DNA from: Pelagomonas calceolata
Taxonomy: Eukaryota; Sar; Pelagophyceae; Pelagomonadales; Pelagomonadaceae
NCBI GenBank assembly: GCA_918797485.1
Contig: CAKKNE010000001.1
Span: 5,890,001 to 5,954,000, forward strand
Length of the DNA: 64,000 nucleotides
Reading direction: 5' to 3'
The position numbers and the translations under genes were made by a program. Every line of letters begins with the position of its first letter. The first letter of the stretch is position 1. Below are positions 1 through 64,000 of this stretch, piece after piece. The notes below the pieces were generated by a model, which saw only the letters and a program-made list of their open reading frames with translations, was not told where the DNA came from and did no database searches.

Positions 1-416
1 CTTCTCAAATAACTTTTGTACTTGCGGATGCCGGCCTGCGTCCGGTTTCTGGCATGCTGGGGGTTGAAGAACGGCAACCCAGACTTGATATCCCACGGCC
101 GATAGAGCTCGGCGTGGAAGCGGTCGCGCGGGACGAAGGGCGCGTAGACTGCGTAGAGCTCGTCCTCGTCGAGGCTCTTCTGTTCCGTCTTACCCTGGCG
201 GCTGGTGATGGCGTGGGCCTCGCGCTCCTGGTAGGTCGCGCAGAAGATCGAGAACGTGTACGTCGGATTCGCTTTGATGAGAAACTCGTCGAGCGTCGGC
301 GCCGTGAGATCAAAGGTGCGCACGTGGCCCGTTAGCAGGATGGCCGCGCGCCGCGACTGCGCTTGTGAAAAAACACCGAGGCCGATCAGTCCGATGAGCC
401 ACCTCATCCGTGCCAT
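1..416 (-). CDS. Secreted glycosyltransferase-like protein, 3' part outside window
   Basis: The open frame runs from an ATG at 416 to the window edge (about 138 codons, no stop), so the C-terminal part is missing. The product starts with a hydrophobic signal sequence (MRWLIGLIGLGVFSQAQS, after a short MAR lead). It continues with AAILLTGHVRTFDLTAP and a segment resembling the start of secreted eukaryotic glycosyltransferase-like proteins, in which an [LM]xGHxRTF motif precedes the first Rossmann strand. A second M four codons in could be the real start. The gene is divergent from NAA35 with 362 bp between start codons, and that space holds one copy of the promoter palindrome. Assignment is by motif only; a role in secretory-pathway glycosylation is inference. 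The large secreted protein at 47,588-49,444 has a comparable layout. Confidence 0.55.
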   Translation of the reverse strand, partial: MARMRWLIGLIGLGVFSQAQSRRAAILLTGHVRTFDLTAPTLDEFLIKANPTYTFSIFCATYQEREAHAITSRQGKTEQKSLDEDELYAVYAPFVPRDRFHAELYRPWDIKSGLPFFNPQHARNRTQAGIRKYKSYLR

Positions 417-598
417 CGACGCGTGGTTTTTATTTGTGTGGCTTAGACCAAAATTTCCAGGCCTTTCTCCTGTCAGCTCAGAGATTCTCAGACAGGCCTC
501 GCCACCAGATAACTATAGTATAGAAGCTTAGAAAAAAAAGTGAAAAACTGCCCGGTTGAGTGATTGGTGGCCCGACGCGTCGATGGACCGTGGCTAGC

Positions 599-621
599 CT
601 AGTGTGTTACATACCGCTAGC
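599..621 (+). promoter_or_regulatory. Promoter palindrome, copy 1
   Basis: CTAGTG, a TGTTACATAC core and CGCTAGC lie in the 362-bp space between the partial gene at 1-416 and NAA35. The core is almost the same as in the copy at 36,996. Apart from this motif I see nothing else recognisable in 417-778. Confidence 0.65.
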
Positions 622-778
622 TTGGCGGCGTCTCTCGTGCCTGGACTCGCGCTGATCGCGCAGCGGTGCTCTGTAAAAAGAGTCCTCAGCATCGCTGTCA
701 TTCGTGCTCGGACCCGTTTCTACACGAGTGCTGCATTCGCTGCTGCGGTAGACACCCTTAGCCATCGTGGTCGCCACC

Positions 779-2992
779 ATGGCTGCCAGCGATGCGCCGC
801 CGCCGCCGCCTGTTGACGAGGAGGACGAGCGCTGGGTCGACGTCACCGAGGACGTGGCCGGCGTCGCCGCGTCGCTGGACGTCGACGAGCTGCTCCGGGC
901 GCCGACGTTCTCGCTCTACGACAGCATGTCCGCGCTGGAATTGATGGATCCCAAAATGGACGCGCTGGGCTCCGAGCCGCCGCAGCGGTCCGTGGCGGAG
1001 TTGTTGAAAGACCTGCCGGTCGACCTCGCGCCCGGCCCGGCCATCATTATACTAGATAGGCTACTCGCGCTCGAGGTGTCCTACCACGGCGGCGCGTCGC
1101 TGCACGACTCTATTTTAGAATGTGTCGCGTTGCGGGACCCCGCGACGGCGGCGCTGAGCGACGCGTCGCCGGCAAGTAAGGCCGTCGCGCAGGCCGCGAA
1201 TTTGACCTTGTGGGTCTGCGAGGCCGCGCGCGAAATTGTGGTCGCGGCGGACATTTTTGAAGAGGAGGACTTCGCGACGTCCACGACCAAGGTCAGCAAG
1301 GCCGTCGAGGAGGCGCGGCGGCGGGGCCGGGCGCTCCCCGTTGATGAATCTGTCGAGGACGCGCGGTTGCAGGCCCACGTTGCGCTGAGACGGTCCCTGG
1401 CCGAGGCCGTCGCGCGCCTCGGCGCGGAGCGGCACGCCCTTCAGGACGACGGCGGCGCGACGGACCGAGCCCGGAACGCTCTAGACCAGCTCGATGCCTT
1501 GGATGCGGATCATAGTGATGGCGACGCGACGATTGCGGACGCATGGTTCGCGACCTGCCGCGACGAGCACGCCACCACGAGAGGCGTCAGCCCGCCGCAG
1601 GGCGGCTGGGCGTCATCAGATGAACGGAAAGCAACGCGGGACGCCTGCCGCCAGCTGCTTAGGGGTTTGGACCGGGTCTGGGACCTGAGGAGGTGCCTGG
1701 CATTTTTAAGGTTCAGTGACGAGTCGACCGAGCTCCCGGCCCTACCTTCAGTGGATGCGCGGCGCTGCGAGCACGCGCACAGTCGTCTCCTCAGACTGTG
1801 CTTGAATGTTGGCCATCAATCAAGGGGCGGCGGCCGCTTCGTGCTGCCTCGGTCCTTCGCGGCGTTGGAATTGGGGGGCGCCGGCGCGCCGCTGCGGAAA
1901 CTCCTGAATCAGGACGACTTTGGCGCCGAGGCGTCGGCGACGCGCTTGGGGCGGGGGCCGAAGAAGGCGTCCGTGTTCGGCGTGGTCGTCGACTCGATCG
2001 TGAGCGGTGGCGCGCCGAACTGCGTGGTCCAGTGCCGCGCGGGCGCCGAGTTCGCGTCCCGAGCATCGTTGCGCGTATTGCATGTCTTGCGAGCCGTCGC
2101 GTCGGCGAACCGAGCGCGCTTACGACAACAACTTCCGGGACTGTTGTTAGATTGGGCGCAGCTTGTGGAAGATGCGCGCCGCGCCGATATGAGATGTGCT
2201 GAAGCTTTACGCTTGCCCAACGAGCACGCGCGATATCTGGGCACCTGGGCCCTCAAATATAGCCTGTTGTTGATGGAGCGGACGTTGGCGTTGGACGTGT
2301 CGCTCGAGTTAGTGGTCACTCCTTCTGATTTGGAGCATGTTTTTTGGTACCGCGAGTACTTGCTTGCAGCTAGATCGACGCTGGCGCAGGACGCGAGGCG
2401 GCAACGTGTACTACTGAGAGATTCATTGGCAGAACAGCCCGACGCGCCGCGAATTACGGAAGAGGAGCGGCGCTTGGATGCTTTGGCGGACGCGCGCGAC
2501 GCCGCGCTCGAGGCTTCACTCAGGGGCGCGCGGTGTCTGTGTCGCGCGACGCATTTGGTTTGTGCGGCGCGAGCCGCGCGGGACGCGGCGACGTCGGACG
2601 GCGGGCAGACGTACGTGTATGCTTCTCGTAGAACTCGTTTCGCGAAGCGGTTCTCGGCGTTTGCCTGCTTCGCCGAGCCGGCGCCCATCCAGTACGAGGC
2701 CTATGAAAGTATCTCATTGAAACAACGGGCGGCCTGCGACGATATTCCAACGGCCGCGGCCAAGTTTTTTGGAGACGCCGCGCAATTGGTGGACCACGCG
2801 ATCAAGCTCGGGAAGACGGCGGAGCCCGTGTTGTATTCCACGGCCGACGCCGACGACCTCGTGGCGTTGAAGCGTGTCGCCGTGTCGAATCGCGTGGGCC
2901 TCGCGCGCGCGGACGCGGACGCGGACCCACCGCCCAAGTTCGCGCTGGACCTGGCGGCGCACGAGGACTTTCCGGTGGTGAAGGGGCTCTGA
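779..2992 (+). CDS. NAA35: NAA35/Mak10-like auxiliary subunit of N-terminal acetyltransferase NatC
   Basis: This is a single-exon gene of 737 residues. The family signature is clear at residues 41-61 (PTFSLYDSMSALELMDPKMD), followed by the conserved GPAIIILDRLLALEVSYHG region. In other eukaryotes Mak10/NAA35 is the large non-catalytic subunit that anchors the NatC complex (NAA30, NAA38) to ribosomes for co-translational acetylation of Met-Leu/Ile/Phe/Trp N-termini. I chose the ATG at 779 because it sits in a near-perfect GCCACCATGG context; the frame is open four codons further upstream but only from a GTG. Length is typical for the family. The long alanine/arginine-rich inserts in the middle match the base composition of neighbouring genes. 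Confidence 0.93.
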   Translation: MAASDAPPPPPVDEEDERWVDVTEDVAGVAASLDVDELLRAPTFSLYDSMSALELMDPKMDALGSEPPQRSVAELLKDLPVDLAPGPAIIILDRLLALEVSYHGGASLHDSILECVALRDPATAALSDASPASKAVAQAANLTLWVCEAAREIVVAADIFEEEDFATSTTKVSKAVEEARRRGRALPVDESVEDARLQAHVALRRSLAEAVARLGAERHALQDDGGATDRARNALDQLDALDADHSDGDATIADAWFATCRDEHATTRGVSPPQGGWASSDERKATRDACRQLLRGLDRVWDLRRCLAFLRFSDESTELPALPSVDARRCEHAHSRLLRLCLNVGHQSRGGGRFVLPRSFAALELGGAGAPLRKLLNQDDFGAEASATRLGRGPKKASVFGVVVDSIVSGGAPNCVVQCRAGAEFASRASLRVLHVLRAVASANRARLRQQLPGLLLDWAQLVEDARRADMRCAEALRLPNEHARYLGTWALKYSLLLMERTLALDVSLELVVTPSDLEHVFWYREYLLAARSTLAQDARRQRVLLRDSLAEQPDAPRITEEERRLDALADARDAALEASLRGARCLCRATHLVCAARAARDAATSDGGQTYVYASRRTRFAKRFSAFACFAEPAPIQYEAYESISLKQRAACDDIPTAAAKFFGDAAQLVDHAIKLGKTAEPVLYSTADADDLVALKRVAVSNRVGLARADADADPPPKFALDLAAHEDFPVVKGL

Positions 2993-3124
2993 TGGGATGA
3001 TGATGGGTAAATTTAATTGGATGTATCCGGTTCACATCTGTAAAACCCGTTTTCCCAGTGGTCGTGTGGGTGTGAGTACTCGGCCAGCGGTCACTACTGG
3101 GTTTGACTCGCCCGCCACTTAGCT

Positions 3125-4141
3125 ATGGACGTGTCATCTATTGACCTGTCGGCTGCGGTACGACAAGCGTACCGCGAGTCAAGAGATTCGGGAGCTCACC
3201 CTGGGATGCCTCCGCTAGGCAGGAACCCAAGCGAGCTGGTGCGCGCTTATGAGGCGGGCGAGGACCGTACAGAACTTCTGCGCGAAGCAAGGTATCTGTC
3301 ATCGATAGCGGCACCCTTAAGACCGCTGGTGCAGCGATTATTCTTGAGCCGCGCGGGCGACACGGTTCGCATCAACGCGCACATGGGCGAACGACCTCTT
3401 CTTTATGAACACACGGTTGGGCAAATCGCTGGGCGGGGATATGCAAATCGGTTGTGCGATGGTGGGCCAGGTGAAATAATTCTCACCTTGATAGTGTTCG
3501 ACGACGAGGCCGCCCTAGTATGCTCGCGGCCTGGGTCCTATGGGGCAACCATCATAAATTACCAGCGCTCGGTGGCGTTTGAGGAACACTTGTTTGCGCG
3601 TGATGATGATAAAGCAAATCTAGTGCCGTGGGAAAGTTTCGCGCCGCTGCCCACTCGGGTGACTGTCATCCTTGATGATACTGCCAGCGGTCATCAGCAC
3701 CGGATGACTCACATCGAAAAAATGTCAGAATTTACCAAAGGGCTCTGTCGCGTTTTAGAAGGGCGGCGCGTTGTTGCCCTGTCGAATTCCAGTCGCTGTG
3801 TCCACCCGCCGTACACTGTCGGGGAGGATCGACTTCAATTATCGAAGATGGTGCCTATACAATGCGGAGATTTCGAGGACCCTGAGGCCCTGGCTGTTTT
3901 TGGAGAGTGTGTGAAGACGTGTTACAGTGACTGGTGGGAATCCGTTCGGCACGGTCCCTTCCCGCCCCCGTTCTCGCTCACGCGCGCGCACCGCCGGACC
4001 GTCCGCGGCCCGCACATTGTAATGCGGGCGCTTCTGGAGAGGCGTCGCGCGATGCTCGGAAAAGATGCGCTGTTCGTGATCTACAACCTATACCGCCGGA
4101 TGCCCGATCCGATGTTCCGAGTTATCCTATCCTTCCTATGA
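3125..4141 (+). CDS. Hypothetical protein, 338 residues
   Basis: This is a clean single-exon ORF from ATG to stop that lies 132 bp after NAA35 on the same strand. I do not recognise a domain. The sequence mixes charged helices with a beta-rich middle (GEIILTLIVFDDEAALVCSRPGS) and ends with the hydrophobic helix DPMFRVILSFL at the very C-terminus, which resembles the helix with which many F-box or ankyrin-family proteins of this window begin or end. There is no signal peptide or membrane segment. Only 39 bp separate its stop from the stop of the convergent phosphatase gene, and the spacer is A/T-rich (GTAAATACATACAAAG). Confidence 0.7.
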   Translation: MDVSSIDLSAAVRQAYRESRDSGAHPGMPPLGRNPSELVRAYEAGEDRTELLREARYLSSIAAPLRPLVQRLFLSRAGDTVRINAHMGERPLLYEHTVGQIAGRGYANRLCDGGPGEIILTLIVFDDEAALVCSRPGSYGATIINYQRSVAFEEHLFARDDDKANLVPWESFAPLPTRVTVILDDTASGHQHRMTHIEKMSEFTKGLCRVLEGRRVVALSNSSRCVHPPYTVGEDRLQLSKMVPIQCGDFEDPEALAVFGECVKTCYSDWWESVRHGPFPPPFSLTRAHRRTVRGPHIVMRALLERRRAMLGKDALFVIYNLYRRMPDPMFRVILSFL

Positions 4142-4180
4142 TGAGGAGCGTAAATACATACAAAGGTATTTTACAATTGA

Positions 4181-6148
4181 CTACGCCACGTCTCGAGCCC
4201 GGTGCCGCGCGACCTCCTGCTTCGCGTGCGCGTTGATCTCCCAGCGCGATAGTTTTCCGTCCCCGTCGAGATCGCCAGCTGCCTCGAGCACCGCCTCGAC
4301 GAGCGTATACTCTCCCGAAAACGTTTCGTAGCCAGCTCGTGCGATCGCATGTTTCAATTCCTTTCGGTTTATCCGCCCGGAGCCGTCCAAGTCCAGCGTG
4401 GCAAATTCTTCAGCCGACAGCCGCCCGTCTCCATCGGCATCAGCCAAAGCGTAGATCCGCTCCCAGAGCCGCCGCGCCCAGTGGCCCACGAGCAACGCGT
4501 GGCACTGGACCCCATCGTCTTCGCCTGGCATGCGCTCCGGATGCGCCGCGAGCTCCTTTCCGATTATCTCGCCGTCCCGCTCTCTCTCCAGCGACTTAAA
4601 CGACGCGACCCGATATATCCGCTCCTCATCAATTGGTTCGCCCCGCACGTGCGTCACGTATCCCTCCCCATCGACCGTAATCCCGTCGTCGATCTGCATA
4701 TATCCAGGATTAGCGTGGCCCCACCGCTCACGCACGCCGTGCTTCAGCGCATGACCTGTGCGGAAATGTAAGTTCACGGCGCCTTCGCGCTGAATCATTG
4801 CGTCGAACCCCACGTCATCAACGCGACGTCTGCTCGATGGCGTCGTCGCGGGGACAAGATCTCTACACAGCGCATGACCGGAAAGCTTATACACGTTCAC
4901 GTCGTCCTTGGCTTGGATCTCCGCCCTCAACGTTTCTAGCGAGACGTACGCGTCATCGTCATAAGCCTTGGCGGCGCGCGGGCAGGACGCGCCCTTGATG
5001 ATGCAACAATCCACGGTGTCCCTGTACGCGTTCAAAGCGTCCCGGATCTCGGAAAGTAGAAACGCGCCCATCGTCACGAGTTGGCCCCGCGAATCGACGG
5101 ATGAGAGCGGCCTGTATTTTTCGGGGACGACGGCCAGCTGCGTATGGCGCCTGTGTGGATATCAAGCTCGACGCCGTCGAGCAGATTTCGCGTCGGTGGC
5201 GTGAAGGGACGTCCGCGCCGGCTCGCGCATCTTATCCAACACCGCATACGCCTTCGCCGCGGCGAGGGCGAGGTCGCCGTCCGCTTTGTACGACGCGACT
5301 TGCGCGACGTGGGCGTCGATATTCAACTTCGGATCCCATACTAAGTCCACGATCTGGGCATGGTGCGCGTCCATGCCCGGTTTTATGATGCGCGTGCCCT
5401 CGACCACTTTATCCACTATATGGTGGTCGTGGCCCGACAGGATGAGGGGAAAGTCGAAGTCCCTTGCCGTTTTTTCATCTTGATCCTCGTACAAGTGGCA
5501 CAGCGGCAGGACGAGGTCGGCCCCCTCTTCATGAAGGCGCGGCGCCCACTCCGCCAACGTCGCCCAGGGGTCTAGGATCTGAGCGCCGTTGAACGCGCCG
5601 GGCTTCGGCGACGTGTGCGACGTGACGCCGAGCATGGCGATTCGTTTCGAGCCGACCGTGAGCCACGCGTGCGTCGCCTGGCACGCGGAACCTTCGACAG
5701 TTTCGTGCGTCGGCATGTTCGTGTTGAGCCATGTGCCCTGGTACTCGCGCTCCCGCGCGAAGACATCAGCCGGCGACAAATTATCTTCGTGGTTGCCCCA
5801 GATCAAATAATCGACGGGCGTGCGGTTCAGCATCTTCATCATCCCGCGGCCCTTGTCGATGGCCGAGAGGAGGTAGGGCATCAGAAAGTCGCCCGTCAAC
5901 ACGCTGATCGTGACGGCGTCCGGGCCGTGCTGCTGCTCAAATTCCTCTCGTTTTTCGACGATCAACGTCTTCAGGTGCGGGAAATTATCTAAAGTGTAGA
6001 CGTCCGTGACATGAATGATTCTTAGCGCTGCTGCGGGCGTCGTCGACGAGGCGCAGCGCACGAGGCTGGGTGCGGCCGCGCCGTTGCGTGCAGAAGCCAC
6101 GCGGGGCCTCGCAGCCAAGGTCCTCGACGACAGCGCGAAGCGCCGCAT
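4181..6148 (-). CDS. 5'-nucleotidase-like metallophosphatase with EF-hands, three exons
   Basis: My model joins 6148-5211, 5150-4879 and 4755-4181 (594 residues). The N-terminus is Arg/Ala-rich and uncharged by acidic residues (MRRFALSSRTLAARPRV), like a mitochondrial presequence. The catalytic half shows the calcineurin-fold signatures VTDVY, TGDFL, WGNHED and SGHDHH. The second half is the 5'-nucleotidase C-terminal domain (LSSVDSRGQLVTMGAF, NPGYMQIDDGITVD, GEPIDEERIYRVASF). Three EF-hand loops follow: DADGDGRLSAEE, DLDGSGRINRKE and DLDGDGKLSRWE. Splicing is required: an in-frame TGA lies in the first intron, and removing the second restores an unbroken SGHALKHG. The family hydrolyses nucleotide or related phosphoesters; calcium control through the EF-hands is inference. 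A palindrome variant lies about 117 bp upstream. Confidence 0.82.
4756..4878 (-). mobile_element. Introner element forming intron 2 of the phosphatase
   Basis: This 123-nt intron is flanked by the 8-bp duplication GTCATGCG (read on the minus strand). The identity extends to 12 bp because neighbouring bases also match: CAGCGCATGACC at 4745-4756 and 4868-4879 on the plus strand. The donor GT is the start of the upstream target copy. The acceptor is the element end CATTTCCGCACAG, directly before the second copy. The element opens with CTGTGTAGAGATC, and the core CGCCATCGA is present. The length is a multiple of three with no stop, so an ORF search reads straight through it and adds 41 false residues. 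Confidence 0.85.
5151..5210 (-). mobile_element. Degenerate introner element, intron 1 of the phosphatase
   Basis: The 60-nt intron begins GTCCCTTCACGCC and ends GCTTGATATCCACACAG on the minus strand. It keeps the family's 3' end and a decayed inverted repeat (CGCCACCGA / TCGACGGCG), but no left terminal repeat and no clear target duplication. It contains the TGA that interrupts the frame. The exact donor is my choice among few GTs: this one keeps phase and yields AVLDKMREPARTRHTQLAVVP. Confidence 0.65.
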
Positions 6149-6264
6149 TTGTTACGAATCGTACCTCTGCTATCACTGTAGTATCAGAACGTCTCGGAGA
6201 AGCGTTAACCGTCGAAGGGCGTGCACACAGGCTGCCAAAAAGTCAAGCGCAAAAGTAGTGGGAG

Positions 6265-6285
6265 CTAGTGACAGTAAGTCACTAG
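6265..6285. promoter_or_regulatory. Perfect inverted repeat, palindrome variant
   Basis: CTAGTGAC, a 5-bp loop AGTAA and GTCACTAG form an exact 8-bp inverted repeat. It lies 117 bp upstream of the phosphatase start and 39 bp beyond the WD40 stop. It shares the CTAGTG arm with the promoter palindrome but is symmetric and shorter, so it may be a variant of that motif or a hairpin at the WD40 3' end. Confidence 0.45.
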
Positions 6286-6323
6286 AAAGGACAAAGCTCG
6301 ACACTTATCCAAGGAGGCGCCTA

Positions 6324-7364
6324 CTACTCGACCTCGACCTCCTCCGCCACGCTCACGCGCGTCGCCGCGTCGCGCGCCCAGAGGTGCACGGACCGGTCGT
6401 CGGAGCAGAACGCGACGGTCTTGCCGTCCGGCGCGAATTTGATGGATCGCACGGTCTGGCCCCCGACGTGGTCCTCCGTCTCCGGGCCGATGTACTCCGA
6501 CGCGAGCTTCTTCCTATCTTCCAGACGGTACATCGTCGCGCGGAAGTCCCAGCCGCCGGCCACGAATACATCACCTTCCGGAGAGAACGCGAGCGCGAAG
6601 AAGTGCTGCTCCGCGGGATTCGTTATCTCCCACAATCTTTTTCCGGTCGCCGCGTCGAAGCCTATGACCTTGTCGGCCCAGTCGCACGACGCGAGGATTG
6701 AACCGTCCGGCGTGTAGGCCAGGTCGCGGCAGTCGGCCGCGATCGAGTCGAGCTTGGATCTCCACACAATCTCCTCCGGTTGCTTCGTGCGTGAAGCGTC
6801 CGCCCGCCAAACCGTCACGGCGGCGTCGAAGCCGCCCGACGCCAACATGCTACCGTCCGGGCGCCAGGCCAACGCCTTGAGCACGCCGTCGCACGACAGC
6901 GTGCGGAGGAGGTGGCCCCGATCTTTGTGCCAGAGCGTCACCTTCTTCTCGAAGCAGCCGCAGGCGAAGACCGGCTGCGTCGGCGCGAAGGCGCAGGCGT
7001 AGACGATGCCGCCGTGGTCCAGCGTCTCCTGCAGCTCGCCGTCCTCGGCGTCGAACAACTTCCCCTGCTTGTCGAAGCCGCCGCCGCAGCCCAGCGTCTT
7101 TCCATCCCCACTCCAGTCGAGGCACTCGACCCAGTCGCCGACGTCCACCTCCAGGACCTTCTTTTGGGTAGAGGCGTCCCACACAATAATCTTCTTGTCG
7201 TAGCCGCCGGCCGCGAGCTTCGTCCCGTCCGGGGACCAGGCCACGGCCTTGACGTCGCTCGTGTGTTCTAATTGTCCAATATGGGGCTTGCCGAGATAGG
7301 CGGCGGGCAGGCCCTCGTCGCGCGGCCGCGGCGTGCGCCAGTCGTCTGGTAGAGATGCGACCAT
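6324..7364 (-). CDS. WD40-repeat protein, 346 residues
   Basis: Seven to eight WD40 blades are visible, each with a VAWSPDG or LAFSPEG strand and a WD/WR/FD strand end: SDVKAVAWSPDGTKLAAGGYDKKIIVWD, GKTLGCGGGFDKQGKLFD, VLKALAWRPDGSMLASGG, and finally SIKFAPDGKTVAFCSDDRSVHLW. The whole protein is one propeller with a short N-terminal tail and an acidic C-terminus (SVAEEVEVE), so it is probably a soluble scaffold. I cannot name a specific orthologue. The first ATG is at 7364; the frame upstream is open but has only a GTG. Confidence 0.85.
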   Translation of the reverse strand: MVASLPDDWRTPRPRDEGLPAAYLGKPHIGQLEHTSDVKAVAWSPDGTKLAAGGYDKKIIVWDASTQKKVLEVDVGDWVECLDWSGDGKTLGCGGGFDKQGKLFDAEDGELQETLDHGGIVYACAFAPTQPVFACGCFEKKVTLWHKDRGHLLRTLSCDGVLKALAWRPDGSMLASGGFDAAVTVWRADASRTKQPEEIVWRSKLDSIAADCRDLAYTPDGSILASCDWADKVIGFDAATGKRLWEITNPAEQHFFALAFSPEGDVFVAGGWDFRATMYRLEDRKKLASEYIGPETEDHVGGQTVRSIKFAPDGKTVAFCSDDRSVHLWARDAATRVSVAEEVEVE

Positions 7365-7722
7365 GTTGTTTGGTGCAAAGTGCTGCGGCTGTGAGTGCTG
7401 CGCCGGCGCGCTTTTGTGGCGCAGGCGCACAGTGGGTTGATGAGACCCTTTGGACGCAGCGACGTGCCGCGAATCGACGGATGGGCTGCGCTATCACCGA
7501 TTTACCTTGTCCACTTCCAACCAGGCAAGCGTGAGTGCGGGTTCGCCGACGATCTGGCGCTTCCTCTCCGGAGGCCCTCCGAGGAAGTGCATTACGACTA
7601 CGGAGGGCTGCCGACAGACGAGCGCCCAAAAAAGGAGGCCTCGACCGCGCGCGCGAAGATCCTTCAGAAAACCTACGTTACATTCCTGACACCGACGACG
7701 ACTGCCGCGAGGAGACAACCGC
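7365..7722. other. Intergenic spacer with a doubtful plus-strand reading frame
   Basis: This 358-bp gap between two minus-strand genes holds the WD40 promoter. A plus-strand frame from an ATG at 7439 reads IDGWAALSPIYLVHFQPG and EEVHYDYGGLPTDER, which looks less random than most antisense frames. It continues into the sulfotransferase gene as low-complexity sequence. It may be a gene relic or chance. The promoter palindrome is absent here. Confidence 0.25.
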
Positions 7723-8742
7723 TCAGCACCCCGCCCCGCGCAGCGCCGCGGCGACGGCCTCCTCGTTCGCGAAGCGCCGCGCCGTCGCGTTGCCGAGCCG
7801 CACCAGCGACGTCTCGAGCGACGCCGCGAGGTCCCGGGCCCCGACGAAGGCCAGCAGCCGCCGCCAATAACTCTCTCCCTCCGCACCGGTCAGGTCCTCG
7901 AACGCGACGTGATGCTTCCTCATTGATGGCACGGCCCGCAGCAACCTATCATTAAGTTTGTCCACCTCCTGGAGCTGGCGGCACTGGTCCCGGACGTAGG
8001 CCAGGTCCGCCGTCGGGAGGGCGCCCCTTAACTTTTTCCCGGAGTGCCCCGCCAACTCGATCCCTGTCGCGGTCCCGAACGCCTTCGACGCCTCGTGCAT
8101 TTTATCTTTGCGCCACCGCGACGCGATTAATGCCAGCGTGTCCCGGCGTTTCAGGACGACGAAGCGCACGTCGCTCTGTGACGCCCACTGCGCCGCATGT
8201 TCGACGCCGGCCGCTGTCCGCAACCCCTGGGACCGCGGGAACCACTTAAATCCTCTAGAGCAGCACCTTGTATGACGACAGAAGCGGTACTGGTCGAAGC
8301 GCGGCCACCAGGCCTTCTCGAGGTGCGCGAGGGCCTTCCTCGAGATCGCGTCGTCGGGGCGCGACGGCGACCACGTTTTTGCGTTGTTGTGGATCGCGTC
8401 GATGGCGCTTGTAATGGCCTTGCCGACGGCGGAGTGACACGTCCTCACGTTCTTGTGGCCGACGGCACCGCACGGGTCCTTCCATTGCGGTATCAACAGC
8501 TCGTAGCCGCAGCAGACTTCCGGGTGCGAGTCGAGCATCTCGACGACGTAGCTCGACCCGCTCCTTGCGCTACTCAGCACGAGGAATTTGTGCGGGTGTT
8601 TTTCGCGGGCGCACGCCGCGGTCCGCCAGCGCTCGTCGTTGTGCGTCGTCTGCGTGCCGCGGCGCTTGATGGGCTTTTTGCAGGTGTGGTTGCCCCACGC
8701 GCTGACGCGCTGGGCCGCCGCGAGGAGCAATAATGTGATCAT
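7723..8742 (-). CDS. Secreted or Golgi sulfotransferase-like protein
   Basis: The 339-residue product begins with a short signal sequence (MITLLLLAAAQRVSAWG). It then shows the PAPS-binding-like strand-loop-helix FLVLSSARSGSSYVVEML at about residues 52-69, the usual first motif of Golgi sulfotransferases. RFVVLKRRDTLALIASR near residue 195 matches the second conserved strand of the family (R-D-P..S). There are several cysteines in the luminal part. The family transfers sulfate from PAPS to glycans or proteins in the secretory pathway; the substrate is unknown. It is divergent from the MYND/TPR gene with 199 bp between starts, one of the few divergent promoters here without the palindrome. Confidence 0.7.
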   Translation of the reverse strand: MITLLLLAAAQRVSAWGNHTCKKPIKRRGTQTTHNDERWRTAACAREKHPHKFLVLSSARSGSSYVVEMLDSHPEVCCGYELLIPQWKDPCGAVGHKNVRTCHSAVGKAITSAIDAIHNNAKTWSPSRPDDAISRKALAHLEKAWWPRFDQYRFCRHTRCCSRGFKWFPRSQGLRTAAGVEHAAQWASQSDVRFVVLKRRDTLALIASRWRKDKMHEASKAFGTATGIELAGHSGKKLRGALPTADLAYVRDQCRQLQEVDKLNDRLLRAVPSMRKHHVAFEDLTGAEGESYWRRLLAFVGARDLAASLETSLVRLGNATARRFANEEAVAAALRGAGC

Positions 8743-8941
8743 GTGGTCTTATTATACTAATTATTCATTCATCTGAGGCACGACGGCGTTGCCAACAGTT
8801 AGTACAGTCACCGGTGGGCTTGCGTATGATGCGCTGTACTGATTTGACGCGTTCGCGTCCGCAGACCGTGCCAAACCCGATTTTTTCAGCTCCCAAAAAT
8901 CACAAACGCCGTCGCCGCGATACAGACCCCGCCAACGCAAA

Positions 8942-10060
8942 ATGATCCTTACAACCTGCGCCGCCTGCGCCGCCCCACTGGCCCACAACGCGCCGCGATG
9001 CGTTAGATGTAAGACCAGGTACTGTGATGCCACTTGCCAGCATGACCACTGGCGCCGCGGCCACAAGCAGATCTGTAAAAGAACACACCGCGGCGGCAAC
9101 GCGGAGCAATATCACGCCGACAAAAAATACAAGGAGGCCGTCGCGGAGGCGGTCGAGGCGTGCGCGGACGACACGAAGGGCCAGACCTGCTACATCTGCA
9201 CGCAGGCCCTCCACTGGAAAACGAAGGAGGGACTCGTGCGCGGGTGCGCGTGCCGCGGAACGGCGGGTTTCGCGCATGTGTCGTGCTTGGCGGAGCAGGC
9301 GAAGATTTTGGTCGCGGAGGGCGAGGAGAACAATTTGTACGGCAAGGTACTAGCTGAGAGGTGGAGGCGGTGGCACAATTGTAGCCTATGCAAACAGCAG
9401 CACCACGGCGTCGTGTTTTGCGCGCTCGGGTGGGCGTGCTGGAAGACGTACGTGGGCCGGCCGGAGACGGACTGGACTCGGCGCACTGCGATGAACCTGC
9501 TTGGGAGCGGTTTACACTCTGCAAAGCACTACGAGGAAGCATTATCCGTGAAAGAGACCGAGCTTTCTACCATGCGGCGCATTGGCGAATCAGAAGAAAA
9601 CATTCTCGTCTCGCAGAATAATCTCGCTAACACGTATCACGAACTCGGACGGTTTGAACAGGCCCTATCGATGCAGCGAGATGTATACTCTGGAACTTTG
9701 AAGCAATACGGCGAAGAACATGAAGAAAGCTTGATTTCGGCCGTAAATCTCTCAACGGCCCTCGTCGACACCGGAAATTATGCCGAAGCCAGGGCCTTCA
9801 TGCCCGACCAGGTGGCACTGACCAAGCGCGTACTTGGATCTGATCATATAATCACGCTCGACTTCCAGTGGGGTTGGGCTAGAGCCTTTACAAGAGACGT
9901 GGACGTGACCGCCGAGCAGCTAGCCGAGGCGGTGGCCAACCTCGAGAAAGCCGTCAAGATCGCGCAGCGAGTCCTCGGAAGCGAGCATCCAAGCACTCGT
10001 AATTATCACCGCGAGCTTGCGGCTGCAAGAAAATCGATTGCGCGTCGTAGAGGGGCATAA
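8942..10060 (+). CDS. MYND and RING-CH zinc finger protein with TPR repeats
   Basis: The single exon encodes 372 residues. A MYND finger spans residues 6-46 (CAAC, CVRC, YCDATC, H-x3-H-x3-C). A RING-CH-type finger spans about 82-160 (CYIC, GCACRGTAGFAHVSC, NCSLC). From about 175 onward there are TPR-type helices of the kinesin-light-chain style (SQNNLANTYHELGRFEQAL, RVLGSEHPSTRNYH). RING-CH fingers are usually E3 ubiquitin ligases and MYND fingers bind proline-rich partners; here the TPR part would bind substrate. I believe this is a large lineage-expanded family in pelagophytes. The gene ends 16 bp before the stop of the convergent next gene. Confidence 0.85.
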   Translation: MILTTCAACAAPLAHNAPRCVRCKTRYCDATCQHDHWRRGHKQICKRTHRGGNAEQYHADKKYKEAVAEAVEACADDTKGQTCYICTQALHWKTKEGLVRGCACRGTAGFAHVSCLAEQAKILVAEGEENNLYGKVLAERWRRWHNCSLCKQQHHGVVFCALGWACWKTYVGRPETDWTRRTAMNLLGSGLHSAKHYEEALSVKETELSTMRRIGESEENILVSQNNLANTYHELGRFEQALSMQRDVYSGTLKQYGEEHEESLISAVNLSTALVDTGNYAEARAFMPDQVALTKRVLGSDHIITLDFQWGWARAFTRDVDVTAEQLAEAVANLEKAVKIAQRVLGSEHPSTRNYHRELAAARKSIARRRGA

Positions 10061-10076
10061 GTAAATACAGAGAATC

Positions 10077-12638
10077 TTAGATCGAATCGAACATGTCCGC
10101 GAGCTGCCCCTCGCTCAGCGTCTCCGGCCCGAAGTCCTTTTCGGGTGCGGCCGGCGCCGGCGCCTCGACTTCGTCCTCGCCCGGCGGCGCGACGTAGAAT
10201 ATAGACCCCGTCGCCGCCATCGCGACGTCGGCGACGGCCTCGTCGACGGCCGTGTCCGGACTTTCCAACGCCACGAGGACGTGGAAGGTCTGCTCCGGGA
10301 AGTCGCGCATGAACGTGCGCAGGCCGTCGGCCGGGAAGCCCCTGGATGATGCCGCGTCCACAACCACCAGGACGTCGCTTGCGTCCTCGAGCATGGGCTT
10401 TGAACGTGTCCGCTCGCATTTCGACCATTTTGTGAAGAAGTTTGCCAAGGTATCCTCCGTGGCCTCGGCCAGCGTCCAGGGGAAGGAGGTCCCATCATCC
10501 CAGGCCGCGAAGGCCATCGGTACCGTCGCGGCCCGTAGGAACGCGGACGCGGCTTCATTAGGTCGCTCCCGGCCGCTCTTCAGACCGCCCGCATCGAGCA
10601 CCACGAGCCGCGTCGCATTTGGTATATTCACTCCGCAAAATATATCGGAGGCGTTGAAGCAGAGACATATTTTCTTCGGCGCCGCCATCGCCCAGTGGAG
10701 CTCGGGCGGCGCGGGGCCCGGGAGTTTTAGAGATTCATTCCTTCTCAGAGTAGGATGCCGCGACTTGGACGCCGTTATATCAAAGCACCGCCCGCCCGGC
10801 AGCGTCATCTCGAGACATCCATCAGAATTGCAGACGCCCTTCACCGGGAACGGCTCGCCTCCACTACTCTCCGCCTCGCGTCGCTTCAAGTCCACGAACC
10901 TTGATACAAGGTTCTTCTTCATGCCTCCCTTCTCTCCCAATATTGATCGTAACTCCGAGATCCTCATTTTCTCGGCCTCGCTTTGTACCTTTTTTGCATC
11001 AAAGTATACAGCAGGCTTGATGTGGCACTCGACCTTATAATCTGCGCATTCCTCGCCGTTCATCAGAAGCTTCCACTCTACCGCCCGCAACGGCGCCTCG
11101 AAGACACATGGGGAAGCGTTGCTCCTTTTATCAACGGTAAAGGGTACCTTATCTAGGACTGTCCGTTTCGATAACGTTTCGGTCACAGTACCAGTATATT
11201 CTCCTGGTGGAATTACGGAAGGATTGAGGAACACGACGCGATCGTCCGACGTCTTGTGCAGCAGTCTAGAAGCCCCTTCGGCCGTCGCGACCTCGACCTC
11301 GTAGTAGTCGGACGCCGGCGCGACGCTCAACGCCATGCGCGCGTCGTGGTCGGCGACCGTTGAAGATCCAGGATGGTACATGGGCCCCGGCACGAAGGTC
11401 CGGAACGAGTCGCTCCGCCTCTTCCAAAGGATGTCGTCGGCCCCGTCCTTGGCCCAGAGCTTGGCTCTAAAGCCGGCCTCTCTTAGTGAATCGGCGGCCT
11501 GCAATGCGTTCGCGACGCGGCCCTTCTGCATTAACTTACGTACGGAGGTGTCCAAATCTAGGACCTTCATGTGGCGTTTTACGGCGAACATCCCAATGCC
11601 TGCCTCGCGCACGGCCTTTCCTGGAACATTTACTAATTGCTCACAAGCAGCAAAGGCGACCTCGACCGCCAAATATATGGCGGCTTCTCGTGATCGTTTG
11701 TGTATCGTCTCGGCTAAGTAGACCGTCTTTTGCAGGGCGCGCTGGGGGAGTGACGAGGGCGGCGGTTCCACTAGTCTTTTAGATACATTCAACAAAACGA
11801 GGTTGGTCCTTTCAAAGGCCGATGGTTGTTCCGGTGTATCTGAGATCCATTGATTTCTACCTTTGACCACGTCCATATAGTCCGGCCCGAGTAGCTCAGC
11901 ACCCCACAGATCAATGGCATCTCGAATCGCGTTCAGGAACCACTCATAGTACCGAATCGAGGCCACCTCGGGGCAACACAATAGTGGTGTTGAGCTACCT
12001 TTGCCCGCCAATACACGGGACCAGCCGCGCGTCGCGAGTTGGGCATCGTCGATGGCCGCCAAGACCTTCGAAGCAGGCGCACCTTCATTCAGAGCGCCAC
12101 ATGCATCATACAAAGCGGCTGCTGCTCGTGCCACGCGACCCGTGACCACATCAGTCGTAGCCTGTTCTGGGGTAATATCCGGTTTGAAACTTCTCAGAGC
12201 TTCATTTAATAATATAACATCCATGGCCGAGGGCGTCCTTTTCTGCGGTTCTCTCATAACAAGCCAGGACAGGTGGCGCCTCACTTTTGGCTCCTTTCGA
12301 GTACTAAGCTTCCTCAGGTGTCTTTTTGGTGTGGACGGCGTGAGCGGTTTATTCTCTTGGGACCGCGTCTCCCAGTGCTCGAGCGACGACCAGTCGCCCA
12401 TGGAGACCGCCGAGAAGGAGAAGGCCTCGTCCCGATGGGCCAGCGCGCGGTCGGGCGACTGGACGGCAAACGACACGGATCGCGCGTCGTGCGGCGTGCG
12501 CTTCTTCTTCGGCGACACGGCTCCAGAAGCTCTACTGAAGTGGCTCTTGGAGCTGAAGGAGGCTTCATCGCGTTGCCGGCGGCTCCCGGGCGTCTGTAAG
12601 GGCGCGAGGACCGAGTCCTGGGCTAATTGCTGGTCCAT
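10077..12638 (-). CDS. Large protein of unknown function with a SAP-like motif
   Basis: This 853-residue single-exon protein matches no full-length family I recognise. The N-terminal 110 residues are Ser/Lys/Pro-rich with many TP and SP sites (APLQTPGSRRQ, AVSPKKKRTPHD, PLTPSTPKRH), suggesting cell-cycle or CDK-type phosphorylation. A SAP-like helix-loop-helix lies around residues 590-620 (MRISELRSILGEKGGMKKN). The last 150 residues alternate strands and helices (RLVVLDAGG, SDVLVVVDAASSRGF, TFHVLVALE), as in a Rossmann or vWA-type fold. No membrane segment is present. A nuclear or nucleic-acid role is only suggested by the SAP-like motif. It shares a divergent promoter holding a palindrome with the F-box-like gene at 12,869. 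Confidence 0.75.
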   Translation of the reverse strand: MDQQLAQDSVLAPLQTPGSRRQRDEASFSSKSHFSRASGAVSPKKKRTPHDARSVSFAVQSPDRALAHRDEAFSFSAVSMGDWSSLEHWETRSQENKPLTPSTPKRHLRKLSTRKEPKVRRHLSWLVMREPQKRTPSAMDVILLNEALRSFKPDITPEQATTDVVTGRVARAAAALYDACGALNEGAPASKVLAAIDDAQLATRGWSRVLAGKGSSTPLLCCPEVASIRYYEWFLNAIRDAIDLWGAELLGPDYMDVVKGRNQWISDTPEQPSAFERTNLVLLNVSKRLVEPPPSSLPQRALQKTVYLAETIHKRSREAAIYLAVEVAFAACEQLVNVPGKAVREAGIGMFAVKRHMKVLDLDTSVRKLMQKGRVANALQAADSLREAGFRAKLWAKDGADDILWKRRSDSFRTFVPGPMYHPGSSTVADHDARMALSVAPASDYYEVEVATAEGASRLLHKTSDDRVVFLNPSVIPPGEYTGTVTETLSKRTVLDKVPFTVDKRSNASPCVFEAPLRAVEWKLLMNGEECADYKVECHIKPAVYFDAKKVQSEAEKMRISELRSILGEKGGMKKNLVSRFVDLKRREAESSGGEPFPVKGVCNSDGCLEMTLPGGRCFDITASKSRHPTLRRNESLKLPGPAPPELHWAMAAPKKICLCFNASDIFCGVNIPNATRLVVLDAGGLKSGRERPNEAASAFLRAATVPMAFAAWDDGTSFPWTLAEATEDTLANFFTKWSKCERTRSKPMLEDASDVLVVVDAASSRGFPADGLRTFMRDFPEQTFHVLVALESPDTAVDEAVADVAMAATGSIFYVAPPGEDEVEAPAPAAPEKDFGPETLSEGQLADMFDSI

Positions 12639-12748
12639 TTTATTATATGTGTTGGGGCAGCCCCTTCTCCTTTGGGTTTGGAGCCCTGCGACTGCCGGAG
12701 TGTTGCGCTCCCGCTGCGTGCTCTGCGGCGCTGCAAACTCGGGATTTT

Positions 12749-12772
12749 GCTAGTGTCTTACAGGACGCTAGC
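12749..12772 (+). promoter_or_regulatory. Promoter palindrome, copy 2
   Basis: GCTAGTG, core TCTTACAGGA and CGCTAGC: a full 24-bp copy in the 230-bp space between the starts at 12,638 (minus) and 12,869 (plus), 96 bp from the plus-strand ATG. Confidence 0.75.
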
Positions 12773-12868
12773 TTTGCTCTGCGGCGCTTTGTTTTTCACG
12801 ATACGCTGCAAGGAGCGCCTTTTCGCGCCAGGCATTACACGTTGAAATCCTAGTGAAAAACGCCTACA

Positions 12869-13825
12869 ATGCCGCGCCTTCGCTCGCAGACGCGGATCAC
12901 CGGCGTTTTGCCGCGCGAGCTCCTGCAGCGCAGCCTGGAGTTTTTGCCTGTTCGTGAGGTATACTGCGAGGCGCAGCTCATTTCGAGCGAATTTCTTTCG
13001 GCGTCGCGGCGGGCGCTCACGCGCGGGCGCTGGCGGCCGATGGCGCTCTTCTCCAAGGAAGCCGAGGAGCACCGGAATAGATTTGAATACGGCGCCGACC
13101 TCTCGTCGTGGCACGAGACCTTCAAGGAGGTCTGGGCGCTCGAGCCCGGGGAGGTGTTCTTTGAGCTCGCCTACTGGGACAGTTACCGGTATGCTGCACT
13201 GCGCGCGGGTCAGTTCCTCAAAATAGTGGAGCCGAACATCGAAGGGCTGTCGCGGATCGTCGCCGCCTGCGAGTTAGCGCAAGAGGCATATGATGGTGAT
13301 AACGGAATTGTGCGGCTTGTGGGAAGTTGGGCGAGCAGTCTGGGCCACAAGTTGCGTCTCGGCTACCCCCCGCGTCCCGACTACCACCGACGACTCCTAG
13401 ACCGGGATGCGGAGGATCAATTATTTGGTCTCGGGCTGGAGCGGTGGACGGACCCGAAACTCGCGGCGAGCTTCGTACGGGACGTCCTCGAATACGATGG
13501 TTATTTTGAAGAGGGGGGGATGTATGAAGCTTTGCGTGAGGACTACAATGAGTGGGAGTTTATGGAACCCAGCTACCGGCAGATGCACGAGCGCTGGGCG
13601 AGGGATTGGCGGGATCGCGACAGGGCCGACGCCTTCGTGGCGGAATGCGTGCGGCTTCAGGCGGAGGAGGCGCTAGAACAGGAGAGAGACGAGAGGGAGC
13701 AGTGGGAGGCCCAGCACGGCTGGAAGTACTGCCCGCACGGGGACAAGTACTGGGACTGTCCGCACTGCAGCGACGAGTGGCATGCGGGCTTTGACAACGC
13801 CTCGGGAGACGACGAGGAGGACTAG
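12869..13825 (+). CDS. F-box-like protein, paralogue 1
   Basis: The 318-residue product starts with an F-box-like helix pair: LPRELLQRSLEFLPVREVY, then SRRALTRGRWRPMALF at residues 45-61. The rest is aromatic and acidic helices, with a Cys/His cluster near the end (YCPHGDKYWDCPHCSDEW) that could bind zinc. The N-terminal half aligns by eye with the protein at 15,979-16,980 (LPREL..CLEFLP, ARYALTRGRWRPLKLF, EVWSLEP, LEIVEP), so the two are paralogues. They flank a kinase gene and are not tandem neighbours. If the F-box is functional the protein would be an SCF substrate adaptor; that is inference. Confidence 0.75.
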   Translation: MPRLRSQTRITGVLPRELLQRSLEFLPVREVYCEAQLISSEFLSASRRALTRGRWRPMALFSKEAEEHRNRFEYGADLSSWHETFKEVWALEPGEVFFELAYWDSYRYAALRAGQFLKIVEPNIEGLSRIVAACELAQEAYDGDNGIVRLVGSWASSLGHKLRLGYPPRPDYHRRLLDRDAEDQLFGLGLERWTDPKLAASFVRDVLEYDGYFEEGGMYEALREDYNEWEFMEPSYRQMHERWARDWRDRDRADAFVAECVRLQAEEALEQERDEREQWEAQHGWKYCPHGDKYWDCPHCSDEWHAGFDNASGDDEED

Positions 13826-13883
13826 GCCGGTCCCTACCCCTCGAGTAAGAGTATGTGATATGCACGGCTATACAGATTCATCC

Positions 13884-15698
13884 TTACGCCCCCGCCGCCG
13901 AAGAAGCGATCCCCGGCACGGCAACATCCAGATCCCACTCCGCCAAACCACTCCAGAAGGCCTTGAACTTCGCCAGCCGCACGTCGAGCCGTCCCTTCAA
14001 AGCAGGCGTGTCCGCAAAGCCCAGCAGCACCTCCAAGGCCTCGCTCCGTTTCAGGACGGCATCCAACGAAACCTCGACCTTGGACCAGACGAGCTCCATC
14101 CTCGTAAACACGACGTGGAGCTCCCCCAAACACCGCAACAGGTGGTTCCGCGCGGGCCTACTAGAGCGAGCCACGGGCGGCGGCCGCAAATCGTCCGCCG
14201 TGACCGGCAGCATCAGTTCCAACACCTCGTCGTTTTTCAGGTCCAGCGGCGTGTTCGCGTTGGAGGGAGTGGGCGCGTCCGGCGTCTCCGGCACCGGATC
14301 ATCAAGTGACATGGACGCCGTCGCGCCGGCCAACCGAGGCGCGGGCGTCTCCGGTGGTGGTGCCTTCTCTTCAGTAGGCGCCTCCTCGCCGACGGCCTGC
14401 GCGAGCCGCCGCATCGCCGCGAGGTTGCCCTTCTTGGCCAGAGCGCACTCTTTTTCTAGATCAGAAGTCCACCTTCTCACGGCCCCGAGCACTTCTCTAG
14501 CGGCGTCGGCGTTCCTAGCGTCCAACGCAGCTTTGAGGTCGTCGATCATCTCCAACACGAGTAATGCAGTACCGCGTAATTTCGTCGCCAGTGCCCTCGA
14601 CGCGACGGCCCGCTCGTGGTAATCCAGGCCCGCGCTTCGTAGCTCCGGAGGTAATCCTAACGCCGACGACGCCACCAAAGCCGCATGGGCGTGCGCGAGG
14701 CCCATGGGGTTATCTGTCGATTCCTCTTCGGATGAAGCTTCGCGTTTCTTCTCGGGAGGCGACGCGGGCGGCGTCAGCGCCAATTCCGACGAGGGTAAGA
14801 GCCAGGGGTCCTGGAGCGCGTCCGTCGCCGACAATCGTTGGACCGGGTCCGCCGCGAGCAGCCTCAGTAACAGTCGACGAGAGTCTGGAGATAAATCATC
14901 GGGGACCCTAGCACCGACGATGGTGCCGTCCTGATCTCTATCATACACGGGAAACCGCGCGACGAGCATGACATACAACGTAACACCCAACGACCAGGCG
15001 TCGACTTTGTTATCGTAAGCGCCGATACCATCAGACAGGTCCAAATCCTCTTCCTTCGATAACGTATCTAGGTCCAGCGACTGGGTCTTGGTCTTCATGT
15101 TCTCTATTTCAGGTGCTAGGTACGAGGGCGTGCCGACCATGGTATGGGCGCGCGACGCGCCGACCATGCTGCCGGCGACGAGCTTGGACAGGCCAAAGTC
15201 CACCAACTTGACCTCATCTTCATTAGTACCAGTCACGAGGACGTTCTCGGGCTTGACGTCCCGATGGATGATATTTCGCGCGTGCATGTACGCGACTGCC
15301 TGGCAGAGCTTCGAGAAGATATTTCGCGCGGATGGCTCGTCGAACTTGCCCCGCGACAAGATGGCGTCGAAGAGCTCTCGCCCTTCTACCAATTCCATCA
15401 CCAATAATACGGTGTCCTGGTCGCCGTAGGCGCCGTACAACCTTACTATCGCTGGATGTCGCAGACTTCGCAGCACGTCGACTTCTCTTCGTAATCTAGC
15501 TATGGAGAAGCCACCGCCGCCCGCCAACCGTAACGCCCTCAAATCCATGGTCTTCACGGCAACCGGCAGGCCGTCGCTGCGCCGCGTCGCGCGTCGCACG
15601 ACGCCGGACGCGCCTCTCCCGACTTCGTCGCCCGGCGCCGTGTACTGCTCGTCGTACTGCGACAAAGGCTCGAAGACTTCTGTGGCGAAGGTGGCCAT
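13884..15698 (-). CDS. CAMK-type serine/threonine protein kinase
   Basis: The 604-residue product has a complete kinase domain at about residues 15-345: glycine loop GRGASG (27-32), AVK lysine (49), HRDVKPEN (145-152), DFG (167-169), APE (195-197) and WSLGVTLY. Between APE and the WSLG helix there is an acidic insert of about 25 residues (residues 201-228) where most kinases have fewer than ten. The C-terminal 250 residues are helical with a Pro/Thr-rich linker and no recognised calmodulin site. The frame stays open upstream to 15,839 from a TTG; the first ATG, in ATCATGGCC context, is at 15,698. The leader just upstream contains a CGCCATCGACGCG stretch like the introner core. Confidence 0.9.
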   Translation of the reverse strand: MATFATEVFEPLSQYDEQYTAPGDEVGRGASGVVRRATRRSDGLPVAVKTMDLRALRLAGGGGFSIARLRREVDVLRSLRHPAIVRLYGAYGDQDTVLLVMELVEGRELFDAILSRGKFDEPSARNIFSKLCQAVAYMHARNIIHRDVKPENVLVTGTNEDEVKLVDFGLSKLVAGSMVGASRAHTMVGTPSYLAPEIENMKTKTQSLDLDTLSKEEDLDLSDGIGAYDNKVDAWSLGVTLYVMLVARFPVYDRDQDGTIVGARVPDDLSPDSRRLLLRLLAADPVQRLSATDALQDPWLLPSSELALTPPASPPEKKREASSEEESTDNPMGLAHAHAALVASSALGLPPELRSAGLDYHERAVASRALATKLRGTALLVLEMIDDLKAALDARNADAAREVLGAVRRWTSDLEKECALAKKGNLAAMRRLAQAVGEEAPTEEKAPPPETPAPRLAGATASMSLDDPVPETPDAPTPSNANTPLDLKNDEVLELMLPVTADDLRPPPVARSSRPARNHLLRCLGELHVVFTRMELVWSKVEVSLDAVLKRSEALEVLLGFADTPALKGRLDVRLAKFKAFWSGLAEWDLDVAVPGIASSAAGA

Positions 15699-15896
15699 GA
15701 TGTCGCGTCGATCGCGTCGATGGCGTGATCCGCACAAGCGTTTGTGGAGCAGTGATGCTGGCGCACGCGGCGATGGCGTGGCGTTTGAGCGCTTGTTCGC
15801 AGCAGTGCTTTGTCTTGACGAGTCCTGCTGCTCTTGCAACGTGCGTATATCGTTGCTTGGGTGCCAGAGCGCTGCTACGAGTTCGACGCCTTGCTG

Positions 15897-15918
15897 GCTA
15901 GTGCCTTACTGCCGCTAG
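15897..15918 (+). promoter_or_regulatory. Promoter palindrome, copy 3
   Basis: GCTAGTG, core CCTTACTG and CCGCTAG form a 22-bp, slightly shortened copy. It lies in the 280-bp space between the kinase start (15,698, minus) and the second F-box-like gene (15,979, plus), 61 bp from the latter. Confidence 0.7.
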
Positions 15919-15978
15919 GGCATATGGAGTCATTGTCGTGAACGACGTGCCTAACCGAGGATACGACAACGACAGACG

Positions 15979-16980
15979 ATGGTTCTGACCCGGAGCCAAA
16001 GGACCATCAACGTCCAGAGCTTGCCGCGCGAGCTCTGCGCCCACTGTCTCGAGTTTTTGCCATTTGCTGAAGTGCAGCCGTATGAGCCAAAGGTCACGCG
16101 GTCGTATTTCGGCTTGCGGCGGATTTTAGATGCGAAGCGCGTCTCGAAAAATTTCCGCTCGGCGGCGCGCTATGCTCTGACGCGCGGGCGCTGGCGGCCG
16201 CTGAAGCTGTTTTGCGAGCGGGGCAAAGAGGCGGTACTAGGGCCTCGTATAAATCGCCAACGCGGCGTGCCGCCACCCGAGGTCCCTGAACAGATGCAGG
16301 CCCTGTTCCGGGAGGTGTGGAGCCTGGAGCCTTGCGCGGTCCTCGTCGAGCTGGGTTCGTGGCCTCCAATGGAGACCTGGGGTACGCTCCCCGTACCATG
16401 GTGCGAAGGGCCCGGGCACTTCGAAGGAACCGAAGAGGCCCGCAGGGCTATCGAGGCGGCACTTCGCTACTTAGAAATCGTCGAACCGTGCATCAACGGT
16501 TACGGACGCATGCTCGCGGCGTTCGCTCCGTATCAGCACGAGCGCTTTAAACCAGAGCCTCTGTCGAGGTCTTACTTTGATGCAGAGTTCCTTTTCAAAG
16601 CGTGGTGGTTCAGAGCTAGTCCGGTTGATGAAGATGGAGATGATATAGTCCTGGTCGACGTGCTGTCGGAGGACTCGCTCGCCCCGGCGCTTCGGGCTTG
16701 GGAGATATTTACGGAGGCCGACGTGGGGCTCTACGGCGGCGTGGGTGCACAGGTCGGAGCACAATTTATGATCGCGCGGAACTTCCTTTGGTGGAAATAC
16801 CGGCCTTATCACTCCTTCGTACACCTCGTGCAGAACTACTGGGAGGATCGTCAGTTGGCGAGCATGTTATTAGACGTGCTTTTGGAGTACGGCGAAGGCT
16901 ACGCCATGAACGAGGGTCCGCGGGTCAGCATTTTTCGGAATCGTGAGGGTGAAGACCTGTCGTTTTTTGAACCTTTTTGA
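15979..16980 (+). CDS. F-box-like protein, paralogue 2
   Basis: The 333-residue protein begins MVLTRSQRTINVQSLPREL and has the same F-box-like start as the gene at 12,869, with a longer loop inside it (residues 33-50) before ARYALTRGRWRPLKLF. The remainder is aromatic helices without known motifs, and it lacks the C-terminal Cys/His cluster of paralogue 1. The two N-termini share the layout T-R-S-Q-[RT] ... LPREL ... LEFLP ... ALTRGRWRP, so the duplication is old but recognisable. The stop is 26 bp from that of the convergent C2 gene. Confidence 0.72.
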   Translation: MVLTRSQRTINVQSLPRELCAHCLEFLPFAEVQPYEPKVTRSYFGLRRILDAKRVSKNFRSAARYALTRGRWRPLKLFCERGKEAVLGPRINRQRGVPPPEVPEQMQALFREVWSLEPCAVLVELGSWPPMETWGTLPVPWCEGPGHFEGTEEARRAIEAALRYLEIVEPCINGYGRMLAAFAPYQHERFKPEPLSRSYFDAEFLFKAWWFRASPVDEDGDDIVLVDVLSEDSLAPALRAWEIFTEADVGLYGGVGAQVGAQFMIARNFLWWKYRPYHSFVHLVQNYWEDRQLASMLLDVLLEYGEGYAMNEGPRVSIFRNREGEDLSFFEPF

Positions 16981-17006
16981 GGTTGCCTAAGTATGCCTAA
17001 AATAAT

Positions 17007-18335
17007 TTACGACGCCGCTGCCGCGTTGGACCCATCCCCAATCGCCTTCAGCGCCGGCGCCCCCGGCAGCGAGTACCGGTTCACGTGGTCCAGCAAGGGC
17101 GCCGGCGCGACCGGAGGCTGCTTGCGCTTCATGTAGTAGTACGCCAGCGTCAGGCCGTGGATGCGCTCCTGGAGGTCCTCGAGCGATAGGTCGTCCGTTG
17201 TGATGGGTGTCGATGCGCGGAGCTGCACGGCGTCGTCGCGTTCTCTCTCCAGCTTCCGCGCCCGGAGGCGCTCGCGGTCGCGCTCATTTTCCAGCGCAGA
17301 GATGGACGCCTCCAATCTAGAAACACGCTCGCGCCAGGCGTCCGTCTCCGATTGGGCGCCCTCGGCGACGCCTCTTAACCTCAACTCGCGCCGGTCGAGC
17401 TCCGCCTGCGTGTCCGCGGCCTCCCGCAATTCTCTGTGTGCAGCGTCGTGCCTCTCTTCAAGCCGCGCCACCTCCTCCTCGAGCCTCGCCGTCTTCGCGC
17501 GCTCGACCTCTAGAGCCCTTTCACTCCGGTCGGCGTCGCGCCGCGCCGCGCCCAGCTCCGATTCGAGGCGCAGCGTCGCCTCACCGACAACTGATTGCGA
17601 CAGGCGCCGCGTCTGCTTCGATTGCCTTACCAGTGAAGGTAATTCATCTAAGCGGAACGCCGTCAGCGACACGCACATCTCCCCGAGGTCCTCTTGCTTG
17701 TGGAGCCACTCTGTGTCGTGGAAGACGCGGATGGCCTTGGTCAGGGAGCGTCTTACATTGGAAAAGGTCTTGAGCTTGTCCTGTTCCGTCGTCGAGCACG
17801 GTTCTACTCGTAGCCACTCCCTATCCAGAACACAAAAAGCCGGCTCCGTAGGCAGCGGGTCCGGGAGGGACAGCGTGATGCGCCCCAACAAATCGTCCGA
17901 CGAGAAATTTTCATAATCAAAAACATACAACTCGACCTCTCGTATCGATGGGTCGTACTCGAGCATGACGTGGTGCTTCCAGACCGGGTCCAGCGACTCC
18001 TTGACCACCCGGGTCTTGATCTCCTGGTCCCCGTACTTCACCAGCACGTACGGGTCCGAGGTCTTGCCTCGCGCGTTGTTGTTGTTGCCGAGGAGCCTCC
18101 TCGCGCGCCACAATGATACTGAAAAGTACAGCGCGGCCTGGTCGCCGTCGTCGACGACAATGTCGACGTCGGCCACGACCGGCGCCGCCGCGGCGTCCTC
18201 GTCGGCGGCCGCATACGCCGCGTCGGCCGCGGCGTCGCGGAGGCTGACCTCGCGCACCTCTTGGGCTCGGCTGAGGGTCACCTCGATGGGCTGTTCGTCC
18301 CTGGAGCCCTTGCGCCTCCTGCTCTTTTTACCCAT
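17007..18335 (-). CDS. C2-domain protein with long coiled coil
   Basis: The 442-residue protein opens with a basic patch (MGKKSRRRKGSR), then an acidic linker and a C2 domain at about residues 65-160. Its key signature is GKTSDPYVLVKYGDQEIKT, then SLDPVWKHHVMLEY and VFDYENFSSDDLLGR, which keeps the loop aspartates for calcium. A coiled coil rich in Glu/Arg heptads runs from about 245 to 390. No membrane anchor is seen. C2 domains bind phospholipids, often with calcium; a membrane-tethering or trafficking role is likely but inferred. It is divergent from the TLC-like gene, with a palindrome copy between. Confidence 0.85.
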   Translation of the reverse strand: MGKKSRRRKGSRDEQPIEVTLSRAQEVREVSLRDAAADAAYAAADEDAAAAPVVADVDIVVDDGDQAALYFSVSLWRARRLLGNNNNARGKTSDPYVLVKYGDQEIKTRVVKESLDPVWKHHVMLEYDPSIREVELYVFDYENFSSDDLLGRITLSLPDPLPTEPAFCVLDREWLRVEPCSTTEQDKLKTFSNVRRSLTKAIRVFHDTEWLHKQEDLGEMCVSLTAFRLDELPSLVRQSKQTRRLSQSVVGEATLRLESELGAARRDADRSERALEVERAKTARLEEEVARLEERHDAAHRELREAADTQAELDRRELRLRGVAEGAQSETDAWRERVSRLEASISALENERDRERLRARKLERERDDAVQLRASTPITTDDLSLEDLQERIHGLTLAYYYMKRKQPPVAPAPLLDHVNRYSLPGAPALKAIGDGSNAAAAS

Positions 18336-18598
18336 TGCTCCTTGCTAAATGCTCTCTTCCGCTGGGGCGGGCAGCCCTAACTCGATTGATGCGACGATAC
18401 GGTTTGAGGAGTTATGCTCGCCCTCTCTCGCAACCTGCTACGGCTGGCGCACGGCGGGCACTCGTGCCTTGGCAATCAAATGGCAGGCTCTGCCCCTGCA
18501 GCTGCAGGCCGTCTGTGCGGGCCGATCGGGAGGCACTTTTGGGTGCTCGCGAGTCCTATAGACGGGTCGCAGAGAGCTCTGATTGAGAATGACTGCAG

Positions 18599-18622
18599 GC
18601 TAGTGTCTTACAGGCCGCTAGC
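18599..18622 (+). promoter_or_regulatory. Promoter palindrome, copy 4 (best match to consensus)
   Basis: GCTAGTG, core TCTTACAGGC and CGCTAGC lie between the C2 gene start (18,335, minus) and the TLC-like gene start (18,792, plus). It differs at one position from copy 2. The rest of the 456-bp spacer shows no other clear signal. Confidence 0.75.
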
Positions 18623-18791
18623 CCCCGCCTCTCACAACCACACAAGAGGGCGTATCGAGTCATCGCTTCGGTTTCGCGCGAGTGGGGCGAGGCGGCGGGC
18701 TCTGCTGCACGGTCCCGGACTGGTGCAACCGCGACAGCGCAGCGTGCACCACACGCTGCGCATCAAAGAGGTGCAGAGGTGGAGTCTCAGC

Positions 18792-19742
18792 ATGAGTCTC
18801 CGCACCACACAACTCTCCATCACCCTGGAACGATTACCAGAATGGTTCCAGAGCCACGACCGCGCGCAGTCGCTGCTGCGCGTCGGCGCCTGGGCGGGAG
18901 CCTACTACGCCGTGCACCGGGCGACGTACGCGCTGTCGCTCGTCGCGGCCCCAAAAAACAAGCGCACACCCGGCGGCGTCGATTTAGATGGTCCGGTGCC
19001 GCGCTACGCGGGCTGTTCCCTGCGCAAGGTCGCGGCGGCGCGCGCGGCGTCGTTCGTGCACGCCGTGGGCTCGTTCGCGTGGAACGCGCGGCTCATGCGG
19101 CGGCACTGGAATGTTTTGCGCGACGTGGCGCAGCGACGGCCTGTCGTGAGATTTCTCGGGCGCGCGTTGCCGCTGTTGGCTTATGACGCGAGCAATGAGC
19201 TCCCCGGCGCGCGCGAGGCGTTGTGTTGTTCCTTAGGCTACTTCGTGCAGGAGCTCGCGCACGTCCTCGGCAACGAGCCGGATCCCGTCTTCGTGGCGCA
19301 TCATGCAGCTTACTTGGCGGCAACCTTACCCATCGTCTGCTCGCCGCGGGGCTGGGCCATGGTGAGCCTCGCGACGCTGCTCGCGGAGGTGACGAACCCG
19401 CTCCAGTTGAGCTGGGAGCTCGCGCGCGCCTTCGGCTGCGAGCAGGTCTACGACGCGCTGTCGCCGCTGTTCACCTTTGGGTTTGCAGTGTGTCGCGGCG
19501 TGCTGATGCCGCTGGCCATGGGAGATATCGCGGTGTCGATATTCGGCCGCGACGGTGGCGCGCGCGCGCCCCCGGCCATGCGCTTCGCCTACGGCGTCTT
19601 CTTCGTCGGCATCGGCGCGTCGGGCGTGTGGTTGGCGCAATTGATCCGCGGCTTCCGACGCTACCGGCGGAAGAAGCGGCTCAACAACAACGGGGCGGTG
19701 CCGAAGCCTCCGCGCGACCGGCGGCCGAGCGATTGTATCTAG
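18792..19742 (+). CDS. TLC-domain-like multi-pass membrane protein
   Basis: I chose the ATG at 18,792 (316 residues) because the open frame upstream of it runs through the promoter palindrome and shows no coding character. The protein has about six hydrophobic segments (for example LLRVGAWAGAYYAVH, FVHAVGSFAWNAR, AAYLAATLPIVC, SPLFTFGFAVCRGVLM, FAYGVFFVGIGASGVWLAQL) and a basic tail (RRYRRKKRLNNNG). The order H-A-V-G-S and Y-D-A-S-N-E-L, then E-V-T-N-P, matches TLC (TRAM-LAG1-CLN8) family proteins, where an N-P motif follows the third helix. Such proteins act in ER lipid sensing or synthesis. The assignment rests on topology and short motifs. Confidence 0.65.
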   Translation: MSLRTTQLSITLERLPEWFQSHDRAQSLLRVGAWAGAYYAVHRATYALSLVAAPKNKRTPGGVDLDGPVPRYAGCSLRKVAAARAASFVHAVGSFAWNARLMRRHWNVLRDVAQRRPVVRFLGRALPLLAYDASNELPGAREALCCSLGYFVQELAHVLGNEPDPVFVAHHAAYLAATLPIVCSPRGWAMVSLATLLAEVTNPLQLSWELARAFGCEQVYDALSPLFTFGFAVCRGVLMPLAMGDIAVSIFGRDGGARAPPAMRFAYGVFFVGIGASGVWLAQLIRGFRRYRRKKRLNNNGAVPKPPRDRRPSDCI

Positions 19743-19862
19743 TATCATTATCTAAAAGTAAGTTGCCGACAGCTAGGCCGCCTAGCCACCGAGCCAACGC
19801 GGCCTGCTTGACGGTCGGGTTTTCGCGCCACCGCAAAACGCCCCGCGGTTGGTGTTTATTTC

Positions 19863-20501
19863 ATGGAAGGACTCAATAGCGATGGAGAGACGTATTCAGA
19901 GGTATCCTCGCATCGACGTCGCGTATCGAATCGTAATCGAGGCGGCAAAGCGAGCAAGCCGTGGTCCCACGCTGGTACACACTTGATACCTGAACAGCGC
20001 TCATCGCAAGCCCACATATCATACAAGAACGCGAGAAAACTTCGACGCGCCTCGCACCGCCAATTTATCGAACAAGCCCATCGCTCACAAATGGGCGCTG
20101 AAGATGGCGATATTAGTTCAAGCCGGACTCGACGCGTCGTGACGCGCTTGTTCGGCGACGACCTGAGGATGCTCGAACGGTTCCAGCACGCGTCCCGTAA
20201 AGCTCCTCCACAGGTCCGCGACGCGACCGTACGGCGACCGGATGCACATGCTGGAGCGCGACGTCCGGAAGACACCGCCTTCTTCTGTACAGCTGGAGAT
20301 TACGGCGCCAACGGCGAAGGCGACGTCCCTTATCCGAAAGATCTTGGGCGCGGCGCCGAAGCGGTCGCGGAGCGAACGCGACGTTCGCGACGAAGCGCGC
20401 GCGGCTCGCCGCGCCGCGCGGTCACCGATGAAGCCGAGGGTTTACGGGTGGCGGGCGCCTCGCCTCTTCACGGCGGATCTTTGAACTCTCCTCGTAACTA
20501 A
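19863..20501 (+). CDS. Doubtful gene or gene remnant with an LERFQH module
   Basis: An ORF of 212 codons starts at an ATG (19,863). Its middle reads RRVVTRLFGDDLRMLERFQH, which resembles ARRAVARILDGNLRTLERFQH in the chromatin-type protein at 27,811-32,547. After about 20,220 coding character appears to shift to another frame (20,242-20,484, LERDVRKTPPSSVQLEITAP). A CCTCCACAG|GT site at 20,214 could be a splice acceptor, so the gene may be spliced or broken. Base composition is as elsewhere. I would not rely on the present reading frame. Confidence 0.35.
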   Translation: MEGLNSDGETYSEVSSHRRRVSNRNRGGKASKPWSHAGTHLIPEQRSSQAHISYKNARKLRRASHRQFIEQAHRSQMGAEDGDISSSRTRRVVTRLFGDDLRMLERFQHASRKAPPQVRDATVRRPDAHAGARRPEDTAFFCTAGDYGANGEGDVPYPKDLGRGAEAVAERTRRSRRSARGSPRRAVTDEAEGLRVAGASPLHGGSLNSPRN

Positions 20502-20889
20502 CCTTGTAGTCATTCATCCCAGTTCGGCACGGGTTTTACAGGTTTTAGAGCGAGCTTTGGCAGTCCATCTGCGTGCTACCTGACTAATAGCGTCCGGTAG
20601 ACGCGGCGACGCGTAAAGCTTTTGCAACATAACGACTTGGAGCCAATACTGAGCGAGAGAGAAGCCCACTTACCGATACCCGGTAGTACTTTATGTAACT
20701 AGGTGATCTCTGCTGAGGTCCGGCCTTGCGGCGTCGGGGGAATTGACATTGCCCGAGAACTCAGTCCGAGCTGCCTCTATCGTGGCAGTGGCTCGGATCG
20801 GAGCTTCGTGCAGCCGTACCAGCCCGCAGCTCGCTCACTGCCACGTTTCATTGCCTAGCCGTTGCCAGCCCAGTGCTGCCCCACAAACG
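20502..20889. other. Spacer before the 1,009-residue gene
   Basis: I see no gene, palindrome or introner in this 388-bp stretch. A short imperfect repeat (CCGATACCCGGTAGT) near 20,676 is the only structure noted. Confidence 0.4.
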
Positions 20890-23800
20890 ATGGTCGACGC
20901 GGTGCCGACCACCCGCGAAGCGCTGTTGGACCGCATCGAGCGCAGGGCGCCGCAGCAGCGATGGATCGTTGCCGATCGCAACGAGCTCGGGCCATATTTC
21001 TCGTTGTGCCACTTGATTGACGTCCCGCTCGAGACCGTCCGCGCCCTGCTTGGACCGGACGACTGGTTCCGAGCGGAGACGACGTCGCAGCCGAACCAGT
21101 GGATGTTTCGTGTAGCCAGAGCCGATGGTCTGCGGCTCGCCTGTCTCGGAAACTTTCAGCACGTTGTCTGGATCTACATCGACCACAGCGGCGCTGCTCC
21201 CTTGACGCAACCGGGTCACATGATCGACAAATCCAACCCGCTGCGCAGCGGCTGGGCTGCCCTACAAGCCGACGAGCGCGACGCGCTGCGGGCGCGCATC
21301 GTCGACGAGCCTGTTAGATATGGTGTGGATCCGCCGCGCAGGGGCTGGCCCGCGCGCGCCGCGCCGCCGCCGCCGCAGCCGCAGTCGAGGCGGCAGTCGA
21401 CGCGTCGCAGCGTGGGCGCGCCGCGGCGCTCGTCGACGTTTGATGCAAGTGCGCCGCCGCCGCTGCCGTCAGTACGGAAACGGGCAGTACCTCCAGATAA
21501 ATTACCTAAACGGAAGCAGCCCCGGTCCCGCGACGCCGTCGACGTCGCGCCTGCGCCGACGCCATCACCAGCACCAGCACCGACGCCAGCGCCCAACGAC
21601 GAAGGCGCGCGCGGCGCGAAGCGGGTTCTATCGCCGCCGCGGAATACTTCGACGGGGCTCCTGAATACTTCGACGCAGACCACGGCTTCTGGGTGCCTGT
21701 TCGCTGAGAACGCTCGACTTCGAGAGGAGAACCGACGTATATTTGAGTTGTCTTCCCAAGCGGCGGAACGGTCGGCTATGCTCGAAGCGCGAGCTTCCCG
21801 CGACGACGCGCTCGTCGCCGATTTAACAGCGCGCCTCGCGTCGACGGCGCTCGAAGACGACGCAGCGGCGGCCGCGCTACCGTCCGGCCTCCTAGATGCC
21901 TCAAGGGAGCTCGGGCGCCGCATCGCAGCGGCCAACGGACGCGACGCGCGCCGCGAGGCCTTCGCCGCGCTGTACGTGGCGGTCACGGAGAAGAACCGCA
22001 AAAACGGTATGTTGCTGCGCGAGGTCGGGAACGCCAATCTCGGTGCCAGGCCCGAGGATTTGACCGAGCTCAAGCGCTTCGTGACGTCGATTTCAAAGCG
22101 TGAGATGGGCGCCTTGAAAGGCGCCATGGGACGGCGCTACAAGGTGCTCAAAGCACGGAACCGTCGCGTCGGCGTCGGTGCGTACGTCGAAGAGCGCGGG
22201 GAGCTCGTGTCTCTAGATTGGAAGGCAGACCTGGCGATGAAAAAGAGGTACGCACCGCAATTCTATACCATCCTCGAGGCCGCGACACAAGCCCCGTCGT
22301 GGGTCGCCGAGCAGCGCTCGGCGGAGGCGAAGCTCGCGAAGGGCAAGGCCCACAAGGATTGGCATCGCAGGACGTTGCTGAGCGGTCGCGCGCTCAAGGC
22401 CTTCGTCTCGAGGCGTAGGGAGAAGAAGGAGGACGGTCTGGCCTACCTTTTCGACTTCATCGTCAACATGCACACCAACGGCGCTCACGAGATCCTGACG
22501 CCGCTGCACCTCTACTTGGCGCTGGAGCGCACGAGCCACGGCCAGAGCCACGAGTCGCAGGGCCACGACTCGCACTTTAGTGTTGCTGCGTCCTACCGTA
22601 CGACGTACCGGTTGCGGCGGCTCATGTCCGACGCGTACGTGGCGACGTTCCCGGACCGCTTGAATGAAATGCTCGACGCGTCGCCGGCGATCTCGGAACG
22701 CCTCGGGGCGGCGAGGACGCTCCAGCGGTGGAGACACCGTCGCGCCCTCGCGGCGTCTTCCAAGTCGATTGTACGCCAAGTCGCGGCGGCGGTCAAGCTG
22801 CAGTCGTTGGTGCGGAAGCGCCAGAGCGACGCGTCGACCCGCGCGCGCGTGCTCTACGCGTCGCTGCCGGCGGACTTGGCACGACGCGTCGCCGGGCGGA
22901 GAATAGCGCGCGTCATCATCACGAAGCACGACAATTACGCCACGAACACGTCGAAGACGGCGCGCTACATCAAAAGCAAAGGAAATTTGAGGGCAGTCAG
23001 CACGGCGACTGGAACTATTTGCCCGCCGTACGAGAACGACCTCGCGCCGCCGTCCGAGCGCGAAGTCCCCATCAACACGCCGTACGACGGCGCGAGTGTG
23101 CGGCGTTTCTGGAGGGAGCACGGGTCGAAGTGCGTCATGCAAAAAGCACATGGCTCCGAGTTTCCGTGCGTGCTCGACGTCAGCAAGATAGGGCTCGTGA
23201 CGCGCGCCGACGTCGGCCCGCCGAACCGCGCGGAGCACAGACTCCACGACAACAAAATATTACCGCAGATAGAGATGGTGTCGTCGAGCCTCAAGGACCA
23301 CGTCCTCAAATTCTTATTGCGCTACAAGGAGTGGACGTCGGGCCGCATTTTTGAGTCGATTTGGGTCTGGGCCGTCGACACGGAATTTGTTTTGCACAAC
23401 GCGCGCACGCTCGAGATGCAGAAGCCGCCACTCCCGTTCAAGGCCCCCTCGCAAAAGCGGACGCCGGCGATCAAGAGCCAGAAACTCACCGCCGAGAAGA
23501 GGTGCCCGAAGATCAACGTCGACCTCGTGGGCCGCGTCGTCGAGCGGGTCTACCGGACGCAAATATTTCAAGACGACGGCTCCAAAGTGAACAAGGACGT
23601 GGCGTACCGTGGCGTCGTCTTGCGCGTCTACGGCGCTGACGAGGACGACGCGGCGGCGGCGGAGCTCTACGAGCAAAAGAAAACCTGGTATAAGATTGCG
23701 CAGAAGCTGCGCGAGAGGGTTGCCGTGCCGGTTGAGGCCGAATGCTTGTCGACCGTGCGCGACACCCGGGAGGCCGCGAAGCCGAGCTCGCGCTGGATCA

Positions 23801-23919
23801 AGATGGACTGGGGCCCGGGCAACGTGCAGGCCGGCGACGACCTCTTCCTGATGCAGCGAGCGGCGTACGACGTGAGGGACACGGCGACGGGTGTGTGGCG
23901 CGTGTTCAAAGAGCGGTAG
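20890..23919 (+). CDS. Large protein of unknown function with IQ-like motifs
   Basis: A single exon encodes 1,009 residues from the ATG at 20,890 (upstream the frame is open but without an ATG). The first 140 residues look like a compact globular domain (ELGPYFSLCHLIDVPLETV, NQWMFRVARADGLRLACL). A Pro/Ala/Arg-rich linker and a short coiled coil (ENARLREENRRIFEL) follow. Near residue 600 two IQ-like helices lie side by side (AARTLQRWRHRRALAA, AAVKLQSLVRKRQ), which may bind calmodulin. The last 300 residues are a second globular region (VGPPNRAEHRLHDNKILPQ, DVAYRGVVLRVYG). I do not recognise either globular domain and find no catalytic signature. The gene converges on the SAP-like gene with 92 bp between stops. 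Confidence 0.75.
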   Translation: MVDAVPTTREALLDRIERRAPQQRWIVADRNELGPYFSLCHLIDVPLETVRALLGPDDWFRAETTSQPNQWMFRVARADGLRLACLGNFQHVVWIYIDHSGAAPLTQPGHMIDKSNPLRSGWAALQADERDALRARIVDEPVRYGVDPPRRGWPARAAPPPPQPQSRRQSTRRSVGAPRRSSTFDASAPPPLPSVRKRAVPPDKLPKRKQPRSRDAVDVAPAPTPSPAPAPTPAPNDEGARGAKRVLSPPRNTSTGLLNTSTQTTASGCLFAENARLREENRRIFELSSQAAERSAMLEARASRDDALVADLTARLASTALEDDAAAAALPSGLLDASRELGRRIAAANGRDARREAFAALYVAVTEKNRKNGMLLREVGNANLGARPEDLTELKRFVTSISKREMGALKGAMGRRYKVLKARNRRVGVGAYVEERGELVSLDWKADLAMKKRYAPQFYTILEAATQAPSWVAEQRSAEAKLAKGKAHKDWHRRTLLSGRALKAFVSRRREKKEDGLAYLFDFIVNMHTNGAHEILTPLHLYLALERTSHGQSHESQGHDSHFSVAASYRTTYRLRRLMSDAYVATFPDRLNEMLDASPAISERLGAARTLQRWRHRRALAASSKSIVRQVAAAVKLQSLVRKRQSDASTRARVLYASLPADLARRVAGRRIARVIITKHDNYATNTSKTARYIKSKGNLRAVSTATGTICPPYENDLAPPSEREVPINTPYDGASVRRFWREHGSKCVMQKAHGSEFPCVLDVSKIGLVTRADVGPPNRAEHRLHDNKILPQIEMVSSSLKDHVLKFLLRYKEWTSGRIFESIWVWAVDTEFVLHNARTLEMQKPPLPFKAPSQKRTPAIKSQKLTAEKRCPKINVDLVGRVVERVYRTQIFQDDGSKVNKDVAYRGVVLRVYGADEDDAAAAELYEQKKTWYKIAQKLRERVAVPVEAECLSTVRDTREAAKPSSRWIKMDWGPGNVQAGDDLFLMQRAAYDVRDTATGVWRVFKER

Positions 23920-24011
23920 GAGCGCTGTAGTTAAGAAAATGTATGTCTTACTTAGATGTCATACTCGATCCGAACGACAGCGCCGGCGCAGGCCCTGGAA
24001 CCGCCTCATAC

Positions 24012-25639
24012 TCATCCGGGCGCCGGCGCCGGCCCAGGCCCTGGAGCGGCCTCGCGCCGCCGTTTCGTCTTAAGCCACGACTCGAGCTGGCCCTCCCAAA
24101 TCGGCATGTTGTCCAACGCGCGTTTGAAGCGGTCGTCGCGCTCCCAGGCCGCATCGAGCTGCGCGTCCCCGGCAGCAGCGCGTAGCGCCGTATCCAAGAT
24201 CCAATTGTCGAGAACCGCGTTCGACTCCTTCCACGACGGCGTCGAGTATAAATCGCGCAGGCGCACGTGCTCGGACGCCTGGGGCTTCCTATTGAACGCT
24301 CGCGCGTCCAGCTCCGCCGTGAGCTGGTGGAGGCCCCCGAGCAGGCCCGAGACGTGGATGTACGTATCGATGTCGGCGACCTGGCGCGCGTGGCAGAAGC
24401 GCCCGAGTAGTGCATTCGTGAGCTCGACGTCCTCCTCGTCGAGGCGCTTGCAGTTTCTAGAGATAAACTTGAGGACGTCGGGGTGCTTGTCCTTGTAGTG
24501 GAGTAGCCGCTCCATATTCAGAAGCATGTATTTTCGGATCAAGGGCTTCGGCGCGGCGCAGACCTGGAGGGTAATGGACGGGAGAGCCTCCAAAAAGCGC
24601 AGCAGATCGCCCTCGACCCAGCTCTGGTAGGGCACCGTCGCGAGCCGCACTTCCACCTCGAAGAAACGCCAGAAGTTCGCAAAAAACGACGAGCGGTCGC
24701 ACGCGGCGGCCACGGCGACTTCGCCGGACCAGGCCACGCCAACGACGGAGCGCCGCGCGCACGACGCGTAGAACGCAGCTTGCAGGTCTGCGTCGTCCTC
24801 GAGCTGCTCAACAATTAAGGACCGTACCGACGCCCCTCCCTTCCATCCGAGCGTCTTGCCGTCCCACCGCAGCATCAGGTGCAGCAAGAGCTGCTTGAGG
24901 CGGTGCAAGTTCATCTTGACGGACTGGTCGCCGCCCTCCTCGACCTTCTCTTCCTCCTGGACCATCACCCAGAGGCGCTCGACGAGGTCCGCCTTCGTGC
25001 CCTGGGTTGCCTTGCCGCGCAGCTCGAGCTGGGCGCGCAGCTCGTCCGGCTCGAGGTCGTCGAGCTCGCGCTTGTAGTAGAAGTGCTGGCGCTGGACCTC
25101 CTCGCCCAGGTTCTCGATTGCGCGCTCGGCGTGGCCGCCCTCGTCGTCCTCGTCGCTCTCGTCGGCCGCGCCGCCCAGGTTGAGCACGTCGAGGGCCGCG
25201 TCGTTGCCTGTGAGAGGTCGAAAGGTCATACAAGGCGACCGCAAAATAACGTACATTCGCGACGCGCCTCGAGCTCGACCTCGTCGTCGCCCAGCTCGTC
25301 GTCCTCGGCCGCAGCGTCGGCGCCCACCTGTGGCGTCGCCGCCAGGGCGGCTTGAGCGGCCGAGGCAGCCCTTGCGGCGCGCGTCGCGTCGAGGGCGGCG
25401 CGTACTTTTTTATCCACGGCTCGCCAACTCTTCCTTGCGTGGGGCAGCACCGTCGTCAGGAGCGGCGCAAAGATGTTCACGATGAAGCCCTTCTCCTGCA
25501 GGATGCTTTCGGCGGCGTGCTTCTGGATGTGGAGCTTGGCCCATGCGATGGTGATGGACGATAGGTTTAAGGGCAGCAGCGCGGACTCCCAGGACCCCTG
25601 GCCGTCCGCCGCGGGCGTCCCCGCCCCCGGATCGGCCAT
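24012..25639 (-). CDS. SAP-like domain protein of unknown function, two exons
   Basis: The model joins 25639-25255 and 25207-24012 (526 residues). The 47-nt intron has a strong GTACGT donor and a CTCTCACAG acceptor and rejoins the frame as EARREC|NDAALDV. It has none of the introner sequence, so it is an ordinary short intron. Exon 1 is helical with an Ala-rich acidic end. Exon 2 has a SAP-like helix pair (EPDELRAQLELRGKATQGTK ... LVERLW), then a helical domain (LKQLLLHLMLRWDGKTLGW) and ends in a Pro/Ala/Gly tail. SAP motifs bind DNA or RNA. The start at 25,639 has a good context (CCCCGATGGCC). It is divergent from the Myb/RING gene with only 124 bp between starts. Confidence 0.75.
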
Positions 25640-25763
25640 CGGGGCTGCGCAAATGCGATTTTGCGCCAAGATTTTAGCTAAATTTAGCAAATGCGTTCCC
25701 TCCGGGTTCTAGTAAGAGAAGCCTGCACACCGCGAAACCGCTCGCGAGCGCTGTGCACGATAC

Positions 25764-27566
25764 ATGACGCACGCGGCGCGCGGTACGGACGATACTATGA
25801 ACCTGGACGAGACGGTGACCACACCGCCCGAGAGCGAGTCGCGAGCCGATGCTCCCGGTCCGACGTGGCCCCCGCGGCCGCGGGCGTCGGGCGGCCAGCG
25901 CTGGACCGACAGCGACAGCATCAAGCTCAAGGTCGCCTACGACAAGAGTCCGAGCAACTGGACGCTCATCGCCGCGCAGTTCGACAACCGCACGCCGGGC
26001 GCGTGCCGCGACCGCTACCGCACGATGTACGACGAAGCCGACTCGGAGTCCAAGTCCGACGAGAAGCGCGGGCCCGCGGCGGCGCCCGCCGGCGATCAGC
26101 CGCCGAAGAAGAAACGGCCGCCCAGGTGGACGCCGGGCGAGGACGCGGAGCTGCGGCGCCTCCACGCGGAGCACAGTAAGACCCCGTCCAAGTGGGACGT
26201 GATCGCGGCGGCGATCGGCACGCGACGAACAGCGTCAGCGGCCGAGCACCGGTGGGCGATTATCAAGAACAAGAACGCCACGGCGCCGGCGGTCACGCGC
26301 GCGCTCGCGGCGTCGGACGACGACGTGGCCTCCTCGGACTCGCCGACGCCGACGCCGCCGTCGGCCAACGAGGCGCCGCGGCTCGCGGCGCAAACATCAG
26401 TGGACTTGCGCGAGGCGCGGCCACCAGTGGACCCTTCGATAAGGGCTACGGTCGAGCGCATGGTCGCACAGACTGCAAAACCGGACGAGACGCCGTCCGC
26501 CGCCGCGACCGCGTGGATTTCACGGTCCGAAGGCGACGCTGCCGACGCGGCGTCGGAGACGATCGGACGCCTGGGAATCGACCTCGTGTCGACCATGGCG
26601 CGGCCTCCGCTGCCGCCGAGACGCCCGCACGAGCCTCCGCGAAAAACCTCAAAGCCCGGCCCCTGGTTCCAGTTCTGGCTCGAGAACGACGCGGCGGCGT
26701 CGGAGGAGTTTTGGAAGACCCTGGGCGAAACCGAAAAGCGGCCGATCCGCGTGCTCTGGACGCGCAAGTACGAGGAGAGCTTACGGGCTTCGGGCCAGAG
26801 CCCCCGACTCGAAGCGCCGCCGGCGGTACCGCTCGCGACGCAGCAGCGGACCAAGGGCGCCACGACGCCTGACACTGTATCTGAGTCGGTGCCCGCGCGG
26901 GACGAGACGAGCTCGAAGGTGCGCTCTTGCCCGGACTCCGCCGACGAGTCCGAGAAGGAAGCTACCCCACGTGTGTGGGCTCTGTTCGAGGCGGATCCAG
27001 GTATCCAACGGTGGTGGGGCGGGACAGTCGTCGGCGCGAGCGGCTCCGGAGCTTCGCGTGTTCTTGATATTGTGTTTGATGACGGCGAGCGGCTAGGCAT
27101 ACTCGAGCAGCGTGTGAAGACGGAGCAGCCCATGCCGCTGCCCATCAATACCCCAACAGCGGCAGCCAAGAAACTTCTCCGAAAGCTCTCGGGCCGGCGG
27201 CCGAGGAAGCGGGCGCGGCGCTCTACGCCTGTCGCCACCCACGGCCGCTCGACGCGGACGAGACGCGGGCCAGCAAAATCCTACGCCCAATCCGATAGCG
27301 ATAGTGATGACGCTGCCGAACGGCCGCGTCCGCCGCCGCGTTCGCCGGGGCCGCTCCCCAAAGACTCGACGTGCTGCATTTGCCTCGACCCGGTTCTGCG
27401 CCGGCGCGACGCGATCATCTTCGAGTGCGAGCATTTCGTTTGCAAGAGCTGCTCGTCTGATTTGGCCCGGCACACGGCCGAAGCCGGCGCCGTCTCGACG
27501 CGGCGCGGCGTCTCGGTGGCGTGTCCACTTTGTCGGCGGCGGGCGAAGCTCGAGATCTCTAACTAA
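25764..27566 (+). CDS. Myb/SANT, Tudor-like and RING protein
   Basis: The 600-residue single-exon product has two Myb/SANT repeats at about 45-88 (RWTDSDSIKLKVAYDKSP) and 121-165 (RWTPGEDAELRRLHAEHSKT). An HMG-box-like helix region follows near 300-335 (WFQFWLENDAAASEEFWKTL). A Tudor-like strand region lies at 402-455 (RVWALFEADPGIQRWWGGTV, DIVFDDGERLG), and a C-terminal RING finger at 536-592 (CCICL, CEHFVCKSC, CPLC). The combination suggests a DNA-bound chromatin factor with ubiquitin-ligase activity. The Tudor-RING tail is clearly paralogous to the end of the next gene, so the two neighbours share a common origin for that part. A basic cluster near 470-490 is a likely nuclear signal. Confidence 0.85.
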   Translation: MTHAARGTDDTMNLDETVTTPPESESRADAPGPTWPPRPRASGGQRWTDSDSIKLKVAYDKSPSNWTLIAAQFDNRTPGACRDRYRTMYDEADSESKSDEKRGPAAAPAGDQPPKKKRPPRWTPGEDAELRRLHAEHSKTPSKWDVIAAAIGTRRTASAAEHRWAIIKNKNATAPAVTRALAASDDDVASSDSPTPTPPSANEAPRLAAQTSVDLREARPPVDPSIRATVERMVAQTAKPDETPSAAATAWISRSEGDAADAASETIGRLGIDLVSTMARPPLPPRRPHEPPRKTSKPGPWFQFWLENDAAASEEFWKTLGETEKRPIRVLWTRKYEESLRASGQSPRLEAPPAVPLATQQRTKGATTPDTVSESVPARDETSSKVRSCPDSADESEKEATPRVWALFEADPGIQRWWGGTVVGASGSGASRVLDIVFDDGERLGILEQRVKTEQPMPLPINTPTAAAKKLLRKLSGRRPRKRARRSTPVATHGRSTRTRRGPAKSYAQSDSDSDDAAERPRPPPRSPGPLPKDSTCCICLDPVLRRRDAIIFECEHFVCKSCSSDLARHTAEAGAVSTRRGVSVACPLCRRRAKLEISN

Positions 27567-27810
27567 CTTTGGTTGTTTGAATAGATCTCGCTGGTCTAGT
27601 GACTATATTGATCTAGGCCGCGAGGCGCCTGAGTCTTTACAAAGCTCGCTCTGCGGTGCTACAAACGCTGCAGACGTGCCAGCATTCGTGGCCACAGCTA
27701 CGATCAAGATCTCTGGCGGGCGGCCTTGCTCGGTGCCGTACGAGCACATATCAGTGAAGTTCGGCTGGTGCCTCCTGTGGTGGGCATCGACGTTCGGGCG
27801 ACGCGCGCTG

Positions 27811-30800
27811 ATGGACGACCTAGACGCGTGGCTGGGGACGAGCCTGGGACCTGAAAACCTTCGGGCCGAGGTAAGACAGGCCTGCGGAGGGTCCTTGGAA
27901 GATCTGCAATCGTGCGAGCTCGAGGATCTCGAGAGCGAACTGTCGCTGAGTACGTGGCCGCCGCTAGAACGACAACGCTTTTTGAGGGCGTGGCGCGAAC
28001 TGAGAGGGGAGAACGACGTCGACGACGCCGACGACGCCGCGCTTGACGACGCCGCGGCCGACACGGACGAGGACGAGCCGGCGGAAGCGCCGCAGCCGCC
28101 GAGCCCGGCGCCGGCGCCGGCGCCGGAACCAGTGAGCCCGCCGCCGCCGGCCTTACCCGCACCTGCTGAGGGACCGCGCTACCAGGTCGGCGATCAAGTA
28201 GAGGCGAGGTGGAAGGGCGGCGAGCGGTATTACCCTGCGCTGGTCCTGGTCGCCCGCGTGGACGGCAGCGTCGACCTCCGCTACACGGACGACGACACGG
28301 AGAGCCGCGTGCACCCCTCGCTGCTGCGACCGCTATCGCGCCGGCGGGGCCGGGCGCGGCGAGCGCCGCCGCCGCCCGCGCCGGTTGCGGAGTCCTCCGA
28401 CGCGGAGTCGGAGCCTGCGCCGGCCGAGCCCGAGCCCCTTGCTTCGCCGATGGCGGAGGAGCCGTCCGACGCCGAGTCGGAACCCGCGGAGCCCGCCCCT
28501 TCGCCGATGGCCGAGGAAGAGCCCGTCGCGCCGGAGTCGGAGCCTGCAGCGCCGCCCGCGCCCATGCCGGAACCGATGGCCCCGGAGTCTGACGAGCCCA
28601 CGGCGCCCGCGCGACCGCCCACGCCAGAACTAGACGTCAAAGCGGGAAAGGAGCGCTCCCGGCGGGAGCAGAGCGAGATGGACCGGGCGCTCGAGGCCGG
28701 GCGCGCCGCGGCGCTTGCGGCCGCGGCGGCGGTTGACGCAGCCGAGGGGTCCGCGGTCGAGGCGACGTCGAACGCGTCGGAGGCCGTTGCGGCGGACCGC
28801 GCGGCGGCCGGCGACCGGGCCGTCGCCGCGGCCGCCGGCGCGCGTGCCCACGCGGCGGGGTCGTGTCGCACGGCCACCGCGACGGTCGTCGACGCGCTGG
28901 ACAAGGCCGATGCTCTGCCGGCGCCGGTCGCGACGACCGAGCCCGAGGCGACGGAGCCGCCACCAATCTCCACGCCGGCGGTAGAGCTGGCGCCGCCCGC
29001 CGCCGCGCGGACGCCGTCGCCCGCGCCCGTGGCGCCCGACGAGCCGGCGCCGATGGACACAACGCCGTCGCCGGCCCATGACGCGCCGGCCGCGGCCGCG
29101 AGCGCGATGGACGTCGACGCGACGGAGACCGCGAGCGTCCTGGACCGCCTCAGAGCGGACATGGTGCGCACCGTCGACATTGCGAGTCGACACAATCGCC
29201 CGCCCAACGTAGACTGGCGGATTGGGCACACCTACAGCTTCCTAGGGGCAATGCATGCCCTGGGCGCCGACACCAGGGCGACGCTCGCTGAAGCTCTTAT
29301 CAGGGGCCGTCGCGGCGAGATTGAGCCCAGCACCGCGCGGCGGGCCGTGGCTCGGATCCTCGACGGGAATCTCAGGACGCTCGAGCGCTTCCAGCACACG
29401 CTCAGGCAAATTAGCGCGCCGATCGCGTCCGCGGCGACAGTGTCGTGGTACGATCCAGCCTCCGGCGTCGATCTGTACGCGTATGCTACTTGTGGTGCTG
29501 CAGCGAAAGAATGGGGCGTGCGCGACGTGGACATCCGCGGATGCGTCGAGGGCAACGTGGACACAGTCAACGGACTGCATTTTCGACGGCAGGCGCGCTG
29601 GCCTGTCCCTCCGGGCGCCGAACGCGTGAGCGAGGGCGTCTATCGCGTCGGAGACGATCGGTACCGCGTGCAGCTCGGCCACGACTGGGGCTTCCTCGGA
29701 AACTTTGATAGTGCTGGAGCAGCAGCGCTGGTGCATGCAGGAGGGTGGGAGCGGCTGCGACACGCGCGGCGCAGCCTCGAGGCGCACACTCTTCGGCAGC
29801 TGACCGAGGGCGCTACGGTTGACCTCAGCGGGTGCTACGTCTTGCTGCGGCGAATCGCCTCAGGCACGAGTTTCCCGACGGCCTTCGCGGTGCGCAAACA
29901 CCGGGTCCCGTTTGCGCCGTTCGACGGGCCCCACGACGCCTACTTCGTCTCTCGGCGTAGGGGGCGGGAGATTCCCTACGGCACGGAACTGTTGAACGCC
30001 CACGTGCAGCGACTTGAACGGGAGCTCACGTGGTGGGATCCGCGGGACCGGTCTCGGGGCCTCTGCGCGCAACGGCTCGTCGCGCGCGACGGCAACCAAC
30101 AATACCACGGATACCAGTACCAGCTTGTACGGCGGGATGGCGACGCCGCCGCTGTCGATGGCGCCGACGCCTCGCTCGTGCAGCTCTGGCGGCGTACGGC
30201 TGTCCCGGCGCCCGTGGCGCCCGCGGTACCGCCCCCACCCGCCGATTGGGCCCAGTGTGCTGCGTGCGACAAGTGGCGAGTCCTACCGGCCAACGTTTCA
30301 GCCGCCACATTATCGGACGACTGGAAGTGTGGCGACATCGGCCTTTCGTGCTCCACGGTGTGAAAATCACGAACTGACGTCGCGTCGATGGCGTGGAGCG
30401 AGACGATGATTCCGCGCAGGTGTTCGAAGGTCGCGTGCTCGCTCGAGGACGCCGACTGTGCGTGTCACCGACGCGGGTGGGACGGCGAAGTGGTGCTGCT
30501 CACTTCTGCGGGCGCCATCACCGCGACGTACTGCTCGCCCGCGGGCGCGGCGGCCGCGCACGGTATGACGTGGCAGGACGCGCAGCGGCGATGTTCGTCC
30601 AAAGCCTTGACGAAAGCGAAGATCGAGTCTAGTACTCCGCCCATCCTGCGCTACGCGACGGCGTGGGATGGCGAAATCAAACGGCGCGAGGCAGCTAAGG
30701 CCGCGACCGAGAAGCGCAAGGTTGCCCAGCAGGCCGCTGCCGCCCGGCAAAAAGACGCGGCGGCAGCGGCTGCCGCCGCGGCGGCCGCGATGGCCGCGCT

Positions 30801-32547
30801 ACGAAAGCCGGCGGAGTGGGCGCAGTGCTCGTCGTGCGAACGGTGGAGGTTACTACCGGAGGGAGCTTCGGCGGCCAGCGACGCCGCTTGGACCTGTGCT
30901 GACGTCGGCGTCTCCTGCGAGAAGGTGCAGTGTTCGGCGGAAGACCCGGAGTGCGAATGTCACGCGCCCGGCGTTGATAGAGCTGTCGTGTCTGTGTCGC
31001 CGGAAGGTCGCATTGTTGAAACCTACTGTTCACCTTCTGGGGCCGCGGCTGCGCTTGGCATGGCTCGGAGCCGCGCCGCCGAGTGCTTAAATACGAGACA
31101 GGTCTCCAAGGTCAATAATGTGCTGCGCTATGCGAAAGACTGGGCCGAAGAAGTCCGAAGCCGTAAAGCGGAGGCGCGGCCGCGCGTTACGTGCACCTTG
31201 TGCCGCAAAGTGCGCGTCGTACCGCCGGGTATTACGATCGAGGACGAGGAGGACTGGAAATGTGACGATGCGCCCGAAAACTGGTTCGCCGCCTCAAACA
31301 CTTTAATGAGGCGCCAGCGCCTATCGTGCGAGACGCGCGAGTGCTCCACTGGCCAGCCGTTCTGCTCGTGTCAGGCAAATATGGGCCGCGGCGTCGATCA
31401 GACGCGTGATGATGGCGTCATCGTGCGACACTGTAGCGTCGCCGCGTGTGCGAGGGCATTGTACCCTGACGCGCCCGACGCCGAGCTCTGGAAGTCAAAT
31501 GTCGTCTCGTGTATCGAGAAGGGCAAACCGTACGCCTACGATAAGGACAACGACGAAAAGGGAAGGGCGTTCAAGGGCTCGACGTTCTCGTGGGCGAGGA
31601 GTGACTGTGCGTATTGCCTAAGCGGCGCGAATCCGGAGACGATATTATTGTGCGACGGCTGGAATTGCGCCAATGAGGCCCATTTCCATTGTGCAGGGTT
31701 AGATGCGATCCCGAGTGGCAAATGGTTCTGCTGCGAGGCGTGTGAGGCGAACCCGGCCCCGGAAGTTAGGTCGCGGAGCGCGCCGACGGGCGATAGGCGG
31801 GGTCGGTGCGGCGCCTGCGACGGCTGCCTCGCAGACGAATGTGGAACGTGCAAGTGGTGCCTCGACCAGACGAAGCGCGGTGGCGCGAACACGCTCCGAA
31901 GGCCGTGCATCTTTCGTCGCTGCGAGCAAGTATACGATGACTCGAAGGCCAGGTTCCGCGCGGCGCGGGGCTCTACCGCGGCGACCGCGCCCGCCGAGGA
32001 GCCCGACGAGCCTGGGCCGGGTACGCGCGTCTGGGCGCTGTTCGACGACGACAGCTTGCCTCAGAGTTGGTGGGGCGGGACGATTATCTCCATTAGTGGC
32101 GTCGCCGAGGAAATGAGGTATGAGGTCGTGTTCGATGATGGCGAGCGGCAGGGCGTCTACGCTGCGCATGTTTTTCACTCGCCGCCGGACGACCCGTTGC
32201 CCGTCTCCGGCCCGAATGCCAAAGCGAAAGCTGTGCTGGAGAAGGCGCTGCCGAAGAAGAAAACACCGGCGCCACGGAAACGGCCAGCCCCGAAGCGGCC
32301 GGCGGCGGACTCCCAGCCGCCATCTCAGCCGCCGCGGCCGCAGATGCCGACCGGGAATTGTCCGGTCTGCTACGAGCCGTTCCGGTCCGGTGAAGTGAAA
32401 TCATTCAATTGCGGGCACCATTTATGTACTACTTGCGGCGAAGCGCTTGCCCGGCACAAGGCCGAGCAGGGCGTGAACACGACGCGACAGGGCGTCCAGG
32501 TCTCGTGCCCACTGTGTCGGAAGCGGGCACGCGTTGGACTGGCGTAG
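27811..32547 (+). CDS. Giant chromatin-reader protein: SAM-like, Tudor, CW, PHD, CXXC, Tudor, RING
   Basis: The model joins 27811-30347 and 30420-32547 (1,554 residues). In order: a SAM-like helical domain (1-65); a Tudor-like domain (123-178, YQVGDQVEARWKGGERYYPA); a long Pro/Glu/Ala disordered region; an LERFQH module (450-530); a CW finger (812-850, WAQCAACDKWRVLP); a second CW (978-1015, WAQCSSCERWRLLPEG) and a decayed third (about 1102-1150); a PHD finger (1239-1290, CAYCLSG ... CDGWNC ... HFHC); a CXXC finger (1305-1350, CGACDGC ... CGTCKWC); a Tudor-like domain (1381-1440); and a RING (1491-1545). CW and PHD read histone lysine states and CXXC binds unmethylated CpG. No SET domain is present. 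The exon join is supported by the repeat alignment SCSKVACSLEDADC with SCEKVQCSAEDPEC. Confidence 0.88.
30348..30419 (+). mobile_element. Introner element forming an intron in the chromatin-reader gene
   Basis: The 72-nt intron starts GTGCTCCA (upstream target copy). The element then reads CGGTGTGAAAATCAC through GCGTCGATGGCG to GATGATTCCGCGCAG, and the other target copy GTGTTCGA follows (six of eight bases match). Both ends resemble the intact element at 47,100-47,258. This choice of splice sites, out of three that keep frame, is the one that aligns the two CW-associated cysteine repeats without a gap. Confidence 0.75.
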
Positions 32548-32580
32548 TAATGATATGTTGGTTGTTATTCATCACCCCTA

Positions 32581-35529
32581 CTAGCGCGAGCGGCGCTCCT
32601 GTGCCTGACGCTTCCGCGCGTCGGCCGCCGCCTTCTGCTTGGCAGCGTTCTTCGCGCGCGCCTCGGCCGCCGCCTTCGCCAACGCGTCGGGCACGCCACC
32701 CGTGGTCGCCGGCGGCGGCTTGGCGGCGGGCGCCGGCGACGGCGACGGCGCGCTAGGCTTCGGCGCCGAGCCGCCGCCGAAGAGTCCCCCGAAGGGCGAC
32801 GCGTCCTTCTTCGCGGGAGCCGGCGCGGGAGCCGGCGCGGGCTTCGGCTTGCTACCGCCGAACAGCGAGAATCCACCCGCCGGCTTCGGCGCAGGTGCCG
32901 GAGCTTGGGCAGGCTTCGGCGAAGGCTTGCTGCCGCCGAAGAGATTGAATCCGCCACTGCTCGCCGGCTTCGGTGCCGGCGGCGGCGTTGCCGGTTTCGG
33001 CGCCGGCTTGCTCCCAAATAGATTGAAGCCGCCACCCGACGGCTTGGGGGCGGGAGGCGGCGGCGTCGGCCGCGGCGCCGGGCGCGGCCCTCCGAACGAG
33101 AACGCCGGCTTCGGCGCCGGTCGGGGAGTCGGCTTGGCAGCAGGCCGCGGTCCTCCGAAGCTAAATGGTGTCGCGGGCTTAGGAGCCGGCCGCGGCGTCG
33201 GGCGCGGCGCGGGTCTCGGCCCCCCGAAGCTAAACGCAGGCGCCGCGGGCTTGGAGACCGGCCGCGGCGCCGGCCGCGGCCCAAACGAGAAGGCCGGCTT
33301 GGGCGCCGGTCTGGGCGCGGGCGTGGCGATCTTCGGCGGCCCTCCGCCGAATGAGAAAGGAGCTGGCGCGGGCTTCGGCGCCGGCTGCGGCGTCGGCCGG
33401 GGGAAGCTAAACGCCGGCTTGGGCGCGGGCCTCGGCGCCGGCGCCGGGCGCGGGAACGAGAACGCCGGCTTCGGAGCCGGCTTCGCCACGGGCTGAGCCG
33501 CGGGCTTCGGCAGCTCAATCTTCGGCGGCGTGAAATCCTTGAAAGAGTCGGGCAGCTCCGGCAGCTCGAAAGCAGGCTCAGGCTTGATCTCCTCCGGCGG
33601 CGGCCGCGGAATTGCGGCAATTAGGCGAGCTCCTGGCGTGTCGGGCGCCTCGTCGAATACCTCGGTTTCCACAGTAGCTACAGCTATGGCGCCCTTCGGC
33701 TCTTGGACGGGCTCTGGGGGCGGTTTCTCTAGTGCCTCGGCTACCAACGCCTTCTTCTCCTCGGCAGCTTTACGCGCCGCTGCCGAGGCCGCTTCTGACT
33801 GGGCCTTGACCTTCGCCGCAGCCGCTTCGGCGGCGGCTAGGCGCGCCTCGGCCCGCTTGAGGTCCTCGGCCGGGTCGCTCACAGGCGCGGGCTTTTGCGG
33901 AGCTTCACGTTTCGGCGCCTTTACCGTGGTCGCATTTATTTTGGGAAGAGCCCCGGACTGCAGCACCTTCGCCGGGTCCTCCAGAATCGCGGAGAGCGTC
34001 TCGTTCGCCTCGTTGAGGGTTGTCTGCAATTTGGCGTCCGCTTCGTCTGCGGTCTTTTGCAGCTCGGCAGCCGCCTTGTCTAGTTCGTACGTAGCTTCCG
34101 CGACGGCCTTCTCAGCTTCCGCCGCGAGTGCCTTCGGCCCCGCCGCTAGCGTTTCGTACGACGCCTGGGTTGCAGCGAGAGCCTTGTCCAATTCAGCTTT
34201 AGCGTTTGCCACGCCTTTGTCCGCGTCGGCCAGGGCGACCCCTAACGCCGCCTGCGTCGCGTCTAAGGAGAGCACCGTATTGTCGAGAAATTCCGCGGTC
34301 GGTTGGAGTACTGTCTTGTCGAGCTGTTCGTAGGTCTCGACCGCGGCGTCAATGGCGCGGTCCAAAGGCAGCGCAGCCTTCTGGAGCTCCGCGAGATAAT
34401 TCGCCTTCTCGCCCTCGCGGATAACCCACCCCACAGAGCATCTGAAAGCTTTCTCATCCGCATCCACGTAAACTGAGGCCCCTTCCAGGCGCCCAGACGG
34501 CAATAAGACGTCGCACAGTACCCTTCTGGCGTCGTCAGCGGCAATCCTATAGTTACAGAAGGATGCGCCATCAAATGAACCGCCCCAGGGTTGTTGTTTC
34601 GCCGCGTTTTTGAGCGGCATCGCGGCGAAGCCCTCACCCAATACGACGCAGTCGTCGGCAAATAAAGCAGCCGCTACACCATCAGGTAGGGGTGCGCCCT
34701 CCGGCCTCAGAAGGAGCTCTCGCAGAGCCGCGTCCGCGACTCCCACCGCGTCGGCGGCGTCGATCAGAGGCTCTGTTGCAGGGGCGCCGCGCGGCGTCGC
34801 GGGTGTTCGACGCGTGACTAATTCGGACAGAGCCAGTCCCACGTTCAGCCCGCCAAGCTTGCCGCCCATGGCGACCCAGCACGCATCGGCTAGCGTCTCC
34901 ACGCCGCGCGAGCGGTCATCTCTGTCGAGTGGCGCGCCAAGAGTCGCGGCGTAACACTTCCCACTGGCGTCGAAGGCGCACCGGCCGCAGGTCGGCAGCG
35001 TCTTCCAGGGGCCGCTACCCTTTAGGGCGTCTTTATCTTCCAGGCCCTTATAGGGCGCGGACTGGACGCCACTGACGGCGAGCGTAAAGAGCACGGCCTC
35101 GTCATCACCGGGGTCTATCCTAAAATCGGACGCGGCGACTCTCAGAGTATCGCCGCATGCCTCCCTTAGCCGAGCTAGGTCGTCGCTTTTAAGGTACCGG
35201 TCTTTCGTCAACAAAGAGCTGCCCAACTCGAAGGCGAAGTCGTCCTGCAACAGGTCCGGGTTGGCGCGGCCGAAATCATCGACGACGAACGCCTTCGCGA
35301 GCTGGATGCGCCGGTCGACCGGCGCGGGCGCGCTTTCCGGCGCGGCCGGCGCAGCTGCTACGCGAGTTCGCGAGGCACGACTCCTCCGTGCTTGAGAAAC
35401 CTGCGCCGGGCCGGCCGCCGGGCTGCGGGCAAGCTGGCTTAGAGATGGTGCAACAAAGCCTGAGGTCAGCGGCGCGGCGATGGCGAGTGCCAGCAGCCAC
35501 CTCCCGCTGGGGCGGCTGCGAGTACGCAT
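32581..35529 (-). CDS. Plastid-targeted protein with a long disordered FG/FSFG repeat tail
   Basis: The 982-residue product starts with a signal peptide ending in the stramenopile plastid motif SGF|VAPSL and an Arg/Ser/Ala-rich transit segment. Residues about 75-370 form two NTF2-like or similar alpha-beta units (QLAKAFVVDDFGRANPDLL, GVADAALRELLL). Long alanine-rich helices follow (about 390-640). From about 675 to 950 the chain is Pro/Ala/Lys repeats carrying phenylalanine motifs at regular spacing: AFSFPRP, FSFGGGPP, FSFGPRP, FSFGGPRP, FNLFGSKP, FNLFGGSKP, FSLFGGSKP, FGGLFGGG. The tail is basic. Such a chain is expected to be disordered and multivalent. The function is unknown; a plastid condensate or pyrenoid scaffold is one testable idea. 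The ATG is at 35,529; upstream only a TTG extends the frame. Confidence 0.8.
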   Translation of the reverse strand: MRTRSRPSGRWLLALAIAAPLTSGFVAPSLSQLARSPAAGPAQVSQARRSRASRTRVAAAPAAPESAPAPVDRRIQLAKAFVVDDFGRANPDLLQDDFAFELGSSLLTKDRYLKSDDLARLREACGDTLRVAASDFRIDPGDDEAVLFTLAVSGVQSAPYKGLEDKDALKGSGPWKTLPTCGRCAFDASGKCYAATLGAPLDRDDRSRGVETLADACWVAMGGKLGGLNVGLALSELVTRRTPATPRGAPATEPLIDAADAVGVADAALRELLLRPEGAPLPDGVAAALFADDCVVLGEGFAAMPLKNAAKQQPWGGSFDGASFCNYRIAADDARRVLCDVLLPSGRLEGASVYVDADEKAFRCSVGWVIREGEKANYLAELQKAALPLDRAIDAAVETYEQLDKTVLQPTAEFLDNTVLSLDATQAALGVALADADKGVANAKAELDKALAATQASYETLAAGPKALAAEAEKAVAEATYELDKAAAELQKTADEADAKLQTTLNEANETLSAILEDPAKVLQSGALPKINATTVKAPKREAPQKPAPVSDPAEDLKRAEARLAAAEAAAAKVKAQSEAASAAARKAAEEKKALVAEALEKPPPEPVQEPKGAIAVATVETEVFDEAPDTPGARLIAAIPRPPPEEIKPEPAFELPELPDSFKDFTPPKIELPKPAAQPVAKPAPKPAFSFPRPAPAPRPAPKPAFSFPRPTPQPAPKPAPAPFSFGGGPPKIATPAPRPAPKPAFSFGPRPAPRPVSKPAAPAFSFGGPRPAPRPTPRPAPKPATPFSFGGPRPAAKPTPRPAPKPAFSFGGPRPAPRPTPPPPAPKPSGGGFNLFGSKPAPKPATPPPAPKPASSGGFNLFGGSKPSPKPAQAPAPAPKPAGGFSLFGGSKPKPAPAPAPAPAKKDASPFGGLFGGGSAPKPSAPSPSPAPAAKPPPATTGGVPDALAKAAAEARAKNAAKQKAAADARKRQAQERRSR

Positions 35530-35614
35530 CTTTTCAAGGATCAACGCACTGCCGGCAGCGGTATGTGTAGAAATCAAGATGATTTGCTTTTCGCGACAGA
35601 TTAAACTTGGTGAA

Positions 35615-35642
35615 GGCTAGCGTGTGTGTCAACACACTAGCC
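35615..35642. promoter_or_regulatory. Class-2 palindrome (GTGTG stem) upstream of the plastid FG-repeat gene
   Basis: GGCTAG, CGTGTGTGTCAACACA and CTAGCC form a long inverted repeat with the GTGTG and CACAC arms pairing inside the outer GGCTAG/CTAGCC arms. It lies 86 bp upstream of the ATG at 35,529. A similar GTGTG-type copy is at 58,387. Confidence 0.6.
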
Positions 35643-35684
35643 TCGACAAAAGCTAGATAACTATACTTTAGGCCGCACACACCA

Positions 35685-36833
35685 TCACCCGCAGAACAGC
35701 ACCTCGGGAGCCAGCTCCGGCCTCGATTCGCGGAGGTAGTGCGCCACGTCGTCGCGCGTGACGACGTCGGGCGCGTCGGGGATGTTGGGCCTCGCTTTTT
35801 CCGCTCTTTCATCCTCCTTCTTGACCTTCTTCATGGACAGCTCCAATCTATCACCAACCTCCGTGAGGCCGCCGTACTCCTGGCGCCGCGCCGATTCCAA
35901 TTCCCGGCCCCGTTGTCTTTTTGCCGTCGCCCAGACCGACCGAGGGGGAGGCGCATTCGATGATTCCGGCTTCCCGTTGAGCACATCAAAGTCGACCATC
36001 GCGTCGAGCAATAACCCGTCCTTCTCCGCAACGCGTTTTGACGCGGCGACGTGTGCCTTGACATCTATGTCAGAAGGGCGGATCTGGAGCGGGTACTCGG
36101 GCCCTTGCCTTGAAATACGTCTCGCTTCGTCGTTGCGGCGCCTTCTACTATGAACGATAGTGGCTTCGACGGCGTCCTTGACGAACAGCTCCGCGGCCCG
36201 CGACAGCAACTCGCAGGCCGAATCCGAAGGATCCACCGTGATGCCTCGTTTCGCCGCCGCCTTCTCGAGCTTCGCGCGACACGTCGCCGCGTCCAGCACG
36301 TTGCACTCGGCCCAGCGCTTGAAATCAGAAGGCGGGCTCTTCTTCGGCTTCCGCGGCTTCTCGAGCTGGTCCTCGTTGAACAAGTCGCCGTCCTCGAGCA
36401 CATCAGTCCCCACATCCACCGACGGCGCCCGCGTACTTCTAAAAATATCGGCCTCGAGCGTGGCTCTTCTAGCCATCCGTCTTTGGTCGGCATCGTGCTG
36501 GTTGAACGTTGGTTGCTGCGGCTGTTGTTGTTGAGGGACTCGATGCCCGGAAGCGGCAACGGCCTCCTGGCGCTGCCTATCGATGCACTGCTGCCAGAGG
36601 TCCGTGCCGACGACCTGGGGGGCCTGCTCCATCAAGGCTACGGACAACGACGGTATTTCGCGCGCGTCGCGCTTGGCCTTCAGGCTCTTGACGAACTCGC
36701 GGAACGCGTGCCTCAACTCCGCCGAGAGCATGGGCACGATGTCCGAGAGCATCCTCTGCAGGTTCGGCTGCCAGCCCGCCGGGAGTTGCGGGCGCTGGGG
36801 CTGAGCCGCGGCGACGCTGTCGAAGTCGGCCAT
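35685..36833 (-). CDS. TAF4: TAF4-like TFIID subunit
   Basis: The 382-residue product has a Gln-rich N-terminal half (PQQQQPQQPTFNQHDADQ). At about residues 178-232 it has the TAF4 histone-fold signature: NVLDAATCRAKLEKAAAKRG, then ITVDPSDSACELLSRAAELF and VKDAVEATIVHSRRRR. This matches the family order (L..R...I....G....D..V..L.S.A....L..L.......R). A charged helical C-terminus follows, with KKVKKEDERAEKARPN. TAF4 pairs with TAF12 in general transcription factor TFIID. The product is shorter than animal TAF4, as is usual in protists. The first ATG is at 36,833; the frame beyond is open without another ATG. Confidence 0.7.
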   Translation of the reverse strand: MADFDSVAAAQPQRPQLPAGWQPNLQRMLSDIVPMLSAELRHAFREFVKSLKAKRDAREIPSLSVALMEQAPQVVGTDLWQQCIDRQRQEAVAASGHRVPQQQQPQQPTFNQHDADQRRMARRATLEADIFRSTRAPSVDVGTDVLEDGDLFNEDQLEKPRKPKKSPPSDFKRWAECNVLDAATCRAKLEKAAAKRGITVDPSDSACELLSRAAELFVKDAVEATIVHSRRRRNDEARRISRQGPEYPLQIRPSDIDVKAHVAASKRVAEKDGLLLDAMVDFDVLNGKPESSNAPPPRSVWATAKRQRGRELESARRQEYGGLTEVGDRLELSMKKVKKEDERAEKARPNIPDAPDVVTRDDVAHYLRESRPELAPEVLFCG

Positions 36834-36995
36834 GGTTTTACCCTGGTGCTCTCTCTTGCTACTGGAGAGCGCAGCGGGCGCGGCGGCGGGCGCAGGGCCT
36901 TTGCGTGCTAGAGGAGGTGCTAGGCGCTGCCTGGAACGCGCGCGCGGGCACGAATAGCGCCGTACGGCCAGCGAAACCACTCACTCCGCTTGTTT

Positions 36996-37019
36996 ACTAG
37001 TGTCTTACATACCGCTAGC
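36996..37019 (+). promoter_or_regulatory. Promoter palindrome, copy 5
   Basis: ACTAGTG, core TCTTACATAC and CGCTAGC lie in the 419-bp space between the TAF4-like start (36,833, minus) and the ABC1 start (37,253, plus). The core TTACATACC is shared with copy 1 at 599. Nothing else in the spacer is recognisable. Confidence 0.75.
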
Positions 37020-37252
37020 TCGGCTGGCCCTTGTCGCGTTTTGCCCTACACGGGCCCACAGGCGAGTTACGAAACCAGCATCACGCAGCCAAGACATTGG
37101 GCAATCGGTGCTAACAACCAACACGTGCAAGAAAGCCATACAGAGCCTGGCCTTCAGAGAGAGCAGTGTTACGTGGTGCTGTCTTAAGGTCGCGTAGCGA
37201 CTTTGCGCGTGTGCGCGTTACTTCAGGAGTCAGAAACAAGCGCGCTACGCTA

Positions 37253-39781
37253 ATGGATGCGCAAACCCTCGCCGCAAAGGCCGCGCAAGCACTCACGGAC
37301 GCAACGGCCGGCCTCAGCAATCAGGAGACGGAACGCCTCGCCGGCGCGACCAGTCTCACGCTCGCGCTCGAAGACGCCGGCAGCTGGACGCTGCGCTGGG
37401 ACCAAGCGACGAGCCGACCCCAACTCATTAACGGCGAGGAGGACGGCGCGATCAAGGTGACGACGACGACCACGACGCTCGTCGCGTTAGCCTCCAAGAA
37501 GCTCTCGCCCTTCACGGCGCTGGTCCACGGCAAGCTGAAACTCGGCGACGGCGCGCAGCAGCACGCGCGCGATACTGTAAGGGACGCGGCGGCGCGCTGG
37601 ATGCCGGTCCTCATGCGCGTCGGCGCGACGCTGCGCGACCTCGTGGACGCGCCGCCGACGTTATTAGCCGGCGGGCTCAAGGCGCGCGTCACGGCCGCCC
37701 GCATCCGCCCCGACGGCGTCACGGTCTACGATATTGCGGTGTCGGCCGGCGCCGAGGCCTGGACCGTCACGAAGCGCTACTCGGAGCTGCGCGCCGCCGC
37801 CGGTGTTTCGTCTGGACCGCTCGCGTGTGCGATGGACGACGGCTTCCCCGCGCGGTCGGTCGGCGGCACGGCCCGCAAGCAGGCGCTCGACGCCTGGCTC
37901 CGCGCCGCGGCGAAGGCGTGCACGACGGAGCGCGCCGCGCGGATGCTGTACCCCGTGCTCGGGGCGACGCCGGCCCGCGTCGACGCCGCGGCCGCCGACC
38001 TCGCCGCGGGAGCCGAACTGCGGGCCACGATCCCCTTCGCGGCGGCCGGCTTCGCGGCGCGCTTGCGCCAGGGCGCCCAGCTGCGGGCCGCGCTCAAGCG
38101 GGCGAAGCCGACCAAGCCGCGCTACGGGCTCGGCGACGCGTGCGCCGCGGTGCTCTACGCGCTGCCGCTCTACCTCCTGAGCGCGTGGCCGCGCCTCGCG
38201 CTGTGCTACGCGTTTTTAGTGGGGTTCGCGGCGCGGCCGATGGTCGCCGCGTTGGCGCTGGCGTTGGCGCTCGCGGACGATTATGAATTTATGATGGACG
38301 TGGCCGCCGCCGCTCTTGCCTCTGATTATCGCTGGATGCGGCCGCCGCCGCTCTCTCCGTTGGTTATTGCGGCGGTCAACGGCGGCATCCTGCGGGCGTG
38401 GTCGGGCTGGATGCGCGCGGTCACGGTCTACTGCGTCGCCGGCGCGGCCATCGTCTACTACCTGGTCGCGAAGCTCGTCAACAAGTACGTGCTGCGGCTG
38501 GAGGGGAGTGACGCGGACGCGTTCTGGGAGCGAAGGCACACCGTGGCCGCGCCGTTCGTCGTGAGTCGCCTCGCGGCCCTGGGCAGCCTCTACGTGAAAC
38601 TCGGCCAGTACATTTCGGCTAGAGCAGACCTCGCGCCGCCGGCCTGGAAGGGCTTCCTCGAGGCGCTCCAGGACGACCTCGACGCCGACGCGCCGCGCGT
38701 CGTCCGGCGGACCGTCGAGCGGGCCTTTGGGAAGAAGGTCGAGGAGGTGTTTGCGTCCTTTGAGTGGGCGCCCGTCGCGTCGGCGTCGATCGCCCAGGTC
38801 CACCGCGCGGAGCTCAAGGACGGTTCCGCCGTGGCAGTCAAGGTGCGGCACGCTCATATCGTGGGCGTCTTCTGCGGCGACCTATCAAGGGCGATCAAGA
38901 TCTTCGACTTCTGCGCGCGCTTCAACGAGGTCTTCAAGGTGCAGGCGGACATTTGCCGCGCGTGGGAGCGCGAGGCCCACAAGGAGTTGGACCTGACCTA
39001 CGAAGTCGCGGCGACCACGGAGGTCGGGCGCTTCCTTGCGTCGAAGCGGGCGTCCTCGCGAACGGTGTCCCTCGTACCCGAGCTCAGCGCACCCTCAGCC
39101 TTTGTTATGGGCTGGGAACAGCTCCACTGCAAGGTTGATGATAAAGACGCTTTAGCGGTCCACGGCGTCGACGCCACGGCACTCGCCCGGCACTTCGCGC
39201 ATGTGATGTGCGCTCAGATCTTCGAGCTGGGCTTCTTCAACGCCGATCCTCACCCGGGCAATGTAGCTCTACGCTTCGATGAAAGTACGGGTACGGCGCG
39301 GTTGCTCTTACTTGACTGGGGCTGGACGCACCGCCTCACGACTGCAGAATTAAGGGGCTGGCGTGATTTGGCCCTGGCGCTGTACGATTCCGACGTCGAG
39401 CGCGCCTCGAAGGCTCTGGCGGCTCTCGGCTACAAGACGAACCAGGACGGACGAGACGCGGCGCGGAACGTGCACTTCATGGCCTTTATTTTGAGAGACG
39501 CGTCGGACCAGGAGACGGCGCGCCGCGAAACCAAAGAGCGCATGACCGCGATCCGCGACCGCATGAAGGCCGACAAGGCGGCGGGCGTGCGCGAGAAGGG
39601 CGGCCGGAAGATCCAGGGCCTCCCCGATTCCTTCATGTTCGTGATTAGGTGCATCGGCATGATCCGGGGGACCTGTGCTCATTTGGGCGTCAGTCTGCCT
39701 TTGGTAGACATCATGGCGACGTACGCGCGGCGCGGCGACGCGCGCGACCGCCGTCGTATGAGACGCCGCGCGACGCAGTAG
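37253..39781 (+). CDS. SCP2-PX-ABC1/UbiB-type kinase fusion
   Basis: The 842-residue single-exon protein combines three parts. Residues 17-110 look like an SCP2 sterol-carrier domain (SLTLALEDAGSWTLRWD, LSPFTALVHGKLKLGDG). Residues 142-245 look like a PX phosphoinositide domain (VYDIAVSAGAEAWTVTKRYSEL, then DGFPARSVGG). After several hydrophobic segments (about 305-425) comes an ABC1/ADCK/UbiB kinase: KLGQYIS (446-452), ASIAQVHRAELKDGSAVAVKV, NADPHPGN (about 662) and LLDWGW in place of DFG. ABC1 kinases act on coenzyme Q or plastoquinone metabolism in organelle membranes. The lipid-binding front end suggests recruitment to a particular membrane. No organelle presequence is evident. The upstream frame is open without an ATG. 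Confidence 0.88.
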   Translation: MDAQTLAAKAAQALTDATAGLSNQETERLAGATSLTLALEDAGSWTLRWDQATSRPQLINGEEDGAIKVTTTTTTLVALASKKLSPFTALVHGKLKLGDGAQQHARDTVRDAAARWMPVLMRVGATLRDLVDAPPTLLAGGLKARVTAARIRPDGVTVYDIAVSAGAEAWTVTKRYSELRAAAGVSSGPLACAMDDGFPARSVGGTARKQALDAWLRAAAKACTTERAARMLYPVLGATPARVDAAAADLAAGAELRATIPFAAAGFAARLRQGAQLRAALKRAKPTKPRYGLGDACAAVLYALPLYLLSAWPRLALCYAFLVGFAARPMVAALALALALADDYEFMMDVAAAALASDYRWMRPPPLSPLVIAAVNGGILRAWSGWMRAVTVYCVAGAAIVYYLVAKLVNKYVLRLEGSDADAFWERRHTVAAPFVVSRLAALGSLYVKLGQYISARADLAPPAWKGFLEALQDDLDADAPRVVRRTVERAFGKKVEEVFASFEWAPVASASIAQVHRAELKDGSAVAVKVRHAHIVGVFCGDLSRAIKIFDFCARFNEVFKVQADICRAWEREAHKELDLTYEVAATTEVGRFLASKRASSRTVSLVPELSAPSAFVMGWEQLHCKVDDKDALAVHGVDATALARHFAHVMCAQIFELGFFNADPHPGNVALRFDESTGTARLLLLDWGWTHRLTTAELRGWRDLALALYDSDVERASKALAALGYKTNQDGRDAARNVHFMAFILRDASDQETARRETKERMTAIRDRMKADKAAGVREKGGRKIQGLPDSFMFVIRCIGMIRGTCAHLGVSLPLVDIMATYARRGDARDRRRMRRRATQ

Positions 39782-39804
39782 TGTGAATAATATGTTACCC
39801 AAAT

Positions 39805-40785
39805 CTACTCCTCGTCCTCGTCGTCGGCGACGACGAGCGTGCCCGCGCCCTCGTCGGAAAACAGCTCCTCGAGGACGGCGTGGTCGATGCGCCCGTCGAC
39901 GATCGCCGCGCCGCCGCAGCCGTTGTTCACGGCCTGCACCGCCGTCTGGAGCTTCGGGATCATGCCGCCCTTGATGATGCCCTCCTTGACGAGCGCGTCG
40001 GCCGAGCTCGGCGTGATGCGCTGGATGAGCTCCATGTTCGCGTCGAGGACGCCCGTCACGTCCGTGAGGAGGAGGAGGCGCGACGCCTTCAATGCCTCGG
40101 CGACGGCGCCCGCCGCCGTGTCCGCGTTCACCGAGAACGTCTCGCCGTTCCGGCCCGCCGCGATCGGCGCTACCACCGGTATGCGGCCGTCATCTAGCAC
40201 GTCGTTGAGGAGCTTCGCGTTGACCTCGGCCGGCTCGCCGACGAAGCCCAGGTCCACGATCTCGACGACGTTGCCCTTCTCGTTCAGGCGCTCCTTGACG
40301 AGCTTGTCCGCGACGATTAAGGAGTCGTCCTTGCCCGACAAGCCTAACGCGCGCCCACCTAGGCGAGAAATCGCGGCAGAAATCTGCTTGTTGATCGACC
40401 CGCACAGGACCATCTCCGACACCTTCACGGTCGCGGCGTCGGTCACCCGCAATCCATCGATGAATTGCGACGTCGTGTTTAATCTTTTGAGCATGTCGCC
40501 GATCTGCGGGCCGCCGCCGTGGACCACTACTGGTCTGACACCTAGCTTCTGCATCAATACGATGTCCTGCGCGAAGCACTCGGCGGCCCGTTCATCCGAC
40601 ATCGCGTGGCCGCCGTACTTGACCACCACGCACAACCCCGAGTGCTGCGAGAAGCACTCCAGCGCTTCAAAAATCTTCGTCCCGTCGAGGCCGCCCGCCG
40701 TCATCCCCACGCTCGACGGTGGGCGTATTGTTGTGTGCGGCGGCACGAGGGCCGTCGCCGCCGTTAGTAGTAGAAGTGTTCGCAT
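39805..40785 (-). CDS. argB: Acetylglutamate kinase, organelle-targeted
   Basis: The 326-residue product is a full-length ArgB/NAGK: VVKYGGHAMSDERAAE, VVVHGGGPQIGDML, GLSGKDDSLI, INADTAAG-type segment FSVNADTAAGAVAEAL, LLLLTDVTGV and a GGMIPKLQTA ending that is typical of arginine-regulated enzymes. The first 25 residues (MRTLLLLTAATALVPPHTTI) form a short signal sequence, consistent with plastid import. It phosphorylates N-acetylglutamate in the second step of arginine synthesis. The acidic tail (VVADDEDEE) is an extra. It is divergent from the clathrin-box protein across a spacer with one palindrome, and its stop is 23 bp from that of the ABC1 gene. Confidence 0.95.
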   Translation of the reverse strand: MRTLLLLTAATALVPPHTTIRPPSSVGMTAGGLDGTKIFEALECFSQHSGLCVVVKYGGHAMSDERAAECFAQDIVLMQKLGVRPVVVHGGGPQIGDMLKRLNTTSQFIDGLRVTDAATVKVSEMVLCGSINKQISAAISRLGGRALGLSGKDDSLIVADKLVKERLNEKGNVVEIVDLGFVGEPAEVNAKLLNDVLDDGRIPVVAPIAAGRNGETFSVNADTAAGAVAEALKASRLLLLTDVTGVLDANMELIQRITPSSADALVKEGIIKGGMIPKLQTAVQAVNNGCGGAAIVDGRIDHAVLEELFSDEGAGTLVVADDEDEE

Positions 40786-41025
40786 GTTGGGCGCGTAGCG
40801 TGTGTAGTACTATCCGCGAGATCCGCGGCTCTTTTGCTCGGCTGCTGGCGCGTGGCGGCCCTCGCGATCCGCTGCTCTCCCTACAAGCTACTTTTGCCCA
40901 CGCGTAGCGGTGGCTTTTGGGACTCGGCGCAGCGCTTCCCCACAAGCTGGAGAGGCTGTACGCTTGTTCTGGATTGCCGCGAAGCTGTAGAAGCGCCGCC
41001 AGCGCGTTTTGGGAGAGCTAGGCTC

Positions 41026-41048
41026 GCTAGCGTCGTAAAGACACTAGC
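41026..41048 (-). promoter_or_regulatory. Promoter palindrome, copy 6 (reverse orientation)
   Basis: On the minus strand it reads GCTAGTG, core TCTTTACGA and CGCTAGC, a 23-bp copy. It lies in the 449-bp space between argB (start 40,785, minus) and the gene at 41,235 (plus). A weaker GCTAGCTTACGTCAC stretch follows at about 41,096. Nothing else in the spacer is recognisable. Confidence 0.72.
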
Positions 41049-41234
41049 AGCAAAAAAGCAAACTCCGCGCAAGACAGCACGCGTCGCTTATGCGCTGCTA
41101 GCTTACGTCACTGGTGCGTTTGAGCTCTATCGTAGCTGCACCGAGCCATACGTCCGTCCGAGACACAGCTGTGCAATAGCCAAAACCGCCAGCAAACCCC
41201 AGGCGGCCTTTTTGGTCTCCGAGCGCGCGAAGCC

Positions 41235-43340
41235 ATGGATAGCGCCTCCAAACAGAAGGTGATGGACTGGCTCGCGGACTCGAGTGACGAAGACGAAGAC
41301 CCGGCGACGCCCGACGCGGCGCCCGCGGCGCAGTTCTCGATCACCTCGCCGTCGGACGCCGCGCCGTCGGAGGCCGCGCCGTCGGCGCCGCCGACGCCCG
41401 CCGTCGAGCCGCCCGCCGCCGCGCCGTCGGTGCCGGAACCGGCGCCCGCACCGCCGCCGGCGCCAGCGCCCGTAGCGCCGGCGCCACCGACGCCGGCCGT
41501 TGAGCCGCCCGCAGCCGAGCCTGCGCCGGAACCGGCGCCCGCACCGCCGCCGGCGCCAGCGCCCGAGCCCGCTGTGGCACCGGCGCCCGCGCCTGTGGTA
41601 CCGGCGCCCGAGCCACCGCGCCCGGCCACGCCCGAGCCGCCAGCGCCGGCGCCGGTGCCCGCGGCGACGCCGCCGCCCGCCGCGCCGGCCGCCGTCATCT
41701 CGCCCGAGGCTGCGAACCCGCCTGCGCCGGCGGTCGTCTCGCCGACGGCCACGCCCGCCGCGCCGCCCGCGCCGGCGCCCGCGGCGGCCGCACCGACAGC
41801 GATCGACTTCCTCTCGTCGGTGGCGGCCGCGCCCGCGCCGGCGGCACCGGCCCCGGACACCGACCTGCTCTCGATGGAACCCGCATCGGCGGCGCCGCTG
41901 GCCGACGTCGACCTCCTCTCCATGGAGCCGGCGGCACCGGCGCCAGCGGCCGACGTCGACCTCCTCTCCATGGAGCCGGCGCCGGCAGAAGCACCGACGG
42001 AGAGCGTGGACCTCCTCTCGATGGAGCCGGCACCTACGCCGCCGCCGCGGAGCCCGGAAGCGGCGTCGGCGGCGTCCGTGCTAGCGGAGGTCGACGAGCT
42101 CCTCGCCGCGGAGCCAGCGCCTGCCGCGGAGCCGCCGCGGCCGTCGACGCCGGAACCGACGGTGCCCGCGGAGCCCGCGTTCTACACCTCGCCGGCGCCC
42201 GAACCGGCCGCGAGCACCAAGGAGCGCACGCCCGCCGGCGCACGCGTCGTCACGATGGCGAGCGGCTCGAGCGCGACCGCGCCGCCGCCGCCGGAGCCCG
42301 AGGACCCCGCCGCGGCGCTCGCGGACGTGAGCCTCCGGAACTCGCCCGTGCCGCCCGAGGGCGTGTCGCCCCAGTTTTCTTCATTGGATACGCTCCAGAC
42401 GCCCCCGACGTCGCCCGTCGAGCTCCAGATGCCGCCGAGCGTGCCATCGACGGAGCTCATGAGCGGCCAGCTGTCGGACGAGCTCGACCACGCGCCGCCG
42501 CCGCCGGCCGTGAAGGAGACGACGATGCAGCGCATGAAGCGCCTCGCCGCCGAGGCCAAGGCGACGGCCGCGGCGCGCTTCGCCTCGAAGCCCTCCTCCA
42601 AGCCCGCGGGCCCCAAGGCGTCCGAGCGCTTCCGCGCGGCCGCCATGGACTTCCACCGCCGCGCGTCCGAGTCCATGGCGGCGCTGCGCGAGAAGAAGAA
42701 GGCGCCCGAGAAGCCCGTTCAAAGGAAGCCCGCCTTCGCGTCGCCCGTGGCGACGGACCCCGCGTCGCCTTCGGCCAATTGTTTTTCCATCGGTGATGAT
42801 GAAGAGGGCGACGAGCTCGACTACCAGTCGCCGCAATCGACACCGCCGCGGCCGAAGAAGGAGCCCGTGCCTCTGACGGCCGCGGAGCAGGAGTCGCTGG
42901 CGCTGGCGCAGCATAGAATTGCGGGGCTGACCAAGGGCGACGAGGTCATCTTCGACGCGGACCACCTGCCTGATACCATACTATTTATGGCCATCAAGCT
43001 GAAACCGAACAAGACGGCCGCGAAGTTCGGCCTCTCGTCGGTCGCGGAGCGGAAGCTGCTGCGCTGCGTCGGCGTGAACCGGGAACGGCTCCTCGTCTTC
43101 GACACGTTCGGCGAGACGGTCAAGCTCGGGTCGAAGGGGCGCGTCAAGTCGAACCACCACCTCACGGAGCTCGTGAAGCTGACCTTTCCTAGAGCGCGCG
43201 AGCGCGACGTCGTCGCTTTGCACATCCGGGCCGGTATGGCGGGCGCCGACGATCTAGCGCTGAAGGCGAACGTGTACAAGGTGCCGCGCGCGGAGTCGAT
43301 GATCGCCAAGCTCCAGGAGCGGCTGGCGAAGTTTCGTTAA
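41235..43340 (+). CDS. Pro/Ala-rich adaptor-like protein with tandem clathrin-box motifs and PH-like end
   Basis: The 701-residue product is mostly Pro/Ala-rich disorder (residues 15-440). Within residues 205-275 the segment DLLSMEP occurs four times. LLSME fits the clathrin-box consensus (L-hydrophobic-x-hydrophobic-D/E), and DLL also occurs in AP180-type clathrin binders; a related VDELLAAEPAP follows. A basic helical region (about 425-500) precedes a C-terminal domain of about 150 residues. Its strands (DEVIFDADHLPDTILFMAIKL, LLVFDTFGETVKLGSKGRV) and final helix (ESMIAKLQERLAKF) resemble a PH or PTB fold. An endocytic adaptor binding membrane at the C-terminus and clathrin through the tail is my inference. 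The N-terminal acidic SSDEDED follows a short helix. Confidence 0.78.
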   Translation: MDSASKQKVMDWLADSSDEDEDPATPDAAPAAQFSITSPSDAAPSEAAPSAPPTPAVEPPAAAPSVPEPAPAPPPAPAPVAPAPPTPAVEPPAAEPAPEPAPAPPPAPAPEPAVAPAPAPVVPAPEPPRPATPEPPAPAPVPAATPPPAAPAAVISPEAANPPAPAVVSPTATPAAPPAPAPAAAAPTAIDFLSSVAAAPAPAAPAPDTDLLSMEPASAAPLADVDLLSMEPAAPAPAADVDLLSMEPAPAEAPTESVDLLSMEPAPTPPPRSPEAASAASVLAEVDELLAAEPAPAAEPPRPSTPEPTVPAEPAFYTSPAPEPAASTKERTPAGARVVTMASGSSATAPPPPEPEDPAAALADVSLRNSPVPPEGVSPQFSSLDTLQTPPTSPVELQMPPSVPSTELMSGQLSDELDHAPPPPAVKETTMQRMKRLAAEAKATAAARFASKPSSKPAGPKASERFRAAAMDFHRRASESMAALREKKKAPEKPVQRKPAFASPVATDPASPSANCFSIGDDEEGDELDYQSPQSTPPRPKKEPVPLTAAEQESLALAQHRIAGLTKGDEVIFDADHLPDTILFMAIKLKPNKTAAKFGLSSVAERKLLRCVGVNRERLLVFDTFGETVKLGSKGRVKSNHHLTELVKLTFPRARERDVVALHIRAGMAGADDLALKANVYKVPRAESMIAKLQERLAKFR

Positions 43341-43358
43341 TGATTGGTTTCTTACTTG

Positions 43359-43530
43359 CTAGTAGTCGCCCGTATGGAAGCCGAATGCGACGATCGTAGG
43401 GATGACGTCCGGCGGGAGTCGCGGGAATTTGGGCACGAAAGTTCGCACGAGGCGCGCGCGGTGTTGCTTTTCATAGGCGGCCCAGGAGCCGGCCGCGGCG
43501 ACCTTGTCAACGTATTGGCGCATCGTTGGC
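43359..43530 (-). pseudogene. Isolated C-terminal end of an ankyrin/LRR-type family protein
   Basis: On the minus strand about 54 codons read VDKVAAAGSWAAYEKQHRAR, RTFVPKFPRLPPDV and IPTIVAFGFHTGDY-stop, which looks like the conserved tail of an expanded repeat-protein family. No N-terminal part exists on that strand: immediately upstream, the opposite strand codes for an LRR end. A CACGCAG just upstream (about 43,531) could be an acceptor. I read it as a truncated relic or an orphan last exon. Confidence 0.4.
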
Positions 43531-43908
43531 CTGCGTGAAAACCACATTCGCGGAGAGCTGGGCTTGCGACTTCTGTGTTTCAACCGAGGCCTGCGGAGTT
43601 TGTGGGTCGAAGGGAACCCGATAGATCGCCCGCGGGCGTTGGTCGTCGGCGTGGCCCCACAAGTGCTTTTTCTGGACGGCGAACATTTAGCGCCGGGCGC
43701 GCTCGGCGTGAAGGAGCGCAAGGTCTTCGAGTCGCCCCCGGAGCCGCGGGCCCGGATGGCAGTGATACAGGACAGCCTCTCGCCCGTCGACGCAACGTCG
43801 GCGTTTGCATCGGCGGCGGCCGCGCGCGCCTCGAGGCGGTCGGGCGGCCGGCGCGAGCCGAACACTCCTTTGTCGCGCGGGATGTCGGAGCCCGAGCGAG
43901 GGGTCTAA
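43504..43908 (+). pseudogene. Isolated C-terminal end of a leucine-rich-repeat protein
   Basis: About 134 codons contain a last LRR and cap (GLRSLWVEGNPIDRPRAL, then PQVLFLDGEHLAPG) followed by a disordered Ser/Arg/Pro tail and a stop. There is no ATG at the start and no earlier repeats; upstream sequence belongs to the opposite-strand fragment. It may be the 3' exon of a lost or rearranged gene. The two fragments meet head to head at about 43,530. Confidence 0.4.
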
Positions 43909-43930
43909 GACACAGAGAGTCACATTAGTC

Positions 43931-45436
43931 CTAGCGCGTCCACTGGTCCCGCTTCACTTCCTCCTCTTCCCCAGCCGTCTCGTCAGAATCAGAAGACGTC
44001 GAGCCGAGGTCCTCCTCCTCGTCCTCCTCCTCGTCCTCGTTCTCACTCTCTTCCGCCGCCCAGTGCGCCGACCGCTTGCTCATGGTCCCGCCCACGAGCC
44101 GCGTCCAAGGCGCGTCCTTCTTGCGCGCGTCACGGCACCATACATCATCTAATGCAAGCTCCTTGGTGTCACCCACCTCCAGGGTGCCCCCCAGTACATA
44201 CAAGACTTTTCCCGCGACCGCGCAGCAGGCGCCGATGCGCGGCGGCGGCGTTAACGAGACCGCTACTAATGAAGCTTGCAGCGCTTTCCGGTCCCACGCT
44301 CTCGGTGGCGGCGGCGGCAGGTCGGGGTCTTGTAAAGCGTCTCGCCTCTTCCAGCGTTTTTTCGTCGTATCTAGAACGTAGTGGTCGTCGTAGAACGTCG
44401 ACTCCGTCGATAAGCCCTCTCCATCCACATCATACACACCACCGAACACGTGCGTCGTATCGTTTCTATACGAAGCACACACGCCGCATCGCGGCGACGG
44501 CGCCGACCCGCCTATACTTCCACCTAGCTTGACCCTAGACCAAGATGACAAGGTACTACTGTCGTCGAACGGGTCCGCTATTTTTAACTCCCAGCAGTCC
44601 GTGTGGGGCTTGCCTCGCGCTTTCACGGCGTTGTCGCACCGTATTTCCGAGTAGCCGCCCCAGACCAGCACGGAAAAATCACTACAAGGCGCCAGGACGC
44701 AGCCCGATCGTAAGGGCGGCTTCGCGACCCCGGGCGCGTCCGTAAATTTGAGGGGACGCCACTCGTTGTGTGCTGGCGAGTAGAGCCAGGTGTCGTTCAC
44801 AAACACCGCATTCTGGTCCTGCGACGCCTTGTAGAAGCCGCCAAAAACCAGTATTTTGCCGCGCCACTCGACCATGCGGTGGCCCGATCTGGAAGAAGGC
44901 ATCGTTTTCGTGCACGGTTCGACCTGTTCCCAGGCCAGCGTCTTGGCGTCGAGGCGCCACAAGTCGCGGTAGTGGTAGAACTGGGTCAGTGTGGCGTACT
45001 CGCCGCCAAACACGTACAAGTGATCATTTAACGAGACGGCCTGGTGCGAGCAGCGCGGTGAGGGCGTGTTGAGGGACTCTACTTTAAACCATTCATTCTT
45101 CGTCGTTCGGTACTTGTAGAGGTCATTCAGCACAGTCGTCTGGTCCCCGTCGCTCGACTCACCGCCGAACAAGTAGAGGTCATCCCCTACATTTGTTAAA
45201 GTCGCGTTGCACCGCGGGGCGAACTTTTCCTCGCTTTCAATCCTCGTGACCGTGACCTCGGTCCGTTCGAGATCTTTCGCACGCTGCTGTGCTATGAGTT
45301 GCGCGAGGTCCTGCTGCTCATCTAGTAGACCTGCCTTGCGATCGCGCTTGTCGGCGCAGCGCTCCTGCTTCGCCGCCTTTCTCTGTTTTTTTGCTAATTC
45401 TTTCGCGGGGTCCTTTTTCTTCTTCTTGTTTCCCAT
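43931..45436 (-). CDS. KLHDC4: Kelch-repeat protein, KLHDC4-like
   Basis: The 501-residue product starts with the very basic MGNKKKKKDPAKELAKKQRK and acid-basic helix typical of KLHDC4 proteins. Six kelch repeats follow at about 75-425 (NVGDDLYLFGGE, NDHLYVFGGE, RGKILVFGGFY, SDFSVLVWGGYSE, DTTHVFGGVYD, GKVLYVLGGT). The C-terminus is an acidic stretch (ESENEDEEEDEEED). The propeller, basic front and acidic tail match the family's domain order and length. Its cellular role is poorly known in any organism. It is divergent from the membrane RING-H2 gene with 552 bp between starts. Confidence 0.85.
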   Translation of the reverse strand: MGNKKKKKDPAKELAKKQRKAAKQERCADKRDRKAGLLDEQQDLAQLIAQQRAKDLERTEVTVTRIESEEKFAPRCNATLTNVGDDLYLFGGESSDGDQTTVLNDLYKYRTTKNEWFKVESLNTPSPRCSHQAVSLNDHLYVFGGEYATLTQFYHYRDLWRLDAKTLAWEQVEPCTKTMPSSRSGHRMVEWRGKILVFGGFYKASQDQNAVFVNDTWLYSPAHNEWRPLKFTDAPGVAKPPLRSGCVLAPCSDFSVLVWGGYSEIRCDNAVKARGKPHTDCWELKIADPFDDSSTLSSWSRVKLGGSIGGSAPSPRCGVCASYRNDTTHVFGGVYDVDGEGLSTESTFYDDHYVLDTTKKRWKRRDALQDPDLPPPPPRAWDRKALQASLVAVSLTPPPRIGACCAVAGKVLYVLGGTLEVGDTKELALDDVWCRDARKKDAPWTRLVGGTMSKRSAHWAAEESENEDEEEDEEEDLGSTSSDSDETAGEEEEVKRDQWTR

Positions 45437-45740
45437 TGTTTCACGCTCGCGGTTCGACGCTCAACTACAGCTCTGCGCTCTCTCCCGTTTGTTTTACTGT
45501 GTACCGATGCGAGATGCACACGAGAGCTGGCTTGCACCGTCGACGGGCGTACACTGGCTGTGTGCGCGAGTCCTTTGCCCAATTTCAACTCGATGCTCTC
45601 CCGCTTGTGCTTTCCCGCACTGCGAAACGCGCTAGCGAGCCGAGTGGGTCGTAGACGCAGTGCAATTTGGCGACGCGTGCGCGTCTCTGCCTGGCGTGGT
45701 GCTTTCCTATAGCCGATTTTGAGCTCTGGCCGCTGTCGCA

Positions 45741-45764
45741 GCTAGCGGCCTGTAACACTCTAGC
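45741..45764 (-). promoter_or_regulatory. Promoter palindrome, copy 7 (reverse orientation)
   Basis: On the minus strand it reads GCTAGAG, core TGTTACAGGC and CGCTAGC. It lies in the 552-bp space between the kelch gene (start 45,436, minus) and the RING-H2 gene (start 45,989, plus). Confidence 0.72.
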
Positions 45765-45924
45765 AAGCCAAAAGTTGCTCGGCCGCACTGCCGGCATTAG
45801 CTGCCGTTCTGTCGATACAGATGATGCATTCGTGTAAATGTGAGCTTTCCGCTCGGTGAGGCTGCCCCGGCACGCGACAATCGCATCCAGACACAACAAT
45901 CTCACACCAGAGTCTGTGAGGCTG

Positions 45925-45960
45925 CCCGCGCTTGACGTGCACCAACCCGCGCTTGACGTG
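45925..45960 (+). repeat. Two direct repeats with TGACGTG boxes
   Basis: CCCGCGCTTGACGTG occurs at 45,925-45,939 and again at 45,946-45,960, two helical turns apart and 29 bp before the RING-H2 start. TGACGTG is the core of bZIP/CRE-type sites. Just upstream GTGAGGCTGCCC is also repeated (about 45,857 and 45,917). Confidence 0.5.
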
Positions 45961-45988
45961 ACAAAGCACATCAATCGCAGCAGCGCAT

Positions 45989-46738
45989 ATGTCCGCTCTA
46001 TGCTGCCGCGCGGGCGACTCACCGCTCGTGGCCGCCTCGCGCGTCACGCTTTCCGTACAGCTCTACGCCGAACTGGGCGCGCTCGGGCTCGTGAGCGCGA
46101 TGCTCGCGGGAGCGAGGCCGCACCTCGACGAGCGGAGCGGCCTCGCAATAACAGCGCTGTGGCTGGCCGTGGCGACGGGCGGCCTCGCGCTCGGCGCGTG
46201 CGTGGCGTCGCTGCGCGGGCTGCGCCACGGCCGAGCGTTCCCACGCTTCGTTGTCGCGGCGCTCGGAACTATCATGGCCCTCACAACCATCGCCATCGTC
46301 GTCGCGGCGCTGCAGAATAAACGGGGCCACGAGCACACGTCGGGCGACGACCGGAGACGGACGCGGACGGTCCTCGTCGTGACGCTCCTGACGGAGATGT
46401 CCCTCGCCGCCGTTCGCGCCGCGGCCGCGGATGTGGTCCGAAAAATCGTGGGAGACCAGTTTCGCCAACGCGGCGACGCCTTCGACGAAGTGACGGGCTT
46501 CGAGACGAGCCGCGTTCGCCCCGTCGCCGAGCGGCGCCGCGACCCCGGCGTCTTCGCGCGCGCGCCGCCGAAGCCTCCGCCACAGAAACCTTCCCGGCAG
46601 GAGCAGTGCGTCATCTGCCAGGAGACGATCGGGAGCGCCGGCGAGCGGCTGCCCTGCGCGCACGTCTTCCACCGCGCGTGCCTCGAGCGGTGGCTTGCGG
46701 AGAAGCGGTGGTGCCCTGTCTGTCGAACGCCCGTGTGA
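45989..46738 (+). CDS. Membrane RING-H2 protein, putative E3 ubiquitin ligase
   Basis: The 249-residue product has three hydrophobic segments at about 25-40, 48-72 and 85-110 (LGLVSAMLAG, TALWLAVATGGLALGACVAS, FVVAALGTIMALTTIAIVVA). A soluble linker and a C-terminal RING-H2 finger follow (about 206-249: CVIC, CAHVFHRAC, WCPVC). This is the usual build of membrane-bound E3 ligases acting in endomembrane protein turnover. The stop follows the last RING residue by two codons. The last 27 bp of the gene region are repeated exactly about 830 bp downstream (see 46,714-47,572). Confidence 0.85.
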   Translation: MSALCCRAGDSPLVAASRVTLSVQLYAELGALGLVSAMLAGARPHLDERSGLAITALWLAVATGGLALGACVASLRGLRHGRAFPRFVVAALGTIMALTTIAIVVAALQNKRGHEHTSGDDRRRTRTVLVVTLLTEMSLAAVRAAAADVVRKIVGDQFRQRGDAFDEVTGFETSRVRPVAERRRDPGVFARAPPKPPPQKPSRQEQCVICQETIGSAGERLPCAHVFHRACLERWLAEKRWCPVCRTPV

Positions 46739-46740
46739 GT
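46714..46740 (+). repeat. 27-bp direct repeat, first copy (end of the RING-H2 gene)
   Basis: CCCTGTCTGTCGAAC through GTGTGAGT codes for the last residues (CPVCRTPV, stop). The same 27 bp occur at 47,546-47,572 without the rest of the gene. The 805 bp between the copies hold the repeat and introner island described below. Confidence 0.7.
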
Positions 46741-46854
46741 TAAGATTGTTGCCTTGCTTAGAGCTAGCCATCTCGAGGCGCGCGGGCGTTTGCCCGGACA
46801 GGGGCAGCCGTCCCAAGCCTGGGAGGACGAATGGGAGTCGCTGGTCGCGAGGAA

Positions 46855-46877
46855 GCTAGCGTCATAATTCCCCTAGC
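46855..46877 (-). promoter_or_regulatory. Degenerate promoter palindrome in the repeat island
   Basis: On the minus strand it reads GCTAGGG, core GAATTATGA and CGCTAGC. Both outer arms are intact while the TTAC core is lost. It lies between two gene 3' ends rather than in a divergent promoter, which is unusual for this motif. Confidence 0.4.
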
Positions 46878-47099
46878 GGGGCTATGTGATGGAGGTGGTT
46901 TTTGGAGGCAAAAAAGTAGTAGCAAACAAGTGGTTGCAAGACAGTGACCGCTCCGCGTCAACACTCAGTTCACCATTCTACCCTCTGAGCGCGCGAGAGA
47001 CTGAGAAACGCGGCTAGCGGAATCTTGCGAAATCAATCGAAATGCTAGGATTGCAGGCGCGGCCTATGGTCCCTCCCCCAGTCGGCCCGCGGTCGCCAC

Positions 47100-47258
47100 C
47101 TGTGTGGAAATCAAATTTACGGCGCGTTCGCCTCCACGCCATCGACGCGGCACCTGCTCGATGGCGTGGCAATGTCGGGTCCTCACCGCTCGACGGAGCC
47201 AGCGCGGCCACGTTGTCGCCGAGAAATGCACCCGATACAGTGGTTGATTTCCACACAG
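47100..47258. mobile_element. Intact introner-type MITE, 159 bp
   Basis: The element starts CTGTGTGGAAATCAA and ends with the exact inverted copy TTGATTTCCACACAG. It is flanked on both sides by the 8-bp target duplication GTCGCCAC (47,092-47,099 and 47,259-47,266). Inside, CCACGCCATCGA (47,134-47,145) and TCGATGGCGTGG (47,158-47,169) form a perfect 12-bp inverted repeat with a 12-bp loop. There is no coding capacity, so it must be mobilised in trans by a DNA transposase. Because the target begins with GT and the end reads CACAG, it would splice as an intron if it landed in a gene. The target's other strand also begins with GT. Confidence 0.85.
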
Positions 47259-47280
47259 GTCGCCACGGTAGTTCCCAGCA

Positions 47281-47448
47281 AGGACGCTGCTCCTCGACCG
47301 CGCTGATCTCCAATCTCCATAGTTCTCTGGAGATGAAAAACTTTTTGGTCCCTCCCCAGTCGGCCCGCAAAGGACGTGCTCCTCGACCGCGCTGATCTCC
47401 AATCTCCATAGTTCTCTGGAGATACAAAAATTTTTGGTCCCTCCCCAC
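47281..47448. repeat. Two tandem units of about 80-90 bp with hairpins
   Basis: Unit 1 (47,281-47,370) and unit 2 (47,371-47,448) both run from GGACG(C)TGCTCCTCGACC through a CTCCATAGTTCTCTGGAG hairpin to TTTTTGGTCCCTCCCC. A third partial copy of the unit end (GGTCCCTCCCCCAGTCGG) lies at 47,068, before the MITE. The MITE therefore inserted into a pre-existing tandem array. Confidence 0.75.
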
Positions 47449-47545
47449 ATAAAAACAAACCATCTTAGTATGATTCATATTCAAGGAAAGCTAAAAGTCG
47501 AAGATGCCCTTCCTCAGGCCGACTCGCCGCGCGTCTGAAGAATCA

Positions 47546-47572
47546 CCCTGTCTGTCGAACGCCCGTGTGAGT
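47546..47572 (+). repeat. 27-bp direct repeat, second copy
   Basis: This is an exact copy of 46,714-46,740. It lies just before the stop of the convergent secreted-protein gene, so the two genes' 3' ends were probably adjacent before the island between the copies arose. Confidence 0.7.
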
Positions 47573-47587
47573 AAACCATAACACAAT

Positions 47588-49444
47588 TTAGTCGATATAC
47601 ACGACCTCCTCCTCAGGTGGCTTTTGATAAAGGAACGCGCGCGGCTCGAGGTCGGGGCGCGCGGGGGCGCGCGCCGGCTCATCCTTCCCCCCACAGATCT
47701 TGCGATAGACGTCGAAGCCGCCGCAGTTGTCCAGACCTCCATCGGTCCCGCACTCGCCGTCTCCCTCGCAGAGCACGCCGCATGCAACCCTGTCGCAGGT
47801 GGCCAGGTCGCTATCTCTGGGGCAGTCTTCTGGGTCGACGGGCTCGAGCGACGTGCCGCACGGGCTCCAAGCTATCGGCGGGAAGGGTACGCCCGTGCGG
47901 GACGGGTGCTCCCACGGCATCACCGTCTCGTACCGCGTGCCGGGCCGTTTTCCCATGTCGTTGTAGACGTGTTTTTCGTCGGGGTCGTACCAGTGCATGA
48001 TCCAGTCCGCGAGCTTGCGCCCCGGCTCCTCGCCCACGGGGTAGAGGTAGCTCTCCGCCTCCTCCTCGCTAATGCGCTCGAAGTCGTCGGGGCTCCGGTT
48101 CGCGAGGTCCTCGTCGATCTCGGTGGGCGCCGACTCGTAGGGGTAGTCGTAGGGCGCCCGCAGCCACTCTAATGGAGGCAAATGCTGGTTGGACGCGTTC
48201 CCGTGCAACGCCTGCTGCTCGAACAGGGCGTCTACCAATCGCCCCGCGGCGTCGTCGAGCAGCTTCGAGTCGTTCGTGAAGCGGGGCTGCAGCGGGAGCT
48301 TGCCGTCGAACCACCAGCGCTTGTGGAGGAACGTGTCCACGACGCGTCGTACCTCACGTGCCGACGACTCCGCATAGACTTTGAGGGTGTGGTGGTCGTC
48401 GTCTATGGTAATAGATAGATCGACGTTTATTAAAGGCGCCACGGGCCGTTGTAAGGTTGCGGCCCTACACGCGTCGTAGGCCGGATCAGGTCTTCGGTTC
48501 ACCGTGAGTCGCGGACACGCTTTATCTGATTCCCGCCGCAACACGTGGCAGAGCGGCTCCAATGAAGACGCCTCGACGGCTTTGACCCTCCTCTTAAGAG
48601 GATACCAGTCCTCGAAGCCCGCTATTTGCCTTTCTAAACAAGCTCGATTCGTGAACTCGAACCCATCTTTTGCTCGTACTTCACCTTGCGGGACCAGGTA
48701 GTCCATCGTCAACGCCGCCTGTCTCACGAGAGCGTCGCCCATGAATAACGAATCGTCCATGACGTTCCGCGTCGAGTTGTCGGGATGCGTCGCCCCAAAC
48801 ACGGCGATCCTGCTATGCCGCACTCGCCTCAGATTGCCGCGGTGGATCATCAGCGGGCCCATTTTTCCATCATCAAAAGTAAATACCAAATCCAACCTAC
48901 AAACAATGAACAGCATGTACTGCGTCCCGTCCCGATGTTCCCACTCGTACCAGTTCGACAACCTTATAGCTTCTCGCATCGAATAAAAGTGGGCGTACTT
49001 GTTCTGGAGGACCTGCGGGCACCGCTGGCCCGTGCTCACTCTCCTATCGTATCGGCAGTCCATGTCATACACTAATGATCGGGATATTTGGTGGTACTCG
49101 TCCGCAAAATCCATCATATCCTCTACGGTATAATTCGTCGGCTCGTACGCCGTTACGACTTCTGCACTCTCGTTGCCGGACCACGTGTGCAGGAACAGGT
49201 CCGCGTCGATGTGCGGCCTTAAATAGGTCATGATCTGGTGGGCCGTCGGCCGCCAGTCCGCGTTCGTGGTGGTGCAGCCGTCATACCTCTTATGTTTCGT
49301 GGGCGACGAGAGGCCGTGCATGATGATCGCGATGTCGACTTTGGTCTCCGGGTCGCGCTTGTTGGGGTCGCGCGCCAGCTTCTCCTCGTAGTCGGTTTGT
49401 TGGCCCAGTACGGCGGCGGCGTAAAGCCACCACAGCTTGGCCAT
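47588..49444 (-). CDS. Large secreted protein, glycosyltransferase-like
   Basis: The 618-residue product begins with a signal sequence (MAKLWWLYAAAVLGQQ). Its first half has VDIAIIMHGLSSPTKHKRYD, MTYLRPHIDADLFLHTWSGN and a D-x-D-like strand YMLFIVCRLDLVF, a layout seen in secreted or Golgi glycosyltransferase-like families. There are several N-glycosylation sequons (NYT, NST, NDS, NAS). The C-terminal 110 residues hold a cysteine cluster (CPRDSDLATCDRVACGVLC, GECGTDGGLDNCGGF) resembling an EGF-like module. The final PPEEEVVYID is acidic. No second membrane segment is seen, so it is probably luminal or extracellular. The function is assigned only by architecture. Confidence 0.7.
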   Translation of the reverse strand: MAKLWWLYAAAVLGQQTDYEEKLARDPNKRDPETKVDIAIIMHGLSSPTKHKRYDGCTTTNADWRPTAHQIMTYLRPHIDADLFLHTWSGNESAEVVTAYEPTNYTVEDMMDFADEYHQISRSLVYDMDCRYDRRVSTGQRCPQVLQNKYAHFYSMREAIRLSNWYEWEHRDGTQYMLFIVCRLDLVFTFDDGKMGPLMIHRGNLRRVRHSRIAVFGATHPDNSTRNVMDDSLFMGDALVRQAALTMDYLVPQGEVRAKDGFEFTNRACLERQIAGFEDWYPLKRRVKAVEASSLEPLCHVLRRESDKACPRLTVNRRPDPAYDACRAATLQRPVAPLINVDLSITIDDDHHTLKVYAESSAREVRRVVDTFLHKRWWFDGKLPLQPRFTNDSKLLDDAAGRLVDALFEQQALHGNASNQHLPPLEWLRAPYDYPYESAPTEIDEDLANRSPDDFERISEEEAESYLYPVGEEPGRKLADWIMHWYDPDEKHVYNDMGKRPGTRYETVMPWEHPSRTGVPFPPIAWSPCGTSLEPVDPEDCPRDSDLATCDRVACGVLCEGDGECGTDGGLDNCGGFDVYRKICGGKDEPARAPARPDLEPRAFLYQKPPEEEVVYID

Positions 49445-49630
49445 CGTCGTTTCCCCGGCGCGGCGGCGAGTGGCCGTGGTGGGGAGTGCGGTGTTTTTGG
49501 CTGCCTCCGAGCTTTTATGCGCAGCTTTTCACTCGCGCCCTTGGCGCGGGCGGCTTCTGAGTACCCATGCGCGGCATACGAGCCACGGTGTGGGTGTTAT
49601 CGATGCGTTTTTCGGGGCTGCCCTCGAAAA

Positions 49631-49653
49631 GCTAGTGGCCTTGTGACGCTAGC
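49631..49653 (+). promoter_or_regulatory. Promoter palindrome, copy 8
   Basis: GCTAGTG, core GCCTTGTGA and CGCTAGC lie in the 392-bp space between the secreted protein (start 49,444, minus) and the histidine phosphatase (start 49,837, plus). Confidence 0.7.
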
Positions 49654-49683
49654 AGCATTATACTCGCACGTCGTTTTTACAGT

Positions 49684-49738
49684 GTAATTACAGCGTAAAA
49701 GTAATTACAGAGTAATATTTTTTACAGCGTAATTACAG
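49684..49738. repeat. Three GTAATTACAG repeats in an A/T-rich patch
   Basis: GTAATTACAG occurs at 49,684-49,693, 49,701-49,710 and 49,729-49,738, with GTAATA and TTTTACAGC between. TAATTA is palindromic and resembles a homeodomain core. The patch stands out in a GC-rich region and lies about 100-150 bp before the phosphatase start. Confidence 0.55.
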
Positions 49739-49836
49739 CAACGCTCGAGTCTTGCCCGCAGCACTGCACTAGTGCCAGCGGAGATTCACAGTGCAGCTGC
49801 AAGGGCTTGCGCAGCACGCCAGCGACGCGGCGATCT

Positions 49837-50718
49837 ATGCGATACGTAACGACATTCATCATGGCCTCGATGATGCGCGAAGCCCCCGCCCTAGCGGATA
49901 AGAAGCTCTACTCGGCGAGCGCGATGGCGACGGCGCAGATCGAGGGCAAGCAGCACTACGACGAATTGGAGCGGCAAGGCGTGTTAGGTATAGTTAGGAA
50001 AACAAGAATCCGAGGACGATTGGCCGACGGCGTGCCGATGCGGGAGGGCGAGAAGATGCTGCACCTCATAAGGCACGGCCAGGGCTTCCACAACTTGCTC
50101 GGGGATTTATATAGAGACTTCGGGAAGACGGTCGACAGCACGGGCGGTGATAAGTCAGGCAATCCTTATGTGAGACCGGAGATCGAGGACTCGCCCCTGA
50201 CTGCTGTTGGAAGGCAACAAGCCAAAGCCCTGAGGCCGACGACAAGAGCTTTGACGGGCATCGAGCTGGTTGTGTTGTCACCCTTACAACGGGCGGCCCA
50301 GACGGCCGCTTTAGCGATGCCTCATTTGAAAGATATAGTGCCGTGGATCGGCCACCCGTTGGTCCAGGAGACGTCGGGCGTGAACGTGTGCGATAGGCGA
50401 AGGGACCGGTCCGAGATCCAGGACGACTTCCCCTGGGTCGAGTGGGGCCGCCTCGATTCGGAGAAGGACGAGTTCTTCGACCCTGATGAAAGGGAGTCCG
50501 CCCGATCCGTCTCGGATCGGGGCTACGACTTCATGCGCTGGGTGCGGGCGCGACCGGAGTCCGAGATCATCGTGGCGACGCACTCGGCCTGGTTGTTCAC
50601 TTTGTTGAACACGGTGATCGAGGCCGACTCTTCTGATTTGTCCTCGTGGTTCCTCACGGGCGAGCTCCGGTCGGTGATCGTGTCCTTCGAGGACCGGGCG
50701 TCGCCCGACGAGCTCTAG
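49837..50718 (+). CDS. Histidine phosphatase (phosphoglycerate mutase-like) family protein
   Basis: The 293-residue product has the catalytic LHLIRHGQGFHN at about residue 74-85. LTAVGRQQAKALRP follows, then VVLSPLQRAAQTA with the second conserved arginine, and IIVATHSAWLFTLL with the second catalytic histidine. This is the complete branch-1 histidine phosphatase set (R-H-G, R, H). The closest style is the plant and fungal phosphoglycerate mutase-like proteins of unknown substrate, which have G-x-G-F-H-N after RHG. The N-terminal 30 residues are not a clear targeting signal. The ATG at 49,837 is the first in frame, with another M at 49,861 possible. Confidence 0.88.
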   Translation: MRYVTTFIMASMMREAPALADKKLYSASAMATAQIEGKQHYDELERQGVLGIVRKTRIRGRLADGVPMREGEKMLHLIRHGQGFHNLLGDLYRDFGKTVDSTGGDKSGNPYVRPEIEDSPLTAVGRQQAKALRPTTRALTGIELVVLSPLQRAAQTAALAMPHLKDIVPWIGHPLVQETSGVNVCDRRRDRSEIQDDFPWVEWGRLDSEKDEFFDPDERESARSVSDRGYDFMRWVRARPESEIIVATHSAWLFTLLNTVIEADSSDLSSWFLTGELRSVIVSFEDRASPDEL

Positions 50719-50796
50719 CTAGCTTAAGAAGTATGAATACGCATTAATGGAAGCTTCCTGGTGCCCATGCGACGCTGTGCTATGCGTTTCGGAAAA

Positions 50797-50820
50797 GCTA
50801 GTGGCCTTAAGACCGCTAGC
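50797..50820 (+). promoter_or_regulatory. Promoter palindrome, copy 9
   Basis: GCTAGTG, core GCCTTAAGAC and CGCTAGC lie 231 bp upstream of the SAM/RRM gene. Here the neighbouring genes are tandem rather than divergent, so the motif is not limited to bidirectional promoters. The core GGCCTT matches copy 8. Confidence 0.7.
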
Positions 50821-51050
50821 AAACAGGCCGAATCGCAAAAAGTCGGCCTGACTGCCTGTATAGGGCACCTGAGTGGCCCAGGGCTACACAACTGGTTGCA
50901 TATATATCGCCCGCGACGCGGCGCTGCGGCGACGAGAATCGCTGACGCAGCTGCGCGCAGTTGTGCGAGCAGCGAGTTCCACCACCTGGCAAGGCTCAGC
51001 GACGCGCCTCGGACGACGCGCGGCGCACGGGACGCTAGAAACAACAAATT

Positions 51051-53567
51051 ATGGCGACCCTCGAGGACGCCGTCCGCTTCGACCGCGAGCTGCGGCCGCG
51101 CGCCTTGCCCGCGCTCCTCGGCGACTTCGGCCTCGGCCACCTCACGCACAAGCTGCAGGCGGCTGATTTAGACTTGCCGTCGGCGAAGCTACTCCAAAAG
51201 CACGACCTCGTCGAGCTGGGCATCCACGGCGATAGTGATAGGGAAGCGTTCTTGGAGCTGCTGAAGACGAGGGACGTCGGCGTCGTGGTGTGGTACCGCG
51301 AAGACCGGGGCATCGGCTTCGTGCGGCCGCTGGGGACGGATTTTGACGACGGGCTGTCGAACGTCTTCGTGGCCAGGGCGGATATCGTCCGAGGCGCCAA
51401 ATCTCTGAGGAGCGGCGTCTTCGTGTCCTACGTCGCCGACGCGGCGGACGGCGGTCCTAATGCTGTTGCCCGAGACTTACGCACATTGGGAACGCAAGTA
51501 CCATCACAACCTTCCGGGACCAAGGCGGCGGACTGGCGCTGCCCGTGCGGCGAGGTCAATTTCTCGCGGCGGTCGAGTTGTCGGCGGTGCGACGCTCCTA
51601 GGGTGGAGGGCGGGCCGGCGCTCTCGAAGACCGTGTTTGTTGGTTCATTAGGACCAGAAACTAAAGCCCCGGCCATCAAGCGCCACTTCGAAAGAGTTGT
51701 GGGCAAGGTTGTCGACTGCTCCGTCGTCCCGGGCAAGTATTATGGCTTCGTGACGTTCGAGACGGCGCAGCTGGCCGAAAAGGCTCTTGGGAAGCATGAT
51801 GTGGATGGGAGATTGTTAACGGTGAAGAAAGACACGCGGCCGCGGGACCCGAAGGGGTTGAGTGGTCTACCGCGCTCGCGAGAGGCGTCGGTGGACTACA
51901 CGCCGCCGCCGCCGCCGCCCCCTCCAAGGCCGAAAGTGGATATCGGCCCGCCGCCCGAGAACGCCTGGGGCGGTCCTCCCCGACAGTCACAGCCGCGGAC
52001 TCTAGGACGGTCCGAGCTCGTTGACGACGCGGCGCTGCGGGGTTTCGCGGACTTGATCGCGCGCGACGCGGGCGTGCCGTCGAACAACAACGGCTTGAAC
52101 GGCGGCACGCTGCCCGGCTGGGGCGCGGCGCCGGGCTTTGGGAGTGCGAGGGAGGAAGCTAGACCGTCGCTCGTCGACGCCCTGGGCGGCGTCGAGCTCG
52201 CGCCGGCGCCGGCGTCGGCGGGCTTCTTCGGGAACGGGCTCGGCGGGCTGAACGCGCTGGCCGCCGCGCCGGCGCCGCCGCCCGGCATGGCTCAACCTCC
52301 TGTAGATTCTCGATCTTTGCAGGAAAAGATGCAGGACGCGATCAAGCGCCAGGACCGCGAGGCGATCCGCGCCTTGATGGCCGGCCGCGATATTGGGGAG
52401 GACGAGGCCGAAAAGCGACGCAAGGAGGAGCTGGAGCGGCGCGAAAATGCTTTACGGGAAGCGGAAAATCAAAGGCGGCGCCAGGAGGCCGAAGAGTTAC
52501 AAAGGCGCCAAGCCGCGGAGCGCGAGGCGCAACTGCGCGCCGCGGAACAGGCCGCGCGCGAGGCGGCGCTGCGCGAAGCTCGCGAGCAGCGCGAGGCGGC
52601 TTTACGCGCGCGGGAAGCCGAGGCCGCGCGCCTCGAGCAGACCGCGCGCGACGAGGCGGCGTCGTTAGCGCTCGCGCGGCGCATGCTCGCCGACGACGAG
52701 GCGGCCCTGCAAGCGCGGGCGAACGCGCCGTCACAGCCCTTCGCGACCGTGTCAAACGTCAGAGCGCCGCAGAAGCTGCCCTCGACCAAAAACGAAAAGG
52801 GCTCGGCCTACGATCCAACGCCGTCGGCGCCGGAAGTGAAAAGACGCGTCGACGCCTTTCTACGGGCGAAGAACATTGATTCGAGAGCGTGTGCCAAAAT
52901 GCGCGGCCTCAAGGCGAGCGACCAGATCCGACTCCTCAGAAGGTTGGAGGCGCGACCGGTCGATAGCGCCGTCGTCATGGCCGCGGCGACGCGGGGCGAC
53001 GACTTCGCGGCGACGGCGGCCGAACTGGACGTCTTGCCTTCGCTCGCTCTGCGCAAGTCCGCCGATAGACTCGCTTTGACGTCTGCTGCTGTTGCTTTAC
53101 TCGCGACGCTCGCCCCGAAGGACCAGGACCGGGTCGCGGCGTCCTTCGACTCGCCCAATGGATTGCGCGGTCTCCGGAACGTCGAGGGCTTCGTGCGGGC
53201 CTGCTTCGTGGGCGACAAGCAAATTAAGAACCGGGCCGCATCCGCCGCGGCGCGCTTGATCGCCGCGGGCGGGCCGCCGCCCCGTCGGGAGGAGAAGGCT
53301 TCTGTTACAGTCACGAAGACGGCGGACACGTCCCCCGAGTCCGTCGCGCCGACGCTGAAAGCGCTGCGCGCGTGGCTCGGGACACGACCGGAAGGTAGAA
53401 TGCGCTCGGGCGAGATCGACCGCTTCTTCAATGCTCATAGGGGACTACCAAAACCTAGAGGCATCAAGTGGCTCGACCAGTACCTCAAGCAGTACGGCAT
53501 GCGCAAGCGCGATTCCGGAAATAGAAGCTACTTCTTCATCGAGGTCGCGGACGGCTCGGCGCAGTGA
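51051..53567 (+). CDS. RNA-binding protein: SAM-like, cold-shock-like, RanBP2 finger, RRM, winged-helix-like end
   Basis: The 838-residue product has a SAM-like domain at 15-72 (LGHLTHKLQAADLDLPS, LLQKHDLVELGI). A cold-shock-type beta barrel follows at 75-145 (VVVWYREDRGIGFVRPLG), then a RanBP2-type zinc finger at about 158-185 (DWRCPCGEVNFSRRSSCRRC). An RRM spans 192-262 (KTVFVGSLGPETKAPAIKRH, YYGFVTFETAQLAEKAL). A polyproline stretch and an Ala/Arg/Glu coiled coil (about 430-560) come next. The last 80 residues (GRMRSGEIDRFFNAHRG, IKWLDQYLKQYGMRKR) look like a small winged-helix or OST-HTH-like end. Three RNA-binding modules in one protein point to mRNA regulation or processing. The palindrome lies 231 bp upstream. 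Confidence 0.85.
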   Translation: MATLEDAVRFDRELRPRALPALLGDFGLGHLTHKLQAADLDLPSAKLLQKHDLVELGIHGDSDREAFLELLKTRDVGVVVWYREDRGIGFVRPLGTDFDDGLSNVFVARADIVRGAKSLRSGVFVSYVADAADGGPNAVARDLRTLGTQVPSQPSGTKAADWRCPCGEVNFSRRSSCRRCDAPRVEGGPALSKTVFVGSLGPETKAPAIKRHFERVVGKVVDCSVVPGKYYGFVTFETAQLAEKALGKHDVDGRLLTVKKDTRPRDPKGLSGLPRSREASVDYTPPPPPPPPRPKVDIGPPPENAWGGPPRQSQPRTLGRSELVDDAALRGFADLIARDAGVPSNNNGLNGGTLPGWGAAPGFGSAREEARPSLVDALGGVELAPAPASAGFFGNGLGGLNALAAAPAPPPGMAQPPVDSRSLQEKMQDAIKRQDREAIRALMAGRDIGEDEAEKRRKEELERRENALREAENQRRRQEAEELQRRQAAEREAQLRAAEQAAREAALREAREQREAALRAREAEAARLEQTARDEAASLALARRMLADDEAALQARANAPSQPFATVSNVRAPQKLPSTKNEKGSAYDPTPSAPEVKRRVDAFLRAKNIDSRACAKMRGLKASDQIRLLRRLEARPVDSAVVMAAATRGDDFAATAAELDVLPSLALRKSADRLALTSAAVALLATLAPKDQDRVAASFDSPNGLRGLRNVEGFVRACFVGDKQIKNRAASAAARLIAAGGPPPRREEKASVTVTKTADTSPESVAPTLKALRAWLGTRPEGRMRSGEIDRFFNAHRGLPKPRGIKWLDQYLKQYGMRKRDSGNRSYFFIEVADGSAQ

Positions 53568-53621
53568 CAATTCAGCACCCTTATCGGATATTAGTGTACT
53601 AATGAATACGAATCTACGTCT

Positions 53622-54031
53622 ATGACTCGTTGTAGTTGTGTTTTCTTACTACGAGTCGTTGTTGGCTTTCGCGCGGCCGTGTTGGCCCGCGGGTCGCGCG
53701 GTGTCCCCCTCTGCTCGATGGGTGGCGACTCACTGGTTGATTTCCACAGGTGCGGACAAACGAGTGCCCCTGCTGCCTCGAGCGAGACCGGGACACGGCG
53801 TGCGTGCCCTGCGGCCATACCATGTGCAGCCATTGTGTCGGCCAGTTCGTGGGAAAGGAGTGCCCCGTCTGCCGCGAGGAGGTCAAGGCGACGATGAAGG
53901 CGCGAGCGCGGCGTCCTTTCTTTCCTGGGGGTCGCGGTGATGGCGTCGAGCGCAGGTTTTCCTCTCCTGAGCCGTCACCACACGAAGAAGAACCTCCGCG
54001 TTTCCTGCCGAACGAGCCCTACAAGCTGTAG
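53622..54031 (+). CDS. Small RING-finger protein, spliced 5' end uncertain
   Basis: The frame 53,750-54,031 encodes a full C3HC4 RING: CPCCLERDRDTACVPCGHTM, CSHCVGQFVGKECPVC, then a Pro/Glu-rich tail and a stop. It has no ATG of its own and begins exactly after TTGATTTCCACAG|GTGCGGAC, an introner-type 3' end. A plausible model joins 53,622-53,654 (MTRCSCVFLLR) to 53,750 in phase, giving 104 residues, but the donor is not certain. This RING has a GHTMC loop typical of XIAP/neuralised-like E3 ligases. Confidence 0.55.
53655..53749 (+). mobile_element. Probable introner element ending before the RING exon
   Basis: The right end TTGATTTCCACAG (one CA shorter than the intact element) and the core CTGCTCGATGGGTGGCG are present. 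The left terminal repeat and a matching target copy are not recognisable, so the 5' border is set only by the reading frame. Confidence 0.5.
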
Positions 54032-54084
54032 CTCCCCGGCCCGACGCGCGGAACCGAACCCCCCCCCCTACTCGTCTGTCACCT

Positions 54085-54771
54085 GTGCTACACCCCACGT
54101 GTACAAGTGCTTTTCTCCATTCTCTCTGGGGTCGCGTCGATGGCGTCCTTGTGGACACGACCGCGAGCCGGCCGCCTAGCAAAAACGCGCAAGGATTCTA
54201 TCAGGAGGATTTAACGAACCGTTTGTTAACTCGGGGCTGCCTCGCCTCGTGCTGCAGCAAACTCGGGTGGCAGACCGATGTAATTTACGAGGATGATGAA
54301 AAGAAGAGCGAAAGCGGGCTCATGGTTTGTCGCGCGGTGTTCGAATTAGCCGTCGACCACGTCCCGACGGAGGACATCAGGCACGTATTGGCCTTGGGAC
54401 TTGCGGAGTGCTTGCTGGCGGAGCACTGGGTCGAGGAAGCCTTGCGTCATTTAAGAGAGGAGACCGTCTTGGCGGAGGATGCACTCGGGAGCGACCACGC
54501 GACTACAATCAACTTCCACTTTCAGCTCGCGCAAGCCGTTTACAAATTACACTTCTTCGGCCACGATGGATACCGCCGCCTCCTAGCTGGTTCCATCGAA
54601 ATGCATAGAGCTATGCACGTGGATTCCGCGCGCGTCCTCGGCTTCGATCACCCGTTAACGCGCAAGATCGCTGCTTCATTTTTGAAGTGTTTCGATGAGC
54701 AGCTCGACTGGAGCCTCGACGATATACCGAGCAAGTATCTCGCGTATCGCGCGAATCTACTAGGGGACTAA
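54085..54771 (+). CDS. TPR-type protein, 5' end unresolved
   Basis: The frame is open from 54,085, but its first ATG is at 54,322 (150 residues). Upstream codons from about 54,180 already look coding (NAQGFYQEDLTNRLLTRGCL), so an upstream exon or splice is likely. The product has helical repeats of the kinesin-light-chain style (ALGLAECLLAEHWVEEALRH, EDALGSDHATTINFHFQLAQ, RVLGFDHPLTRKIAAS) like those of the MYND/TPR protein at 8,942. It could be the 3' part of one gene with the RING exon, or a separate gene; I cannot decide. A GGGTCGCGTCGATGGCGTC stretch at 54,129 resembles the introner core. Its stop is 14 bp from that of IMP4. Confidence 0.55.
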   Translation: MLHPTCTSAFLHSLWGRVDGVLVDTTASRPPSKNAQGFYQEDLTNRLLTRGCLASCCSKLGWQTDVIYEDDEKKSESGLMVCRAVFELAVDHVPTEDIRHVLALGLAECLLAEHWVEEALRHLREETVLAEDALGSDHATTINFHFQLAQAVYKLHFFGHDGYRRLLAGSIEMHRAMHVDSARVLGFDHPLTRKIAASFLKCFDEQLDWSLDDIPSKYLAYRANLLGD

Positions 54772-54785
54772 GTCACAACCTTCTT

Positions 54786-55673
54786 TTAGATAATCTTCTT
54801 CGCACTGTTCATGTACGGCCGCAGGACCCACTCCACGTCCGCGTCGGCTTGATCCAATGTCCCGAGCTTGATCATGTACGGCCGCATCTCGAAGCGCGGG
54901 CCCAGTTCCTTCAACTCGACCTCCTTGCCCTCCCGCGACGCGGCGTGGTGGCGGAAGCTGATACGGTCCTCGGCGTTATAGAACGTGCACAGGCGCTCGT
55001 GGCCTTCACTTTTGGGCACCGGGAATAAACAAGTGAGCACGGTCTTCAGGCGCCGTGCGAGAGGTTTCGTTTCATCAAAATCGTGGAAGATGAGATGGGG
55101 CGCGATGTCCGACGAGTATTTGGGCGGCGTGTCGACGTCGTGCCTCAGTACACAGTTCTCGAGGGTGAAATAGGTGGTGGGTCCGAGCGGCAGGTGGCAC
55201 ACGACCAACCCGTCGGGCTGGCCCCGCGTCTCGTGCACCAGTATCAAGTCCGTGAACTCGCCTCGCCGAGTAGCCTCTACCAAAGCTGAGACGCGCGCAT
55301 TGCCGCGGTTGACTCGCGTGCTATTCGGAAGCATGTGTTTCAATTCTTTGGCGAACTGCTTCAAACGGGACGAGGGATCGCGCGACGTCGACACGCAGAC
55401 TTTGGCCTGGCGTTCTCCGGTCAAAGAGCGCGCGTATTCATCATCGAGCATGCCAGGCGCGCGGTTCAGCGGGCCGCCTCGACTAGGGTCCAGCTCGTCC
55501 AGTCTTCGTAACTCCGCCTCCTCATCTCTGAGTTCGGTTGGGATGGGCTTGCCCGCGGCCAGCGCCTCGGCGACTTTCCTCTTCTTCTCATAGACCTCCT
55601 TCTCGCGGCCCTCGAGGCTCCGTCTGTAAAGGTACTCCCTCCGCAATCGGACCTGGCGGCGCGACAGGGACAT
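54786..55673 (-). CDS. IMP4: IMP4, Brix-domain U3 snoRNP protein
   Basis: The 295-residue product starts with the family's basic helix (MSLSRRQVRLRREYLYRRSL). A Brix domain follows at about 88-270: VCVSTSRDPSSRLKQFAKEL, LPNSTRVNRGNARVSALVEA, LILVHETRGQPDGLVVCHLP, and the closing GPRFEMRPYMIKLGTLDQ. All family landmarks and the length fit. IMP4 joins IMP3 and MPP10 in the small-subunit processome, pairing U3 snoRNA with pre-18S rRNA in the nucleolus. The ATG at 55,673 is in a GGGACATGTC-like strong context. Confidence 0.95.
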   Translation of the reverse strand: MSLSRRQVRLRREYLYRRSLEGREKEVYEKKRKVAEALAAGKPIPTELRDEEAELRRLDELDPSRGGPLNRAPGMLDDEYARSLTGERQAKVCVSTSRDPSSRLKQFAKELKHMLPNSTRVNRGNARVSALVEATRRGEFTDLILVHETRGQPDGLVVCHLPLGPTTYFTLENCVLRHDVDTPPKYSSDIAPHLIFHDFDETKPLARRLKTVLTCLFPVPKSEGHERLCTFYNAEDRISFRHHAASREGKEVELKELGPRFEMRPYMIKLGTLDQADADVEWVLRPYMNSAKKII

Positions 55674-56074
55674 GGTCGCTGCTGTCTCGTCGACGGCGTC
55701 GAGAGCACTTGGGCTGGCGAGGGCTGCAAATGTGCGGACTAGCCTAACGCAAGCGCTTTTCGTGCACGGACCGTCAGAAGGGGTATGAATGCTAAGTAAT
55801 GCGGCGTTGGGAGAGCCAGCGGTTCGCTGTGAGGGCGATGCGCCGCTAGTTGCATCGATAGCGCACGCTAGGTATGGGTGCTAGGGCGCTCAAGCCGCTC
55901 AACTCGCGCAGCGCTCGTCTACGCGGCCGCCAGCGCTCACGGGAGCTAGATCTGACTATTTCAACGCCGCCTCGTCCACTACGCTGTCACCGCTGTCGCC
56001 GCTCGCCGCACGGCAGTCCCACCGCTTGCAGCCTCACGCAGCCGACGCGGCGACGCGGCGCGAAGAACAAAGCG
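55674..56074. other. Divergent spacer between IMP4 and bS16m with decayed palindrome
   Basis: Arms of the promoter motif are scattered here: CGCTAGTTGCATCGATAGCG and CGCTAGG at about 55,843-55,872, and GACTAGCC at 55,738. No complete copy is present. The part from 55,874 on is an open frame that could extend the S16 protein. Confidence 0.35.
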
Positions 56075-56602
56075 ATGGTCGTCCGCATCCGCCTCGCGCG
56101 CTTCGGCAGAAAACATAGACCATTCTACCGCATCGTCGTCGCCGACGCGCGGTCGCCACGCGACGGCCGCCACCTCGAGCGCGTCGGGACGTATGATCCT
56201 TTACCTGGCAAGGACGGCATCAAAGAGGTGCGGTTGAGAGCAGATAGGATCCGCTACTGGATGGCCTGCGGCGCGCAGCCCACCTCGAAAGTCGCGTGGC
56301 TCCTCGGCAAGGCGGGCATCCTGCCCGAGCAGCCGCGGCCGGAGCCGGTCGTCGCGCCGGAGCCCGCCGCGGCCGCGCCGGCGGCCGAGGCGGCGCCAGC
56401 GGCCGACGCACCCGATGCCGCGCCGGCGCTGGCTGCCGAGGCGGTCGCTGCCGTGCCGCCGGCGCCGGCGGTCGACGCCCCGGCGCAGACGCGCGCGTTT
56501 TCGTCGCGGCGACGGCTCGTGCCGCTCGTTGGCGCAGTCGGCGTCTTTCGGAGCGACGTCGTACGGCGCATCGCGGACGATGATCTAGACCCGTGTGATT
56601 AA
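56075..56602 (+). CDS. Mitochondrial-type ribosomal protein bS16
   Basis: The product from the ATG at 56,075 begins VVRIRLARFGRKHRPFYRIV, VADARSPRDGRHLERVGTYD and RADRIRYWMACGAQPTSKVA, which is a complete bS16 (residues 1-85), part of the small ribosomal subunit of bacterial-type ribosomes. An unusual Ala/Pro/Glu-rich tail of about 90 residues follows. Nuclear bS16 copies usually serve mitochondria, where a cleavable presequence is often absent. The frame is also open from an ATG at 55,874, which would add 67 Arg/Ser-rich residues that could be an organelle presequence. Which start is used is not decided by the sequence. Confidence 0.88.
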   Translation: MVVRIRLARFGRKHRPFYRIVVADARSPRDGRHLERVGTYDPLPGKDGIKEVRLRADRIRYWMACGAQPTSKVAWLLGKAGILPEQPRPEPVVAPEPAAAAPAAEAAPAADAPDAAPALAAEAVAAVPPAPAVDAPAQTRAFSSRRRLVPLVGAVGVFRSDVVRRIADDDLDPCD

Positions 56603-56676
56603 CAAGTGAAATACTCCTTCGGAGCGACGTCGCACGGCGTCGCCGACGACGACGGCCTAGATAACATGTGAAACTT
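56547..56676. repeat. Tandem duplication across the bS16 stop codon
   Basis: TTCGGAGCGACGTCG, followed by CGGCG, CTAGA and AA(C)ANGTGAAA, occurs at about 56,547-56,613 and again at 56,618-56,676. The first copy codes for the last residues of bS16; the second forms the spacer up to the stop of the convergent plastid gene. Confidence 0.7.
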
Positions 56677-57027
56677 ACTTCTTGAGGTAGTTCGTGTTCG
56701 AGTACGGCAGCGCCGGCGTCTCGATGCCCTGCTCCGCGAGGCGCGGCTGGACTTGCGAGACGTAGATCTGCGTGTTTGGGGTCGGTGCATTGTCTCTCGG
56801 GCGCGTCGATGGCGTACTACGCGCGTTGATTTATCTACGCGGGCGCGGACGTCGTCTCCAACGGCAATTAGGGGCCAGATGAGCAGCGCGAGAGGAATGC
56901 CCTTCTTCTTGGCCACGGCCTCGCCCTCCTTCTCGGCTCTGACGACGTGTTGTGGCCTCGCGGGCGCGACCGGTGCGACAAAGGCAGTGCTGCCGGAAAG
57001 CATCATCAGTGGGAGGAGCCAGCGCAT
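56675..57027 (-). CDS. Small plastid-targeted single-span protein, two exons
   Basis: The model joins 57027-56851 and 56767-56675 (89 residues). The N-terminus is a signal peptide ending in STAF|VAPVAP, the classic stramenopile plastid entry motif, and then a short basic transit part (RPQHVVRAEK). The mature part has one hydrophobic span (GIPLALLIWPLIAVG) and a conserved-looking tail (QVQPRLAEQGIETPALPYS, NTNYLKK). Size and build resemble small thylakoid subunits of photosystems or antenna assembly, but I do not recognise the family. The reading frame breaks without splicing; the exon 2 frame is certain from its sense and stop. The donor could also be 12 nt earlier (56,862). Confidence 0.7.
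56768..56850 (-). mobile_element. Introner element forming the intron of the small plastid protein
   Basis: The 83-nt intron starts GTCCGCGC, then CCGCGTAGATAAATCAA (similar to the CTGTGTGGAAATCAA terminal repeat). It contains ACGCCATCGACGCG and ends CCCCAAACACGCAG. The right end has drifted and the 8-bp target copies no longer match, so it looks like an older insertion. Confidence 0.6.
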
Positions 57028-57142
57028 GATACCACTACAGAAGCGCTTCGACGGGCTGTCGCAGTACTAAGGACGTCTTCTCGTGGCCCTTGTTTCAGCC
57101 AAACGGCAGTCCTTTGGCTTGCAAAGCTGTGAGAGCGTGCTG

Positions 57143-57166
57143 GCTAGTGTCTTACTGGACGCTAGC
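57143..57166 (+). promoter_or_regulatory. Promoter palindrome, copy 10
   Basis: GCTAGTG, core TCTTACTGGA and CGCTAGC form a full copy in the 397-bp space between the small plastid protein (start 57,027, minus) and the SGNH hydrolase (start 57,425, plus). The rest of the spacer has no recognised signal. Confidence 0.75.
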
Positions 57167-57424
57167 TCGACTTTCCCGCAATTTTTTGCAGCACGCCTTA
57201 AGTCACACGCGCTGGCAGTCCACGATTCGCGAGCAGTTCGCAGGGGCCTCCCTCATACCACTACTGTACAAATTTCGTGACTCCGAGCCACCGCAGCGCG
57301 CACAAGCCACACTAATAAGCACTTGCCTGTCAGAGCAGCAGCGCATCAGCGAGCACACAACAAAGCACACACTCTCAGAGCAGCTCGGACGCCACCGCAG
57401 CGCGCACAGAACACGACGAGCACC

Positions 57425-58360
57425 ATGGGCGCAGACGCGCACCCCGTCGCGTGCACCCGCCACTGCCAGCACTTCCGCCAGCACAATTCGTTAAGGACGA
57501 TCGCGGCGGTGGGTGATTCCATCACGTACGGCACCTGTGCGAGTGACCGAGCGCGGACGGCCTGGCCCGCGCAATTGCAACGGGGCTACCTCTGGCAGGA
57601 CCCGACGGTCCGCGTCCTGAATTTCGGCGCTTCGGGGCGGACCATGACCAGGAGTGGCGACAACCCCTACTGGGACGACCCTGAATTTAACAGAGCAAAA
57701 GCTTCGAAGGCGGACGCCTTCGTGATTGGCCTCGGCACGAACGACGCGAAGCACTACAACTGGGACCGTCAGGCTTTTGAGCAGGATTATAGGGACATGG
57801 TCTCCATTTTCCAGGGCTTGGACGCCGAGGTTTACTTGGTCGTGCCGCCTCCTCTCTACGAAGACGGCGCCTACGACATGAACGCCACGGTCATCAATCA
57901 TATCTTTCCTTCCTTAATACCGCAGATAGCGAACGAGACGGGCGCGACGGGCGTCATTGATGTTTTTGATGCGTTGGGCGGCTCGGCGCTAAACGCGCCA
58001 GAGTTATTTTGTGATTACCAGTCGTGCGACGCCTGCCACCCGAACGACGCGGGGTATGATAGATTGGCCGGTGCTGTTTTTCGGTCGTTGTTCTACCGGC
58101 CAGACCTGCCTTTGCTAGCGGGCGAGGTCATCAACCCGCCCCTGAACGCGCCTGAAGTGGTCGCCGAGTGGAAGCCGCCGGCGTCCTTCTACCTCGCGAT
58201 GGCGCCTGCCATCGCTTTGGCGGTCGTCGTCGCGAACCTGTGCCTCGGCGTCTTCTGGACGTGCTATCACACGGCGCGCGCGTGCGGCGGGCCGCAGCGG
58301 GGACGGCCCTACAACAGCGCACCGGCGTCCGACATCGGGTCGGACATCGAGCTCGCGTAG
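57425..58360 (+). CDS. SGNH/GDSL-type hydrolase with C-terminal membrane anchor
   Basis: The 311-residue product has the catalytic serine block IAAVGDSITYG (about 26-36). NFGASGRTM carries the conserved Gly, VIGLGTNDAKHY is block III (about 101-112), and CDACHPNDAGYDRL (about 200-213) carries the Asp-x-x-His pair. All four SGNH residues are present. A single hydrophobic helix (YLAMAPAIALAVVVANLCLG, about 253-275) precedes a short cytosolic-type tail, so the enzyme is likely anchored in a membrane. There is no obvious N-terminal signal peptide. The ATG lies in CACCATGGGC context. Esterase, lipase or deacetylase activity on glycans or lipids is known for the family. Confidence 0.88.
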   Translation: MGADAHPVACTRHCQHFRQHNSLRTIAAVGDSITYGTCASDRARTAWPAQLQRGYLWQDPTVRVLNFGASGRTMTRSGDNPYWDDPEFNRAKASKADAFVIGLGTNDAKHYNWDRQAFEQDYRDMVSIFQGLDAEVYLVVPPPLYEDGAYDMNATVINHIFPSLIPQIANETGATGVIDVFDALGGSALNAPELFCDYQSCDACHPNDAGYDRLAGAVFRSLFYRPDLPLLAGEVINPPLNAPEVVAEWKPPASFYLAMAPAIALAVVVANLCLGVFWTCYHTARACGGPQRGRPYNSAPASDIGSDIELA

Positions 58361-58386
58361 TTTTCTCTAAGTATTGGTATGTTGAC

Positions 58387-58410
58387 GCTAGTGTGTCTCG
58401 ACACAATAGC
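58387..58410. promoter_or_regulatory. Class-2 palindrome, second copy
   Basis: GCTAGTGTGTCTCGACACAATAGC pattern: outer arms GCTA/TAGC, inner TGTGT/ACACA. It lies 148 bp before the plastid protein at 58,558 and resembles the copy at 35,615, which is also upstream of a plastid-targeted gene. Confidence 0.55.
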
Positions 58411-58557
58411 TTTATCCGCTCTCCGTGACACGACTTTGCAACCGGTTTGCAAGCTCAGCCAAGCCTTGCATTGCAACGAAGTTGCATCGGCAGCAACGGA
58501 CTACATCAGAACTGCGCCGCACTGCAGCAGAGTGCACCAGGGCAAGCAAAAATAAGG

Positions 58558-59430
58558 ATGCAGCCTGTCATCCCTGCACTACTGCTGTCTGCAGCTGCCG
58601 CATTCAGCCCCAAGGATGCGGCGGCACCGCTGTTCGCCGCCCAGCAAGCGGCCCTGGCCAAGATCCAAGCCGCTTTACCATTAGACGCCAAGACCTACCC
58701 CGCGGACCTCGGCCTCGACACGTTCACGACCAGCAATGGCGGCGCCGGCGCGATGCAGTCCTGGGAGGCGCCGGGCCCGGCGAACATCGCCTGGGTCAGC
58801 GATTTACGGATTGAGGGCCCGACGACGGTCGCTTCATTAACGGTCTGGTGCGCGCCGCTGAAGGACGTGCCGCACCTCTGCGTGAGGACGACGGCGACGG
58901 ACGCGGGCGTGGATGTATTGATGGACTTCCGGCCTAGAGCTGCCGTGGGCTACGAGACGATGCTCGAGGACGGGAGCTACCCCGAGCCCGACTCGCGCGA
59001 AGCTTTCATGAACAAGGGCAATCGCGCGGACCTGGACAAGCGCTACTACGACGGCGTCCGGGACCTCTGCGCGTCGGTGGGCGGCGACGCGGCGCCGGCG
59101 GGTTCCTTAGCCGACCTGAAGAAGCAGGCGGCGTCGCCGGTTGCTGTGGACGCGCGCCTGCCGGCCGACGACGCGTCCGTCGCGAAGGCCGCGGCTTTGT
59201 ACGAGCCGGCCGTCGACGCCTTTTTGGGATGGTGCGCCGACGACCAGCACGAGCTCAAGCCCGGCATGCAGGTCACGTCGACCTACGCCAGGGACACGAA
59301 GGTGCGCGCGAACAACTACGGCATCCTCGCGGACTACTACGGCGAGCTGTTCGGCAAGGACGAGGGCGCGAACATCGCGGCCGGCGACGCCGGGCCGCTC
59401 GACGAGGCGTACGTCGGGGGCGCGAGCTAG
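58558..59430 (+). CDS. Organelle-targeted protein, possibly bilin reductase-like (RCCR type)
   Basis: The 290-residue product starts with a short signal sequence (MQPVIPALLLSAAAAFSPKD) with an A-A-F|SPK cleavage site suited to plastid import. The mature part has SLTVWCAPLKDVPHLCVRTT, VDVLMDFRPRAAVGYE and NRADLDKRYYDGVRDLC. This order (a conserved P-H near a strand, D-F/L-x-P-R, then a D-x-x-Y-Y segment) recalls red chlorophyll catabolite reductase and other ferredoxin-dependent bilin reductases. The identity is weak and should be treated as a hypothesis. Those enzymes act in chlorophyll breakdown or bilin synthesis in plastids. The first ATG is at 58,558. Confidence 0.6.
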   Translation: MQPVIPALLLSAAAAFSPKDAAAPLFAAQQAALAKIQAALPLDAKTYPADLGLDTFTTSNGGAGAMQSWEAPGPANIAWVSDLRIEGPTTVASLTVWCAPLKDVPHLCVRTTATDAGVDVLMDFRPRAAVGYETMLEDGSYPEPDSREAFMNKGNRADLDKRYYDGVRDLCASVGGDAAPAGSLADLKKQAASPVAVDARLPADDASVAKAAALYEPAVDAFLGWCADDQHELKPGMQVTSTYARDTKVRANNYGILADYYGELFGKDEGANIAAGDAGPLDEAYVGGAS

Positions 59431-59467
59431 AGCGTCGTGATAATTGGTAGGTTTAGGACAAAAAATC

Positions 59468-60310
59468 TTACAAGTCTTTCGCGCACGGGCACTCGTCTTT
59501 GTGCCCCGCGGCCCAGTGCGCGCGCTGGCACGCCTCGCTGCAGTAGCGCGTCCAGTGTTCGCGCGCGACGCCCGAGTGCCGGCAACCCCCACAGTAGGCG
59601 AACGATACTTGAGAGAGGGGAGCCTTCTTCCCGCAGTGGGAGCACGTCCGCTTCTTGAGCCTGTCCGCCTTCTTTGCTCGCCTTTCCATCTTCATCCGCT
59701 CGTATAGGGTGATAATTTCCATGGTGGTAGAGTCGTCGGGCGACTCGGGCCCTTCCGCCTGCTGCGCTTGATCTACCCATCGCACCACCAGCAAACTCCA
59801 CTTTACGAAGCTTCGTTGTATGGACCAGCGACGGAGTTTGGGTATACTCAGACACGCCCTGACGGCTTCAATGTGACGTCTGCCATCGGTTGCGAATTTC
59901 ATAAGACGCGACACATCCACCGCTTGTGCTAATCTTTCAGCAGTATCAAACCACTTTGTCGCCCTGATGACCACTTCCGGCAGCTCGATGTTTTTTTGCC
60001 AGTACTTGTATGAAATGTCGCGGCCCAGCCCAAGCGTCTCGGCCTCAGCAGCAGCGGCTCGCCAGCGCCCGATCCACTGGCGCAAGGGCGCCACGGGGAC
60101 CGACGGTTTCAATCCAAGGGGGTTCGAAGCAATGACGCTTTCAAACTTTTCAAGCACAACGAGGTGCTTGGAACCCACGCTGATGAGCGCGTCTAAGGAC
60201 AGAACACATTCTCCCGCTTCGCATGATTGCTCTGCTTCGTCCAACCACCCCACAGCTTCCTCCCCGATCACACTCAGTTGATACGCGTTCTGGACCGCGC
60301 GGCTTACCAT
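59468..60310 (-). CDS. MYND-finger protein with helical N-terminal region
   Basis: The 280-residue product is mostly helical (GEEAVGWLDEAEQSCEAGEC, PVAPLRQWIGRWRAAAAEAE). It ends in a C-terminal MYND-like finger at about 222-275: CSHCGKKA, YCGGCRHSG, YCSEACQRAHWAAGHKDEC. The spacing between the second and third cysteine pairs is longer than in the MYND protein at 8,942. The helical part has no TPR signature that I can define. MYND fingers bind short proline-containing motifs in partner proteins. It converges on the gene at 58,558 with 37 bp between stops. Confidence 0.75.
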   Translation of the reverse strand: MVSRAVQNAYQLSVIGEEAVGWLDEAEQSCEAGECVLSLDALISVGSKHLVVLEKFESVIASNPLGLKPSVPVAPLRQWIGRWRAAAAEAETLGLGRDISYKYWQKNIELPEVVIRATKWFDTAERLAQAVDVSRLMKFATDGRRHIEAVRACLSIPKLRRWSIQRSFVKWSLLVVRWVDQAQQAEGPESPDDSTTMEIITLYERMKMERRAKKADRLKKRTCSHCGKKAPLSQVSFAYCGGCRHSGVAREHWTRYCSEACQRAHWAAGHKDECPCAKDL

Positions 60311-60444
60311 AGTTTGCTGCTATTGGGTACCGTGTGGAGGGGCTGCGGCAGCTGACGTTCGCGCTCTCGCAGAGAGCAGAGCACGGAGACGACCTGACCG
60401 GACCCGGTTAATTCGGGTTCAGCTCCCGCACGGACGGTCAAGTA

Positions 60445-63400
60445 CTAGTCACTTACCTCCTCCGCCTCGACCGAGTCATCATCATAATTCTCGGACGGGT
60501 CCTCCTCGGCGACGGACGCCAAGGACCCGCCGACGGGCCGGACGTACGTGTGCGGCAAGTAGCCCTCTCGACCGCCTTCGACGGCCGTCGCGTAGACCCA
60601 GCCGTCGGCCCCCTCAGCTAAATCGGCGATGGGAACTAGTATTGACTCGCCCTTGGTCACACTGAGCTCGGTCTCGCCGTCGGCATTAAACGCGTGCACC
60701 GCGACACATCTTTTGAGACCTCTCGCTGCCAATGCTTCATCAGATTCCTCCTCCTTCGGTTCATCAACGAAGTCGTCTCCATACGTTTCGTCCTCGGCCG
60801 ACTTGTCCTTCGAGAAGTCGTCGCCGTAGGTCTCGGACTTCTGTGCAGAAAAGTCGTCCCGATAACTATCATCCCCGAAGTCCGTGCCGTAGTCTTCCGA
60901 CTCCTCGCCCACGATCTGGAGGTAGCCGCAGGGCACGTAGCCGTCTTTTGTTCCATCGACCTTCTTCGCGAGCAGCCAGCCGTCGGCATCGTCGAGGTCC
61001 TTGCGGTCGCAGTAGACGCGCTCATTTTTATTCAGAGACATCTCGTTGTCGTTCTGGGCCGTGAAGCTCGAGATCGCGCGGCACTCGCACCGCGCCGGCT
61101 GTTCCTTCGGTTTCTGGGCGTCTTTGACCTTCTTGGCCTCGACGCGGCCCGTGCGGCCGCGTAGAGCTGCTTGGAGCCGCGTGACGGCCTGCTCATCCCG
61201 CTCTTTTCGTCGTCGTTGCATGTCCAGGCGCGCGGTCCGTCGCCTTTCCGAAGCCTGGAGCATCGTCGCGGCGCCGTCGTCGCGTTTCTGGCGCCTTTCA
61301 TTCATCTCGAGCTTCGCCCTTCTACGTCGCTCGGCGCCCTGCAGCAAAGTCGCCATGCCGTCGTCCCGCACCTGTCGCCTTTGTTGGACCTCCTGCCGCG
61401 CGTTGCGCCGCCGTACACTGCCTTGCAGCATTGTCGCGGCGCCGTCGTCGCGCACCTGCCGTCTTTGGGACAGCTCTTGCTTCGCGTTGCGTCTCCGCAC
61501 GGAGCCCTGGAGCATCGTGGCCGCACTATCATCTCGCACTTGCCGCCGCTGCCGCAGCTCGAGCCGCGCGGTGCGCCGCCGCTCCGCCGCCTGGAGCATC
61601 GTCACGGCCGCCTCATTTTCATCGACGGCCTCGACGACCGGCGGCGCGGCCGGCGGCGGCCGCCGGCGCGCCTGGAGGCCGCGGTACGACGCCTGCAACC
61701 GCGTCGCGGCGCCGTCGTCGCGGACGCGGCGCCGCTTATTCATCTCAATTTTTGCGGTCCGGCCGCGCTCGGCGGCCTGGAGCTTCGCCGCGGCGCCGTC
61801 GAGCGCCGCCGCCTCCTCTTGTCGGAGCGCCTCGGCCGCGGCCTCGGCGCGCATCGTCTCCTCGAGCCGCGCGGCGCGCGCCGCGACGGCGCGCTTCTTC
61901 GCGCCGCGGGACCGCTCCGCGGCTTGCAATCGCGTCGCCGACCGATCCATCGTGATAACTTCGCGCCGCTCCGCCGTTTGTTTTTTGGCGACGCGGCCGC
62001 GCTCCGCGGCTTGTAAACGCGTCGCGGACCGCGCCAGGGCCTCGGCCTCCGCTCGTGCCGCGGCCTCGGCGTCGGCCCGCGCCTGGGCCTCGGCCCGGGC
62101 CCGGGCCGCGGCCTCGGCGCGCTGGAGAGCTTCAGCGCGCTGTCTCTTCGCGGCTTCGGCTTCCTTCCGCGCGCCGCGGCCCCGCTCCGCCGCGGCGAGG
62201 CGCGTCGCCGCCGTCGCGAGTAGTTCGGCTTCAGCTAATGCAGCCGCCTCGGCCTCGGCCGCGGCGGCCGCCTCCGCCCGCGCGACGATCTCGGCCCGGC
62301 GCGCGCGCGCCGCCTCGGCCTTGAGCTTGGCCGTTCTCGAGCGCTCGGCGGCTTGCAGGCGCGTCGCGGCCGACGTCAGGGCGGCCTGCGTCTTCGCCGT
62401 GGCGATTGCGGCCGCTCGTAATTTCGCAATTCGACCCCGTTCGGCCGCCTGCAGCCGCACCGCGGCACCACATAACTGCTCGGCCCACTCTTCAGCCTCG
62501 CGCTCCTTCTCGGCCTCGCGCGCCGCCGCGGCCGCCTCGCGCTCGACGAGCTCCCTCTTCAATTCCTCCTTCCGCGCTTGACGCTCGGCCTCCTTCTCTG
62601 CATTGATTTCCGCCTCGCGGCGCTCCCTAGCTTCCCGCTCCTCGGCAGCCACGCGGTCCTTCTCCGCGATCTCCCTTAATTTCCGCTCCTCCTCCGCGTG
62701 GTGCGATTCGGCCGCCTCGCGCTCCTCGGCGGCGGCCGCCTGGCGTTCTTCAAATTCCTGGCGCTCCTTCGCGCGCAGGGCCAGCTCCGCTTCGCGGCGC
62801 TTCTTGGCGGATTCGCGCTCCTGCTTGTTCTCCTGCTCAGCTTTTTTGCGGGCCGAAGCGCGCTCCTCGGGGGACTTGGGAGTCTTCTCTGATGGAGATG
62901 GAGAGAACGCCGGCCGGGCCGGCGAGAGCACGAAGCCGTCGCCACTGGACGGCGTGACGGCGCCCTTGGCCTCCCGCAGAAACGCCGTCTTCTTCCGGCC
63001 GTGCTTCCCGCGCCACGAATCGTCTTTCTTGACCGGGGGCTCGACGAAGTCGTCGGCGTAGGGATCCTCCTCTTCAGCAGCCTTCTTCGTAGGACCCTTC
63101 TTCTTCGACATGCGCTTCGCTAATTCCGCACTCTTCTCCAGCCGCGCGACCCTCGCCCTTTCGCGCGTCACGAGCATCCGTTCTCGCTTCAAGAGTTCCT
63201 TCTCCTGGGCCAGGGCCTTGCGCAGGCGCGCCACGGTCTTGTTCTCCTTCGACGCGAGCTGCTTCCGCAACCTTTCGATGGCGGCGGCGGTCTCGTTTTG
63301 AGACACTTTTTCAGGCGGCGGCGGCGGCTTCGCCGTGGCCGGCCGTCCGATGCGCGCCGACTGCGGCCGTGCCAACGCCGACTGGGGCCGTCGTTGTCGT

Positions 63401-63561
63401 GCCGACTGCGGCCTGGTTGTCTTCTTCTTCTCGACTCGTTGCGGCAATTCCAGAGGCCGCGTCACGTCCACAACGAGCTGCGGGCCGCCGCCCTCCATCC
63501 ACAAGTCGAACTTGCCGCGGGCCAAGGGCACGCCGTTGACGAAGACGTGCGTCGCCGCCAT
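60445..63561 (-). CDS. IQ-rich scaffold protein with two SH3 domains
   Basis: The 1,038-residue product starts with a small domain and Gln/Ser/Ala-Arg-Pro repeats (RPQSARQRRPQSALARPQSA). A Lys/Glu/Arg coiled coil follows to about residue 360. Thirteen IQ-like helices then run from about 365 to 800, each with the core LQAAERGR or LQGSVRRR; the last five are spaced about 26 residues apart with RRQVRDDGAATM between. An SH3 domain lies at about 823-880 (CRAISSFTAQNDNEMSLNKN), then three YGDDF repeats and a second SH3 at about 947-1008 (CVAVHAFNADGETELSVTKG). IQ motifs bind calmodulin or centrin and SH3 binds proline peptides, so a cytoskeletal or flagellar scaffold is plausible. The ATG is at 63,561; the frame upstream lacks an ATG until the edge of the spacer. 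Confidence 0.88.
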   Translation of the reverse strand: MAATHVFVNGVPLARGKFDLWMEGGGPQLVVDVTRPLELPQRVEKKKTTRPQSARQRRPQSALARPQSARIGRPATAKPPPPPEKVSQNETAAAIERLRKQLASKENKTVARLRKALAQEKELLKRERMLVTRERARVARLEKSAELAKRMSKKKGPTKKAAEEEDPYADDFVEPPVKKDDSWRGKHGRKKTAFLREAKGAVTPSSGDGFVLSPARPAFSPSPSEKTPKSPEERASARKKAEQENKQERESAKKRREAELALRAKERQEFEERQAAAAEEREAAESHHAEEERKLREIAEKDRVAAEEREARERREAEINAEKEAERQARKEELKRELVEREAAAAAREAEKEREAEEWAEQLCGAAVRLQAAERGRIAKLRAAAIATAKTQAALTSAATRLQAAERSRTAKLKAEAARARRAEIVARAEAAAAAEAEAAALAEAELLATAATRLAAAERGRGARKEAEAAKRQRAEALQRAEAAARARAEAQARADAEAAARAEAEALARSATRLQAAERGRVAKKQTAERREVITMDRSATRLQAAERSRGAKKRAVAARAARLEETMRAEAAAEALRQEEAAALDGAAAKLQAAERGRTAKIEMNKRRRVRDDGAATRLQASYRGLQARRRPPPAAPPVVEAVDENEAAVTMLQAAERRRTARLELRQRRQVRDDSAATMLQGSVRRRNAKQELSQRRQVRDDGAATMLQGSVRRRNARQEVQQRRQVRDDGMATLLQGAERRRRAKLEMNERRQKRDDGAATMLQASERRRTARLDMQRRRKERDEQAVTRLQAALRGRTGRVEAKKVKDAQKPKEQPARCECRAISSFTAQNDNEMSLNKNERVYCDRKDLDDADGWLLAKKVDGTKDGYVPCGYLQIVGEESEDYGTDFGDDSYRDDFSAQKSETYGDDFSKDKSAEDETYGDDFVDEPKEEESDEALAARGLKRCVAVHAFNADGETELSVTKGESILVPIADLAEGADGWVYATAVEGGREGYLPHTYVRPVGGSLASVAEEDPSENYDDDSVEAEEVSD

Positions 63562-63838
63562 CGTGTACACTGCCCTTGCTGCTAGGCGGTTTTTGCGCTG
63601 CCCGCCCGACGCTGTGCTGCCCAATGCTGCGACCCGGCGTCCAGGGGTGCGCCTGCGTCTCCGCCGGGCTCCGACGCGCCCGCTGGGCCTTGTCGTTGGC
63701 CTCAGCAGTGTTTTTATTGCGCCAAACCGCTGCGCTTGGCGCTGGACCACCAACCCGAGGCCGCGAGCTTCTATTTGAAAACAGCACGTATGGTGCGCGT
63801 CGGAGGCGTGCGGGGGCAGCCTTTACGTCCGACGCAAC

Positions 63839-63861
63839 GCTAGTGGCTCTTATACGCTTGC
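63839..63861 (+). promoter_or_regulatory. Promoter palindrome, copy 11 (one arm changed)
   Basis: GCTAGTG, core GCTCTTATA and CGCTTGC: the right arm differs at one base. It lies between the IQ/SH3 gene (start 63,561, minus) and a probable plus-strand gene start at 63,969. Nothing else in 63,562-63,968 is recognisable. Confidence 0.55.
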
Positions 63862-63968
63862 TCACTAAGCTGGCGCGAGAGTGAAGAAGGCTGTTCCACC
63901 GCCCTGTGCGCATCGTCACGACGTAACGTAACGGAACACCAGAACAGCTCAGTCCTGCCACGCGCAAG

Positions 63969-64000
63969 ATGGTTCGCGCTCCTCGCCTCACAGCGGTCAT
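63969..64000 (+). CDS. Possible start of a gene running out of the window
   Basis: An ATG in CGCAAGATGGTT context opens a frame (MVRAPRLTAV) to the window edge. Its position relative to the palindrome copy at 63,839 (130 bp downstream) matches other divergent pairs here. Too short to name. Confidence 0.3.
   Translation, partial: MVRAPRLTAV

Follow-up and report, generated by a model that had tools for sequence, protein, structure and literature searches.

The window, a stretch of 64,000 nucleotides of the Pelagomonas calceolata genome (contig CAKKNE010000001.1, positions 5,890,001 to 5,954,000), contains a dispersed, imperfect inverted repeat that lies beside a varied set of genes. The eleven copies named in the original prediction and the decayed copy at 46855 were all recovered, and they are compiled in Table 1 together with three related hairpin-like copies (6264, 35616 and 58387) that are located 27-44 bp after stop codons and were missing from the earlier list. 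One arm mismatch is present in five of the eleven copies (598-621, 15897, 36996, 45741 and 63839). The genes beside the window copies specify a NatC subunit, a kinase, C2, TLC, ABC1, amino-acid kinase, Kelch, RING, histidine phosphatase, RRM, GDSL lipase and SH3 proteins, and no functional class common to them was seen in a Pfam scan that covered 34 window proteins.

Table 1. Copies of the element and related inverted repeats in the 64-kb window
Feature	Position	Strand	Arms and core	Setting
Copy	598..621	+	10-nt core, left arm CCTAGTG	Divergent space 416-779; precedes NAA35/Mak10-like gene at 779 (+)
Related hairpin	6264..6286	-	TCTAGTGACTTACTGTCACTAGC	Tandem space, 38 bp after stop
Copy	12749..12772	+	Arms exact, core TCTTACAGGA	Divergent space 12638-12869
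Copy	15897..15919	+	9-nt core, right arm CGCTAGG	Divergent space between a protein kinase gene and a gene lacking a Pfam match
Copy	18599..18622	+	Arms exact, consensus core TCTTACAGGC	Upstream of TLC-domain gene if the start is the in-frame ATG 18792
Arm-matching copy	35616..35641	-	12-nt core, 10-bp RNA stem	44 bp after stop, 87 bp before next ATG
Copy	36996..37019	+	Left arm ACTAGTG	Divergent space 36833-37253 between a gene lacking a Pfam match and an ABC1 kinase-like gene
Copy	41026..41048	-	Arms exact, 9-nt core	Divergent space 40785-41235 between an amino-acid kinase gene and a gene lacking a Pfam match
Copy	45741..45764	-	Left arm GCTAGAG	Divergent space 45436-45989 between Kelch and RING genes
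Decayed copy	46855..46877	-	GCTAGGG..CGCTAGC, core GAATTATGA	Convergent space of gene models
Copy	49631..49653	+	Arms exact, core GCCTTGTGA	Divergent space 49444-49837 between a gene lacking a Pfam match and a histidine phosphatase gene
Copy	50797..50820	+	Arms exact, core GCCTTAAGAC	Tandem space; RRM gene at 51051 starts 231 bp downstream
Copy	57143..57166	+	Arms exact, core TCTTACTGGA	Tandem space; GDSL-lipase gene starts 259 bp downstream
Related inverted repeat	58387..58410	+	GCTAGTGTGTCTCGACACAATAGC	Tandem space, 27 bp after stop
Copy	63839..63861	+	Right arm CGCTTGC	Window edge, upstream of minus-strand SH3 gene (start 63561)

The assignment of some copies depends on the gene models. The copy at 18599 falls within the TLC-domain ORF model if the first ATG (18414) is taken as the start, and the copy at 63839 also lies within two mechanical ORFs (63311-64000 on the minus strand and 63624-63884 on the plus strand), neither of which was taken as a gene in the models. 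The convergent space around the decayed copy may hold an unmodelled minus-strand ORF (47014-47484). A further copy-like place within an ORF model (34124-34150), with one arm mismatch and a 13-nt core, is probably due to chance.

Sequence form and genomic abundance

The consensus sequence of the element was deduced to be GCTAGTGTCTTAC-N2..4-CCGCTAGC, with a left flank that is often T-rich and resembles TTGCT. The element comprises 20-26 bp, and the length of the core, and with it the spacing of the arms, differs among copies in single-base steps. The two arms are inverted, yet they are not equivalent, as they differ steadily at one position (T versus C). A solo half-site was rejected as the true unit, since the right arm is present for 41 of 52 left halves and several of the other 11 are followed by a decayed one.

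Nine strict two-arm matches were detected in the window, compared with 0.05 expected, and at least nine matches occurred in none of 100 shuffles. The pattern CTAGTG-N6..12-CGCTAG yielded 38 matches in a 304-kb sample, whereas 300 permutations of the arms gave a mean of 0.2 and a maximum of 2. The genome-wide search with this pattern resulted in 4,096 matches in 32.4 Mb, or about one copy per 8 kb, as opposed to 33 for a reversed-pattern control; the respective counts were 2,077 and 4 for the exact-arm form and 2,364 and 1 for the left half CTAGTGTCTTAC. Additionally, when 10-letter words were ranked by over-representation in 101 promoter-bearing spaces, the top eleven all derive from the element. 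The element itself is real.

After masking of the element, the search for a second promoter word returned weaker candidates only, such as GGGCAGCCC and ATCGATGC.

Placement relative to genes

The placement of the element was analysed in the 304-kb sample by means of our own intron-free gene models, which delimit 168 spaces; the sample contains 68 candidate places, from which 17 with two mismatches were left out and 51 were counted. The element is present in 22 of 53 divergent and 21 of 60 tandem spaces, that is in 43 of the 113 promoter-bearing spaces (38%), compared with 2 of the 55 convergent ones (P = 5e-7). Three of the 51 copies are located in ORF models, although two of these three may reflect start codons that the models place too far 5', and two are located in convergent spaces. 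This pattern was unchanged under a stricter site definition and under a second gene model. The even spread over coding and intergenic DNA that would have spoken against a promoter element was thus not seen.

The original prediction had tied the element specially to divergent promoters, and this part does not hold: tandem and divergent spaces carry it about equally often (Fisher P = 0.56), the window copies at 50797 and 57143 themselves lie in tandem spaces, and divergent-promoter specificity was therefore rejected. The element is a mark of promoters in general, not of divergent ones in particular. The number of occupied divergent spaces in the window, predicted as nine or ten of about 13, amounts to 6 of 10 according to the machine gene models and to a closer 8 of 11 if the space 416-779, bounded on the left by a minus-strand ORF that extends past the window edge (3..416), is added and the gene modelled from 18414 is taken to begin at the in-frame ATG 18792. 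The window is rich in the element relative to the rest of the sample, where a copy is found in 16 of 43 divergent spaces.

That the element marks most promoters is likewise not supported, as a recognisable copy is absent from 70 of the 113 sampled promoter-bearing spaces. This share leaves room for a functional class of genes and hence for a conventional, gene-specific transcription factor site confined to a single large group of co-regulated genes, such as those for growth, light or the cell cycle. We regard such a site as unlikely, in view of the diversity of the genes beside the window copies, from the NatC subunit to SH3, and of the very large regulon that more than 4,000 copies would represent.

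The position of the copies relative to start codons, which stand in for transcription starts and were measured to the nearer ATG in divergent spaces, is restricted, with 41 of 45 copies in spaces lying 40-310 bp upstream of an ATG, compared with 16.6 under random placement in those spaces. Copies in tandem spaces lie anywhere from -4 to 1,753 bp behind the preceding stop codon, whereas 19 of the 21 are located 87-306 bp before the downstream ATG; the position of the copy therefore follows the downstream gene. No space among the 168 holds two copies, although 8.0 such spaces were expected and zero was reached in none of 5,000 simulations. Since adjacent pairs exist outside that count (C1:575888 and C1:575925), the rule of one element per promoter is not absolute. 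The orientation of 34 copies with respect to the served or nearer gene was the same in 22 cases and opposite in 12 (P = 0.12), so that a mild bias is possible. The GC content is about 0.52-0.57 around 22 divergent copies and 0.59-0.61 at 24 element-free midpoints.

An insulator, a chromatin boundary or a replication-origin mark between genes would be compatible with one copy per 8 kb on average and one per occupied sampled space. The insulator reading, which the original prediction had also offered, is disfavoured by the scarcity of the element between convergent genes, and the copies keep their distance to the downstream ATG, not to the boundary between genes. A role of this kind is accordingly very improbable, although the copies may still act as origins at promoters.

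Flanking sequences, RNA folding and related genomes

A very short mobile element, or the remnant of a MITE, that was spread by copying would display imperfect terminal inverted repeats, as which the inverted but unequal arms might be read, and some sequence shared beyond the element was detected. A GGGATGC left flank is common to a subset of copies (16 exact matches of a 29-letter pattern and 189 within 3 mismatches, control 0), and matches between some non-orthologous copies reach past the element, for example over 52 nt at 90%. On the other hand, adjacent direct repeats were near chance level in 56 copies, giving no indication of target duplications. The all-against-all comparison of the masked flanks of these copies resulted in four pairs at E up to 0.05, of which one is orthologous, two stem from neighbouring dispersed repeats and one is marginal (E = 0.018). 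The single-base variation of the core length and the avoidance of convergent spaces also argue against a mobile origin, which we consider highly improbable. A length of 24 bp is below the usual size of transposons. The absence of target duplications had been predicted correctly and that of a common flank for most copies examined, with the GGGATGC subset as the exception; taken together with the enrichment in promoter-bearing spaces and the scarcity in coding and convergent DNA, these data support the prediction in its preference for a sequence-specific promoter element over a transposon. Introner elements, which are introns of about 210 bp, have been reported for Aureococcus and suggested for Pelagomonas (PMC9481584). 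Like the element they are short repeats spread over a pelagophyte genome, whereas the element is 20-26 bp long, intergenic and devoid of target duplications.

A further reading is that of a hairpin in the 5' leader of transcripts, with an effect on translation or stability: in RNA transcribed from left to right the arms can form a stem that includes a G-U wobble. The folding energy of the consensus is -9.2 kcal/mol (z = -2.0) for one direction of transcription and -5.3 (z = -0.3) for the reverse, the majority orientation of the copies (22 of 34) agrees with such a role, and two related window copies near 3' ends (6264 and 35616) fold strongly (z about -4). However, the 12 reversed copies would form a stem with a C-A mismatch, and all four sites on the related contig L036 are reversed with respect to their downstream ORFs. 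Compensation was testable at the outermost pair, because the search pattern itself prescribes the inner arm bases, and nine of ten outer-base variants break this pair (47 sites, 8 of which were chosen with intact outer bases). These results make a leader hairpin very unlikely. No Rfam family matched the window or L036 above the gathering score.

The copies at 6264, 35616 and 58387 possibly constitute a separate class. General 3' hairpins after stop codons were rejected, as such hairpins were present in 9 of 178 genes versus 4.6 in shuffles, a weak signal.

The element was also found upstream of ORFs in contigs of a relative with about 82% identity that are misbinned among other DNA; the case of this relative consists of single contigs that align to the genome of the window. 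An 8-kb stretch of one such contig (L036) contains four copies 133, 222, 163 and 149 bp upstream of the ATGs of four ORFs with 193-526 amino acids. Syntenic alignments reach 8 of the 11 sites of the relative, one of them only partly, and leave 3 of 11 uncovered. Direct checks of orthologous places were positive in one of four cases: the copy at L036:4290 is matched, apart from one mismatch, by a copy whose coordinates are exactly those predicted, whereas no copy was detected within 2 (L052) or 3 (L051) mismatches at fixed spacing, nor within 2 mismatches of the flank-extended pattern (L036:2198). Individual sites therefore probably drift or turn over.

A looser pattern revealed no excess in any of four marine bins (9 versus 9, 1 versus 38, 2 versus 14 and 1 versus 8 in the control), the first of these counts being that of the whole bin of the relative, which is mostly other DNA; a fifth bin, from an insect endosymbiont, gave 2 versus 0. 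The pattern CTAGTGTCTTACN{2,5}CGCTAG had no copy in viral contigs and occurred in 7 stretches of prokaryote genomes, where about 30 would be expected in random sequence by our own estimate. Two of these stretches, L038 and L039, showed no link to pelagophytes and fit chance.

Proposed role and comparison with known systems

The element is probably a bipartite, spacing-tolerant putative binding site of one general promoter factor. According to this proposal, one abundant sequence-specific nuclear protein would read GCTAGTGTCTTAC, 2-4 nt and CCGCTAGC, and would usually be bound once per promoter, some 100-250 bp before the ATG. The bound protein would keep a short stretch free of nucleosomes, which in turn would let transcription start on one side in the case of tandem genes or on both sides in the case of divergent genes. 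We infer the binding of a protein, its being a single protein and the opening of chromatin. As a tentative extension, which may well prove too broad, one lineage-specific pelagophyte protein with a tolerant two-part site could organise about a third of all promoters, single and bidirectional alike, with nearly one site per promoter, in a eukaryote that ranks among the most abundant of the ocean.

An element at 43 of 113 sampled promoter-bearing spaces would be of direct use for work on transcription starts, gene models and synthetic promoters of an ecologically dominant picoalga, and it could serve as bait for the binding protein. Should this protein turn out to be lineage-specific, a general promoter factor would have arisen independently once more, in addition to the unrelated ones of yeast, fly and vertebrates.

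No earlier description of the element or of pelagophyte promoter elements was found in the literature searched. On the best explanation, the proposed binding site would work like the sites of NRF1, M1BP or Reb1/Abf1. NRF1 and ZNF143 sites are long, near-palindromic or complex and common in bidirectional and housekeeping promoters of vertebrates; they resemble the element in motif length and near-palindromic form but differ in sequence, and the spacing of NRF1 sites is fixed whereas that of the element is variable. The RWP-RK/NLP nitrate-responsive element of plants is likewise a pseudo-palindrome with two arms about 10 bp apart; its arm sequences differ, and it serves nitrate genes, whereas the element is located at thousands of promoters. 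M1BP (Motif 1) and DREF of Drosophila are specific factors of promoter-proximal words that, like the element, occur genome-wide, with a different sequence and a fixed motif length; the position of Motif 1 is set by the transcription start, and the element is placed here relative to start codons. The general regulatory factors Reb1, Abf1 and Rap1 of yeast bind upstream of the start in the promoters of a compact genome, and the Abf1 site is bipartite. The element shares this upstream position with a different sequence, and the exclusion of nucleosomes, a known feature of these factors in yeast, would be its presumed counterpart in P. calceolata.

Sequence and abundance of the element

The near-palindromic element consists of a left arm GCTAGTG, a core and a right arm CGCTAGC, and all twelve copies originally predicted for the window, eleven named and one decayed, were present at the positions assigned to them, five of the eleven with a single arm mismatch. 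The window, with a GC content of 63.8%, contains nine matches to GCTAGNG-N5..12-CGCTAGC, whereas dinucleotide shuffles yielded a mean of 0.05 and a maximum of 2. The genome-wide search proposed along with the prediction was performed on the 32,445,274-base assembly (eight contigs) and placed the element far above a reversed-pattern control, with 2,077 versus 4 matches for the exact form GCTAGTG-N7..10-CGCTAGC, 2,364 versus 1 for the left half CTAGTGTCTTAC and 4,096 versus 33 for CTAGTG-N6..12-CGCTAG, in which the outermost bases are free (2,068 forward, 2,028 reverse). These counts include any duplicated chromosome ends. According to Guerin et al. 2022 (PMC9481584), the genome of P. calceolata RCC100 comprises 32.4 Mb in six chromosomes, a plastid and a mitochondrion, has 63.6% GC and 16,667 genes, and its contigs 1 and 5 share a 393-kb duplication at their ends. 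Paired matches at near-equal coordinates of contigs C1 and C5 (112,203/112,264; 254,972/254,904; 48,383/48,342; 25,749/25,723) agree with this published duplication.

Built from 43 copies whose arms have no more than one mismatch, the profile reads TTGCTAGTGTCTTAC, followed by 2-4 loose bases and CCGCTAGC. Among 47 copies, eight of which had been pre-selected for exact arms and a core of 7-10 nt, the core measures 10 nt in 27, 9 in eight, 8 in six, 11 in three, and 6, 7 and 12 once each, the variation residing mostly in its right portion. One position consistently distinguishes the arms, T on the left versus C in the mirror image of the right, which makes the palindrome imperfect. To the left, the flank is rich in T and frequently resembles TTGCT or GCTTG; a subset of copies instead carries GGGATGC, and the corresponding 29-letter pattern yielded 16 exact and 189 near matches (control 0). 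In a 304-kb sample, combining the window with 240 kb outside it (sample A, C1:2.0-2.2 Mb, and sample B, C3:2.00-2.04 Mb; together 0.7% of the genome), the right arm is present at 41 of 52 left halves, and a decayed one is visible at several of the other 11.

Position relative to genes

A codon-pair score of our own called 178 genes in this sample as intronless models, with some genes missed. Allowing two arm mismatches gave 68 candidates, of which 51 were kept as copies and 17 dropped: those with no more than one mismatch were all accepted, those with two only if the core was typical and the spacing 6-12. The copies are distributed over divergent (22), tandem (21) and convergent (2) intergenic spaces, with three at edges and three inside ORF models, two of the latter lying 182-185 bp from the model start with a later in-frame ATG downstream of the copy. 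Accordingly, 22 of 53 divergent, 21 of 60 tandem and 2 of 55 convergent spaces are occupied. A stricter form (38 copies) gave 19/53, 15/60 and 1/55, and a second gene model 19/53, 13/74 and 1/55. Since convergent spaces are poor in copies (P = 5e-7 against divergent and tandem spaces together) and the divergent and tandem classes are similarly occupied (P = 0.56), the element marks promoters generally. Divergent spaces of the window are occupied more often (6 of 10 by the models) than those elsewhere in the sample (16 of 43).

The distance and orientation analysis suggested with the original prediction, run on our gene models, revealed copies near ATGs rather than evenly spread: 41 of 45 lie 40-310 bp upstream of a modelled start codon versus 16.6 expected, with a median of 176 for the 43 copies in divergent and tandem spaces. 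No space contains two copies, although random placement of 45 copies expects 8.0 such spaces and never gave zero in 5,000 runs. In the 18 cases where an occupied divergent space is no longer than 900 bp, the copy is central, at 0.33-0.71 of its length (KS versus uniform P = 0.013). A Pfam survey of 34 window proteins, which is not an enrichment test, found diverse genes beside copies (NatC subunit, kinase, TLC, Kelch, RING, RRM, GDSL lipase and others), and no functional class stood out.

After masking of the element in an intergenic sample, GGGCAGCCC, GGCTGCCC, ATCGATGC and AAAACCCGT were among the next over-represented words; these could be further promoter motifs.

Orientation, flanks and neighbouring repeats

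Measured against the gene served, or the nearer one, 22 copies point in the same and 12 in the opposite direction (P = 0.12); orientation may be mildly biased. The consensus RNA folds with G-U wobble in one orientation (-9.2 kcal/mol, z -2.0), whereas the other does not outdo shuffled sequences (-5.3, z -0.3). Given the 12 reversed copies and the lack of compensation in 9 of 10 outer-base variants, the element is unlikely to act strictly as RNA. Related hairpins with arms CTAGTGAC..GTCACTAG and similar follow stop codons and may form a separate 3'-end class.

When the flanks of 56 copies were compared with the elements masked, four pairs matched at E up to 0.05: one is orthologous, two owe their similarity to dispersed repeats nearby and one is marginal (E = 0.018). 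Target duplications around these copies were not above chance. The claim of no target duplication is upheld, and that of no common flank applies to most copies, the GGGATGC subset sharing its left flank. Two dispersed repeats were seen next to copies; stretch L036, which carries the shorter one, had no match in Rfam.

Table. Copy-free divergent spaces, hairpins and repeats (sample A, C1:2000001-2200000; sample B, C3:2000001-2040000)
Feature	Location	Remarks
Divergent space without copy	between sulfotransferase-like and TPR-MYND genes	Pfam scan
Divergent space without copy	before Myb-RING gene at 25764	Pfam scan
Divergent space without copy	between Brix-domain gene (originally termed IMP4) and bS16 gene	Pfam scan
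Related-arm hairpin	window 6264-6286	27-44 bp after stop, tandem space; strong RNA fold
Related-arm hairpin	window 35616-35641	27-44 bp after stop, tandem space; strong RNA fold
Related-arm hairpin	window 58387-58410	27-44 bp after stop, tandem space
Related-arm hairpin	sample A 25842-25864	27-44 bp after stop, tandem space
27-nt palindrome CGATGGCGTA..TACGCCATCG	sample A 29843-29980	one, common to two convergent genes, between their 3' ends
Repeat of ~230 bp	sample B 33074-33305; L007 1256-1483; sample A 123507-123740	75-89% identical; directly adjoins the element in 2 of 3 copies seen
Repeat of ~150 bp	L036 287-456 and 2050-2172; sample A 31494-31586 and 42691-42745; L004 2198-2353	dozens of genome copies; in L036 and sample A after stop codons, tandem spaces; just before an element copy twice in L036, once in sample A

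Copies in relatives and comparison with known promoter sites

A scan of 84,980 prokaryote genomes with CTAGTGTCTTAC-N2..5-CGCTAG detected seven stretches, and parts of four align to the genome under study at 82-96% identity: L033 (82% over 7.8 kb), L036 (collinear blocks, 83-94%), L034 (8 kb long, matched at 96% for 1 kb and at 90% for 0.6 kb) and L037 (91% over 278 bases of its sub-locus L045, the entire stretch queried). Their source bins are filed as bacterial MAGs (Spirochaeta bin MED672 and Tara bins), and the four look like misbinned or chimeric pelagophyte DNA, wholly or partly, from one or more relatives. L035, from the bin of L033 and L036, aligned (via L042) only around the element, at 70%, and relatedness was not established for L038 and L039. 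Bin MED672 overall showed no excess of a looser pattern (9 versus 9 in the control). Four ORFs of L036 each have a copy upstream of their ATG, at distances of 133, 222, 163 and 149 bp.

Orthologous places of eleven relative copies, these four and seven others, were sought by alignment, and four of the places were then queried by pattern. Alignments cover eight (L041 only partly), no syntenic block being found for L036:461, L036:5352 and L053; they start or stop at the element edge at L036:2199, L036:4288, L052 and L054. Several blocks back the synteny of L036, of L051 with L052, and of L054; L045, L042 and L041 have a single one each. The proposed comparison between related species gave a divided answer. 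The copy at L036:4290 has its counterpart exactly at the predicted C6:2240520-2240539, with one mismatch and the expected orientation (the pattern has 137 genome-wide matches within two mismatches), but no copy was found at the places orthologous to L052 (within two mismatches) and L051 (within three), both at fixed spacing, and a counterpart of L036:2198 was absent among the matches listed (100 of 189) within two mismatches of the flank-extended pattern, which also demands the flank. Two post hoc matches were noted: C6:2236931-2236959, unpredicted, fits the flank-extended pattern in an unaligned 200-bp gap corresponding to a weak copy at L036:7635, with the expected orientation, and an exact match, C4:4554072-4554100, falls on the element within L042's 70% block, orthology being unproven. 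In sum, the element has stayed in place in one clear case or more and has drifted or turned over in others.

Judged from listings and abstract openings, no earlier description of such an element was found among 5.39 million open-access papers, outside which most subscription journals and all preprints lie. The words promoter, palindrom- and intergenic have no occurrence in the main text of PMC9481584, and the papers turned up by the element's words concern, among the matches listed, other topics, judged by titles and abstract openings.

The demonstrated properties of the element are its sequence and position, and a binding site of a general promoter factor is probably the best account of them. 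Such a putative factor would bind the element and exclude nucleosomes, and the bound element would allow two-way initiation. Membership in the NRF1, ZNF143, M1BP or Reb1/Abf1 classes is not claimed, since the sequence differs and the factor is only putative; the likeness lies in the way of working, in which the element would resemble the sites of these systems.
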